DNA from: Ptychodera flava
Taxonomy: Eukaryota > Hemichordata > Enteropneusta > Ptychoderidae
Direction: 5' to 3'
Assembly: GCF_041260155.1 (NCBI RefSeq)
Contig: NW_027248372.1
Coordinates: 632,501-696,500, forward strand
Length of the DNA stretch: 64,000 nucleotides
A program made the translations under genes and the position numbers. The notes under the pieces were generated by a model. The model had not been told where the DNA came from. It saw nothing but the letters and a program-made list of their open reading frames with translations, and searched no databases. Below are positions 1 to 64,000 of the stretch, piece by piece (position 1 is the stretch's first letter; each line of letters starts with the position of its first letter).

Positions 1-924
1 ATAGACATTACAACCCCCGAGCCATCTACTCTTCATAAACCCAACTTCTGTCGTTGAACTTTTAAATTTACTGTGATCACCAACAAATCCCTCATGTTAA
101 TGTTGCGACGATATGCTGTTATTGGAGGGATGGGGATGGCCTTGATACATTTTTTCACTTTTGGAGAATATGGAAGTTTGATTTGACGATTGTTTTAAGG
201 TTGGGGTGCCACGGATTGAAAGTTGTAATTAGGGGAATTCGCTGTTTGTTTTCTTTGTGTTTTTGATTATATTGGAGTAGTTGCGATCTAGGGATGGATA
301 TATCGCGATGGATTTGATAAGAAACCAGCGTAATGGGATAACTCGGATCTTCCTGATAGGTGTGGAGTTCTGAAAGCCGCTGGTCCCTCCATTCCCTAGA
401 ACATATTCTGCAGATCCTGAGGGCTAGACCATATGGAATGTTGATTTTTATGTGACGGGAATGGGCGGAATTGCATTCAAGTTACTGGTTTGTGTCTGTG
501 GGGTTTTTGGTGCAGGTCCGTTAGATTTTTCCCTTTACATCGATCTCAAGTTTAACATCAAGGGAAGGGAGCGAGCTCTGTATTATTTCCATGATGAAGT
601 TTATCATGTCATGAAAGGTATTCATGGAGTTCAAAAATGACATTATATTATTGATATGGAGAGCCCAGATACTGAACGCGTCATCTATGAATCATTTCAA
701 TAGAAAAGGTGAACAGGGAGCAGTTTTCCCAATTCTGCCATAAAAATTATAACATAGCTAGGGGCCATTTTTTCGCCCATCGCTATGCCAAAAATTGTTG
801 CTGTTGCTGTGTTGTTTTGTGTGTCTGTGTATTTGCAAATTAAAATGAGATAATCGAACTGAAGAAAATAGAAGGTTACACATATTGCAAGTCACACAAA
901 ATGCTTCATCTAAAATTTTAACAA
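1..924. other. No supported gene
   Basis: AT-rich sequence with only short frames that lack splice or codon support. I see no repeat shared with the rest of the window here. Confidence 0.5.
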
Positions 925-1030
925 GGGATTTTTACATGTTTATATTTTAAGAATTGATGGACTATTATTAAAATTCAGAATTGAAAACAAATAACCATAG
1001 CTAGATGAAACAACAAATAATTCTTTTGAC
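925..1030 (+). repeat. Fragment of a dispersed repeat
   Basis: About 100 bp matching, with scattered differences, the stretch at about 11565-11670 (shared words such as AAAATTCAGAAT and TAGATGAAACAA). It is probably a third, short copy of the repeat family at 11130-12680 and 50410-51500. The family is unclassified. Confidence 0.55.
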
Positions 1031-2011
1031 CCGAACCCGCCTACCTGTCGGAGCACAAGGTTTGATGGCATTATTCGTCTAGAAGTTATGAATATGATCA
1101 ATAAATGTCATATTACACTTTTTATTATACAAGCCTTACCTGTGTCGATTGTGTTCCTATTACTTTACCCTCGCTATCTCCGTATGGTATTTTAAAGAAA
1201 CCAGTCAATATCTGTTAATTGCTCTCCCTAATCCCCTTCATTAATTTTTTCTGCCGATCATCAACGTGGGGCTTATCGCCCAGACCAAACAAGTCGTAAG
1301 CAGCTAATAAGGTAGTAGGACTTTTTTGTTTCGTGAAAGTTCCGGTTTTCATTGTTTGTTTTTATCGAAAATTCAGATATGATTTTTTTAGTTAAAAACC
1401 CGATTTCCATACGGCGTTGCCCTGGCAACAACCCTGATTAAGCAGAACCGTGACCTTCAATGATCCGTCTCTTGACTGCAATCGACGTGGCACCTTCAAA
1501 CACAAATCTTAGGCACTTGTATTGTGTTTTATGTTGTTGAGTAACAAATATACAGGATTTTCTAAAATTCTTAGTCTCATTACAGTGTTGTCATAGCAAC
1601 CACCCTTGAGCGCACATTCGCCACCTGTTCAGGGGGAATGGCTAAAAAACAGATTATGGAAGCTGATGTCCCTAGCTAACAGAAAACATGGTGAATAAAA
1701 GCGCCTAAGGAGAGGGGTTGGTTTCATACATTGTCTCATTGACTATTTTAGAGTGTACACATTTATGTATTAAAACTAAGGGATGTAATGTATGTAATGT
1801 GGGACACCTATTGGTCTTGATCATACGGAAATTCCTTAAAAATCGGAGCATACATACTTGAATACATACTAAACTTTGTCCAAGGTACAAGAGAAAGATA
1901 ATATCGTTCAAGGTATGTTTGTCTGCCAGTAATCATCGTATCTTGCTTTTTGGCGCGAAATATAAAAGTAATATTGTTTTTTCGTCCACAGCTGTATGGA
2001 TATCCTGTGTT
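1031..2011. other. No supported gene
   Basis: A minus-strand frame at about 1142-1213 ends in a donor-like CACAG|GTAAGG, but the acceptor in front of it lacks a pyrimidine tract, so I do not call an exon. Nothing else was seen. Confidence 0.4.
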
Positions 2012-3469
2012 GTTTAAAGCCCCAGTATTTGTAACTTTTAACAATTTTTTCATATTTTTGATTAAAATGACATCCTCAGTATGTGAAAGTAGACCATAAT
2101 TAATACTGAATCGCATGGTTTGCATGCCCAGCCCGCCTCACGATTAACAGTAAAAGGAGTGAAAAATGACTTCTTGTCCGGACCAGAAGTCAGCTTTGTT
2201 GACACACGAAACGAAACGTAATCACACCACCGCGCATGCTCAACCACATCTACGCAAGTTTTACTGTGGCGTCCGTAGAAACCATACGCTCTTCGAAAGG
2301 TCTGGTCCATCGAAACTGGAGACTCAGCTAAAAACGCGCGAAAGTTGGGTGAAATACCGGAAAGATATAAATATGTAAGTGTTTACAGATTGTTCCGACT
2401 ATAATGAGCCGTGCAAACAAACGTCTTGAACAGCTAAACTAACGACGGAGGCAGTCGATTGTAAGCTTCATGCAAGGCACTGCACGTTGTGACCGATGGT
2501 ACGGAGATCAAGTTTGCTGAATGAATTGAGAGAGAAAAACATATATGAATAAAAATTCAGCACTTCACCATTGTAATCATTGAACTAGTCGTTTCTTCCA
2601 TTATGGAGTATAATGAAAATTTCGTTGAAAATAAATGGCGGGACTGATTCTGCTCCGTCTACTCAAACGAAGTTTTGTGTACGGCCAGGCCGGCTACGCT
2701 GCAGGCAACACAGCCTATCAACTTCGCATATCGTTGCCGTACGGCGTAATTGAAAACGCTCAGAAAGGAAAAATTATATCTTGAATGCAGTACAAAAGTC
2801 TTACTTATTAAATTTAAGAGTATTTCAAAATAATATCGAACGTAACGGGTATATAATCCTCACAAGGACTACAGTAGTACAACAAGTATCGGCTAGCTGC
2901 GATGCTATGGAAGTTCAAACCCCGTTCAAACACAAGAGAGATCCCGGCCTCACTGCAAAGTCGTCCCCTGCGCACCCGGCCCGACAGCAAACTAACCTCT
3001 TGGTTTGATTCTGTTGTTTATATTTTTGTATAAAATTCATGATACATATCTGACTTTCACAACTGTACAATTTGCTCAGGCTGTAGTCTACAGACGATCG
3101 GAGGGAGCTAAGGCAGGCCCCAAATTTGCATGGACAATGCCCGGGACAATTATAGACGCAGCTCGATGAGAAAGTCATTCACATAAACCTAAATGAAGTG
3201 ATCAATACAAAACTTTTAAACATCACTGGTTCTGAAAATTTATGATCAACGGTTCTGACCTACGGAATTTATACTGCGACGTTGTTTTTTGTGTGTTTGG
3301 CCAGCTACTAGACCTGTAAGGCTGTACTACATGGAGGTAGTAGACTGCACAAGTGCAGCGGGGCCGGCCGAGATTGGTGGGGCCTGCAGCAAGGTAAAAT
3401 TGACAGCGTCCATTGCAGAATGCCCATGCCCGCGTGTTATCCTTTGTCGTTTTACCGCTGCATTCAGAA

Positions 3470-3532
3470 TGCCTTTTTACCAGTATAAAAGATCAGTTAC
3501 TGATGCATCAAGAGCCAAGAGTCTGTAAATTT
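3470..3532 (+). promoter_or_regulatory. TATA-box core promoter candidate
   Basis: TATAAAAG lies at about 3484, with a pyrimidine-purine start-like CAGT about 10 bp downstream and a GC-richer upstream flank. It sits inside the 2012-5828 element, so it may be an element promoter or chance. No convincing coding exon follows. Confidence 0.25.
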
Positions 3533-3632
3533 CTTAGCAGTAGCTCCATTGTTTTTTTTCTAACTTTTCGCTGAGATACAGCAGTGCGTATACTGTCCCA
3601 ATCGTTCTGACTCAGGCGTTCACAGCTGTTTA

Positions 3633-4409
3633 GGGAGCCATCATTATTTACGATCTGGGGTCGTAGGAATTACATTAGAAACTCCGAAATTTTGAGTCGC
3701 ACCCCAGCCAATCATGATGACTTTGAGTAACCCCCCCCCCCTTCTAACAGAAAGTTTGGCTTACCTGAGCCCATGTAATAATATGTAGATATAAAAGCTC
3801 ACCTAATAAGCAGTCTCCGACCATATAGTATTGTTAAATTTGGATGGGTAGCATGTCATTATGGTATAGTTAAATGTCCAAATGGTTGTTGAACTCAAGT
3901 CAAATAAAATATACATTTCTATGATAATATAAAGGATGAATTCACAACAGTTCAGTTTTGTCCTAGATCCAGTGCACTTATAGTGATATCTGTCGAGAAC
4001 ATTTCTCCATGACCCAGCCTCTCCTTCCAACCCTGGTAACGACTGCAGAAAACTACTGTGTGACATCATCATCACCACTGTTGATCCTCATCTTTAATGT
4101 CGCTGGTGCCATTGCGTACATGAACAACGATATCATTCTCATCGTCACTATCTTCTCTTTCATAATAAGTATTGCTAGTAGTAGCACCTCTTTGTAGTTT
4201 TTTTGCCTTGCTTCATCTAGTTGATATTTATTTGTACTGTTAGAGTATTTATTTTCTTTTTATTTAATATGTATCAGAGTAAAATATATATAATCAACTA
4301 ATCATTATGTCATTGAGGACAGAGTAAGACAAAGAAAAAAAATTTTGAGCACCCCCTTATAACTTTCAATTTTTGAATGACCCCCAGGTCGTAAATACTG
4401 ACGGTTCCC
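3633..4409. mobile_element. Harbinger-like non-autonomous element with TTA target duplication
   Basis: Imperfect terminal inverted repeats of about 30 bp: the left end begins GGGAGCCATCATTATTTACG, and the right end read in reverse begins GGGAACCGTCAGTATTTACG. TTA flanks both ends (3630-3632 and 4410-4412). A 3-bp TTA/TAA duplication with ends starting GGG is characteristic of PIF/Harbinger elements, so that family is inferred. The interior has poly-C runs and no transposase. It is nested within the TTAA-flanked element and is therefore the younger insertion or was carried along with it. Confidence 0.6.
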
Positions 4410-5828
4410 TTACTTGCTGCCAAAGGCCATCGCGTTCACTGCATTCGACAGCCTACCATACATTGCCAAACTATGTTGCTTCGATTTCGCAATCACCTTG
4501 CCGCTAAAGCGACAATCAGCTAAAATTTATTACTTCAAGTTACTCAATTTTGATAGCTATTTGCCTACAGAAGTGAGCCAAGTCACAGAGTAACATATAG
4601 ACAGAGTCGCAACACTTGCATGTCTTTTGTTCCATGGTCGTCTCGGTAGACTATTGGCTTTTCATATTAAAATGAGCTCCAAAGTGTTAAACTTTTTGGA
4701 GGCTTTGTTTGTGGTTGATAATTACACGAGATTATGCGAAAAAATACGACGAGATGGCATCGTACTGCCAGTCGCGTAGCAACCATAGTTACTTCGTGAG
4801 CTCTCAGTCCAGAAACACTGCTTCACGCCAATCAAAACATAACACGCAGCAGTTTCATAAACATGTCATTCCTTGACGCACGTGTAAAAGAGGTATGACT
4901 GACCGTAAACCATTGAGTAAAACCAGACAGTATCGATAAAAGACTTTCAAATTTGGTTCAAACACACTCATTATATATTCATAAAAATATGAGAGGAATT
5001 TTTAAAACTGTAAAACTCATTTTCCTGAAGCTCAAAACACTCCCGTTTTCGCCAGCACGTCAATTCTGCCCAGCACCACACGACAACAACAACACAAACT
5101 TTGCCGAACATACTTTCGCTTAACAATTGGCGAAAATCCGAAAATTACCGAAGGATTCATGGTCGGCACTCTTCGGAAAAGCGAGGCGAGAGCAGCCTGA
5201 GGCGAGGCGAACATGGATGGGTTACGTAACCGCTTCACGCCTTCAACAATACCTGTTGCCACTCTATCTATCTTTCTCTATGGCCAAGTGTATATAGTGT
5301 CGTCTTGATTTTACATCGGTACCCGGAGTTCTAAGTGACCAACTGCAGGGTGCGCATCGGTACGGTGCACTGCCGACTGCAGTTTGAATAATCCGTATAT
5401 AACTCACACGGTACCAGAATAGAATGTTAGCCTCCTCTGCCAAAGTTCTGTATCCTCTGAAACACAGTAGCAGTACGTATTTGAACGGAGAAGAACAAAA
5501 TAAAACCATTCGCAGGTCATTCAGCCGGCGACCATGGGCGATTACCCGGGCAGTGTGGCGTGGCATGGCAAGGCCCCAGGAATGTTGCAGGCTCGATGAT
5601 GTCATCAGTATCGGCGTTCTCGATCACGTGCACAGCCTACAAATTGTCAACAAACCCCGCGCGGCAATCCAACTCGATCGGGCAATATCTAGCGTTTGTA
5701 TGTCACTACAGGAGCACAAATTTGGCTTATTTCTTTACTGAACAACATTTTACGATGGATGTAAGAGAATAATATGTAATTTCGAACATAAAAAAAGGTT
5801 AAAAGTTACAAATACTGGGGCTTTAAAC

Positions 5829-7726
5829 TCTCCTGAATGGTCAATCCTCTCAAGGCATTATCTCAATTCGCTGAAACAATGTAGATCAGTGAAGCAATCA
5901 ATCAGTCGCACCAAATGTACAAAGAGAGGACTTCTGTAAAAAATACAAATATCACCATGTGGACACAAGTATCCTTACATGAAACATACATTTTGTCCCA
6001 CTTTTTGAGTATATCTTTCATTCTCGGATTTGCACTTAAAGATACAAACCTTCAAATAGATGCTCATTCTGAAGGGAATTTGTATGATCTATGGATTACT
6101 GCAGGTGAAGCAGGGATTATGTGACTGATTTATTTTGATTATATCAGTTTGTAGTTATGTACGAGCTGCAACGCATCTAATTCAATGAAATAATGCTTTT
6201 GTGAAATCTTGTACCAACAGAGGCAAACACTGGAACTGACATTATTCACAATGTAAACCTAAAACCAAGTCTGAAAAAACAAAAGTTGGTCTTTTAGGGC
6301 GTCCTTTCATAACCAAAGTGACAACAGATGAATTAGAACATAGACTATGAGCTGATGATTGTATATGATAAAAAAGAAAATTTTAAACTCCAAAACCACT
6401 TTCTATCTACTTGAACTCAAAGGTGGTGTTCTGAGTAGAAACCATTGGTTAGAGTTCAAACAGGCTATAAAAATATTAAAATTGAGGCACAACGCTGAAA
6501 CCATCCAGAACGTAGAAGTTATAACAATGACTGAATATTGGGTATTACCCATAATATCAGACCCACTAATATTCATTATGAACCAGTGTTTTGTGGTCTG
6601 AAAGCAATGGAAACTACTTTCTTGCGTGAGTTGGAAGATGCTGGTCCTTGTGCGTTACAAATGAGTGACCTTGTGATGCTGACAGGAGATGACTTTGAAT
6701 TTCTAAAGGTACAACTGGAGCATCCCTGGCAGCTACCACATGCTTGTATTGTACACTGACATGTAGCAATACAGAAGTGTACCCTTCTGTTGTCTGTAAG
6801 AAATATCACTGTGACTTAGTATCGTGGCTAAGCTTTACCCCCGATAAGTACATTGGGGAAATACTTGGTCAATCAAAATCGTTGCCAAAGAGTAAATTTC
6901 TAAAACCGAACAGTGACAAACCAAGTGGGCAAAATTATGATAGAAATGCAGTTCTTGGCAAGTTCCACTGGGCCACTGGCTAAAGTACTGGGACCTAGAC
7001 ATGATAGAGCAGCAAACAATGAAAGACATGCACTTTATTGCTTTTTGAAATTTTGATACATTATTCATTTGATACCAATATAAAGGACTATCTCTTTTTC
7101 TGGCCATTTACTAAAGCCCTGTGGTCCAAGTGTATTAGAGCGCATCCCATGTTCTGCCATGGATCAATGGCTACCAGCTGCAGGATTGTCGCCGAGTCAT
7201 TTACGGTTTGGTGCATGGTTGGCGGCCCCTCTGATGAAGAGGGGCTGTCCGCCTTAAACCTATCCCACAAGCAACTTTGAACTGTGGGAGCTCAAGGTTT
7301 ATACACTTTTTTGTTACTCGACAAGCAAACATAAATCTTGGCAAAATGTTGAGCTACGATTCTGAAACAAATCTGCGTATTCAGTTTCTAAGGCAGAGTT
7401 AAACTCACACATATATGCCTACACACCTTACACGTAGTACCTAGCAAAGAATTTAGGCAAGCTCTGCATGCAGGCCTTTTTGCTGCTGGGCTAAGCCTAT
7501 GTAGAAGATGATGGTACGACTTCAACAGTGTCGAAGCATCATTTCCACATTAACAGGAAAAAAACGTGAACAATTAAAGCTGGAGACTTGTAGAGAAGTA
7601 ATTGCAATACCACCAAAAAGATGGTATGTTTAATTTCCCAAGGATAATGTATCCATAGCAGGGTTGGTCGGAGGCGGTAGCCGCATACATGTACAGACCT
7701 GCATCGCTGATACCTCCATGCCCACA
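5829..7726 (+). other. Intergenic stretch with a coding-like fragment and a strong hairpin
   Basis: Within 6538-6759 a plus-strand frame reads METTFLRELEDAGPCALQMS and on to DFEFLK, with balanced, protein-like composition, but it ends soon after and the flanking frames are broken. I do not recognise it. It may be a decayed exon or transposon gene remnant. At 7223-7255 there is a GC-rich hairpin (GGCGGCCCCTCT pairing with AGAGGGGCTGTCCGCC). Nothing else is supported. Confidence 0.3.
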
Positions 7727-8902
7727 TGCATGTAGCTGCAGCTCGAGGCTTTGCCTGAGTATTTGGGTCGGAGAGCAATTGCCGTCCAACCCAAATACCC
7801 AGGCAAAACCTCAAGCTATAGTACTGTAGCGAGCATGCACGCAGAGCGTAGCTTCATCGTTACTCTATTAGGCACGGTCACTTCTGTGGAGTGACCATTC
7901 CTGACATTCAGTTGGTGAATTGGATTAGTGACAAACTGCACTCAGCTTAAGCTAGCAGCCAAAACTGGAGTGGAAGCTGGCAGACAAAACTTGCATGCCA
8001 CTTTCCTCCTACATTTTGAAGGCAAGTGCACATCAATGTACCAAAGAATTTTTGTACACGTATAAACACAAAAACATCATTTACTAATGATTCTTTGCAG
8101 ACATTATGCAAATTAAACAACAATAATAATTGCATAATAGCAATTATTTCAGAAAACAAGATGATGTCTGCTAGATCACAATGAAATGTGCATTGAGTGT
8201 GCATCTATTTCACCTACCCTGTCCTGTGCATATACAGTCGTACTGAATAACAGGCTACACATAGCCTACCTCTTAATTAATTGTTTTACATAATTTATCT
8301 CTATTATAATTAGCACATATATGCAAGCTTATGACTGAAGAACACAATGCATTGTCTGCTGTAATAAAGTAAAGGGTATTCACCCATTTCACCTACTTTA
8401 TATTCAACATTTACATGTACATCTACACTAACACACTACACTTTTATCATAAGCAACTATATGCTACCGTATGGCAATAGAACATGATTGATTGTTTGAA
8501 TATAAGAAATAGTATGCATCAATTTCACCTACCCTGTCTATTACATATACATCCATACTTCCAAACTATATAGTCCCCGTTTCTTAATTGATTTTTTTGC
8601 ATAAATTATCTCTATTATAAGTAGCACCTACTTGCTAGCTTATGGCTATAGAACAGGATTGATTGTCTGTCGGAATAAAAGAAAGAGTGTGCATCCTTTT
8701 AACCTTTCCTGTCTTATACATATACACCCATACAAGCAGACTACCCATGCCTTACCCCTTACTTCTTAATTATTTTTTTGATTAAATTATCTCTATCATA
8801 ATTGTAGGGATACTTAACATTGAGGGAGCTTGGCAGACATTATATGTTACCTTGTTAGTGTTTTCAGTATTACTTAGACATGAATTGATTATATTATATT
8901 AG

Positions 8903-8975
<73 letters not shown>

Positions 8976-10312
8976 CATGGCTGTCTGTGTTTCAATATAA
9001 ACTTTTCATGTTTAAGTAATGATTGAACACAAAAAATAGCAACAAAGAGACTACCAAGCAAATGTAGTGACTTTTATAATGACAATCGTGATAGAGATAA
9101 TTCATGAAAAGAAAGTAATTTAGAGGAAAGGCATGTGTAGTCTGTTACTATGGATAAATACGCACAAGACAGGCTAGGTGAAATGTATGCAAACTCTCTC
9201 TGTCATTCCAACAGAGAATACATTCTGTTCTATAGCCATATATTAGCAGATAGGTGATAGCTATAATAGAGATACTTTATACAAAGAATTAATTAAGAAA
9301 TGGTAAAAGTGTAGTTTTTTATAATGGATGTATATGTATAAGACAGGCTAGGTGAAATGGAAGCAAACTCTTTCATTTTAGCAAACAATACATTATGTTC
9401 TTTAGCCGTAAGCTACCATATAGATGCTTAATATAACAGAGATCATTTATGCAAATAGATAAATTAAGAGATTGGGCAAGTGTAGTTTGTAAGTATGGAT
9501 ATATGTATAAGAAGATAGGCTAATTGAAATATATTATCTCTTTTCTTCAATTCCAATGCACAATGCATTGTGTTCTATAGCTATAAGCTGGCATAAAGGT
9601 GGTAATTATCATAAAGATAATATGTGCAAAGAAATCAATTAAAAATTGGAGAAGTGTAGTTTGTTAGTATGGATATATAATTATAAGACAGGGTAGATGA
9701 AATGTATAGACACTCTCTCTTTCATTCGAACAGACGTTGCATTGTGTTGTAGGTGCTAATTACAATATGCAAAGAAATTATTTAAGAAGTTAGGCATGTG
9801 TAATCTGTTATTATGGATATATACACACAGTACAGGCTCGGTGAAATTGATGTACACTCTTTATTGTGATCTAGCATACAATTTTTTCGCAGTGGTAATT
9901 GCCATTGTGCAATAAAAATTTACTTAATTTGCATATTTTATGCATAGAAATTAATTAGTAAATGATGTGTCTGTATTAATACATGTACAAAGGACCTTCT
10001 TTGTTACATTATGTGCAGTCGCCTTCAAAATACAGGATGAAAGTGGCGTGCAAGTTTTGGCTGCCAGCTTCCACCAGAGTTTTGGCTGCTAGCTTCACTT
10101 CAGATGAGTGAAATTTAACCTCGAACCACAACATCTTGAATGAACAGAGCAACAGAAAGCTACATCCCACCTAGCTGCAATACTATAGCTCGAGGTTTTG
10201 CCTTGTATAAGCACTGTATATGGGTCGGAAGGCAAAACCAGATCTGGTTTTGCTGTCCAGTCCACATACCCACATGACCAAGGCAAAACATCGAGCTGCA
10301 GCACTGCATGCT
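7727..10312. mobile_element. Long foldback element, 2.6 kb palindrome of tandem subrepeats
   Basis: The two halves are inverted copies of each other over almost their whole length. The outer arms (about 7727-8040 against 10005-10312) share the words CTGCAGCTCGA and GCTAGCAGCCAAAACT in opposite orientation. The inner arms are made of tandem units of about 170-180 bp, each with TTTCACCTACCCTGT, a TCTTAATTA block and TTATCTCTATTATAA. Left unit starts are near 8207, 8388 (short), 8520 and 8697; inverted units on the right start near 9173, 9349, 9520, 9686 and 9838. The centre is a TA microsatellite. Arms built from short tandem repeats resemble Drosophila FB elements, which is an analogy and not a family assignment. 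No coding frame is seen. Confidence 0.75.
8903..8973. repeat. TA microsatellite at palindrome apex
   Basis: Almost pure TA dinucleotide repeat with one break, at the centre of the 7727-10312 palindrome. Such a sequence would extrude easily as a cruciform. Confidence 0.9.
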
Positions 10313-10656
10313 GCCGCATCCAACAATCACAGAGACGTCACTACTATTACTGTTTCAATCATTCGACCCACCTCACATCACAAAGTAAAATTTGGGGGTA
10401 AATTTATATTTAACAGAAAAGTTTAAATGAGTAATTAGCATACCATGTCACTTTACATGAATCATGTACTCTTAAACTATCGGATGCTATGGGTAGGAAG
10501 AGTGCAAAGTGACTTTACAGCATGGCGCACACCAGCAGCACTGTTTGTTTACTTGGCGGACGTAGTTGTTCGCTGCTAAGGTCATTCATTCCTCCACAGA
10601 ATGCCTCCGCAGGCCCAGGCGGCCGAAGTTGCAACTGAAAAATGACCTGAGGGCAG
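10313..10656. other. Stretch without a supported gene
   Basis: The part from about 10515 is GC-richer than its surroundings. Short frames exist on both strands but have no splice or family support. Confidence 0.4.
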
Positions 10657-10935
10657 CGCTGCCCTGAGGGCAGCTCAGAGCAGAGGAAACATGTGCACAA
10701 CATTCAATGACGTCACTGAGGAACTGTATATCTGCCCTGAGGGCAGCTCAGATATATTGCTGCCCTCAGGGCAGATTAATAGATATAAAATTATGCAATG
10801 ATGTGTAAGCATAGGAAATGTGTGTCTGCCCTGAGGGCAGCTCAGATATATTGCTGCCCTCGGGGCAGATTGGTAGATCGGATAGGAAATGTATGTCTGC
10901 CCTGAGGGCAGCTCTGATATATTTCTGCCCTCAGG
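10657..10935. repeat. Cluster of CTGCCCTGAGGGCAG hairpin palindromes
   Basis: The near-palindrome CTGCCCTGAGGGCAG recurs, joined in three places through a short CTCAGATATATTG-type linker to a second one, CTGCCCTCAGGGCAG or a variant. Units start near 10731, 10825 and 10896, with a further related copy near 10665. Each unit can fold on itself, and the two palindromes of a unit can also pair with each other. The function is unknown. The density of one motif in under 300 bp is unlike the rest of the window. Confidence 0.8.
10708..10715. promoter_or_regulatory. Perfect CRE octamer TGACGTCA
   Basis: A full palindromic cAMP-response-element core lies among the CTGCCC palindromes. On its own, an 8-bp match can be chance. 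It is noted because of the dense palindrome cluster around it. Confidence 0.3.
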
Positions 10936-11129
10936 ATAAAAGGAGATAAACGAAACTCGCAGTTGAAAGCGAAAACACTGAAAGGGATGTTGCGGAATGT
11001 TGAAAGACTGGTGTGAGTATATTTATCGGAGAAAATATCCTGCTCTAAGATATATTTGACTTTTGCCACACATCATTACGCGAATAACACTGGAAAGAAA
11101 CAACAGGACCGGGTATTACAATATTAAGC

Positions 11130-12680
11130 CATGATATTCTCCACTCCTAAATATTAGTATTCATTTATGCACATTATATAAATTCACATTGATTGATCGT
11201 GCAATCAACCTATAATGAAGCTATCATCTATGGAGAATATTCAACTTTAAATTGAGAACGATGCATCTCCACTGACTGCAAGTGCTACGGTATGTAAACA
11301 TAGAAGCTTAAAGGTAAAGAGAATTTGAAAAGAAAACCCATCAAAGTCGATAAACAAAGAGCAAAACTTCATCATGACGGGAACAAATATATCGAACTGC
11401 GCAGAAACTGCATAAAGGAAAGTATAATGTACAACTGTACATTAGGGAAAATGTCTACAACGATACCAGAAACAAAGACTAATTGAGGAACATTGGTGAG
11501 TGTTCATTGTCCAAATGGGGGGGGGGGGGGGGAGAGAAGAGGGGTAAGTAATAATTTAATAACACGGTATTTGAAGATTTTTATTTTTGAAGAATTAATG
11601 GACTTATGAAAATTCAGAATAAAAAGCAAATTGTCATAGATAGATGAAACAAGCAATGTTTTTTTCCACACGAACGTATACCTTCCTGCCTTGCCATCAA
11701 AAGCATAACTTGACTCCAGGAAAGCAGACAAGCCAGAACGCAGACGCCGTAGGGCTTAGTAGCTGTGTCGTCAACACCGATGGAAAACAGAGGATGCGAA
11801 CGAAGCGGGACTCATGGGCTTTTCTATTTGGTCACACCGTGGTAAACTTGTAGTAAACATATGCATAGTTTAATATAGCTTCACATTTCAAAAACTTTTT
11901 AGATTGTTACTTAAAGACGATACACGCTGGATGATCCTTCATTGTTGTTGTTGGTTTTTCTTATTCCTGAAAACAGGGTTTCAGTTCAGTTTTTTGGTCA
12001 TCCTTTCAGTATGACGCCATACTTACAGCCTGATTTTCAAATAAAGAAAACGACTTTGCCCGTGACATCAAACTTTACATTGTTTTGGAGCGGGGGAAAT
12101 TAATTTGTCATTCTGGGAAACGGTTTGAGGAGAGGTTAAAGTTTCATTTCATATTCTGTCGGCGTTGTTGACTTGGAAACTCAATGTACATGAACTAGAA
12201 AAAATAGTGTTATAAAGTGAACTATGTGGTTGTAACTGTTCTTTCCTTCAAGTATAAAAATTAACGCAGCTGATAGCTAAATCAGTTCACGAAAACTCAA
12301 TCCAGATCCAAGTTAAAGTTAGTTTGTGAAATGAATAAGTTTTGTCCGCCATACGAAGAATTTTGCATTCAGGGGTAAGTGTCTTATTATTAACATGGCC
12401 TTTTCTATTTGGATGTGTTTTGGGGAAAAAGGGAAATTAATCTTACCCGAGGTCATAATATGAGGTCATCGAAGTATGATGCCGCATTGAGACGCTATAC
12501 TCATTGGCTAAATTGAATACCGTCAAAACCTAACTCTTCTCCCCTCTACCAATACAATATGGCCAAATTTTCGACAAGGACAGGTGCTCTATGTTGTAAA
12601 TTACATATAAAACAGCAATGTGGATCGATTTTGTTGTTTCGGCCGAACTGGTTGTCGCGAACACTTTTGAAAGGTCACTC
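11130..12680 (+). repeat. Dispersed repeat, copy A
   Basis: Collinear, diverged match to 50410-51500 over several blocks: 11135-11510, and about 12125-12680, which includes ATTGGCTAAAT-type and GTTTCGGCC words. Copy A holds about 600 bp (roughly 11520-12125, starting with a poly-G run) that copy B lacks, and part of that insert matches 925-1030. The repeat could be an old duplication of a promoter and first exon, or an unclassified mobile element. I cannot decide between these. Confidence 0.65.
12245..12376 (+). promoter_or_regulatory. TATA-box and possible first exon in repeat copy A
   Basis: TATAAAAAT at about 12253 is followed, at promoter-like distance, by CAGTTCACG and then by an ATG at about 12331 opening a short frame (MNKFCPPYEEFCIQ). 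That frame runs into a strong donor, CAGGG|GTAAGTG, near 12374. The arrangement looks like a core promoter plus first coding exon, but no downstream exon was found. The TATA word is not preserved in copy B. Confidence 0.3.
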
Positions 12681-12759
12681 CTTTTCACCCCAGGGGTTTT
12701 TGGTGCAAAGGGTTAATGAATCAAATCAGATGATTTGGTTGGGGGTCACAATTGATTAA

Positions 12760-12874
12760 TTAGGGGGCCCGGGGACGAATTTGCGAAATTTAATTTAGAC
12801 GGGGTCGCTTTTTGCATTTCATGTGTAGTTTACGTTCCATCGACCCCGTCCCCATAAAAACGAATGCCCCCTAA
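12760..12874. mobile_element. Short foldback MITE
   Basis: About 115 bp with inverted ends: TTAGGGGGC on the left and GCCCCCTAAG on the right, plus inner arms GACGGGGTCG and CGACCCCGTC. It is GC-rich against an AT-rich background and has no coding capacity. Confidence 0.6.
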
Positions 12875-15800
12875 GTTTCCGATCCCCATTCCTAACTCTT
12901 ACCCACAAATTAATTTATCTCCTCTTTTAGAACCTAACCTTTGACCTCATTTCCACAAGTACACACATCTTTGTCGTCATCACTTTGTGGCATTCCACTA
13001 AATACAGCGTTTCCCTAAGAATAACACACCCTTCATCCTTTTCCATGATGTCCCGAAATAAAGACATCCACGGAGAGTCTTGTAACACAATGGTCCAAAT
13101 ATATTAAAAACAAGAAAGGATTTATAAGGAAACTTTCTTGACCAAGTTTATATACTTACTGATAGTTTTGCGTAACGTTTTGATTTATTTTATTTTAAAC
13201 AAATAATGGAGATTTTTGTATGAATGTGCGCATTTATAAATTCGGATTATCTTGTATAATATGTGTGCTTTTATGACCTACCTCTGACATGCCTTGATTG
13301 AAGCAGAATATATAACTCACCCTTGTAGGCGTTCGGCGGCGGCCAACTTTAGAAACCCAATGCAGTTTCAGTGTTGGTATCAAAAGAAGCTAAAGTTGGC
13401 GATGAGGGCGCACGACATGACCACGGATTGAAATCGTTTTCAGTATGGTCATCAAAATATCTGTTCAACCAGATTTCCTGTAAGCAGGACTAGGAAACTC
13501 AACTGAATTGCCTAAGCTGCATCTTGAAACAAATAAATCCTGAAGTATAATCCGATTCTATATACAAGTTGATACAACAAAACGTTTTGGTGATATTAAT
13601 TGAATGGTTAAATTTAAAGAAAAGTACGTAAGACAAATGCAAGCCAATTTAATGGGATATGCGCAACTTGAAGCTGCAAGCAGGTACATTACATACCTTG
13701 ACAGTGCTCTGCTATAAAGCTTGCGGTATTTCTAGCGGGATCAATAGCAGGAGCAACCAATACTAATTAGGATGTTAGGCGAATCTTATAAAAAAATATC
13801 AGCACTTTTTTCATGTTTACTTCCCAATAGAGCTCATCTTAGTTTTATTTAGATGAATGCGTTGATATTACATAAGATATTTGGGGGTGAAATTAAACAG
13901 TCACTGAATATATCCTGCAGATAATTTTATCTACCGATGTGCAAAATGTGGTTTCCTATACATGTCCCCGTACTCACGTTGAGAGATTTAATTTCGTGTC
14001 CACTTCGAGGAGCAGGTAAGGTATGTAATGCCCTCAATCACATCTTTATAACACATCCGTCAAGCAAGGTGCAAAGGTTATGTTTGTTGTGTGCATTTGG
14101 ACCGCCTTTCAGCGTCCTGTTTCGCTTTAGTGTTGACAGCATACCTGAGTTACCAGCATGACGCCCCGGTAGGACAGAGCACAGAGTCTCACCATCACAT
14201 GATACCTTCGCGCCAAACAATGGATAAGAAACATTTACAGCCATATGTATTTTTCACTAAGCAAAGCTTGAATGCATAATATATATGTAAATTTTTAATC
14301 GTATGATTGAAGGAAATGCGACGATATAAGTTTGATGCCCACCCCAAAAAAATCTGTCCGTTTCATCTTTGTTGAACATTAATCTCTAGGCAATGTTGTA
14401 TTGCACCTAAAAAATTTCGAACTTCAACTTTTATTTCATAATTGTTACAGCACGCATCGTGCCACTTGCAACACTAGACACCGTAAGCAAACATTATTTT
14501 CACGAATTTACCTCGCTGCTGTCGAATATTTGACTTAAAATTCCTTTGTTTAGGTACAGATCGTGGAGTGATAGATTCGGTCAAAGGAGCACCGTTCGCC
14601 TACGGAAGGTCACGGTATAAAATAGCCTTACTCTGATCAAACAATAGCGAATAAAGGCAACAGCCAACGAAGCGTGAGCTTCCCTTAGTTACCATCGTTT
14701 ATACATCTCTCTGGCGTTGCTAACGAAATCTTGAACAGTAAACTAGATAGATATTAACCATGGCAAACGATGAAGGTTTTCAAAAACCTCCCGGTAAACA
14801 GCAAAATACCCAAATCTAACAAGACAACACATCTGCTTCGCAACATTGAAAGACGCAATGATATGGCCTCTTTGACGGAAATACCTTTAAAGTCATGAAT
14901 CTACGGCATCTATAAATCATGGTTTCTTTCGCGTAGACGGGCTCAAAGTTTGTGCGTTTTTTTTTGTGGAGGGACAATGATTTTTATTATTGTTTTAATC
15001 GCGGAATAAGGTAGCAAGTCCAGTAAACTCTGCCATGTATATAGGAGTAAATGTGTCCTAGATTCAAATGAAAGCTTACACAGCGAAAGAAATAAAACTT
15101 GAAGATAGAATAACCATTGAAGTAGAAGCGACGTGCTTCACTTCTTCTTCACTTGAATAGCCTGTCCGGTTCACCATGAGCGAGAAGTGAAAAGTTCTTC
15201 ATAACAAATAGGCCTGTAACCTTATCGCCATTGACGAAAATCTTACACAAGGAGGTCAATGATCTGTTGAACAAAGGTGCACTCTACAAAAGACCGAACA
15301 GCGGATTAGAAACAATCTCTAAGAATAGTGTCTTTCGAAATCCGGCAAGGCGAGTTTAAATGAGTCAGGAACAGTTATAGCAGGCGTACTTAACAGCATC
15401 GCATGCATGTACACGCTGTTTTCTTTCGTTTTCTTCATCTGTTTCACTTAGTCTGTGGTTCTCAGTCTCATTTATATGTCCCCGTGTCCGTCCTCCTGCG
15501 TATATTCATGTAAGTTTTTTTCGCTCGTCTAGCTGGTGTCTCTTTGCATATAGACCACAGTAGATCAAGGTTGTGGCAGATTAAGAAGGAAAAATCAGTT
15601 CTAAAAAGTAATTTCGAAATAATGTTTGAAACAAAATCAAAAAAAACTGAGATCTACTGTATCGCGATAGTGATTCCTTTTGGTCGTATTCTAAATTCGT
15701 GTCATATCGGAATAAGGAGGTAGATATGCTCAAACTATCGTTCTCTTTGAAAACCTGTTGTTTCACAAACGACATCCTGAATTGTGATCGACCGACCTGG

Positions 15801-16113
15801 CAACCAACCTTTTAAAGGCGTGGTCACAAATGACACAAGCTTCGTGATGTTTCGCTGAGTTTTTTTCAAAAGAATGTATAAAGGTAAACACCAACACAAT
15901 ACTTGACACGTGACAAAAGGATTGCATATTTTTAACGATGTCCACAAGTCAGACTATACATCCTATGCTACGATCACCGTGTTTTGGTCATGGTAAGATC
16001 ACAGGACGGGACGGTTTGTTACGCAGTAGAATGACCGTGAGCACACTGTCACTCATATGACCATTTCAAGCTGTAAGTTCTATGGTGACGAACAGATCTC
16101 ACAAAGTTTCGAG
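12875..16113. other. No supported gene; one small stem-loop
   Basis: Ordinary AT-rich sequence. GCCAACTTTAG near 13340 and CTAAAGTTGGC near 13393 form a perfect 11-bp stem over a loop of about 45 bases. A plus-strand donor-like GAGCAG|GTAAGG lies near 14015, and the frame in front of it is open, but no acceptor is convincing. Confidence 0.4.
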
Positions 16114-16159
16114 ATGGCTACTTTTAAAAATTGGGTGAAGTTAAAGGTAGACCAGTTTG
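16114..16159 (+). CDS. Candidate first coding exon (unrecognised)
   Basis: The frame from an ATG in good context (GAGATGG) reads MATFKNWVKLKVDQF and meets a consensus donor (TTTG|GTGAGT) in phase 1. The composition is protein-like and the donor is strong, but the exon is only 46 bases long and I could not find its phase-1 partner downstream. The next good exon on this strand, at 23364, begins in phase 0, so at least one more exon would be needed to link them. It could be chance. Confidence 0.3.
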
Positions 16160-16525
16160 GTGAGTATTACACTTTACAAAAGTTCGCATTGTCGCATTAC
16201 TAAAGAGAAAGTACAGGTAAATGAACGTTCTCGTACCGAACGTTCAATTGACAATCTGAGCGAAGATGGGTCACTTCATACATGAAGTTTGCCTGAAACT
16301 CACATTTCCAGTGTTACAGGAAGCTAATGTTACCGTGTTTTGGCAATGTGTATGCTTTGAATGTATGATTTCTCGGTGAAATGGTGGAGGTATGTGGATA
16401 AAATATGACCTATAGTGACCTTCACAGAATTCAAAGTGCTCTCAATATTCCCCTGTTGAAACGGAAAAGATAATAAAGTTCTATTGAGTTTCTTTAATAA
16501 TTCGAAGGTAATAATAATACTACTG

Positions 16526-16800
16526 TTAAAGGGCCAATAATGTAACTTTTGATGATTTTGTCACTTTTTGTGTTTAATGTCAACCAAAATATTTCATTCT
16601 ACTCCCTACAACATATTGAGATATATTCAAGTTGTCAACTCAGCCTATACATGTACAAACTGTATTGTTATTATTGACAGCTGAATTCTATTTGGTGTTT
16701 CAATGTTCTTGTTGGAGTGTAATAAGAACTTGCTATTGACATATAAAATAAAAATAAAGGATAAAAGAACATTAAAAAGGTAGCATGACTGGTCCTTTAA
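16526..16800. mobile_element. TTAA-flanked MITE
   Basis: Inverted ends of about 20 bp: left TTAAAGGGCCAATAATGTAAC, right in reverse TTAAAGGACCAGTCATGC. TTAA is present at both borders, and the 275-bp AT-rich interior has no gene. The ends resemble those of the 2012-5828 element (TTAAAG..CCA..TA.TGTAACTTTT), so the two are probably related non-autonomous piggyBac-like elements. Confidence 0.65.
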
Positions 16801-17039
16801 AGTAGCTTTCCACCCGTCTCTTTTCAAAGCGTTTTTACTATAAAATTATGTTGTAACCAAGTATTATATACCAGCTCATGAATACTTTTATGAATTTTCA
16901 CGCGTTATCAATAACTGTACGAGTAGTAAAGTTTTACAATGATTTTAGTTAAAGTGTTGCGAATTTAGTTAAAGTGACGTAAAAAGTAAACTTACAGGAT
17001 GTGGCACAATAAGGTCCCCATCACGCCCAATATCGATGG

Positions 17040-18043
17040 TATAGAACTTGTGGTTACTGATTTATAGCCATATATGCATATTAGAGGTCATAGGTCATCG
17101 AGGTCACATGACATTTTGCAAAAAGGCTTCCCTGCCACATTTATCCCTGTGAACCAAAAAACAGACATCTACTATTTGCTAGCCAAGAATGAGTTATGCA
17201 CGCAATTAATGAGGTACAGGATGTGCCGTCATAAGGTCTCCCATCATACCAACTATGAAGGGTGTAGCACTTTTGGTTACTCAGTTATAAATATGTATAT
17301 TTGAGGTCAAAGGTCATCGAGGTCACTAAATATTTTGTAAACAAAAATTGTATTCCATACTTATCCTGTTTACCGAAAATCAGTCCTCTATCTTAATTGG
17401 TAAGCCTATGATTAGATATGTGCATGATTAATGAGGTACAGGATGTGCCGTCATAAGGTCTGACATCATACCAAATAGGATGGGTGTAGCACTTTGGTTA
17501 CTGAGCTATATGCATATCTATATATTTGAGGGCAAAGGTCATTGGGGTCATGTGACATTTTGTCAAAAAAATGTATTCCATAGTTATCCCTTTGCACCAA
17601 AAATGAGACCTCTATCTCTATTGGTCAGCCGAGAATTAGATATGCACATAATTAATGAGGTATTGCATATGCCATCATAAGGTCTCCAATCATACCAAAT
17701 ATGAAGGGTGCAGCACTTGTGGTTACTGAGATATGGACATGTATGTATATTTGAGGTCAAAGGTCATCGAGGTCACGTGACGTTTCATAAAAATGTTTGC
17801 TCTGATAGTTATCCCTGTGTATCAAAACTCAGACATATAGCTCTATTAGCAAGCCATGAATTAGATATATGCATAATTAATGAGGTACAGGAGGTAGCTG
17901 GACATGTGACATTTTGTCAAACAGCTTTGTTCCAATATTTACCAATGTATACCAAAAATTAGACCTCTAGTTCCACTTTGAACCTTATTATTTGATATAT
18001 GCATAATTAATTAGGTGCAGTATGTTGCCAAGGTCAAAGGTCA
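17040..18043 (+). repeat. Satellite array 1, ~225 bp units with DR1 sites
   Basis: Four clear units, with AGGTCA-type cores at 17085, 17304, 17529 and 17754, followed by more decayed units with a perfect core at 18031. Each unit contains a GCACTTGTGGTTACTGA-like block, the AGGTCA cluster, GTGACATTTTGTCAAA and an AATTAATGAGGTACA block. The units differ from each other far more than those in the arrays at 29.6 and 42.9 kb, so this copy is older. Confidence 0.85.
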
Positions 18044-18962
18044 GATGGCATCCCCAAAATTTTGGTGTACAATTTGGTCCGTGCTGGGCAATGTTCATTA
18101 GACACCAACCCTCCCGGACTTTTACATAGGTCAGAATAAGCCATTGCCATAGCTCAGCTGCAGATCAGTGTATACGGTGGTTTCAATCGGGCTCAACTCA
18201 CGAGGTCAAAGGTCATTGAAAAGTGTCGAAAATAATACTTTAAAATATTCTCTTAATCGAAATGGCCTGTGAACTTGAAAGTTGGCATTAAGGAGCCTTG
18301 ACCTATTGTCTACATATCTTGTAAACAGAACTTTGATTGATTAATTTGTATGCAAATGAGATTTATTTAAAAGTTTCATTTGAAGATAACTGCTGGGTCA
18401 TGTGAACATTCGGCATGGTAACCAAATAAATAAATACTGTCTTTCGAGTTTTACCTATGTGTAAAATTGCAAGTCATTTGGCGCAATGGTCTTTGGATAG
18501 GAGCCATGGTACACGAAAGTAGGTCGAAGGTCATTCAAGGTCATCCAAAAATTGTCAAAAAATTTTGGTCCCATACTCACCCCAATGAACCAGGAACCAA
18601 ACCTGTTGCCCCTGTAGATCCTGAGATACAATGATTTTGCATAATTAATTAGTTATGGGAAAATATCAATTTAATCAAATAAAATTTTCTTCTCAAAAAC
18701 GGTAAGGTCAATGAACCTGAAATTTGGCATATGACATCTCAATACTATGGCCTACCAAAGTCGTTCACAGCTTTTTGATTGGTCAAGTTTTATGAACATT
18801 AGGCAGAATACAAAATTTGAATCCAAGATGGCAGCCAGATCACATGACCCGCCGTATAGAAAGAGTCATGTGCACTAGTACTCAGTGGGCTTAATAAGCC
18901 CTGAAAGTTTGAAAAAGCTGCGTGCAATGGTTTTGGAGATCTGTGATGGCAAAAAAGTGACG

Positions 18963-19010
18963 GAAGAAGAAGAAGAAGAAGAGGAAGAGGAAGAGGAAGA
19001 GGAAGAAAAG
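18963..19010 (+). repeat. GAA/GGAA microsatellite
   Basis: A purine tract of GAA then GGAA-type repeats just inside the terminal hairpin of the element. The polyglutamate it would encode is an artefact. Confidence 0.9.
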
Positions 19011-19066
19011 TTGAATACCTACGAATACAATAGGGGAGTAAGTCCCGAAGGGGGCTTGGGCCCTAA

Positions 19067-20394
19067 AAACTCAAACTATTACATTTACAATGTTTCTTGT
19101 GCTCTACAATAAGCACGTTGAAAGCAATGCTTGGAAACACAAGTTATACTTGTATTAGTACAACAAGCATACTTATAGTTAGGTGACTGTTAGTCTAAAC
19201 AAAAATTCCATAAACAATGGCAGTAAACACCATACAGTGTGATAGTAATCGACTGGTTGTGTTTCGAAGATAGTTTGTCTCTGACGTAGGTTTATGCACT
19301 AGGTGGTCATAGGCACCAGCAAAATTATTAATTAACATAACAAGATCTAAATTATGAATACAAAGCATATTTGCGACAAATGCAAAAAGATGCAATGTAG
19401 TATTACGAGGATGTTTACGAAGTTTGGAAGAAACAATAATATATTTGAATTATATTTAGAATGATGAAGGTAGACAATACTTAATGAAGGAATAAGAGAA
19501 TTTCCCGTGATGGGTTTTCAACGTATCACGGTGAACTTTGAATATAATTGTGACATGTAAATTTCAGATCAGACCTGCATTGATGTTTACAGTTGGACGT
19601 ATAATTTTATTTTAATTCATATCTATCATATGATCAAAGACATGCCCTAAAGATAACGTTCAAATCCCATTCTAAAATAATACGGGAAAGGTAATACAAA
19701 GTAAGAGAGAAAAAGTACAACAGACAGAGCTGGAGGACAGAGCGACCAAAGAGAAGTCTAAGGCATTTAGACAGAGAAGCGTATCTTGGGCGATGACACC
19801 TGTCAAGCTTTTCAACCTAGAAATAAAGTGTATTACCCACGAACTCTGAACATCGCGTAGTCACTTGAATACTCCCAGTGCCTCTCAGCAAGCCAAGACG
19901 AGTCAATGAGTAAAAGCGACCAAGACGATATAACGAGATAAACAACACGAAAAACCGAATAGTAATAGTTGTTTTTACAACATGTACACAATGAATTTCA
20001 AAATGTTGGGGCAGAACAAAAAGTGTTCGTTCAAAACCTGAAAATTTTGAAATATTAAACTGCAAAAGTTACTGAGTTACAAAGTATGTAATTGTCACTC
20101 AAAAACAAATGGTAAACATCTTGGTAAAACCTGAAACTACTGTCTCTTTCATACAATTACAATTTTTGTAGTGAGAAGAGTGGGTAGCTCAATAATCATA
20201 CAGCCTGGAGTGTAAATCCTCCTTTTTAAGTGTCCTAAGTGTCAAATAATACAAGTCCCGAGCACAGTTCCTGTTGAGTTAAATGCTCCATTAGCTGTAA
20301 CTTTTGGCTATTTATTCTGAATGCTGTGTATCAACTACTTTTTAGCCTACTTCCATTAGCGCTGATCGAGATGTCAGATTTGTTACTAAATATA
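19067..20394. other. No supported gene
   Basis: AT-rich sequence with only short frames. No splice-supported exon or repeat was seen. Confidence 0.45.
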
Positions 20395-20580
20395 GCTGCA
20401 CGCGCGCGACATCGGACACCGCTGCCTGAAATTCGGACAAATTTTTGTTGTTGCATGTGCGGTTGTTGTTGCAGCTTGAATTCGAAGCAATAAATTCATA
20501 TGAATTAGTGTTACTTTTAGTATGCTCTGTAACATTGGCAGAATTTGTTTTCATCGTTCTTGCGGAAAATTCTGACAAGT
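20395..20580 (-). repeat. Dispersed repeat shared with 49550-49700
   Basis: Read on the minus strand this matches the plus strand at about 49550-49700. Both open frames there begin with F-S-A-R followed by similar residues (for example the run ANVT), and both contain an AAATTTGTCCGAAT-like word. This may be a diverged coding-like or mobile fragment. The family is not recognised. Confidence 0.5.
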
Positions 20581-21493
20581 ATTTATTTTAGCACATTAAA
20601 GAAAAATGACGTTCAGTGATCAGCGCTATTGCATACTAAAATATCAAATATTCTGCTTTTCAAGACAGCCAATGCCGAATGGCCATTGCTACTTTTGAAA
20701 ACATAATTCTTATCCGGATTTATAAAATGATAGCACAAAATGTTCCAAGTAAGAGCAATGTCAACTGCGTACGAACTATTTGGAGCATTCAACAACGAAC
20801 ATTTTACTGTACCTGCTTGCCCCGGTCACAGTCCTCTGCCCCGGTGCAGATCCAATATCGTGATCAATCGCGGATCGCGGAAAAGTTTATGGAATTCAGT
20901 TCTGTTCCTTATTTGAAGCCAGACCAGTCAATAACTGTTTTTGATCCGTATTTTATGAAGACAATAAAATTTCACGCCCTTCCGCCGACATTGAACACTT
21001 TAAGGGAGAAATCAACTTTTGAAACGGTCGATCGATCATACGTAAGCTTACACTAGTCCGCTACAATAGGAGGTGCAGATGTACACTTTACGTAAAGCGG
21101 CTGATATACCCTTTTACGATAGCTAGTCTAATATCAATTGTATCGAAACGATCGTATGGCATTTGCGTTTTTGCGACATTTAAGTAAGTGCTGCATATCG
21201 GCACTCTAAATGTGTCATTGCAGACAAAGGAAGGACACAACGCGGCGTATTTTCCAGTAGACGATCTGTGTTTGTTTTTCAGATTTCGTCCAAAAACTGA
21301 ACAGCACGCGGACGGCAAACAAAGAATTATTTTACGGCACCTAATATTATGAAGTGAGAAATTTTTATGCATTCTAAAGTTTAATTTGTGGAATGTGTGA
21401 TCATTTTGTAGATAATTTTATTCAGGGATGTAAAGTAATTCTTTAAGTTTAAGAAGACAGCTAAATGCTTACAGCATTCAAGGAGTTAGGCCC
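20581..21493. other. Unassigned stretch with a 125-residue frame
   Basis: The plus frame 20679-21056 is open for 125 codons and has a protein-like second half, but no clear acceptor or known motif. I treat it as unproven. Confidence 0.3.
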
Positions 21494-21802
21494 TAAAGGA
21501 CAAAGTCGGCCATTTTTTTATGAATTTTGTTTGATAGGAGATACTATTTATATTCTTTGGCATGTTGAAAGATACTGAATAAATGGGTGACCATGCATAT
21601 ATTCGACCCCGGTGTTAGTCAAATTAAATGAAACCATCTCGAAAATGAATTAATGGTCATGACCAATAATTCATTTTCGCGATGGTTTCATGTATCATGT
21701 CTAAAACCGGGGTCGAATATATGCATGGTCACCCATTCATTCAGTATCTTTCAACATGTCAAAACAAAATTCATGGAAAAATGGCCGACTTTGTCCCTTA
21801 AT
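21494..21802. mobile_element. Foldback MITE, ~310 bp near-perfect palindrome
   Basis: The two arms (21494-21645 and about 21655-21802) are inverted copies. Landmarks are GGACAAAGTCGGCC at the outer left and GGCCGACTTTGTCCC at the outer right, with GGGTGACCATGCATATATTC and its complement inside. The centre is ATGGTCATGACCAAT. Ends read CTAAAGG and, in reverse, TTAAGGG. There is no coding capacity. High arm similarity implies recent origin or continuing arm conversion. Confidence 0.85.
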
Positions 21803-23363
21803 CTAAAAAGAAATCGATTTGCAACAAAACTGATGATAACTATGATCACAGTCCCTCCACCAACAGGATGGATGGAGGACGGATGGACTGTGCTATCATA
21901 AAAAGGCGAGAATAGCATCATACGTACAAAACAATCTTTACGGTCTCAAATTTTCGGAGTCTCTGCCTTTACCAGGGTCTATGCAACCACTCAGATATAA
22001 AGTAGACAGGGCCATTACTTAGACAGCTTCCATTACAGTTGGCCATGGCTTGCTAGTGTTAGCTATGAATAGTTAAACCTCGCTTTACTTTGATTAAATG
22101 AACACTTCGTCGTACCGTGGCCCAGTTAGCTGGATTGTGTTTGAACACTAACACTCGAGGTCTATGTCTGCAGTGAGGGATTACGATTTTAAAACCATGA
22201 AAAACATTTTGTGTTACTTTGTTACACCAGTAACAACTGCGTGAAGATATTCCGTCCTGTTATTAAGTTAATGACACAAGACGCCTTTTTTGTGAGTCAT
22301 AGGCATGTGATTCCATGTATAGATTTTGAAGGTCTGACAGCTTGGTGTGGTGCCAAATTTACCAAATAGGGTGATGTTTTGGTAGTGCTGTGGTAGTCAT
22401 ACATATCTTTCCCTTATTTGGAGTGATTGTGCAATGCCCATCGACCTTTTGCGAGCATGAGAATAGACATTGAACAAAGGGGTTTTTGTTTTCAATGGAC
22501 AGTGAAGTCAGAGCAACATGTTATCGACTGACAGTTTGTCGGGATTAATTCGTTCCTTGTAACGTGTCAAAGCTTTTATTTGCCCGAATAACTACGCTTT
22601 GCACATAAAATTGTCGACAACATTTTGTTTCTTTTTAATATAGGGAAGAGGAGTTCCCTTATGTGTGTGCATTTTTTAAAGAAAAACTTCCACTTACCAA
22701 AATTACTCCCTTTTATCGAGATTTCTTTTTGGTCTGCAAAAATAGCATATTCTATTAGATGTTGACTCGGGAATCGCGGAACCTATTCTTACAGACAACT
22801 GTCTATTTCTATTAGCCGAAGTTTGCCGTGGTAAACAAAGGGGTAACATCATATAGAAAGTCAATGCCAACAAGGACCTGCACAGAAATTGATGTCGATT
22901 CAACATTTCTGTACTAGAATAAAACAATAAAGACTTAAGACTTGTTCCCCATGTACAGAGATAACATATATAGAAATTTGAAACCCAATTGCTGATATTC
23001 CTCATTGCCAAGTACGTCGTATTAACACCGCTCGTGCTCCTACCTGGTATTTTCTATCGAAGTAAGAAACTAGTGAACGTAGCGAATGTGAGCCTTTTTT
23101 CCCTGCGAATACAATTTTTTGTTACAACTATGCCTGATCGATAGATTACGCTTACTGATATATCATAATCAGAGTCCGCTCGTACCGGCGATCTTTAATG
23201 ATTAACGCTAATTCTTTAGGGTGGTAGATGCTTTATGGATAACAAATTGTCTTGACATCAGAATAAACGTCAATATGTTACAACATAGCATAGATGTGTT
23301 TCTGAAATAAATGCATGACCATCATCACAAAATTGCAAACCTCTCCTCTGTATTTGATTCTAG
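21803..23363. other. No supported gene
   Basis: Possibly intronic or upstream sequence of the gene to the right. A minus-strand donor-like site near 22695 follows a frame that is already closed. Nothing else was seen. Confidence 0.4.
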
Positions 23364-23471
23364 AGACCTGATGTGCTGTCCTTGGACAAGGAAGACATGG
23401 AAAGTAAAATGCTGGCAACAATGTCTGAATTCTTAGGACTTACGCAAAACATTGGCGAGCACAACAACAAG
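23364..23471 (+). CDS. Strong candidate internal coding exon (36 codons, unrecognised)
   Basis: A pyrimidine-rich acceptor (CTCTCCTCTGTATTTGATTCTAG) precedes an exon that starts AGA CCT and ends AAC AAG before a GTAATT donor. It is open in phase 0 at both ends and is exactly 108 bases. The translation begins RPDVLSLDKEDMESKMLATM and ends GEHNNK: hydrophilic, charged and probably helical. No family is recognised. Phase matching would allow it to join the exon at 25303, skipping 24875-25021, but not to continue through 24875-25021, where its frame meets a stop after 20 codons. It could be an upstream exon of a longer isoform or part of another gene. Confidence 0.5.
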
Positions 23472-24339
23472 GTAATTACTAGTGATAATTTGTCCAGTAA
23501 TTGGGTTGGATAAAGCATTACGAATGTTGTATTCAATAGACGTTGTAGCAAATGTATATTCTATCTAGGTTTTAATTTTTTGACGATGAAAGCAATAGTT
23601 GCAAAAATTAAACATTCTCAAACCTGGTAGACTTGCCAGCGATGTTGAAGGAGGAAATACGACAACCACATCTTTGACAATCACATTGAATACTCGATAA
23701 TGCTGCAAATGCGAATGTGATCCCTGTATATCGTCTCGATGAATATTTCTAAAATTCTTTGACATTTATTGGTTGTTCAGGATACGTGAAGAATGAAAAA
23801 GATAATAATGAGTTCCACGTGACAGCCAATTTTAAGCATTGTAACTCCTACGATTTGAAGAATGGCTTTTTAAATTTGAAGTTTCTTCATATTTAAATGC
23901 TACTGAGCAAAGCCACATAATAAGTTTAAGGTGAAACTCATTGAACATCCAAATATCAAATTTTGAACGAGCGCTTGTCATTATCTACAGTCTGTGTGCA
24001 AAACCTCGTATGTAACTCCTTCAATGTCTTTCAATTGAAGGACGTGCGACAGATTGTTTTTAAATCGGCGCTTGGACTGCAAGACTGGTGTCATGCGTTG
24101 ATATAAATGTTTGACTATAAGAAAGCCTATTTATAGGCTGTTTGACAGTTCGACCGGATCCGGATATGATGTTAACTATAGATCGTCCTGACATACGGGG
24201 TATTAGGACGTCAACTGTGCCTGTCCGCCATGTTGAATTTCCGAATGGCCGTTCTCGTTCAGATTTTACTTGTTTATTAACGATTTCTAAAATGAACAAA
24301 ACAAAACCTGATTCTTAATTAGCTGTTTAAAACGTTTAA

Positions 24340-24433
24340 ATTTCTGGCTACGACTCTATCATTCGGAATTTTTTTTAAATTTAATTCTGTACTGACAACG
24401 ATCGAAAACCGCGGATCAGACAGAAAATCGCAG
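24340..24433 (+). promoter_or_regulatory. Candidate non-coding first exon of the MGNC gene
   Basis: A consensus donor (ATCGCAG|GTAAGCAC) ends a stretch with no useful ATG at 24433. The next acceptor, 441 bases later at 24874 (TTTTTCGCAG), is eight bases in front of a start codon. This fits a 5' untranslated exon and a small first intron. The transcription start is not defined. The exon start given here is a guess. Confidence 0.4.
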
Positions 24434-24882
24434 GTAAGCACAGCATCTCGATCAGTTTGAAAGACACTGAAATCGAATACTTCGGGATTAAAATTAAAAG
24501 TTGGCAATCGAAGAGAAGGATATTAGGGACCGATCAGCGGACGTTTAAGTATATTTGAAGAGTGTAGTTCAGTGGTGACATCTTTTATTTTCTAAACCTG
24601 GACTTAAAATGGGTTACTGTGTGTAGTTAGTGTCATGCGTTTTATGTGAACGAAAAAGACTTAGAATCGAACATATATTATTTTAAATTCTCATCAATAT
24701 TATCGATTAAATATATACCGTCAATTTGTAAATTCATTTTTGAATTATATTACTTTTCTGTTCGGAAAAAGATGCCCAAAAACAAATCACCTTGCGTTCT
24801 GATTTTTCCATTCGTTTTACATTTATTTTAATTGTTATAAACAACCTTGACCTAGTTTACTCTCTTTTTCGCAGCTGCCAAC

Positions 24883-26562
24883 ATGGGGAACTGTCTGCCT
24901 TCTAACCGCTCAGGAGGGGCAAGAGAACCAAGCGTAGAGTACGTCAGAGATGATGTGGTTGTTTTAAGTAATGGAAGATGCGGTCATTGTCTTCAACAAC
25001 AGGGGACAAACCATTGTCAAGGTAAGCGCTTGTTTGTTCCGATTCGCCTCTTGTTGCGTTTTCTCTAGTTTACACCAGCGAAACAATTACTGTATGTGTT
25101 ACTGTGAGTAAGTTGTCGATTTTCCTTCTATAACTTCTCTATGTATCCATCACTACATGCTTTTTAAACCATCCTCCCTTGCAATTTCCAATGTCTATGC
25201 CGTTTCATTCAAACAAGTACAACTTTGAAAATTGAAAAAAAAGACATCTGCTTGGTTTGCTTAAAGCTTGAAAGATAATTTTTCATTTCCTTCCGTCGAA
25301 AGGTCCACCATGGTGATTTAGCTTTAGAGAATCCGCTACCAAACCAGACAGTTTTTACGGTACATGATCAGGTAGGATATAGTTAACATTTCAATTTCCA
25401 TAGCTCTGGTAACTCAACAGTAAAAAAGCGCGGGAAAGGCAGGGTCTTAGTAAAACGCCCTTGCATATTAAGAAAGATCAGGCAGCTTGTTTGAATTCAG
25501 CGACTAACGAAGGAGTTAGATTTTGTGCAAGAAAAAAATATCTCGTCATTGTTACAATGATGCTATCTTAAGAGAATGAGTTATCATTACTGTATAGATT
25601 TGCGCTTGAAGCTTACTAGACACTTACCTATAGTATAGAATATTTGATTCTGTGAAGTTTGATAAATGCTGGTATCAGTGATAAAAATATATAGGCCCTA
25701 CTATCTAAAAAACCTAAACTTTCCATGGCTGTTCCAAATGTTGTTGATATTGCAATATTGCGCTGCCTAACTCTCAGGTATAGTTCTGTGTGATTGTTTG
25801 ATAGACTAGACTAAAACATTCACACGTCTTCAGAACTAAGTCTTCGTCTCCTAAAAGCCGAAAACTGCTTTCAACCGACGACTCTTACCCATTGAGCTAT
25901 AAAATGCAACTGGTGTATCTTAAAACGGGATCAGTTTCCCAGAAAGCTGTGGGGACCATAAGGTATTTCGAAAGGAAAGTATGTTTAAGTCATACAAGAT
26001 AAATCTGTATTACGGTGACTCTTCTCTGTACGTATTTTAAATAAAAGTGTCTACATTTATCGGCTACTTACAAACGATATGGCACATAAGATGGATATGA
26101 AAGGTGGTACTTTGGGAGTTCTCAGTAGATCATTCTGAAGTGATATGGACATGGAATAAACCGACTTCACGAAAGAAAGAAAAGCACAAGTACAATGGCG
26201 ATTGGCCATCTTATTCCTTCTTCCTTTGTAAAGGAGACACAAAGATACTATAGTACTGCAACAGACTGGGTGACAGTTTGCTAAAAACCATTCATGTTTT
26301 ACCTCAAAGGAAACGGATATTTATGTACTTTGAAGAACTGCGAGTCAGGTTTTTTTAAATAAAGAGCCACAGTTCAGTAATGGACTTTTGAAACTAACAA
26401 TGCTTGTAGGTCAATCTCCCATACTGAGTATTTCATTTAGCTGTAGGTGAACCTTACCAGTTCATTCTTGTTATTTTCCAGGAAAGTAGATCTTCACAAA
26501 ACAACATAGAAAGATTCAAGAAGGACCAGTTTCAAGAAAAACGTCTGTCCGTCTTGCCTTAG
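24883..26562 (+). CDS. Small spliced gene, putative acylated MGNC protein
   Basis: Coding exons: 24875-25021 (ATG at 24883, context AACATGG), 25303-25371 and 26482-26562, the last with an in-frame TAG. The introns are GT-AG (CAAG|GTAAGC, TCAG|GTAGGA; acceptor TTATTTTCCAG for the last). Exons 2 and 3 are in phase 0 and read VHHGDLALENPLPNQTVFTV.. and ESRSSQNNIERFKKDQF.., ending RLSVLP. The N-terminus MGNCLPS has Gly2 and Cys4, as in RNF11 (MGNCLKS), suggesting myristoylation and palmitoylation and membrane attachment; no RING finger is present. The MGN frame and the frame needed for exons 2 and 3 differ by one base within exon 1. Either there is one extra base near 24972 (the product would then be about 95 residues), or translation starts at the second ATG, 24971 (66 residues, MEDAVIVFNN..). 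The family is not recognised. Confidence 0.6.
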
Positions 26563-26837
26563 AAGAGCCTTGTCCGTGCACTACAATATATCCAATGCAA
26601 ATGTATCAAAATGTTTACGCGAACATTGACATATAAAGAACGGGGGTAACAGCAATCTTGTCGAATTTCACATTCCCTCTACACAGGACAGTTACAAGGT
26701 TGCCAGTTTTGATGCACGTCTTTCCATATGAGAGGCGAACATGTCAACATCGTGAAACAACGTGCACAAACGCTGCACGGTTTAAACGCAATTTTAGCTT
26801 CGCTTATCCCTTGTAAACAAATATAGCAACGGCTGCA

Positions 26838-26843
26838 AATAAA
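26838..26843 (+). terminator. AATAAA polyadenylation signal candidate
   Basis: The first canonical AATAAA I see after the TAG at 26560, followed about 45 bases later by a GT-rich patch (TGTGTTGCAGTGG). It implies a 3' untranslated region of about 300 bases. Confidence 0.4.
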
Positions 26844-26862
26844 TATGACTTTGACCATGACT

Positions 26863-27411
26863 GCTAAGACAAAGGAAAACAAAGTCAATGTGTTGCAGTG
26901 GTCGAGTCCGTAGTGACGATCGAAACCACTTTAGGAAACCATGGACTGAAATATGTTTTATCACAGTGACAATTTTCTACTCCATAAGACTGTGAGCTAC
27001 CTAGATTGGCGAGCAATTTATAGTCTTGGTAGCCAAATAATGAGGTACTTACTTTTTGAGAGCTCTGTTGTACATTTCTGTCTTGTTGTGTTGTGTTGTG
27101 TAGTATTTGGTATTTCTGTTACTGATTTGGATGGGCACTTTCACTACAAAATACGCACATTGTACTGGAAGAATACATATTTCAAAGACTAAATTAATTA
27201 GTAGTCCCCTTTTCAAATGTTGGCGATTTTAGAGTTCTTGATGAAGTCATAATACTGACCTAGCTGAAATCTGCCATATTTATGCGAATGTCACTGCCTT
27301 TCATGTAACGCTGTATTTGATGGGAGTGATCGTCTGAATGTACACAAAAAGAACGTTTATTTTAAATGCAGGTACTTATTGTACTGAAGTTAGTCATGTG
27401 ACTAATGTTAA
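26863..27411. other. No supported gene
   Basis: A plus-strand frame at 26953-27192 is open for 79 codons with hydrophobic composition, but has no splice or family support. Confidence 0.35.
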
Positions 27412-27624
27412 AACACGATTGGAACTAATTTGGGATAATTAGATCTTCATATCTTTTTAAATTTCTCATAGGTGTTAGGTGCCATATAGCTGAACGTTCC
27501 AATATTTCAAATACTCCTAAAAACAAGTGTATAATTTAAAAAGAAAAGCCGATGAGCTTACATTTGCAGATTAAAATGACCTTACTACACCATCCAATTA
27601 TCCTAAATTAGTTCCAATCGTGTT
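27412..27624. mobile_element. MITE, copy 1 of a 214-bp family
   Basis: Terminal inverted repeats of about 30 bp (AACACGATTGGAACTAATTT at the left, its complement with one or two changes at the right) enclose an AT-rich centre. It is collinear with 63444-63657 throughout. No coding capacity. The superfamily is uncertain. Confidence 0.85.
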
Positions 27625-28430
27625 AAAATGTTTCATCCAATTTACTAGAATAATCGTCAATGTACCAACTGGGTTTCCCGTCAAAAAAATTATGGTCATG
27701 TGAGACAAACGTCACCAGTGATATGTTTTAACGACTGAAACAGATTGGAACAAAAACACTGATACCAATCCTCCATTCTTCCTGTTGCATATGAAGGTCA
27801 TCGGGGCATGTATCATGATATGATATATTGCAGCATGGTTCGGTAGACTGGACACATTACTTACCCTCAATTTCCATTGGTTTCCCCGATCTCCCAGATA
27901 AGTGGAGTGAAAAATTAACAAGTTTGAGTAAAGAATTTGCAGACCTACATCTCAACCGTTTGCTCTTGCTGTGCATTTATAGTTTTCTCAGCTTTTATGA
28001 CCAATCACAAGAGAAAAGTTCCAATCTGTGGGTAGTGGTCATTCAAGTGAGAGAGGACGGAAAGCTATTGCTATTTTGTATTCTTTCTTAAAAGAAGTGT
28101 GAGACACGAGTCACTTTACTCTGCGTGTGGGAAGTGCACTTAAGTGAAATATGGAAATGATCCAAATAGTAGCACATCTAAATACGATAACTTTCTCAAA
28201 AATTGTGAAAGGACATTCCCATCAAGGTCGGGGAGGGTCTTTAATGTCTAAGACAATACGTGACCGCAGAAAAGTGACCACTTTTAGAAAAAAATGTTAG
28301 ACTGGACATGTATATCCCACGGGTAATTTTTATAATACTGTTTAAGGTAAGGTTGATGTTCCTTCATGTTGTCAATGTATTTTCAAGCTGTTTAACGTCT
28401 TTAGATGCTATTAAATATCTAGACGAGTGG
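27625..28430. other. No supported gene
   Basis: The frame at 27828-28091 is open for 87 codons on the plus strand, without supporting splice sites. Nothing else was seen. Confidence 0.35.
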
Positions 28431-28680
28431 AAGGAACCATGGGGCAATGGTTAAGGTATCAGTCTCACTGTAAGATGATGGTGAGTTTGAGACCCGTGTA
28501 AGTCTAGAGTAACGGACTCACTATTGGAGGATGGTGAGTTGGAGACTCTAGCACAGCGTTGTGCTCTTGAGCACGGCACTTCACTCCTCATTGCTCATTG
28601 GGTAGTGGGTTATAGGTACTTCATCCTGTTATTGGGCATTCGCCAATTGGATGGATTGAATACAAAGAAATAGATTTGGT
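28431..28680 (+). mobile_element. tRNA-derived SINE
   Basis: A tRNA-like head carries an A-box-like GGGCAATGGTTAAGG (28442-28456) and a B box GAGTTTGAGACCC (28483-28495). It is followed by a body with GTTGTGCTCTTGAGCACGGC and CACTTCACTCCTCATTGC, a block found in many invertebrate tRNA SINEs, and an AT-rich tail. A segment of about 47 bp around the B box is imperfectly duplicated, giving a second, weaker B box (GAGTTGGAGACTC). It would depend on a partner LINE for movement. Confidence 0.7.
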
Positions 28681-29090
28681 AATTTTTTCTTTCATACATT
28701 TTTGTGAGTAATATTAAGACTTCAATGTTCTAAGTTTGATTTTGTCTTAGATTGCAACATCACATGAAGACAGGAAATCTGGGAAATCTTGAAAGGCAAC
28801 TACTCTTGATTTGATACACCTTGACTGTGTATAGATGAATGACTGACCAAAGAATTTGCAGGAACTCTTCAACTGTTTTGGGAGAGTTATGTAGAGGTAA
28901 ATACCTTCTTGAGTGCCAACAGTATTTCATCAGACCATGTGGGTTTGGTTTTAAAATTCAACAGAACTTTGAAAACCACTCACTACTGTAAATATTGTCT
29001 GTAAAGGTCGGTGAGAAGAGTTCTTACTCATGAGTCTGAAATATTCTCAAAGAATCTCCAGAATAGATGACACAGTTGTCAAGAAAGAAA
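28681..29090. other. No supported gene
   Basis: AT-rich flank between the SINE and the satellite element. No feature was seen. Confidence 0.45.
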
Positions 29091-29332
29091 AATAGCGTCA
29101 ATGACACTGTAGCTCCCATCCTGGACTATTTAGTGTTTGTTCTCTGGTCAGATATTTGAACATGTGTGAAAGGGATAAAGTGCATGAAGTGAAAATACTT
29201 AAATGAAATGTACTGGAGACAGTGAAATATGTTTAATGTAATTATTCAGAATATAAAATGGGAAAAAAAAAGAATTAGATATATCGAATACTGTGATACA
29301 ACCATTAACTCAACAAGTCATTTACAATGACA

Positions 29333-30930
29333 TAGTCCCCACTTGTAATAGGAGTATTAGTCTTGATGGGGCAGGGAAATGTGGTCATTAAGAAGTATCA
29401 CTGGAGTGTATATGTTGAGATCTATGGGCACATAGGTCTATGTCGTTGTTCCCAATTTGAAACACATGAGGCATGTCTAAGTTATGGTTCTAAATCGGGA
29501 AAAAAGATCAGACCTCTAGCAGTATTGGCCAGCCAAGAAATACATATGCGCATTATAAATGAGGTACAAGATGTGACATCTTAAGGTCTAATATCCTATC
29601 AAAATTGGAGGGTATAGAACTTGTCGTTACTGAGATATGCATATATATGTATAATCAAGGTCAAAGGTCATCGAGGTCACATGACATTTTGAAAAAAAAA
29701 TTATATTGCTAATTAATCCCTATATGCCAAAAAATCAGATCTCTAGCTCTATTCGCTTGCCCAGAATTAGATGTGTACATAATTAATGAGGTAAAGCGTG
29801 TGTTGTCATAAGGTCTCCCATCCTACTAAATACAAAGGACATAGCACTTGTGGTTACTTATTTATTGACATAAACATATATTTTAGGTCAAAGGTCACTC
29901 GAGGTCACGTGACATTTTGTCAAAAAAATTGTTTTGCTAAGTTATCCCTATATACCAAAAATCAGACCTCTAGCTCTATTGGCTCGCTCAAAATTAGATA
30001 TGTGCATAATTAATGAGGTACAATATGTGGCGTCATAAGCTGTCCCATCATACCATACATGAAGGGTGTAGCACTTGTGGTTACTGAGTTATGGACAAAT
30101 ATGTATATTTGAGGTCAAAGGTCACCGAGGTCATGTGACATTTTGTCAAAAAAATTGTATTGCTAAGTTATCCCTATATACCAAAAATCAGACCTCTAGC
30201 TGTATTGGCTCGCTCAAAATTAGATATGCGCATAATTAATGAGGTACAATATGTGGCGTCATAAGGTGTCCCATCATACCATACATGAAGGCTGTAGCAC
30301 TTGTGGTTACTGAGTTATGGACAAATATGTATATTTGAGGTCAAAGGTCACCGAGGTCACGTGACATTTTGTCAAAAAAATTGTTTTGCTAAGTTATCCC
30401 TATATACCAAAAATCAGACCTCTAGCTCTATTGGCTCGCTCAAAATTAGATATGCACATAATTAATGAGGTACAATATGTGGCGTCATAAGGTGTCCCAT
30501 CACACCATACATGAAGGCTGTAGCACTTGTGGTTACTGAGTTATGGACAAATATGTATATTTGAGGTCAAAGGTCACCGAGGTCACGTGACATTTTGTCA
30601 AAAAAATTGTTTTGCTATGTTATCCCTATATACCAAAAATCAGACCTCTAGCTCTATTGGCTCGCTCAAAATTAGATATGTGCATAATTAATGAGGTACA
30701 ATATGTGGCGTCATAAGCTGTCCCATCGTACCATATATGAAGGGTGGTAGCACTTGTGGTTACTGAGTTATGGACAAATATGTATATTTGAGATCAAAGG
30801 TCATCAAGGTCACATGACATTTTGTCAAAATATCCGAGATATCTGCGTGAACGGATGGACTCACGGATGGACGAACAGACGGACATGACCCAATCTATAA
30901 GCTCACTGGACTTCATCCGTGGGGACTAAA
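29333..30930 (+). mobile_element. Inner satellite-bearing element, copy 1
   Basis: Bounded by TAGTCCCCAC (29333-29342) and its inverse GTGGGGACTA (30919-30928), followed by AA, so the end again reads CTAA. Inside are one decayed and six clear satellite units, then a GGATGGAC-type short repeat region (30850-30885). The plan is the same as for the outer element, but the end sequences differ, which implies one related element inserted into another before the pair was copied. Confidence 0.6.
29640..30815 (+). repeat. Satellite array 2, six ~226 bp units with DR1 sites
   Basis: AGGTCA cores lie at 29658, 29885, 30112, 30338, 30564 and 30791, a spacing of 226-227 bp. The first five are perfect AGGTCA-A-AGGTCA, and the last has AGATCA as its first half-site. 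The inner units are nearly identical to each other and the outer ones more diverged, as expected when arrays turn over by unequal exchange. Confidence 0.9.
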
Positions 30931-31477
30931 ATTGTGTCACTGCATCCTTTTTGCAATATGAATACGATGAGAAACTAAATTTTTATTTTTCGTGGCCTTA
31001 TACATGGGAGTCTATGGAGATCTGCCTTATACATGGGAGTCTATGGACGTGTAAACTAAAAATATGCAAATTTCACCACGATTTGCCCAAATTTGGGAAA
31101 GGTCACTCCTATGCACTTCCATACCAAGTTTCAAATCAATCGGACTTGTGGTTTCAGAGCAGGAGATTTTTTGACCAAAAATGGGAGAAAATTACAAAAA
31201 AATTCATGAAAAATAGCAAGTCCAAGATACTGACCCAAGATGTGCACAATCATTTCATGTCAGCCCAAAGTACTTACATGCTAATTTTTCATGTAATCTG
31301 CTCAGTGGTTTTTGAGTTTTTTCAATTTTGACTGTTTTTACATTTTTTCACTTAATTTGCATATTTTTGGCAATGACAACTTCATTTGAACAAAATCTCA
31401 TCTACAGCCCATCATCCATGTACACACCAAATATCAAGATGAAATGTACAGCGGTTTTGGAGTTTTTGATGTTGACG

Positions 31478-31557
31478 GACAGACATACAGACATACAGAC
31501 ATACAGACATACAGACACACAGACATACAGACATACAGACATACATACATACAGACA
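31478..31557 (+). repeat. CAGACATA short tandem repeat
   Basis: About nine 8-bp units with two variant units. The second copy of the element has only about three units (45440-45470), so the tract is variable. Confidence 0.9.
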
Positions 31558-31617
31558 TTTCCCTAGCCTATAAGAATAGCTTCCATTGCCATATATACAT
31601 ATGGCTATGGGAGCTAA

Positions 31618-34600
31618 AAAAGGATTGTACATCAATGAAAACCACGTTTGTGGTGTGCCATGTAGTTTATTGGTATATTTCTGAAAAAGAATGTGTATAC
31701 AAGTAAATCAATGAGCAGTTGTATTATTCATTTTTTCCTGAAATAATAATGTATTTCAAAAAACATGTCAGTGAGACATTAAAATGCCTTATCTATCAAT
31801 AATATGATTAGACTGATTGCAATTGCATGTGTTCCCATGGCACCAAACCCTCCCGAATCGATCTAGCCATTACCAAGAAAATTATTCCTTAATTCAGACA
31901 AACAAACTGTTTTACTATATTTCTTATACATAATATTTCTTGAGCCAGGGATATCTTCAAGTTAGCTTACTTTGATGTTTGCTGCTGTGAAGTGGCTATT
32001 TCTTGTCACACACACACACACACCACACACACACTCCACTACAATTTTACCAACGTTTAGTTCATCTATTACCAACGGCAGGGTAGGTAGAATGGGCCTC
32101 GGGGACTAATATTCAAACTTGCAAACTTTTACAATTCTTTTCTGATCTACCACTTGTAGGAGCTCATTTAAAACATTTTGGTGTAAGAAAAATTAACCAC
32201 CCAAGTTTTAAGAAAATCGAAAATTGCAGTATTCCCCATTGGAGTTAACTCATGGATGGCAGCCATTTTGAACTTCAACTGCTGTAAAATGTCAGGCAAT
32301 TTGTTTCTCTAAGTACCAAACTTTGCATGATGAACCCCGATTTTCATTCTTGATTTGGTAAGAGTGTGGTTGAAAGTTTAATTGAGGAAAGGTGAAACAA
32401 AAATTGTAAGTCTTTCACTTTCAAGGCACATACTGCCTTAAAATACTATTAAAATCTGAAAATCCTTTGAAAATGCTGACACTTAGCAGCTAATTTAATC
32501 TGCAGGATCTGTAAAATTGTTTGTAGTACTGACATGCAATCATAATCAATAATATGCAGATTGACTATAATTTTATTAAAAGTACATATACAGGAGTCTG
32601 TATTGTTCTTGGCAAATATAAGTCTGTAACTTGCCAGCTTCTCTCCACACAGTTCATTAGCGACAGTTAACTGTCAAGTTCTGTCGTCAGTCCTTTCCTT
32701 TGAAACAAACACAACTTCACTGACTTGATCTTTTATCCTCCTTAAAGTAGATCCTGGAAGACTGGTTGGGAAAAACTGATTCCAAATCTGTTGGTTGAAC
32801 AGTACCATAGTATCCCAGAACATGTAGGTTCTGAATAAGTAAAACCTGCATTCCAAGCAAATAAAACCATTGTCAGGATATCATACAGAAAGAAACATGT
32901 CTTGTCTGTACTTTTATTGCAGTGAATGCTTGTGTATGTGTTAAGACTGATACTTTTTTTGATGTTGGTTGGTTTGTTTGTTTTCTTAAGAGGGGGAAGG
33001 AGAGTGTGACCCATGTGTTTGAATGAAGTCTACATTAACAGTGCCCATTACATAGTCAAGAATCCACACACACTTTACAGGACATGTTTATCAACAGGCC
33101 ATCATTATTCCTTGGTATGGTAACAGGTGTGTTAAGATACAACTTTCACTGGACCTGTAATATTTTGTAAAATTTCAGAGCTTGATCTTGATATTGTTGG
33201 TAGATCGAACAGTGTTGAATTTCACACCTGGGCTATAGTGTTGCATGGTCTGAATATTTATAAGATTTTTGAAATTTCTGACATACAAAGGCACGACTAA
33301 TCTGTTGTCTCAGTGTACACATTAGAAATACTCAATATGCAAACAATTCAGACACTGTAATATGCCTGTGTGCTTAGCACACCTATATCGTAATACATGA
33401 ACTAATACGACCATACAACTCTATGGATCCAGCATTGTCAAGTTTGCGCACTTGGTTAGGTCAGTGTAGCATAGTCTCCCTCCCCAACTGTTCAAGGGAG
33501 TGCTCCACACCTAGAAACACTACGATTGTGTGTGAAGATATGCATTATCCAGTCCACTTTGGTAATCAAGAATAGTAGTGGAAAGTAACTATCTAAGACC
33601 ATTGTCAGACTGCACTTTCCATGGTATTAGATAAGAATTAGTTTCACTCTTTTATAGATCAAGATGAAGAATTTTTCAAGTGTACAGGTTATATAGCATT
33701 GTGAGAACTAGCTAGGATGTGGGACCCATGCAGCCCAGCCTCAAGCTGTATGTCACAAACCTGTGCATGTGGAAATGCAGGTCTGTACTCAGGAAATGTG
33801 CTCAGATTTCTGACTATACACAAAGGCATGACCAGGTGTGGAACCTATTTTAAATATTCAATACATGTACCTCTCACGGTTCTATATGAAACATCATTTG
33901 CAAGTTTGTGCATTGTATCAGCCCTAGTACACATTATTTCCGAGAATGTCACATTTCCAAAATATTATAAATTTGCAGACACTTTCACAGGTCCTGCAGT
34001 GGAAATTGATAGAGTTATAAAAATCACAGATCTTGTTTTATGTAACAATTAATGGTTGCATCCTGAATCTTATCAAAATTCTCTGTAACTGTGGGTGTCA
34101 AAGATGTACAGTGTACATGTATGTTCTGTATTGACCAGGTACTGATCAGATATCAGGGCCTGTCATATGTAGCCATAATCCTCCTGTTGATTAATTACCA
34201 ATTATTGTTTCCTTTTGATTGCTATCAGTTCTATGATGGCCAAACTGTGCATTAATTTAGCTAACTTTGGTCTGGATTTCTGATTTCGTGACTATGATGA
34301 GTGAGCAAGCATGTCTAAAATGATCTGTTGCCTTCACCTTTTCCAGATCATCACACCAGTCGTTTTGTCTACATGACAACATACAGTGTATATGACATAA
34401 CAATAGATTCAGAAACATGCATACACATATATGCTACACATGTTTCTGCGACACAATATCCACAACTTATTACTGTCTGCTTTAATGCAATCAGAGAGCA
34501 TGCTGTGAGGGTTGCCTGTCATCAAAATGGTAACAATACCACGCATACATTGTATTGCACAGCACAGATGAGCTTGGCCTAGAAGTTGGGATTTGGCTGT

Positions 34601-36290
34601 TTACACCCATCTGAAAAGTGCAAAACATTCTTTTGGTGATAAAGATGCCATTATCTAGGAAAGGGAAAGCAGATGGTTTGAGGATAAAGGAAGCTGTTTA
34701 GGCAAAACACGTGACCCCTTATATTTCTACTGGTACAGGGGAGGAGGCCTACAAAACAACCTGGCAGGACTATAGTTCAACATGAGGAGATCCCTGGGAG
34801 GTTCAACTCAACTTTGACATTTGCCTTCACAGGTCAATGAACTTTTGCCACCAGATGACCAGTTGGCTGATGGTGCATTTGAGAATGGATATGATAAACA
34901 TTGCCACTCAATTACTGTACTTTACAAGTCGGTAGAGCTCTAGATATAACATTTTTACTAAGAGATAAGAAATCAGAACAACAGACTTGTAAGCTAATAT
35001 TTTAAAGTGTTACGTTAACACCATGTTGTTGAATGAATTTTACGCAAGGCGTTGGCTGTCATGTTGAATATTAGGAGTAATTTTCATTCAATTTTGCCTG
35101 TATACAATAATCTTGCTTAATAAATGAACCTGATCCATAAACTGTGATTTTTTATGGATTAATTTATCACAAGTAAGAGTGCTCATCCGAATTTCGACAA
35201 TTGTTAAAAGTTTGAGTAAGAATGTCCACAAAGTTGCTGATGAAGATAATCTTCTGCCCTAAAATGAAAATACAAGTGAAAAAGTAATGGTGGTAACTTA
35301 AGTAAATAAGATGAAAAATGGACAGTGCATACATTCCACATGTAGTTGACATCTGACCACGGCAGGAACATGTAAAATATAAATGCCTTAAGTGTAACCC
35401 TCATGAGCAGTTAATATGTGCATGTTTGTAACACACCACAGGCTAACATAGTTTATGTTATTGTTTTGTGCTTTGATATATATGTACTACAACAATGAAT
35501 GATGGTTACTTGGTGATTTCTCCACAGCGGCGGTACAGTAGTACCATATGTTCTATTCACCCACCATTGTTTCAAAGCTGTAGAACATACACATGTACAG
35601 TCATGTGACCAGGGCACTAAACATTTCTAAAATTACCCTTTGATTTCACTTTTGTTGATTCACTGGGGACTAGACATCTATTTTCTCAACCCTTGACGTA
35701 TTCTGGTGAATCGTAACATGGAATTGAGCATATGTGGCACGTTATAACAGAGTCATATCAGTATGATGAAGTCAAGTCTACAGTATAATTGGACACTACA
35801 ATATACACATTTATCACGGACAAGCAAAGTGCTGGTGGAATGTGCCCCAGCTGTACTTTCCTTGGTTTACAATGTATTTCCATACCAATACTTTCACTCA
35901 TTCATTGTGTATACAATTGCATTGAAACAATTTACCATACACAGTTTTTTTAATTTCTCTCCACAGACCCGTTTATTAACACAAGGATCAGTCTTACCAG
36001 AAACACATCACTACTGTATGTGTTATTAGAAACACATTGCTATGCCCTTCAGCCAAAGCCAACGACCCTTCACGCTAATAAAATAGTGATAGCCCTCATG
36101 ATCAGGCTAGGTGTTTATTATGTACATTATTTGTTGTGTCTATGTATGTGTTATACAGAAATCAGCTACATATTCAGGCTACATAATTACATGTACACAT
36201 GTACATTTTATCTTTCCTTTCATGTTTGACTTAGTTAGAGTCTCCTATTGGAATGGGAAACAGTTTAAATGTCTGGCATGCTGACTGCAT
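31618..36290. other. Long stretch without a supported gene
   Basis: AT-rich, low in repeats. There is a CA microsatellite at 32006-32036. Frames of 84-111 codons (for example 33717-34052 plus) show no motif or splice support. It may be intronic or intergenic. Confidence 0.4.
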
Positions 36291-37092
36291 GTCAGACATC
36301 CTAGTAACCATAATCCACTCTGCGATATAGACTCCAACTTAAACAGTATACGTAAACGTAATTTTCAAGTAGACAGCATGTCGGGCATCTGCCACCATCT
36401 CGCATTGTTATACTCCATGAAAGACAGACAATATTATTGTTTTTGATATAAGCAATAAACAACACCCAGTGACGGTATACCACAAGATTTTGACTGGTCA
36501 AAACCGAGCAGCATATACTGTTGCTTGTGTGTGTTTTAAATGCTTTTACATAAAAACAGAATTTGAAATCTTGTCCAGGAATGTCAAAAAAGGATTTTGA
36601 CTGTAGCTGAAAACTTGCGCGTGTGCCAGCTGTGGTATATCAGGAATAAATACTAACGTTGTTTTCATGTCTCGACTCAATAAGATCACTGTATTTGCAC
36701 CATCAATATACTCATATGATGTAATATCAGATAAAATAGCAATGGCATCCGCTAGCACTTTCCTTGCAATGCTAGACTCTAGGCTACCTTGCAAGAAAGA
36801 GCAACGATATGCCATGAGATTTTGACCAGTTCAAGATATATATATGCATATTGGCGATAGAGAGTGCATATATGGAGTGAACTGGTCAAAACTGAATCGT
36901 ATGCAGCCATCACTGGGTGGGAGTTTTTGCTACTATTTTATAACAGTATATTGAAATTCTGGTATGGAACATCAATTAAGGATTTTGCCGAGAGCTCACT
37001 CGTGTACCAACCATGCTACATCACAAATATACCACGGTTCTTTTCACGTCTCAACCAATCAGATTGCTGTATTTGCGCCATCAATATACTCC
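36291..37092. repeat. Degenerate inverted and direct repeats
   Basis: TTTTGACTGGTCAAAA (36488-36503) is a perfect inverted word. TTTGACCAGTTCA (36821) and TGAACTGGTCAAA (36878) form a 13-bp inverted pair. A stretch of about 75 bp ending CACTGTATTTGCACCATCAATATA near 36710 recurs in direct orientation near 37085. These look like ends of old inverted-repeat elements inserted into each other. They are not resolved further. Confidence 0.5.
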
Positions 37093-38361
37093 AATGTTTT
37101 TGCTAAGGTTGGGGAATATTGGTAAATGATTGGGAACCCTGGGAACATTTCTACTGTGCCTAATCTGATTGTATTGATATATCAAGGGAAACCCTTACGA
37201 AAAGATCAAAATTTGCCACAAGTTTGCATTCCTTATTTGTTACAAACTTGATACAAATTCTGACATCCAAACAAGCACCAATCTTGCTAGTCAGTTATAT
37301 ACACTTTGATTCAAAAATAGGCTAAGTTTGCAGCAAGTATGTGTGGAGAGTGTGATGAACATTGCACCAAGTTTGTACAGAGAATGTAGAGGTCATTTTG
37401 TTTTTTGTTTGTGTGAGTGTGCACCAAGCTTGTAGATGTGAGGGGGGGGGGATTTGATATCTGGGGCGTGGTATCTGTTGCCTTAGCAACAGCAGACATA
37501 CTGTTGCCCTGGTAACATTTCAGGGGATTTAGATGATTGTAATTCCTGACAGCGTCTTTTTCAAAGTAATGCTCACACAACATGTGGTACATGACATCAT
37601 CGTGCTGCTACTCCCAATTGTATTGTATACAATGATTCTTTTTAATATAAATGTACACTCTTTAGATATGTTTACCATGTGAGCAGCAGATTCTAAATTC
37701 ACCTTCAAGTCATGTATCCAGATGCTAGGTTGAACATCTATGAAAAAGTTGAGAGGATATTACTACATCCAACACGCACTCACCCTACAACACATTCAAC
37801 TAGCTGTAAAAAGGAAAAAACTTCTCAGACAATAAATTTTGTTAACTAAAAAACACAATATATTACTGTAGAATAAAACAGTATCTCTTCTATAATAAAC
37901 ATACAATCTTTGTACTTTATACATAAAATGAGCTGTAAAATATATTCTTTTTGGCATATATGTACATTACACTATATTTCAAAACATTCCCTGACCATGG
38001 AATTTAGATTGAAAAATGGTAAATTCTGTCTCTTTGAAGAAGATACTACAGATCACAATTTTTTTAAATGTGTACCAAAAACTGAATGGTGAAAAAATAT
38101 TATGTTAAAGTCTCATAGATAGTTAACTATGAAAAACTTATTCAAAAAATTTTGTAATTTTTGTGACATATACTTTTGTTGACGAATAAAATTCACTTTA
38201 AACATTTCAAAATACCTTTCCGATGGAATGTACATGGAAAACATGAGAGTTTTAACTTAATGTTGTATTATTACATGTTCAAATCAAAACGCAAAATCAT
38301 GGAAAAAAATGTCCATAGCTACAAAAAATAAAAACTTCATGGAGTATGTGATGACCTTGAC

Positions 38362-39400
38362 TTAACAGTGATATTTGAACAGACACTTAGTGCTCAGTCC
38401 AACTTCAAAAAGCAAACAACTAAACACAACCAAATTCCCATAAAATTCTACATCACTTGGATGATAGATTACTTCTGCCGAGTCCAAAAATATTTCTTCC
38501 ACCGTAGGTACCGACAACTGTGACGAAAATAACTCTGCCATGTCCGATTTGTCCGCAGCAAAGCATGCAGTGGAAGTTTCTATCATAAGTACCAATGCAA
38601 TGATCGATACGGACAGTCTCACTTCTTGTCATCATGATGTTCTCAAAGAACAGTGGTTGGTTGAAATAGTCCTCTGTGGCATGGAAAGTGTAAAACTCAA
38701 AGCAGCAAACTCTTGCTTGAAACCTCACTGAAAACCCGCGGAATTGTCCAAGGCCATTTGAGTGTATAACGGACATCCATGATCCACTGTCACTGAATGT
38801 GTTTAACTTACATGAACTCTCGGTGTCGAACGCAGGCATTGTCCTTCAAACAACAAATCTCTTCTTTGTTCCCTTAATCGTCCGATGACAGAAATAATCC
38901 ACAATTTCTCCCCAAACGGCGGGTAAAAACGTTGTAAATTTGACAGCTGAAGCAATGCATGACTTGCTATGGTATTGGAGTTCAAATGCTGGTGTTGGCA
39001 AAATGAGCCAATCAAGTGTCTCTCTTCACGACATGTGATCTTGTAAGGTCGAAGTTCAAATACATAATTATAATCTGTGTGACCTGTGACCTCGATGCTC
39101 TCATTTGTCTGAAACATCAGTTTCTCGAGAAATGGGAGAGTATATTACTTTTTGACCAACTTTTATGCACTTGAAATCAATCATTTGAAGACATTTGGTG
39201 TCAGCTGGGATCCATGGTCTTTGGACATGTGTAATAATGCAAGTACGATCATGATTTATAGCCTGGCAATGACTTTTCCCTGCTCTGAGCATACTGGTAT
39301 GACAGTGTGAATGTGTTTTGGCGGACACATGACAGGTACTTTCAGTGGTTACGACTTGTAAACTGAACAAAAAAGTCTTTAACTGGAATTCGAGTACCAT
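38362..39400 (-). other. Coding-like minus-strand region inside the foldback, unidentified
   Basis: Several overlapping minus-strand open frames of 86-128 codons cover this kilobase with protein-like, cysteine-containing composition (for example HTDYNYVFELRPYKITCREE). One frame, starting at 38622, opens with a signal-peptide-like run (MRLSVSIIALVLMIETSTAC). I could not assign a family. It may be a broken cargo gene or the decayed gene of the element. The frames are not joined here. Confidence 0.35.
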
Positions 39401-39517
39401 TTTTGGATCCTAATCATTTAAAATATGTCCAAGGAAATTGTTTGAAAAAATGGCAGATGAACTAAGATTTAGTTGACTTTTTATGTTTTTCATTCATGAT
39501 GTTGCAATGGTTTAATC

Positions 39518-39539
39518 ATGGAGGTAGCTACCTCCATGG
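39518..39539. repeat. 22-bp perfect palindrome
   Basis: Centred on GGAGGTAGCTACCTCC and flanked by CAT and ATG. The same core with the same right flank occurs at 48947, where it holds the insertion site of another element. Confidence 0.85.
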
Positions 39540-40002
39540 TTTGATAAATTTGTGCATTCTACGCGTAACCTAATTCATATGTGTTTAACGACCGAGAGTA
39601 TTTAAAAATTTTTTGAATAAAAGAGAATTAATTTGTCATTTTGTACAATGAACACAGGGTACGTAGTTCGATCATTGTTTCAATTCTGTGACAAAACAGT
39701 GCCACGTGGGACAGCTAAAAAAATCTGAAGTTCGTACCAAACTTGATATGTATTTCACATATATCTACAAGCTTGGTACAAACTTCACAACTACCATGGT
39801 GAAAATCCCATAGTGTGTACCAAACTAGTACAAACTTGGTGCATATTTCACATGTTCAATTAAAGTGTGTATCAAATTTGTAACATATATGTACTAATAT
39901 GTAGCAAGTTTTGATCTTTCGTACGGGACGGCCTCAACCCCAGTGAAATGACTTGGGAACCCCAGTAACATTTACCGGGCTTCCAGCCTTAACAAAAACA
40001 CT

Positions 40003-40124
40003 GTGCTTGTATAATATAATAGCACACATTTACTGCTGATATTGCAGTATCCTTCGTGTAAGTGATCATTGTCTCTGTTAGTACATTAAATATAATTATG
40101 ATTGCTGACTGTTTTTACTCTCTG

Positions 40125-40170
<46 letters not shown>

Positions 40171-42360
40171 TCATATGTACTACCAGTAGTGTCTACCGTA
40201 CCTATACACATACATACTGTATAATGACACATGCATACATTCAGGATATAAACGGTGTGTGCAGGTATGCAAGCATATATACTGTGTATATATACTTACC
40301 ATAGAGTATATATACTATAGGCAGTATATATACTGTGTGTGTAAGTATGCAAGTGTAAATGGATGTTTGAAATATCAATGTGTCTGTATGTATAAATTTT
40401 CAGCATGCAACATTACTTACAGGGTGCTGTGAATATACCGGTATATGGGACTTTTCCTGGAAATGTTAACAGAAGTTTAATTACCACTTTCTTTTTATCT
40501 TATGTCCTGATGAAAGAATACACATGATTAGTTTTTAATTCAACTGCCTCTGCATGTGGTCTTGCACATATGCATATTGGAAAATTTGATGGATTGCGCA
40601 AACAAAAACCCAAATTCACACATTGTGACCGTGTGACATTATGCCTTCTTTTGCATGATTCATACACTATAATACATGTGAAATATTTTCATACACCAGT
40701 GCACTGGATACATACGTGTAACGAATTATATTTGAGGCTATCATACCACCTATTTCAATACCATTGCACATTAATCGTTAATATGGACATGAATATGTCT
40801 TTCAGCATGCACACTTTCAGAATTCACATTCTCTCCGCTATGTCTGTACATACATGTAGTTATGTAGTTAAAGGCTGGTTACTTTCACTTTCACTTCAGT
40901 CAATACCTTGCAACACCTAATGTGTACAATTGAAGGTTTTCAGAAGTAAAAAGCCTATCCTCTTCAAATTATGATCTGACAAAGGGGGTTTCTCTGGTTC
41001 GTGTTGATTGTGCATTTTGGCACTGAATTTCAAACTTCATATTGAATTAGAAACTCATTTTAATATTTCCTTAGAATGTTTCACCTTGCTTTGTTGAATA
41101 CATGTACAGCTTTGTACCAAGGTACATTGTAATTACACAAGTATAACTTGTTGAGGTACAATTTTTGTATAATGGTCATATCTGACAAAATAATCCATTC
41201 ACAAATTGTTTCTCGATCTGTGCAAGTACCTGAGTGACAATTATCAGCAGGTCAGTATTAGCTAAACAAGTCAGAGACGAAGTGAAAGACAGAACTTAAT
41301 GTAGAAATTTGTCCAGAACTCATAGCTACATTATATAAATAGAAATCTTGGCAAATGTCCAAATCTTTTACTACAAACCTTATAGTAAGTTTTTCATCCA
41401 TTTCTTTGTTTGTCCTTTGCCTTGCCGTGATCCTTTAATAAATCAAAGAATAAGATTTAGATAACTCCAGCCCTATTATTGCAATATTTATTTGGGTTTA
41501 CCATTAGTGAACCGTTTATCCTTGTACATGCAGAAATTACAACTAGAATGACAATTATATAAGACTACAAAATGCAAGTGAAAGGCTTTAACCCCATATA
41601 AACGATCTTCATATCAATTCATGTTCAATTTAGTATGTCTGCTGAACAGGAAAGGTTTTCCTGTAAAGCAGAATCATAGCATTTTTCAAATGTAAATGGT
41701 TTAAGTTAAGGGGCAGGACTTCAACAATGACCAACAGAAACAACCATCTCTCTAATGTGATTATTGGCACATGTAATATTACTCCACTTTGGGACAAAAC
41801 CTGTGTATAATGGTATGCATATCTGACTCTGAATGACCTTGTCAACAAATTATTAGACAGAAAGCAAGAACTGATTGATTTTGATTAATTTTTAGATGCA
41901 TCACAACTGTTTTTAGAAATTCAATTAATGTGTCATGATTCTCAGAGATTTTGATGTTGAATTTTATCATTGATGTTATCATTTCCTAAATTCACGACAA
42001 GGTATGCAACATACATGTACATCGAAAGTAGTACCTCACCACCCCCTATAGAAAGGCCACCTCCATATAGTGATCACTTGTGTGACCACTATACATAGAT
42101 TTGAGTAGATTTTTGTTTTCTGTAAGTCGATGGCAAACTTTCATCCACTCCCTCCAACATGCAGCTAATTGACACAATATACAATAAGTAAGTGCATTGT
42201 TATTGTTGACATATGAATTGTAATCCAGACTACAATTCACTTGTCAACAATATCAGTACAGTGTATAAGGTTGAGGCTATAGTGACAAACTAAAAGACTC
42301 TGTATTTCACATGTGATTCAACGCTTTGGGCGCAAAACTATTTTTTGTTCCTTCTATGAA
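40003..42360. other. No supported gene; CA microsatellite
   Basis: CA repeat at 40126-40169, then sequence rich in TATATACT and TACATGTA words. The plus frame 40570-40920 (116 codons) has no motif or splice support. Confidence 0.4.
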
Positions 42361-42601
42361 AATAGCGTCAATGACACTGTAGCTCCCATCCTGGACTATT
42401 TAGTGTTTGTTCTCTGGTCAGATATTTGAACATGTGTGAAAGGGATAAAGTGCATGAAGTGAAAATACTTAAATGAAATGTACTGGAGACAGTGAAATAT
42501 GTTTAATGTAATTATTCAGAATATAAAATGAAAAAATACCGAATTAGATATATCGAATACTGTGATACAACCATTAACTCAACAAGTCATTTACAATGAC
42601 A

Positions 42602-44890
42602 TAGTCCCCACTTGTAATAGGAGTATTAGTCTTGATGGGGCAGGAAAATGTGGTCATTAGAAGTATCACTGGAGTGTATATGTTGAGATCTATGGGCAAC
42701 ATAGGTCTATGTCGTTGTTCCCAATTTGAAACACATGAGGCATGTCTAAGTTATGGTTCTAAATCTGGAAAAAAGATCAGACCTCTAGCAGTATTGGCCA
42801 GCCAAGAAATACATATGCGCATTATAAATGAGGTACAAGATGTGACATCTTAAGGTCTAATATCCTATCAAATTGGAGGGTATAGAACTTGTGGTTACTG
42901 AAATATGCATGTATATGTATAATCAAGGTCAAAGGTCATCGAGGTCACATGACATTTTGAAAAAAAAAATTATATTGCTAATTAATCCCTATATGCCAAA
43001 AATCAGATCTCTAGCTCTATTCGCTTGCCCAGAATTAGATGTGTACATAATTAATGAGGTAAAGCGTGTGTTGTCATAAGGTCTCTCCCATCCTACTAAA
43101 TACAAAGGACATAGCACTTGTGGTTACTTTTTATTGACATAAACATATATTTTAGGTAAAAGGTCATCGAGGTCACATGACATTTGGTCAAAAATTTCTC
43201 TCCTATAGTTATCCCTATATACCAAAAATCAGACATCCAGCTCTATTGGCTCGCTCAGAATGAGATATGCGCATAATTATTGAGGTACAGTATGTGGCGT
43301 CATAAGGTGTCCAATCATACCAAACATGAAGGGTGTAGCACTTGTGGTTACCGAGTTATGGAAAATATGTATATTTGAGGTCAAAGGTCACCGAGGTCAC
43401 GTGACATTTTGTCAAAAAAATTGTTTTGCTAAGTTATCCCTATATACCAAAAATCAGACCTCTAGCTCTATTGGCTCGCTCAAAATTAGATATGTGCATA
43501 ATTAATGAGGTACAATATGTGGCGTCATAAGCTGTCCAATCATACCATACATGAAGGCTGTAGCACTTGTGGTTACTGAGTTATGGACAAATATGTATAT
43601 TTGAGGTCAAAGGTCACCGAGGTCACGTGACATTTTGTCAAAAAAATTGTATTGCTAAGTTATCCCTATATACCAAAAATCAGACCTCTAGCTCTATTGG
43701 CTCGCTCAAATTAAATATGCGCATAATTAATGAGGTACAATATGTGGCGTCATAAGGTGTCCCATCATACCATACATGAAGGCTGTAGCACTTGTGGTTA
43801 CTGAGTTATGGACAAATATGTATATTTGAGGTCAAAGGTCACCGAGGTCACGTGACATTTTGTCAAAAAAATTGTATTGCTAAGTTATCCCTATATACCA
43901 AAAATCAGACCTCTAGCTCTATTGGCTCGCTCAAAATTAGATATGCACATAAGTAATGAGGTACAATATGTGGCGTCATAAGGTGTCCCAGCAAACCATA
44001 CATGAAGGCTGTAGCACTTGTGGTTACTGAGTTATGGACAAATATGTATATTTGAGGTCAAAGGTCACCGAGGTCAAAGGTCACCGTTGATCACGTGACA
44101 TTTTGTCAAAAAAATTGTTTTGCTAAGTTATCCCTATATACCAAAAATCAGACCTCTAGCTCTATTGGCTCGCTCAAAATTAGATATGCGCATAATTAAT
44201 GAGGTACAATATGTGGCGTCATAAGGTGTCCCATCATACCATACATGAAGGCTGTAGCACTTGTGGTTACTGAGTTATGGACAAATATGTATATTTGAGG
44301 TCAAAGGTCACTGAGGTCACGTGACATTTTGTCAAAAAAATTGTTTTGCTAAGTTATCCCTATATACCAAAAATCAGACCTCTAGCTCTATTGGCTCGCT
44401 CAAAATTAGATATGTGCATAAGTAATGAGGTACAATATGTGGCGTCATAAGGTGTCCCATCATACCATACATGAAGGCTGTAGCACTTGTGGTTACTGAG
44501 TTATGGACAAATATGTATATTTGAGGTCAAAGGTCACCGAGGTCACGTGACATTTTGTCAAAAAAATTGTTTTGCTAAGTTATCTCTATATACCAAAAAT
44601 CAGACCTCTAGCCCTATTGGCTCGCTCAAAATTAGATATGCACATAATTAATGAGGTACAATATGTGGCGTCATAAGCTGTCCCATCATACCATATATGA
44701 AGGGTGGTAGCACTTGTGGTTACTGAGTTATGGACAAATATGTATATTTGAGATCAAAGGTCATCAAGGTCACATGACATTTTGTCAAAATATCCGAGAT
44801 ATCTGTGTGAACGGATGGACTCACGGATGGACGAACAGACGGACATGACCCAATCTATAAGCTCACTGGACTTCATCCGTGGGGACTAAA
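42602..44890 (+). mobile_element. Inner satellite-bearing element, copy 2
   Basis: TAGTCCCCAC at 42602-42611 and GTGGGGACTA at 44879-44888 delimit it, as in copy 1. Nesting is identical in both copies, so the inner element was already in place when the outer one moved. Confidence 0.6.
42910..44780 (+). repeat. Satellite array 3, nine ~226 bp units with DR1 sites
   Basis: AGGTCA cores lie at 42926, 43154, 43378, 43604, 43829, 44055, 44298, 44524 and 44751. The unit at 44055 has an internal 16-17 bp duplication that adds a second complete DR1 at 44071, which explains the longer step to 44298. The first units and the last unit match the corresponding first and last units of array 2, while the extra units are in the middle. 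Confidence 0.9.
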
Positions 44891-45530
44891 AATTGTGTCA
44901 CTGCATCCTTTTTGCAATATGAATACGATGAGAAACTAAATTTTTATTTTTTCGTGGCCTTATACATGGGAGTCTATGGAGATCTGCCTTATACATGGGA
45001 GTCTATGGACGTGTAAACTAAAAATATGCAAATTTCACCACGATTTGCCCAAATTTGGGAAAGGTCACTCCTATGCACTTCCATACCAAGTTTCAAATCA
45101 ATCGGACTTGTGGTTTCAGAGCAGGAGATTTTTTGACCAAAAATGGGAGAAAATTACAAAAAATTCATGAAAAATAGCAAGTCCAAGATACTGACCCAAG
45201 ATGTGCACAATCATTTCATGTCAGCCCAAAGTACTTACATGCTAATTTTTCATGTAATCTGCTCAGTGGTTATTGAGTTTTTTCAATTTTGACTGTTTTT
45301 ACATTTTTTCACTTAATTTGCATATTTTTGGCAATGACAACTTCATTTGAACAAAATCTCATCTACAGCCATCATCCATGTACACACCAAATATCAAGAT
45401 GAAATGTACAGCGGTTTTGGAGTTTTTTGATGTTGACGGACAGACATACAGACATACAGACATACAGACATTTTCCTAGCCTATAAGAATAGCTTCCATT
45501 GCCATATATACATATGGCTATGGGAGCTAA

Positions 45531-47487
45531 ATATACCCAGTCAACCTTTTCAGATTTTTGCCAAAATTTTGAGAAAAAAAAATGTAACCCACGAAATATG
45601 TCCTTTTGGTCAAAAATTATCCAAAAATGACATAAAATTCACAAAAATTGATAAAATGTAGCAAAGAATTTTGATGGGGAAAATTACAGCACTCAAATGG
45701 TTATTGTTGGTGTGGAATCAGAAGCTGTTGTTGAGATACAAAACAAAAATGCTTCAGTGTGTAAATGGGCAGTTTTACAATTCATATCATGGGGAAAGGA
45801 ATGAGTCAATATCAAGGGATAATCCTGCATACAGAGTAACAGCAATTATTATCTATATTCCTTGCCATTCCGACGGCCTTTGTGGAGGGACTCTGGCATT
45901 CTAAGATGCGAAAGCAACGGAGTGTTCAACACAACAGTACAGTGTAGCTGTACAAAACACTTTTGTCAAACATGAAGTTCACATGCTTTTATCTGTTTTT
46001 GTGTGATTGGGTTTATTAATCAGAGATCAAACCACTGTGAATTATAGGAAATTGCTTCTTTGCCTCGTTGAACTTTTTAACAGATATGAAGAAGATAGAC
46101 TAATAAAAGGGAATATCATGCATATCATGCTTCAAGCTTCCAACTCTGGAGGAAGCCATTGACAAAGTCCATACAGTAAAGAAGGAATTTCAATATGACA
46201 AGCAACCATGTTTATACTGGCATGCCAAATAGTGGAAGACTTATTAAGGGGACATTTCTCTGATATCATTGTTATCCTCAAGGTGTCATTTAAATAATGT
46301 CCACAGTTGACTTTCACTGATACAGAACAAAAATTAAACCCATGTGTGAAAAGTTTTTTCTCGTACTCTCAGTTTAAATATCCATGCCATCAGTTTGTAG
46401 TTTTATTTTACTTGAAATGTCAAAACAGAAAATCATTCTGTTTGAGGCATTTTAAACTTTTAGATGAATACAAACACTGTGGAAACTGAAATTTCATCTA
46501 ATTAACTCTCATGAACCTGTTATAGTAACCGTCCATGCCTGCAAATAATGAGATGAACCTAAAATCACAGGCTGAAAGAGATGAGCTGACAGTTGTCTTA
46601 TGAGGGCGCTCTTTGACACTGAGTGACATCAGTGTGATGAAAACACAACTTTGACAATAATATCAATATCAAAAGACTAGCAATTGCAGGAATCGAAAAT
46701 GGTAATAATGCAACATCTGATATTATTTACTGTATTACTTCCTTTGTAAAATATACAGTTTGGAATATTCGAAATTCGGTTACTCTTGATGGGATTAAAG
46801 TTTCCCTTCAATCCTATGTCATGCAATTGAAATGTTATCTCTCCTCATGGATGAATACATTGTATTTCACTTATAAGATGATGAACAAAACTGAGGATTT
46901 TTTCACAAAATTTTCAAGCCTTGTAAGACTTGAAGGAGAAGAATGCATCCTGAATGCATTCATATGATGATCTTTGTAATTAAACAGCTAATTATTTGGG
47001 TTTTTTTTTCAGACAACACGCATTGTAATTTTAATGCATTCACAGTTATGTAGATTTGTTTTATTTGTGACAATGTTGAAATAAATTTATCTTTTTCAAA
47101 AAAAAGTGTGATGGGCAAGCATAAAAAGACCAACACGCCTTCTTTCAAAGGAAGATTTCTCATCAAAGATGACATGAAAATTATCAAAAGCAGAGAATCA
47201 AAAGTTCTTATGACAGCAATAGTTTACTCGAAGGGTAAAGTGGTTACATACATGTAGATGTACTTAAAGGTAAAAAAACAAAACTTGGTATCAATGAGAG
47301 CTAAAAATAAATTTAAGTCATGAACTTAAAATGCTTTAGAAAATATATCCTAGTTCTTAAATGGCAGGGGTTGAAAGAGTGTATCAAAAAAGAGATTCAA
47401 ATCATGATTAGCAAAATCAAAATGATTTTTACTCAAAATGTGCGACCTTTATTGCCAAATGGAATTGTCATTTTTGTTTAATAGTAT
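45531..47487. other. No supported gene
   Basis: AT-rich sequence with short frames only. No repeat shared within the window was seen. Confidence 0.45.
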
Positions 47488-47582
47488 TTAACCCTTTCAC
47501 CCCCAGTTCCCTGTATACAGGTCCAACTTTACCATAGAAAACAATGGATTTGGGACAAACCCATGGTGGTGAAAGGGTTTAA
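47488..47582. mobile_element. Tiny TTAA-flanked MITE
   Basis: About 95 bp: TTAACCCTTTCACC at the left and GGTGAAAGGGTTTAA at the right are inverted copies, with TTAA at both borders (one extra T at the right). Ends starting CCC after TTAA are typical of piggyBac-class elements. No coding capacity. Confidence 0.6.
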
Positions 47583-48501
47583 AGAACAAAATTTGAAAAT
47601 TTCACAATATTTGACCCACCCAGAGTGAAGTTAAATGTTTTTGAAATGTTGAAAAAGGGAAATTGAATGAATTTTTGCACAAAATATGATTTTCAGCAAG
47701 GTACGCTGTGTTTTAGTATGCGTTATGCCCTAGTAATATGCGAATGGCATACTGTGTATTCCGTGACAAAGATAACATCAGACAATTTTAACAGATGTAA
47801 TTCTGAGACAGTGATATAAAGATGGTACTTACCCATGCACCACATGATGAGTTGACCCAAGGAAACATTCTGTCATTCAATTTCATTTTCTCCTTCCCGT
47901 TCTCTGGCACCCTGATTCTGCATCACCACCTTCAGTATTGCAAAGAAGGATGGTGAGTATTGACATGCCCAGGACAACATAACAATAAAGCAAGTTTTAC
48001 ACTTAGCCTATCTGGAATATTAAAAGTTTTTGCAAAATACAAAAAAAGTGAGTTAAATGGGATACAGTTGTCAGAACTGCGCTCAAAAGTCGCATCCGGA
48101 CCCATATGACCAATGTAAACACTGTATCAAAGGTATGATGGTGATTGATGAAAGTTAAAAGCATGTGTGTCATAATCAACATCGTATAATTTAAATGTTG
48201 CAGCTATGATGAGCTGCATCTAATATTGAGCACGAAATACATTTTTTTTTGTAAACAAGTAACTCACACAGGCGCAGTTTCGACCACTGTTTCCATTTAA
48301 CATAATATATCTAATGTTTTATGTATATGTAGATGTTTTCTTAGCATTTTCAACTTTATTTGTCCAGTTTGCCCATAAAGTCAACACTATATAACCGTAT
48401 ACACATTAAAAAGAACTGACGTCGTTAATTAATGTCTACAGGTCCTCACTCAGAGCTGCAATGAATACCAGAGGCAACAACCAGGACTTGCTGGAACTGA
48501 T
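47583..48501. other. No firmly supported gene
   Basis: On the minus strand near 47837-47930 an open frame (ENGKEKMKLNDRMFPWVNSS..) runs into a good donor (GCATGG|GTAAGTACC). It could be an exon, but its upstream border is unclear. Nothing else was seen. Confidence 0.25.
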
Positions 48502-48687
48502 GTAGCTGTGGAAACGCAGCTGTCTGTGGCGGGGTCGGCTGCGGGTCATCAAAAGGTCAGCCATGCAGCCACGGAGCAGATGGCAGGGCTCAAGGTCAGC
48601 CATGCAGCCACGGAGCAGATGGCAGGGCTGACCTTTTTGATGACCCACAGCCGACCCCGCCACAGACAGCTGCGTTTCCGCAGCTAT
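48502..48687. mobile_element. GC-rich foldback with duplicated loop
   Basis: The arms 48502-48562 and 48627-48687 are inverted copies (landmarks GCAGCTGTCTGTGGCGGGGT and its complement). The loop contains a 39-bp segment repeated in tandem (48553 and 48592). The frames on both strands come from this symmetry and are not genes. Confidence 0.8.
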
Positions 48688-48818
48688 GAATCCTGACACC
48701 TCTGGTTCTCCATGTCTGTGAAAAAATGGCCATGGAAATAAAAAACTTAAAAAGAGTAAAATTTATATTTGTTTACTTGTAAACTACACAAGACTCTTGA
48801 AACATTTGCCTTTATTAT

Positions 48819-48922
48819 TATAGCCCTAGGCCCTGCGTACGATGCTGTGTGTTTCTGGCGTTATAGTACGGCCTCCCAGGCCATATAACGCCGGGAACAC
48901 ACAACGTCGTACGCTGGGCTAA
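48819..48922. mobile_element. Hairpin MITE, ~100 bp
   Basis: A single long stem: TAGCCC, GCGTACGATG, TGTGTGTT and GGCGTTATA on the left pair with ATAACGCC, AACACACA, GTCGTACGC and GGGCTA on the right, around GGCCTCCCAGGCC. No coding capacity. Confidence 0.75.
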
Positions 48923-48965
48923 TACCTATATTACAGGTGCTTGGAAGGAGGTAGCTACCTCCATG

Positions 48966-49414
48966 GTAGCTGCGGGTCCATAGCTGTGGTGTTTTCAGAT
49001 GGGATTCCTGCCTTTTACAGGCTAGTTTTGACTTTTACGATTTAAACGCCGCCACCACAGCTATGGGAAAATGCGTAGAATAGCGTCCACGTTACGCCCG
49101 ACAGCACCCTTGTCGCAACTTTGTTCGGCGAGATTTCGAAAAGTTTCCATCCAAACTACAAATTGCCAACACTCATCGACAACTTGGTTATTAGGGACTC
49201 ACCACGACCAGAATTCAGCTTAAAATTCACTGAAATATCGCCTTTTCTCTAGCTTCAACCGACATGACTACCCGGAGACCGGGCGTAATGTGGACGCTAT
49301 TCTCCGCATTTTTCCGTACCTGTGGTGGCGGCGTTAAAATCGTAAAAGTCAAAACCAGCCCGTAAAAGGCAGGAATCCCGTCTTAAAACACCACAGCTAT
49401 GGACCCACAACTAC
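48966..49414. mobile_element. Foldback element with 7-bp target duplication
   Basis: Arms of about 140 bp (GTAGCTGCGGGTCCATAGCT at the left; the right end in reverse gives GTAGTTGTGGGTCCATAGCT) enclose a loop of about 170 bp. CTCCATG flanks both ends directly (48959-48965 and 49415-49421). The insertion split a GGAGGTAGCTACCTCCATGG site like the one at 39518. There is no coding capacity. A duplication of 7-8 bp would fit hAT-type or related transposases, but the family is not certain. Confidence 0.75.
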
Positions 49415-49421
49415 CTCCATG

Positions 49422-50262
49422 GTCGATCTAATCTGAGGCCCGGGCTCGAAGTGCGAGGCCGAAGGCCTGGTGTAACGTGGCATAAAAATGGAAAAGAATA
49501 GAGCTCATCGCAAAGCGACGTAATTTTGCTTTCATTAATATGTAAGATAATATTTGTTCGCATTTTCTGCAAGAGCGACGAAAATGAAGCCTGCTAATGT
49601 CACAATGAGTATTCAAAGTCACACAAATTTATGGCTCAGACTACAACGTACAAGCTGCAGCTGCGACAACAGCCACAATATTGCAACAATAACATTTGTC
49701 CGAATGAATGCTCACCATCAAATTTTAACCGACAGTTTCGGGCTCAAAAATCCACGCTACAGTCAAAGAAACAGGGTCGATCGATGATTTAGAAAACATA
49801 CATTTTCTTTAATCACACCAGTGCCCAAGATCTCACCTTAAGACCATGAAAAAGCGAATTTTTCGAAGAGCTTCCCGCGTCCTTCCTTTCGCCAGAAAAC
49901 GACCTATCACCCAAGGGTCAATGGTCATGACCGCTCGAACCGAAGTTTTTGATTGGACGACAATTTCACGTAGAGTAAATTCAAAGAGTCAGTTGCCATA
50001 TCTTTTCTCAGCCCCAATCCACGGGGGATAAGGCGCTATCAGTCACAGCAATGGGATTGGCCGGCACAAACTATGTATCTAGGATAATCCCCTGAACGCG
50101 GAAAATTTCCACGTTACCGAATTAGTGGCTTATGACTCCCCAGCGTCCAGCAATTAAAAAACAAACCTCGACAGCCAAAGATAGTTGCCAATAATTAAAC
50201 TTTTATATGGCTTCATTTTATCATAACTCGAATATAACGGTCACCCGAAACTGTTACATTTA
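49422..50262 (+). other. GC-richer stretch with a dispersed repeat
   Basis: About 49550-49700 matches the minus strand of 20395-20580. The frames 49554-49787 and 49846-50031 have no recognised motif. Confidence 0.4.
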
Positions 50263-50280
50263 CGAGAGAGAGAGAGATTT

Positions 50281-50335
<55 letters not shown>
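50263..50335 (+). repeat. GA microsatellite
   Basis: GA dinucleotide tract interrupted once by TTTACGAA near 50278. Confidence 0.95.
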
Positions 50336-50336
<1 letters not shown>

Positions 50337-50409
50337 AACACAAAAGATTGGAAGAAAAAAACTGGTGAGGGCGTCTGTCAAGACCGGACACTAAGTGCAT
50401 GACAAGGAA

Positions 50410-51500
50410 AGCCATTTTTCTTCACTCCTATATATAGGTATTCATTTATGCAAATTGTATAAATTAACATTGTTTGGTTATGCAAATGAGCCCATAATGA
50501 GTTCATTATCCATGGAAAATATTCATCGATCCAATATTTGAGCAATATGCATCTTCACTAACTGCAAATGCAAATAGACATAAAATAAAAAGGAATAGCA
50601 AAAAACTATCAAAATCGATTATAAAGAATACAATTCAAAGGACGAGGACGAAAAATTTTATGGATCTTCTCAAATATTGCTTGACGAGGTATAAATGGAC
50701 GCTTACTACTGTACATTAGGGCAAAATATATGCAAAGACTAGAAATAAATCCAAGACTCGTCGAGAAACAGTGAGTGTTGATTGTTAGGATAGGGGTTTA
50801 AACTTATTTCGTATTCTGCGAGCCGTTTTGACACTTAAACTCAATATACATAAACAAGAACAAAATACAGTGAACTGTATTGTTGTAGCTGTTCTTTACT
50901 TCAAGTACGAATATCAACGCAGCTCATAACAACATCTGCTCAAGAACACGTGCCACTTTTTTAATCTCAATCTAGATCCAAGTTCATTTATTAATCGATT
51001 TTTTTCAGTTCTGTCTACGATATGGAGAATTTATATCCAAGACCGGGCGTCTTAACACAGCCTTTCCTATGAATGAAATATCAACGCAGCTGGTGACATC
51101 ATGAGCTCAAGAAAACGTGTCCACTTTTTAAAATCTCAATCTAGATCCAAGTAAATTTATGAATATAGTTTTATTGCCCACGATATGAAGAATTTACATC
51201 CAGAAGCAGGCGTTTTCACACTACCTTTTCTGTGTAGATGTGTATTGGGGAAAAAAGCAAGGCCACTTAACCTTACCGGATGCCATGATATGAAGTCATC
51301 GAAGTATTGTGCGGAACGGAGACGCAATACTCAGTGGCTAAATCGAATGCTGTCCAAACCCAACTATGCCCAAAAATAATATTGCCCAATTTCCCATACA
51401 GGCCAAAAACATAGATGTAGTGTTCGATGTTGTAAATTATAATATACAAACCGCCATGTGGACCGAGTTCGTTGTTTCGGCCAAGTTGGTTGATTTGATC
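50410..51500 (+). repeat. Dispersed repeat, copy B
   Basis: Diverged, collinear partner of 11130-12680 (shared blocks TATTCATTTATGCA, TCTAGATCCAAGT-type and GTTGTTTCGGCC). It lacks the ~600 bp insert of copy A but has its own tandem duplication of about 150-160 bp (units starting near 50920 and 51072, each with ATCAACGCAGCT and CTCAATCTAGATCCAAGT). The family is unknown. Confidence 0.65.
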
Positions 51501-52149
51501 TTGACTGAGTTTGTTTGTTTGAGAAAATGGACTGCAGTTATACATATTGATAAAACCACACTCGAGATCGGATTTGATCGACTCTTCTGACGGTATAGTG
51601 TCCTTTTCAATTAGACCCAATAAGTGGTCAATAAATAAGCTTTATGCACCGTTTGAGTCTGGCTATGATCAGAGAAGGTCACGGAATACGTCTGTAAATG
51701 AAATGCAAATACGCATTCTTTATTTGTGTTAATGGGTGAATTCTAATACGCAACTACTTAGTAAGAGTGTTCGTAAAATAAATAATCAGGCCTGATGCGC
51801 TCTCACTGTCCAAATTGATCCTCCTAAGTTCTCTTCTGCTCGTATTTAGGTACATGGTTTTCACCGTCTCAGTAAGTTCTAACGCATCGAATTCAGGGGT
51901 TCAGCGTTTTACCTGGTGTTAAGATTTTACCGGCTCACAAGCGTTAGGCATACCAAATTGTGGAAGGAATTCGAATTGAAATTTATGTGCACGATGGAGG
52001 TAAACCAACTAACTAGGTGACGTTATGCGAAACGATGAGCGTGCAGTCAGAGGGCGCTATTCTGTTTGATTCTTGTACGCTGACATTGTTAGCTAAAGAC
52101 CTATTCAATCTTATTAATTATTAACAATATGAAACTTATAATTTATTGG
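51501..52149. other. No supported gene
   Basis: Ordinary sequence. No feature was seen. Confidence 0.45.
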
Positions 52150-52420
52150 TTTTGTTTAAAATTCAAGAGTAAATTGAATGAGAAGCCGATGTTTGTAGGT
52201 GATAAAAATGATGCACTTTTCAAGGTGAAGTTATCAGCAACTGAGATGATCTCGTCATAACACCTGCCAGACATGCAAATTTCCGGCTATCTCCTCCGTG
52301 GAAAAAGGGGTTGGTCTTCTCATTATTGAAAGTGGGGAATAAGAAGGAAACAGTCATCGAAACGATGCTGTAAAAATTTGAAATCTAGACCAAGCAATTC
52401 ACTTACTGCACAGGCTTACG
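52150..52420 (+). repeat. Diverged direct repeat, partner of 58295-58680
   Basis: Shared order of words with the later copy: AAATTGAAT..AAGCCGAT, CTTTTCAAG.T.AAGTTATCAG, ATCTCCT..TGGAAAAGGGG and CA.TGCTGT. Similarity is partial. The later copy has an extra block of about 100 bp. This is probably an old mobile or duplicated segment. Confidence 0.5.
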
Positions 52421-52436
52421 CCAAAGAAATTTATTG

Positions 52437-52528
52437 TGGTATACCTTTAGTCTAATCATCTGCCCCATTTCTACCGCTGGCTGCGCTGCTCATGAAAATA
52501 GGGCAGGGGACCAGACGAGGCATACCTT
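52437..52528. repeat. Imperfect hairpin ~90 bp
   Basis: GGTATACC..TAGTCTAATCATCTGCCCCATTT pairs with AAATAGGGCAGGGGACCAGACGAGGCATACC. It is likely a small MITE. A separate near-palindrome, CATAGACCCCCTAGAGGGTC, follows near 52650. Confidence 0.5.
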
Positions 52529-52695
52529 GTGTGCTTTTGTGTGTCTCAGTAATCACACAATCCCACTTGTTGAATAATTACAGAAGTGGATAATCTTATT
52601 GAAGCGTTTTTTCATCCAATCACTGTTCTCGGTATTCATCGTTTTTTCATAGACCCCCTAGAGGGTCTATGCTTCTATAAACTTTTCGATCTCCT

Positions 52696-53010
52696 ATGGT
52701 TTTGCACGGATTCAAAGTTTCAGTGACAGTTGGAGTGACCGTACAATTTGATATTGCTGCAGCTACATTTTGGAGCAAACCTACAGCTCAACATTCCGAG
52801 GATGGTCAGGCCTTTTTGGCAACTGTATCGAGCAACATTAATACAGCAAGTTTCAATGTAAACCAACCAATCATTAGGAACCCCTACAAAATAGGCACTG
52901 GGACAGAAAACGGCGATATAACCGACAGTAGTTTTTTATCAAACAATGTTTTCGAAGCGCACATATATTGTTGGGTAATGAATATGTGTCAATTAGGCCT
53001 ATGGATATAA
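52696..53010 (+). CDS. Unrecognised 104-codon open frame, doubtful
   Basis: The composition is protein-like (VSVTVGVTVQFDIAAATFWS, then GTGTENGDITDSSFLSNN), resembling an extracellular beta-rich segment. The frame stops at TAA, three bases before a donor-like AAAG|GTAAGCC. An acceptor TTTCAG lies inside at about 52722. It could be an exon with a different frame, a remnant or chance. Confidence 0.25.
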   Translation: MVLHGFKVSVTVGVTVQFDIAAATFWSKPTAQHSEDGQAFLATVSSNINTASFNVNQPIIRNPYKIGTGTENGDITDSSFLSNNVFEAHIYCWVMNMCQLGLWI

Positions 53011-54475
53011 AAGGTAAGCCCTATCTTTCAAAATTTCCTGACAGCTTATTCATTGCTTCGATAATGTTTGTGTGCGATGTGTGATAGGAGTGTACGATTG
53101 TTAGTGCTTCATGAACTCTACAGCGTGTAAGGGGTCGCAGTCAGAAAAATTGTAACAGCTTCGCCCGGTTATTGGACCACTTGTTTTGTGAGTGGAGATT
53201 TTGCCGAACGGTTCTGTCTGTTGCTTCTCCGCTAGGTGACTGGATGCCGTACGTTGTGAGTCCAAACCCTATTCAAAACACGGTATTGTATTCATGTACA
53301 TGTTATCGGAACTGAAAGGTTTTGAAAACTATTTGTTGGAAGGAGTTGTTTATTTCTTTCTGGCTTGAATGACACAATTAAATTCGTAATCAATTTGAAT
53401 CTATCGATAATAAAGTATAAAGTTTTACATGTTTCAGTTTAATTGATGTTTTATCGATCGAACTCTTATTAAAAATATCGCCTGTGATATATGAAATGCA
53501 TTACAATAAAAGTAAGACGAATGATCGAAGATGACCTTCAACAGAAAATAGGTCAAATATGTTTTCATGGCGACATTTCTAGACAAACTAAGAACGCTTC
53601 CTTGAGAGTGATGATTGATTAGTTAGCTTTTATGTTAAACAAATATGACATCATTGATTTGAATTCGAATAGTAGCTTGTCCTTGATAGGATCGACCATT
53701 TCATGGGGAATAGTGATTTTTTTAGAAGTGAGATCCATAACGTATTCCGATAATTCCATGCTTAGAAATTAAGTTTTGTTTCCGAAAGCTTGTAAAAGAT
53801 ATGGCCATAGCGTTAACTCTCAAAATTTCGTCGTGACAACAAACTTCATCTGTTAAACTTCTACCTTGCAAATCAAACATATCTATTGAAGTATTTGACT
53901 TTATATATATAGAGTTTGTAAGATTAAAAAATGTTGGAAGTATGACGAACTTTCCTGTGAAGATCTTAAAATAGAACTACAGGGTACCAATGAGGTATGC
54001 AAAATCTGATGAGCAAACAAGGTGAATGAAACAGTAACACCAGTCAATTGATAGTTGGTCAATGACCAGGAAAATCTGATTTGGACAGCACTGTGGGAAA
54101 TACTTTTCAATTTAATCTCACCGATGCCTGCAAACTGTATGACTCAATTGTTGGGTATATGCAATCCGCATATAAACGATTATAAATGTACAATACGTCT
54201 ACTGGAAGCGTCGTAAAACCCTACAGGGGGTTTATTTCCTTAAGACCAGATGACGGAGTGGCGAATAAGAGTTGACCCGTTTTCAATGACAAATTCCCGA
54301 CTCTACTTCATCATTCAGGGAAAAATCTAAGCATGAACCATTTGTCGGTATCTACGTAAACAATCATTACAGACCAGATGTGCGAGAGATGACAAGGCTA
54401 ACAATGAAAAAATTTGTAATCATCTATGTGCAGATTTGATACACGCAACGATTGAGTCATTTGTATGCTTCATAC
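53011..54475. other. No supported gene
   Basis: AT-rich sequence. Nothing was seen. Confidence 0.45.
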
Positions 54476-55410
54476 AGGAAAGAAATGTGACAGAGTAAAT
54501 CACATGACTCTCACGAGAAATAACTTCCTGATAAACGCGTTACACTTTATACAGCCCGTCTTCAGGTATTCGTCCAAAAAGTTATGTATTCGCTGGGAAA
54601 TTCCGTTTCTTCCTCTTATAATATAACAAACGGGCTTCGGAGGGAGGAATCATGTCGCCTCTGCTTGTTAATATTTATATAGATGATCTGAATAAGACTT
54701 TATCTAGCTGTGGTATTTGCTGTGAAGTGGGAGGTGTTGTAGTGAATAACTTGTCATATGTCACATGTGTTTGCTTGAATCATCAGTCAAATGTTTGAGA
54801 AAACTTGTGCAAATTTGTGAGCGGCATGTCATAGACCATAATATGTTTTACAATGTGAAGAAGACAAAATGTAAGTTCTCTAAATCTCGTGACAAACTCT
54901 ATGAATTTCCTTCAGTCGTGCTTGATGGTCACACAATACAGTTTGTGAACAAATTTACTTATTTGAGTCATGTTTTAACGTATGACCAAAGAGACTATGA
55001 AGGGCATTGTGTGAAGGGCATTGTGTGATCGCTCAAATATGCTTTTCAGGAAGTTTAGCTGCTGTAGTCGCGAAGTAAAAGTTTGACTTTAAATGCATTT
55101 TGCAACAATTTCTATGATATTCAGCTGATGTACTTTTAATATTTCAATCATTCATAGTATACACGGGAAAGGCTTGTATAATGAAAAAGAGTTTACTTGA
55201 ATGCATGGCATTTTTTGATCACATTCATAACTTCTAGACGAATATTGCTCGCGATACCCTATGGTGTCAATGGCGATTGTTTCTCTTTTTCATGTGTTAG
55301 CGAACGTCTTTGTACATTATTCATTCACGTGTCACCTATATTTCGATCTTGTTTTAAATCCATCGTCATGTACATCATTTACGCTAATGATTTTATAGGG
55401 AGATAATATA
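54476..55410 (+). mobile_element. LINE fragment, reverse transcriptase 3' half, decayed
   Basis: The translation shows non-LTR reverse transcriptase landmarks in order: DRVNHMTLTRNNFLINALHF (thumb-side of the fingers), KKLCIRWE, GIMSPLLVNIYIDDLNKT (the conserved palm block), then RKLVQICERHVIDHNMFYNV, VVLDGHTIQFVNKFTYLSHV and, further on, RRILLAIPYGVNG. The catalytic YADD region reads YVTC, and the frame changes several times, so it is dead. Endonuclease and 5' parts are absent. It looks like the CR1/jockey-type part of the LINE tree, but I cannot assign a clade by eye. Confidence 0.8.
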
Positions 55411-58294
55411 GAAAATATTTTGTTACAAGAAGACCTAAAAATAATTATTATCAAAAGTTATAACGTTAAACTCAATATCGCATACCAACCATATATATGT
55501 CATAGTCAAATTGTAAAGAAAATGTTGGCAGTTTCATTTATCTCTTTATAAAAGGCAAAGTCAATTTTGTCATACAGTGGTATTGCTGCACAGCTACGAT
55601 TTGCAGGGGCGCAGCCATCGAAACTTGCAAAAATTACCTTAATTACAGTATGCATAGTGACTTGAATTACGCTTTTCACTCTTTCGAACAACTACACAAT
55701 CATTTTAAAATTAAAAGAAATGATTCAGAGTACTTTGTCGATCTATAAAAGCATGTTTTCAAAGGGCCAATACGGGCAATAATGCAAATGGAATCTATGT
55801 GTCGAAAATAAGTGAGTAAACCTAACGAGGCATTCGAAACTTCTCAATAGCTATACATCATTAACGTATTGCTTTGAAATAGAAACAAGAGAATATACGG
55901 GCTCCAGCAGTTCTCACAATGTAACATCAGTCACGATAGCATAGTTACGAATGCGAAAGACAAAACGGTCTAATCAATTATAGCAAAGCATTAACAAATT
56001 CAGTAACCCATTTGTTACCGAGGAACGGTGACTATAAATAATAAACACTGGGAACAATTGGCCTTCGAATTTCTAATGAAATGGCAATATGAGTCAAAGA
56101 AATAAATGCTTGATCAAAATGAATGTAAAAAATGGACGCCAGCTTATAATACTTCATATTTGTAGTGGATGCATGGCCCTGTCGTAATTAATGTTTTTTT
56201 CATGCACGTAAGTTAAGGATTGGGTCACTGTAGAAACATGCCGGACTCTATTATTCCAATAGATAGTGTCAGAATTTACTGAAATTTGGTAAACTACTAT
56301 ACTTTGTAGAATATAAAAACTGCTGACAGAGATGGTCACGTGACTGAAAATTGACATTTTCATTAAAACATTTAAAAAAGTAAAATTTCAACTTTTTAGC
56401 TCAAAATTTTGTCTGTTTTCCTGCATATTCTGAAAGAGCAATTATCTCTGAAAGAGCAATTATCATTCAACATAGCAGACACCGTAACCTGAATGTCTGT
56501 GAAATGTAAAATATTGTGGATTTCTTTTAGGATTTTGGGTAAAAAGTTGTGAAACGTTGATAATTTTAAATTGGTCAGTGGTTATTTCATAAGTTTCCAT
56601 GCTACTTTAAATCTACTAACGATTTCGTTGAATAAAATTTTGTCTTGAAGTTGAAATTTTTCATCGAAATGACTTTAAAGTTGGCAACAATATATTTCTC
56701 TGTGTGTATATAAACAAAATAAAAAAAAAATACTTGTTTCAAATCATTAGATTTTTACCAAGTCACGTGACTAACAGCCTATATTTTCCCGCCAAAATCT
56801 GATATGGGATATAATGAGAAATTCGTAAAACTTGATCCTCATTTTATACTCTAAAATATTAATGTCTCGGACGCATGCCTTAACATACGCGGGTAAACAT
56901 TGATCTAATAAATAACTGATTTTCTCACGTTAACGCACCACAGCTACTATCGTGGTATGGTATAATAAGTTATTATAGTCATCATTCGAAATATCACAGT
57001 ATATACTCAAATACCAAAGGCAACTTCTTTTAAATGAAGCGTAGTACTCCGCAAACCTTTCTGTAAAATGTAAACAAGGAGAAATTCTGCAAACCTCTTA
57101 TAACCTCCCCCTTCATGGGGTGACACCTGGTCGCCATAGCAATATGTGCAAGTTTCATCGACATAAACATGGTGTATATTCTGAAGCACATATTCTTTGA
57201 CGACTGCTGGAGGAAGTCTGCGCGAGGCTGACGACTTTCATGCGAATTCATGGTTATTTCGTTATTGGCATAAGAATATGATTCGAGAGAAAAAGAAATA
57301 CATGTATAGCTGCCTTGTTAATAATTAGAATATAATATATAGACTTTCTTTTAATCATTCCAAGGCAAGCCTTTACATGTCAAAGCAATTCACTTCCCTA
57401 TGGCCCAAACAAAATATAACGTACGTATTCAAATTGCCATTTTGCAAAGAATGAGGATATGACAGGGTATTAAAACTATTCAACATAAAAGAAATTTCCT
57501 GTCAACTGAAACAGACTTTGTTGTAATACCTGCTGTCAATAATTAACATGGTCGAAATATCCGCTTTGAAATATTCAATATAGTCATGGCAACAGCTGTT
57601 ATTGGGAGGGGGAGAGGTGAGCAAAAACCGCACATGTGAAAAGCATTTGCAGACACCCGGCTCAAAACTAATAATAAATCTATCAGTTATGAGAGCATAT
57701 AATACCTTGAGAAGTCAGAGGCAAAAGTGAATGCCTTGTTTTAACTTGGCAACATTTCTATTCAAACATCCTGGAAACAAACTCTTGACTGTTGAAGATT
57801 TGTGATGTCTTCGATTGTTTCATCTGTAAAATTTCAATTACATTTCTAAGCGTATACTTCTCTATCATTGCCTTTCTACCCTTCCAGAACGTTATTACGT
57901 CAGCATTCTACTGTAAAATGGAGATGGTGGAAGTTTGTTGAAGAGATGCTGAACGTTGTTGACTTTTGGTGATATAGTCTACAAGCAAGTTTAAGCCATC
58001 TTACGTCAAAAGTAAAATTATAATCTGACTCTTCTAGACTTTCAAGATTTTTTAGAAAAGTTCTCCGTTGGGACTTTATTAATGCGTTGCCCCTGACGTA
58101 GTTTCCAGCTCTTTTAACCTCTAGGTATGTTGGATAAATGCTTTATAAATTAATGACACGGCTTCAGAAAGGAATTTTGTTGGCTAGCTGCCTACATATT
58201 TTCCACAATTCCATTTACTCCTCAGTTCCCTGGAAAGACAATTCAGAATTGTTTTGCTTAAAGCTCGTTCGAGTGTGCTTCAAAATTATGATTA
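55411..58294. other. No supported gene
   Basis: AT-rich sequence. A 22-bp unit, CTGAAAGAGCAATTATC.., is tandemly doubled near 56430-56465, and GTCACGTGAC occurs near 56335 and 56762. Nothing else was seen. Confidence 0.45.
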
Positions 58295-58680
58295 TCTGAC
58301 AAATTCAAAATTAAATTGAATTAAAAGCCGATATTTGGGTGCTAGAAATTACACCCTTTTCAAGATAAAGTTATCAGTAACTGATATAGTCTTATCATAC
58401 ACATGTCCATTTTGTAAATTTCCTTCAAGTTTGTCGTGGGCAAAAATCGATATCCTTTCTTTTGCCAACACAGGTGCTGCTTAATCCATTAGTTACCTTG
58501 AAAACATGAGTAGTCTATAAGATACATGTTGACAAAATCACAAAATTGGTATCTCCTGGTGGAAAAGGGGATAAGATCTTCTTAGTGTTCAAAGTGGGAC
58601 ATCAGATAGCCATGATCATCATCACAATGCTGTCCGAAGTCGGTTAATCGACAAGCTATTTTGCATAAAGAACAAATTTT
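58295..58680 (+). repeat. Diverged direct repeat, partner of 52150-52420
   Basis: See the earlier copy for shared words. This one includes an additional segment (about 58410-58540). Confidence 0.5.
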
Positions 58681-59592
58681 CTTCAGTCATGATTCAATGA
58701 CCGATTTCAGTTTGTACAAAATCAAGGAGAGTTGTTGGTAACATCCTTGCTGTAAATCATACAGGTCGAACTTTTTCATTGGCCCCGTACTCGGGACTAG
58801 TTTCGCAATTGTCAAGTCGGGCGAATCATTTCGACGTTGAGGGCAGCATTTTTGCCATGGGCTCACCATGGTCGTGAGCCTATAGCGTGGCGATTCAAGT
58901 AAGTGAGGCGCTGTAGGCAGGTTAAGACACCACAACAAAGCCTTGGAAGTTTGCAAAACAAATGGCATGAGTACATTTCTGTCTAATTTTGAGATGCTTT
59001 CACCAGATATATGTGTATAAATGCTCTTTCGCATTATTCTTCGGTTCGGATGCAATACGGTCATATTACATTATATGTAAATTATCGCACCATATCAGCC
59101 TTCCCGGTCTTTCGAAAATGTTGTGAAGTTGAGCCAAAAATGCCAGCCTTCTCGGAGCAGAGAGATTGCTTTAAGCTTGAGGAGGCCTTGATCTAACTTA
59201 GTTTATAGTGACTACTTATTCATTGGTCAATTATGTGCTTAAAATTGTACATATCGTCAATTTCGCATACAGTGAGGATCCATCTTGATTTTTTTGATCA
59301 ACAAACACTGGAGACAAGTCTTTCAAATTGAGTTTCAAATGGAAATAACGGAAAAACTCTTTTAGATATCATTATTTATCACAAATATTTGTGTTAAATA
59401 TTATAGTTTCGTGAGATTTTAGAGTTTCGCAGCAATATAATATCGGCACAAATCTTATGTACAATATAGGTTGCATGTCTAATCATACACAGTATCACTG
59501 TCCAGATGTAGTTATATGTATACATCACAAAGTAATGTTTTAGCCTGAAAGTCATATCCAAATGTGTCGCAAGGATACAAAACTACTCCTTA
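58681..59592. other. Stretch with a 125-codon minus frame, unproven
   Basis: The minus frame 59064-58687 is open for 125 codons and moderately protein-like (TAPHLLESPRYRLTTMVSPW..) but has no recognised motif. It may be chance in a GC-richer patch. Confidence 0.25.
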
Positions 59593-59745
59593 GGGACTGG
59601 TCAGTTTCTTCGGCCGGGGGGGGGGGGGGGGGCGGTGGATTATTTTTTGCCGACGTCAAAAAGTGGCTGACCCCCCCCATTCCAAATTTTGAAAACAGGG
59701 TGACCCCCCCGGCGCCGACATAGGTAAAACAAAAGGTGGACATAA

Positions 59746-59748
<3 letters not shown>

Positions 59749-59804
<56 letters not shown>

Positions 59805-59855
59805 ATATATACATTATATTATATATTATATACACATATATATATACGTATATAT
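59749..59855. repeat. TA microsatellite
   Basis: TA dinucleotide tract with a few breaks, grading into TATATAC-type sequence, inside the Harbinger-like element. Confidence 0.9.
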
Positions 59856-60565
59856 ATAATTATATTTTACATTTTACATATATTCATATTTTAAATAGTC
59901 ATTCTAATGTGTTTAATGAAATTGTTGACATGTCAGTTGTAGATAGGAATTTCAAAGTGTCAATCTTAAAGTTTGAATACAGTACATTTTGAATGAGCTG
60001 TATTTTGAATGAGCTGTGAATGTATTTCACACTTTCTATGCTTAACCAGATGTCCTGAACTGTTGTACAGAAATGGATGTCAATCATTAATATCAAAGAG
60101 GAAAAAGCAGTGAATCAAAAACTTTGATGGGTGTAAGACTTGCCAACCATCCAATTAAATCTCCTGAGGAACCATAGAGAGCTTTTTAGCCAAATCTGAT
60201 GTGTACAGGTCTGAGAGGACCTTCTCTTGTAACATTGAAACCTAAAAAGCACAGCTAATAATGACAAAAACTGCCTTTTTAACTGTTATTTTGTTCATAA
60301 AAAAGCATCTTTCTACAGAAAACCTGTGTCACAAAGGAAAATAATTGCATCAATGAGAAGGAAAGATATCTTGTCATTTTTCTATCTCTAAAATAAGTCA
60401 CTGTATCAAATATATATTGTGAAATATTTGTGCATGTTGCTTTCTCACACTGAATTCTCATAGAGAGAACAGAAAAGTATCAGGAATTTGTCATCCTTTT
60501 CATATGAAATGCAGATTTCATAATGGTACACTTTCACTAAGCAAACATCAAGATATCTCTGATTT

Positions 60566-60832
60566 ATTAAAGTATTGCGCCCGAAGGGCGCGTCGAAAAA
60601 TATGAAACATCCTGATATCTCTGATATATATGCCTTGTATATTAAAGTCATGCACCTGAAGGGCATGCTGAAAAATGTCTGATATATTAAAGTAATGAGC
60701 TTGAAGAGCACGCTGAAAAATATTGAACATACAGATATCTCTGATGTATGTATGCTTGATATGTTAAAGTTGGGCGTGCTGAAAAATTGACTGATTATTA
60801 AAGTTACGCGCCCGAAGGGCGCGCCGAAAAAT
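60566..60832 (+). repeat. Five-unit array of GCGCCCGAAGGGCGCG hairpins
   Basis: Units at about 60566, 60641, 60684, 60761 and 60796 follow the pattern TTAAAGT, GCGCCCGAAGGGCGCG (or a mutated form) and CGAAAAAT. The first and last units keep a perfect or near-perfect GC-rich stem, and the middle ones have decayed by CG-to-TG/CA-type changes, as expected from CpG methylation damage. Confidence 0.8.
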
Positions 60833-61027
60833 ACAACTGAATGATGAAATTTGTGGCTGACACTAGCATTTTAGGCAATGATGAGCCTGTTTCAAAATTC
60901 AAAAACACACTGACCCCCCCTATTGGGCATTTCAAAAACATGGTGACCCCCCTATCACCAAAGTCAAAAACAGGGTGACCCCCCCATGAATCCACCGCCC
61001 CCCCATGCTGAGAAACTGACCAGTCCC

Positions 61028-61839
61028 TTACTGAGGTTGATATGCACTATTTGAAGAAAGTCAACATGCAAACATCTATAGGCAGTCACCCTTGCAGAGG
61101 TCTCTTCCTGTATTTTGATCAAGTAGTTACACTGTATGAGCGAGTGAATGACAAGACTGCAATTTGAGAGGCCCGTTCCCGTATAGTAAATGAGCTAGCT
61201 AAAGAACATTTGCATACACATCATAGCATTGCAATGTTCAATTCAATTCAAGTATAGGAATTAAGCATGTTCGGGTTGACGTATTCCAAAGTAAATATGA
61301 TGATATGTACTGAAGCATGCAGGTTGAAAAGAAGCAATTAATATCTCCAATTGTTCTTGTTGAAATGATATCATTAGAAATGAATTTAATGTGTTTGCTT
61401 TGCGCCTTGAGGTATAAGAGCTACGTATGAGAACGGGAAAGGTACATACAAACACATACACTTGGTCAATCGACAGAAGGACAACACACAGTATGGATCA
61501 CTTATACATCAATTTCAAGACCACCACAGGAGCGATCATACGTGCTATGTTTACATCATATTATGATAAACATTCATCCCCAAGCTTTAGGGACACAAAG
61601 AAAGTAAGTGTAAGTTTTTAACAAATGTTTTGTGTTAGTCCAAGATGTGTCAAATCTTCATATAGTTGTTTGGGGTCCAAAACAAATACGTTCACTGTGC
61701 TTGACGCATTCAGTGCCCGGCGAAGGATTTTCGTAGTGCTGTCGTTTAGGATCACAATGAACTCACAGCAGTGTCCGAAAAACCAAGTTACCTTTGTCGT
61801 TTTGTCGTCCTCACTAAGCACTAATTACGAAACTTCATT
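61028..61839. other. No supported gene
   Basis: Ordinary sequence. Frames at the right edge run into the satellite and are not genes. Confidence 0.4.
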
Positions 61840-62720
61840 TAATATGCAAACGAGCTGTTTATTGACTTTGCACTGCTCAATGCTTCATTTGACAATTAGA
61901 TATTTTCAGATCAATATCAGCAGCATGTTTCACCAAATTTTATGCCGTAATTTGAGAGTTATATCACTAATTACAAAGTTAATTAAATATGCAAATGAAC
62001 CCTTAATTCACTTCACGCTATTAAATGCCTTACAACACAGTCAATGATCTGTCTGATCAGTATCTGCAGCAGATTCAATCAAATTTGGTGCTGTTATTTC
62101 GAGTTATATGACTAATTACAAAACTTCATAAAATATGCAAATGAGCTATTATTAACTTGACACGTGAACGCTCAGTGCTTCAGGTGACAATAAGATATTT
62201 ATCAGATCAATATCTTTAACAAGTTTCACCAAATTTGGTGTACTGTCTGATCAGTATCTGCAGCAGATTCAATCAAATTTGGTGCTGTTATTTCGAGTTA
62301 TATGACTAATTACAAAACTTCATAAAATATGCATATGAGCTATTTATTAACTTGACACTGCTCAGTGCTTCAGCTGACAATTAGATATTTACTAGATCAA
62401 TATCTGTAGCAGGTTTCACCGAATTTGGTGTCATAATTTCAGAGCTATATTACCAATTAAATATGCAAATGAATGCCCAATTAACTTCACACTACTAAGT
62501 ACTTCTCAATACAGTCAGATATCTGTCGGATTAATATCTGCAGCAGATTTCATCAAATATGGTGCACTCGTTTCGGAGTTATATGACTAAATACTTCGTA
62601 AAGTATGCATATGAGCTGTTTATTAACTTTACACTGCCCAATGCTTCTCAGTACAATTATATATCTCTCGGATCAATATTTGTGGCAGGTATCATCAAAT
62701 TTTGGTGTAGGAATTTGGAG
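61840..62720 (+). repeat. Satellite array, ~143 bp units with octamer-like words
   Basis: Six units mark themselves by AATATGCAAATGAGC or a variant at about 61842, 61986, 62130, 62327, 62461 and 62603. Each also has a TCACCAAATTTGGTG-like inverted word and GAGTTATAT.ACTAATTA. One unit is extended by a partial duplication (step of 197). Three units keep the exact octamer ATGCAAAT. Confidence 0.85.
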
Positions 62721-63028
62721 TTATATCACTAATTACAGAAGTTCATAAAAGTAATGACATGACACTCACAGTATCATTATAATATTCTTAGATTATCATC
62801 TGTGAAAAGTTTCATGAAATTTTGTGCAGTATTTCTTGATATATGTCGACACTGTCATTACTGTCTCCATAGGAAACCATCAGATGAAAACAATGATGTT
62901 TCATAACTTCAATAATATGCAAGCAACACTGACCAAAATCTAATAAATAAGTCCTTGCCATTAGCACATGGTACTTATCTACCAAATCTGACTTTAACCC
63001 GGTCAGGTGTTATTTACTTATCGTGTAA

Positions 63029-63059
<31 letters not shown>

Positions 63060-63128
63060 AACACACACACGGACAGACAGACAGGCATCGCTATGAGATT
63101 AGCTCACGTGTGTCAACACGTGAGCTAA
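61840..63128 (+). mobile_element. Hairpin-ended element with internal satellite and GACA tract
   Basis: Satellite units fill 61840-62720, a GACA microsatellite lies at 63029-63087, and a perfect 12-bp stem (TAGCTCACGTGT at 63100 pairing with ACACGTGAGCTA) is followed by CTAA at 63125-63128. This is the plan seen at 19066, 31617 and 45530, with a different satellite. The left border is not resolved. Confidence 0.5.
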
Positions 63129-63443
63129 AAACCGAAATCTGGTCATGACAACTTACATGGGAGACGGCAATTTGTTGCGCCGCTCAGAGAAATAAGTGGC
63201 CTAAACATTTAGTTTCTCCCAAGTAAACGGAGAGTACCGTATGCCAATAGGGGTAAGAAGCCTGACCATGCGTGCAGCATGCTAATCTTGTGAGAGAGTT
63301 CTTCCAACGCATATTATACAAGACAGGTAGCATCATTCGCTTACCTATTGTGACAAGACGCTTGGGCTAGTGTAAATATCGAAAGGTAAATGCTATATAT
63401 AGGGCATTTAGAGTTTTTGGAACTTTGTACGACAATTCCTGAC
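63129..63443. other. No supported gene
   Basis: Short unique stretch between two mobile elements. Confidence 0.5.
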
Positions 63444-63657
63444 AACACGATTGGAACTAATTTGGGATAATTGGATCTTCATATTTTTCGAATTTCTCAT
63501 AAGTGTTAGGTGCGATACAGCTGAATGTTGCAATGTTACAAATAACTCATAAAAACAACTGTGTAACTTAGAAAGAAAAGCAGATGAGCTTACATTTGCA
63601 GTGTGAAAACGACTTTGCTTCATTATCCAATTATCCCAAATAAGTTCCAATCTTGTT
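63444..63657. mobile_element. MITE, copy 2 of a 214-bp family
   Basis: Collinear with 27412-27624, with inverted ends AACACGATTGGAAC and GTTCCAATCTTGTT. CTGAC occurs directly on both sides (63439-63443 and 63658-63662), a possible 5-bp target duplication. Copy 1 shows no clear equivalent. Confidence 0.85.
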
Positions 63658-64000
63658 CTGACAATATTGACAATTCATTTGTCAAAGTTTTAGTGGAGCG
63701 TAGCATCGGCCTACATTCGTGATCAAATTGCAAAACAATGCCTTGATGAAATTATGAATTATTAATTAAGGAAAATAGAAAATTGACACTCACTATCAAT
63801 TACTAAGAGTAATATTACAGCTATTCAATCTAAATCGAATGGCTAAATTTGACAATAATTCCACATTGCTTAAAAAAACAAAGAATTATTTTCACTATTT
63901 AACAATATATCTCTCTCGGTTCCACATTTCCTAACAAAATATTTCCTCGAAAAATTACTTTTAATCAAAACAAAGGCCAGCATGGCAAACACAATTCGTT
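63658..64000. other. No supported gene
   Basis: AT-rich sequence up to the window end. Nothing was seen. Confidence 0.45.

Follow-up and report, generated by a model that had tools for sequence, protein, structure and literature searches.

Results

Three arrays of one unit and two copies of one element

The window, by which we mean the whole 64,000-nucleotide stretch of DNA analysed here, contains three tandem arrays of a unit of ~226 bp (16993-17892, 29503-30830 and 42772-44790). The second and third of these arrays lie within two copies of one element, E1 and E2 (Table 1). The left ends of the two copies are 98.1% identical over 473 columns (29089-29560, a stretch that reaches 58 bases into the array). 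The right parts are 93.2% identical over 822 columns, which start within the last unit, at 30800, and run as far as the right end. Outside the array the copies have in common the 414 bp that precede it (29089-29502) and the roughly 788 bp that follow it (30831-31618), and on the plus strand both begin with AAAATAGCG and end with GGGAGCTAAA. Their flanks are unrelated to each other. E1 has 6 alignable units and E2 has 9, a difference of three.

The first array, array A, is older, its units being roughly 70-85% like the young units. The segment that follows it holds a diverged relative of the unit at 18520-18611 (profile E 2.7e-7), while the sequences at 18031 and 18203 resemble the unit by motif only (profile E 2.1 and 0.38). 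We infer that this segment and array A make up one element. Diverged remnants of the unit were also recognised at the array edges of E1 and E2 (profile E 1.9e-10 and 1e-9, respectively). The first-pass annotation had described three separate arrays, with a mobile element spreading the sites that they contain. All three arrays are present, but since those at 29.6 and 42.9 kb belong to one element present twice they represent two array lineages rather than three, and the spread by a mobile element applies to these two arrays, array A lying outside the copies.

Table 1. Coordinates of the arrays, the element copies and their terminal features within the window.
Feature	Position	Strand	Description
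Older array A	16992..18028	.	4 units and a shortened piece at 17900-18028
Segment beyond array A	18030..19055	.	DR1 at 18031 and 18203; GAA microsatellite; end-like ...GGGCCCTAAAAA
Element copy E1	29089..31618	-	2530 bp; 6 alignable units, last truncated
Short palindrome of E1	29094..29108	-	AGTGTC-ATT-GACGCT followed by a T run; other end of E1; identical in E2
E1 partner subTIR	29110..29119	+	exact 10-bp inverted match to 31607..31616
Diverged unit remnant at array edge	29407..29555 (E1); 42723-42824 (E2)	.	DR1 lost
E1 satellite array	29503..30830	.	226-bp units; 5 perfect DR1
E1 microsatellite	31479..31558	.	ACAGACAT; adjoins the terminal hairpin
E1 terminal hairpin	31577..31616	-	holds the subTIR ('IR' of DINE-1/HINE); DNA fold -11.8 kcal/mol, z -3.99
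E1 subTIR	31607..31616	-	TAGCTCCCAT; stops 2 bases short of the element end; pairs exactly over 10 bp with the inverted copy at 29110-29119
Element copy E2	42359..45531	-	3173 bp; 9 alignable units, last truncated
E2 partner subTIR	42380..42389	+	exact inverted match to 45520..45529
E2 satellite array	42772..44790	.	226-bp units; 8 perfect DR1, one via a 16-bp duplication
E2 microsatellite	45440..45471	.	ACAGACAT; tandem repeat
E2 terminal hairpin	45490..45529	-	DNA fold -11.8 kcal/mol, z -3.65
E2 subTIR	45520..45529	-	exact inverted match to 42380-42389

DR1 cores within and outside the arrays

DR1 is the site class of HNF4 (PMC3252374) and of RXR- and COUP-type receptors, and GTCACGTGAC is the site class of USF/MITF factors. 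A pattern scan of both strands was performed for perfect DR1 cores, that is, two AGGTCA half-sites with the 1-base spacing of a DR1 element (AGGTCA-N-AGGTCA, AGGTCANAGGTCA). The plus strand of the window has 18 of them, five at 17-18.2 kb, five at 29.6-30.6 kb and eight at 42.9-44.5 kb, which bears out the number and places given by the first-pass annotation; none was found in 100 dinucleotide shuffles. The minus strand has a single further perfect DR1, at 39080.

Nineteen units could be aligned over the AGGTCA block by a profile of the unit. The statement that every one of them carries a DR1 and an E-box proved too strong, a perfect DR1 being present in 15 of the 19 and the CAYRTG core in 18. 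The third AGGTCA was found exactly 3 bases after the DR1 in 17 units, as had been described, but it accompanies a perfect DR1 in 14. The palindrome is indeed usual: 15 units have the strict form GTCAC[AG]TGAC, and the number rises to 17 when the reverse complement, GTCATGTGAC, is counted as well. The DR1 is broken in 4 of the 19 units, namely u43053, u17430 and the pair u30690 and u44650, of which the last two have one change in common. A local duplication of 16 bp accounts for the DR1 at 44071, its second half, and those at 18031 and 18203 lie outside the alignable units. Because the units descend from one another, the 18 DR1 are not 18 independent events; most of them are repeated copies of a single ancestral site.

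When E1, E2 and array A were masked, the remaining 57,252 bases had three DR1 (18031, 18203 and 39080), along with DR4 arrangements of AGGTCA at two places and a DR7 at one. In 100 shuffles of the masked window the mean counts for these arrangements were 0.00 to 0.01, with no DR1 in any shuffle. Single AGGTCA half-sites numbered 43 compared to 25.6 in the shuffles (sd 5.3; largest shuffle 45). With the looser RGKTCA pattern the half-sites were not enriched (119 compared to 117.2), and DR1 numbered 3 compared to 0.09. Two of the three outside DR1 are in the segment following array A, which also holds the far relative at 18520-18611, and the DR1 at 18031 and 18203 are therefore likely to come from old shared descent. 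The DR1 at 39080 is not accounted for by copying of an alignable unit.

Pattern scans of the viral_contigs and genome_contigs collections for relatives found none. A looser pattern gave two stretches in viral_contigs, by eye one region on opposite strands. In an IMG/VR viral contig with closely packed open frames, a stretch of 160 bases between frames was seen to hold three DR1 cores. This is a setting where nuclear receptors are not expected, and it warns against reasoning from motifs only.

Conservation of the AGGTCA block

To score conservation, seven lineages of the unit were compared: u16986, u17208, u17430 and u17654 of array A, the older E unit types u29558 and u43053, and a consensus made from 9 young units. 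Left out were u42827 (a copy of u29558), u29785 (a hybrid), the truncated u30690 and u44650, and partial remnants. The mean pair identity was calculated in circular windows along the 226 columns of the unit, and the AGGTCA block was defined as 22 bp, columns 100-121. Among these units, all from the 64,000-nt window, and with the block chosen by eye from the same window in which it was scored, the block had a mean pair identity of 0.922 compared to 0.756 overall. It ranked first of 226 windows, the best 22-bp window not overlapping it reaching 0.853. Invariant columns make up 16 of the 22 in the block and 93 of 226 overall (P 0.0017, the columns not being independent). One explanation for this first rank is selection on the DR1 and the third half-site as a nuclear-receptor site (HNF4, RXR or COUP-type), with the arrays as putative receptor platforms and a benefit such as element transcription or open chromatin in the germ line. 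Selection of this kind is compatible with a HINE identity of the element, and it explains the first rank at 22 bp at least as well as does a reading as a HINE with local exchange.

The further evidence on selection is divided. When CpG-linked columns were removed, 5 of 226 windows were as good as the block, with starts at 100 and 107-110, and all of them overlapped it; in array A alone (4 units) 5 of 226 windows were as good. Both results favour selection, but the subsets are weaker: 18 of 226 windows are as good in u17208, u17430 and u17654 alone, and 13 of 226 when only the three E lineages are compared. The lineages are also few. The far relative at 18520-18611 keeps 20 of 22 block columns, compared to 41 of the 70 columns beyond the block (Fisher P 0.0036 with the insertion column left out; 19 of 22 compared to 42 of 70, P 0.018, with it counted), in a local alignment that starts at the block and favours it. 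In contrast, the far remnant at 29407-29555 keeps 14 of 22 block columns and 79 of 112 others, and its DR1 is gone. The recurrence of DR1 outside the alignable units (18031, 18203 and 39080) would fit selection, the breakage of DR1 in 4 of 19 units would not. The precedent of Alu repeats, which are bound by HNF4 as seen by array, ChIP and reporter (PMC3252374), also speaks for it. The four array breakpoints inside the block, described below, offer a competing reason for its conservation. On balance we consider selection for receptor binding unlikely.

At the scale of single motifs, the 13-bp DR1 scored 0.934, equalled by three overlapping windows and slightly exceeded by one window elsewhere, at column 61 around GCACTTGTGGTTAC (0.938), a point against selection on the DR1. 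GCACTTGTGGTTAC and ATCAGACCTCTA are the other conserved blocks of the unit, outside the DR1 block. The 10-bp palindrome is ordinary, with 59 of 226 windows as good. Its variants CACATG and CATGTG are the expected CpG decay products of CACGTG, and in unit 17208 the palindrome was lost in another way. The idea that the AGGTCA cluster stands out from the rest of the unit thus holds for the 22-bp block; at 13 bp the cluster comes second to the GCACTTGTGGTTAC block, and one far relative has lost it. Collectively, the sequences suggest that the block is better kept than most of the unit in a small number of lineages, a pattern that may reflect selection, local exchange or chance and is no proof of a binding role.

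Four of nine listed array breakpoints fall in the AGGTCA block

The first and last units of E1 are 98.7% and 99.3% identical, respectively, to those of E2. The second unit of E1, u29785, is a hybrid of two E2-type units. Up to column 113 it is like the second unit of E2, except at columns 74, 75 and 104, and from column 123 it is like the young units. It also carries a single additional base immediately ahead of column 113. The switch between columns 113 and 123 lies in the AGGTCA block, and the three-unit difference between E1 and E2 apparently arose by exchange inside it. The 16-bp duplication at 44054-44086 is also in the block, as are the places near 17899 and 18030 where array A has shortened joins, the second of them matched by motif alone (E 2.1). 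The other five breakpoints are the end of the E array at column 144, the fuzzy left edge of E, the left edge of A at column 7 and two points near column 20 where A is left. On this small list, made by ourselves and assessed post hoc, 4 of 9 breakpoints are found within 27 of 226 columns (P 0.016).

Both lines of evidence might be combined by supposing that a Helentron-type element keeps the triple AGGTCA block beside CACGTG in two roles, as the exchange point of its array and as a predicted platform on which nuclear receptors and E-box factors would dock. We give this combination little credence. If it were true, each insertion would bring in several receptor sites in tandem (the two copies have 5 and 8 perfect DR1), and their number would change via recombination at the very site.

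The element ends resemble those of Helentrons

The minus strand was assigned to E1 and E2 on reading them as Helentron elements. Read on this strand, the copies run from TTTAGCTCCCAT, the last ten bases of which are the subterminal inverted repeat (subTIR), to CGCTATTTT. The subTIR lies within a hairpin and is followed by the microsatellite, with ACAGACAT as its plus-strand unit, ~650 bp, the array, ~380 bp, the second inverted repeat ATGGGAGCTA, the palindrome and the T run. The subTIRs of HINE elements are ~11-15 bp long and near both ends; those of E1 and E2 match exactly over 10 bp and, by eye, at 11 of 12 positions, with one mismatch. The inverted repeat complementary to the 5' subTIR is seen in both copies as a hairpin, and 0 of 200 shuffles folded as well in either case. 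A microsatellite and central tandem repeats, also features of HINE elements, are both present. The palindrome forms a 6-bp stem at the expected 3' place in both copies, with shuffles equally stable in 51 of 200 cases for E1 and 49 of 200 for E2; this stem before a T run was taken from a bacterial promoter scan that is otherwise not meaningful for what is probably animal DNA. HINE elements insert at TT or in T-rich DNA and leave the target unduplicated. By eye, no target site duplication was evident at the ends of E1 and E2. The E1 flanks are T-rich beside the element on its strand, and the E2 site is not clearly TT.

A Pfam search of 20 of the 133 open frames of at least 70 residues in the window gave no match above cut-off and no Helentron protein, and one exon-like frame compared with solved structures gave no match. 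The window has no match to RNA families at gathering score and no tRNA. The terminal features suggest that E1 and E2 are likely members of the Helentron (HINE) group. That they instead belong to another superfamily, as a MITE or foldback element with HINE-like ends, is doubtful in view of the lack of a target site duplication by eye, the 10-bp subterminal repeats and the combination of hairpin and microsatellite at one end, even with the autonomous partner unseen and with Pearl elements having originally been named MITEs (PMC7492417). A classical satellite family seeding three places independently of mobile elements would give head-to-tail arrays of regular period, but it is contradicted for two of the three arrays by the 414 bp before and about 788 bp after the array that E1 and E2 have in common and by their identical ends, and is very improbable.

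Discussion

We propose, with a probability of roughly 0.7, that a non-autonomous element of rolling-circle type (Helentron, HINE/Pearl-like), its central array built of 226-bp satellite-like units, is present in two recent copies, E1 and E2, and that array A comes from an older relative. The evidence for a HINE is the near-identity of copies in unrelated flanks, together with their matching ends, subTIRs, terminal hairpin, microsatellite and different unit numbers. E1 and E2 would be mobilised in trans by a Helentron protein, none of which was found in the window. The AGGTCA triplet and the CACGTG palindrome would have been multiplied because the unit was, and the breakpoints suggest that exchange within the array may take place at the AGGTCA block, at the level of DNA. 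Receptor binding is possible on the motifs seen, yet unnecessary to explain the data. Weighing against our proposal are the perfect DR1 at 18031, 18203 and 39080, which lie beyond E1, E2 and array A and which copying of the alignable unit does not explain, and also the E2 insertion site, which is not clearly TT, and the second palindrome, which by energy folds no better than shuffles.

If receptors bind the arrays, the element would bring in receptor sites in dense clusters, with a different number of sites from copy to copy, and would provide a natural test of site number against nearby genes and free receptor. If they do not, the arrays are a warning that satellite growth alone can multiply perfect receptor sites.

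The multiplication of receptor sites by mobile elements, the supply of protein-binding sites by Helentron-type elements and tandem arrays inside such elements are already in print. In the open-licence literature searched, we found no report joining Helentron/HINE elements with nuclear-receptor sites and no precedent for a HINE-like element whose tandem array holds 5 or 8 perfect DR1. HNF4 sites have been described in Alu repeats, with discussion of a 'sink' idea (PMC3252374), and so have DR2 sites (PMC1785376). As in those repeats, a mobile element here multiplies nuclear-receptor sites, in our case candidate ones. Alu is a primate SINE with HNF4 binding known by experiment (PMC3252374), whereas the sites described here are in tandem arrays of a Helentron-type element and are known from sequence alone.

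The mollusc repeats DTC84, phBglII400 and BIV160/Cg170 likewise have conserved motifs and palindromes in their units, some of them at or near array junctions (PMC5139131). The junctions are inside a palindrome for phBglII400 and near one for DTC84, with no rule for other satellites (PMC5139131). Unlike in E1 and E2, no receptor-type motif is described for these repeats in the passages considered, and the main text has 'transcription factor' 0 times (PMC5139131).

DINE-1/HINE elements share with E1 and E2 the subTIR, the IR, the microsatellite, the central repeats and the 3' palindrome (PMC4067079). The sequence of E1 and E2 is different, and receptor-type half-sites are absent from the DINE-1/HINE descriptions in the passages considered. 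DINE-1-like elements are reported to supply sites bound by the male specific lethal complex of D. miranda and, in Cyp genes, putative sites for transcription factors (PMC4067079). The Cg_HINE elements of oyster are described as having the parts of E1 and E2 in the same order, with a subTIR, an IR, microsatellites of 3 to 8 bases, which in several elements are GTCY, GTCC or GTCK, and satellite-like arrays (PMC7492417). E1 and E2 differ from Pearl in having a unit of 226 bp rather than ~160 bp and about 650 and 380 bp beside the array, and they are likened to it by its described anatomy, not by unit sequence (PMC7492417). In this anatomy, they resemble the Cg_HINE/Pearl elements of bivalves in having a 5' subTIR with a complementary inverted repeat, a GTC-type microsatellite, a short central array, a second subTIR with a palindrome, and no evident target duplication (PMC7492417).

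A second end-like stretch within the element

In both copies (E1 and E2) of E, the probable Helentron-type mobile element, a second end-like stretch lies directly past the array of tandem units. It consists of a GGAC-rich microsatellite, CTATAAG, a decayed hairpin recognised by eye and GGGGACTAAAA, and it runs parallel to the true end of E, the terminus with a microsatellite and a hairpin. The internal stretch folds no more stably than shuffled sequences (57 of 200 were as good). Possibly E is composite, built from two elements; alternatively, it may have acquired a new terminus.

Motifs and repeats outside the arrays

The minus-strand DR1 (AGGTCA-N-AGGTCA) near 39 kb, AGGTCACAGGTCA, is not in any alignable 226-bp unit and is preceded by 21 bases by a plus-strand DR1-like sequence, AGGTCGAAGTTCA. 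The perfect palindrome GTCACGTGAC occurs twice, 427 bases apart, and no AGGTCA adjoins either occurrence. By eye, one open frame resembles the terminal part of a LINE reverse transcriptase; a Pfam search with it gave no match.

Positions of the features
Feature	Position	Description
Second end-like stretch, E1	30855-30930	
Second end-like stretch, E2	from about 44815	
Minus-strand DR1	39080-39092	within 39046-39092
Palindromes	56335; 56762	
LINE-like open frame	54750-55025	
Further diverged tandem array	62020-62736	period about 134-142 bp
Cluster of direct and inverted repeats	8271-9863	66-172 bp each, surrounding a TA microsatellite
AGGTCA repeats, IMG/VR viral contig L001	5917-6110	numerous

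In the viral contig, the AGGTCA repeats lie between open frames and are perhaps iterons or operators.
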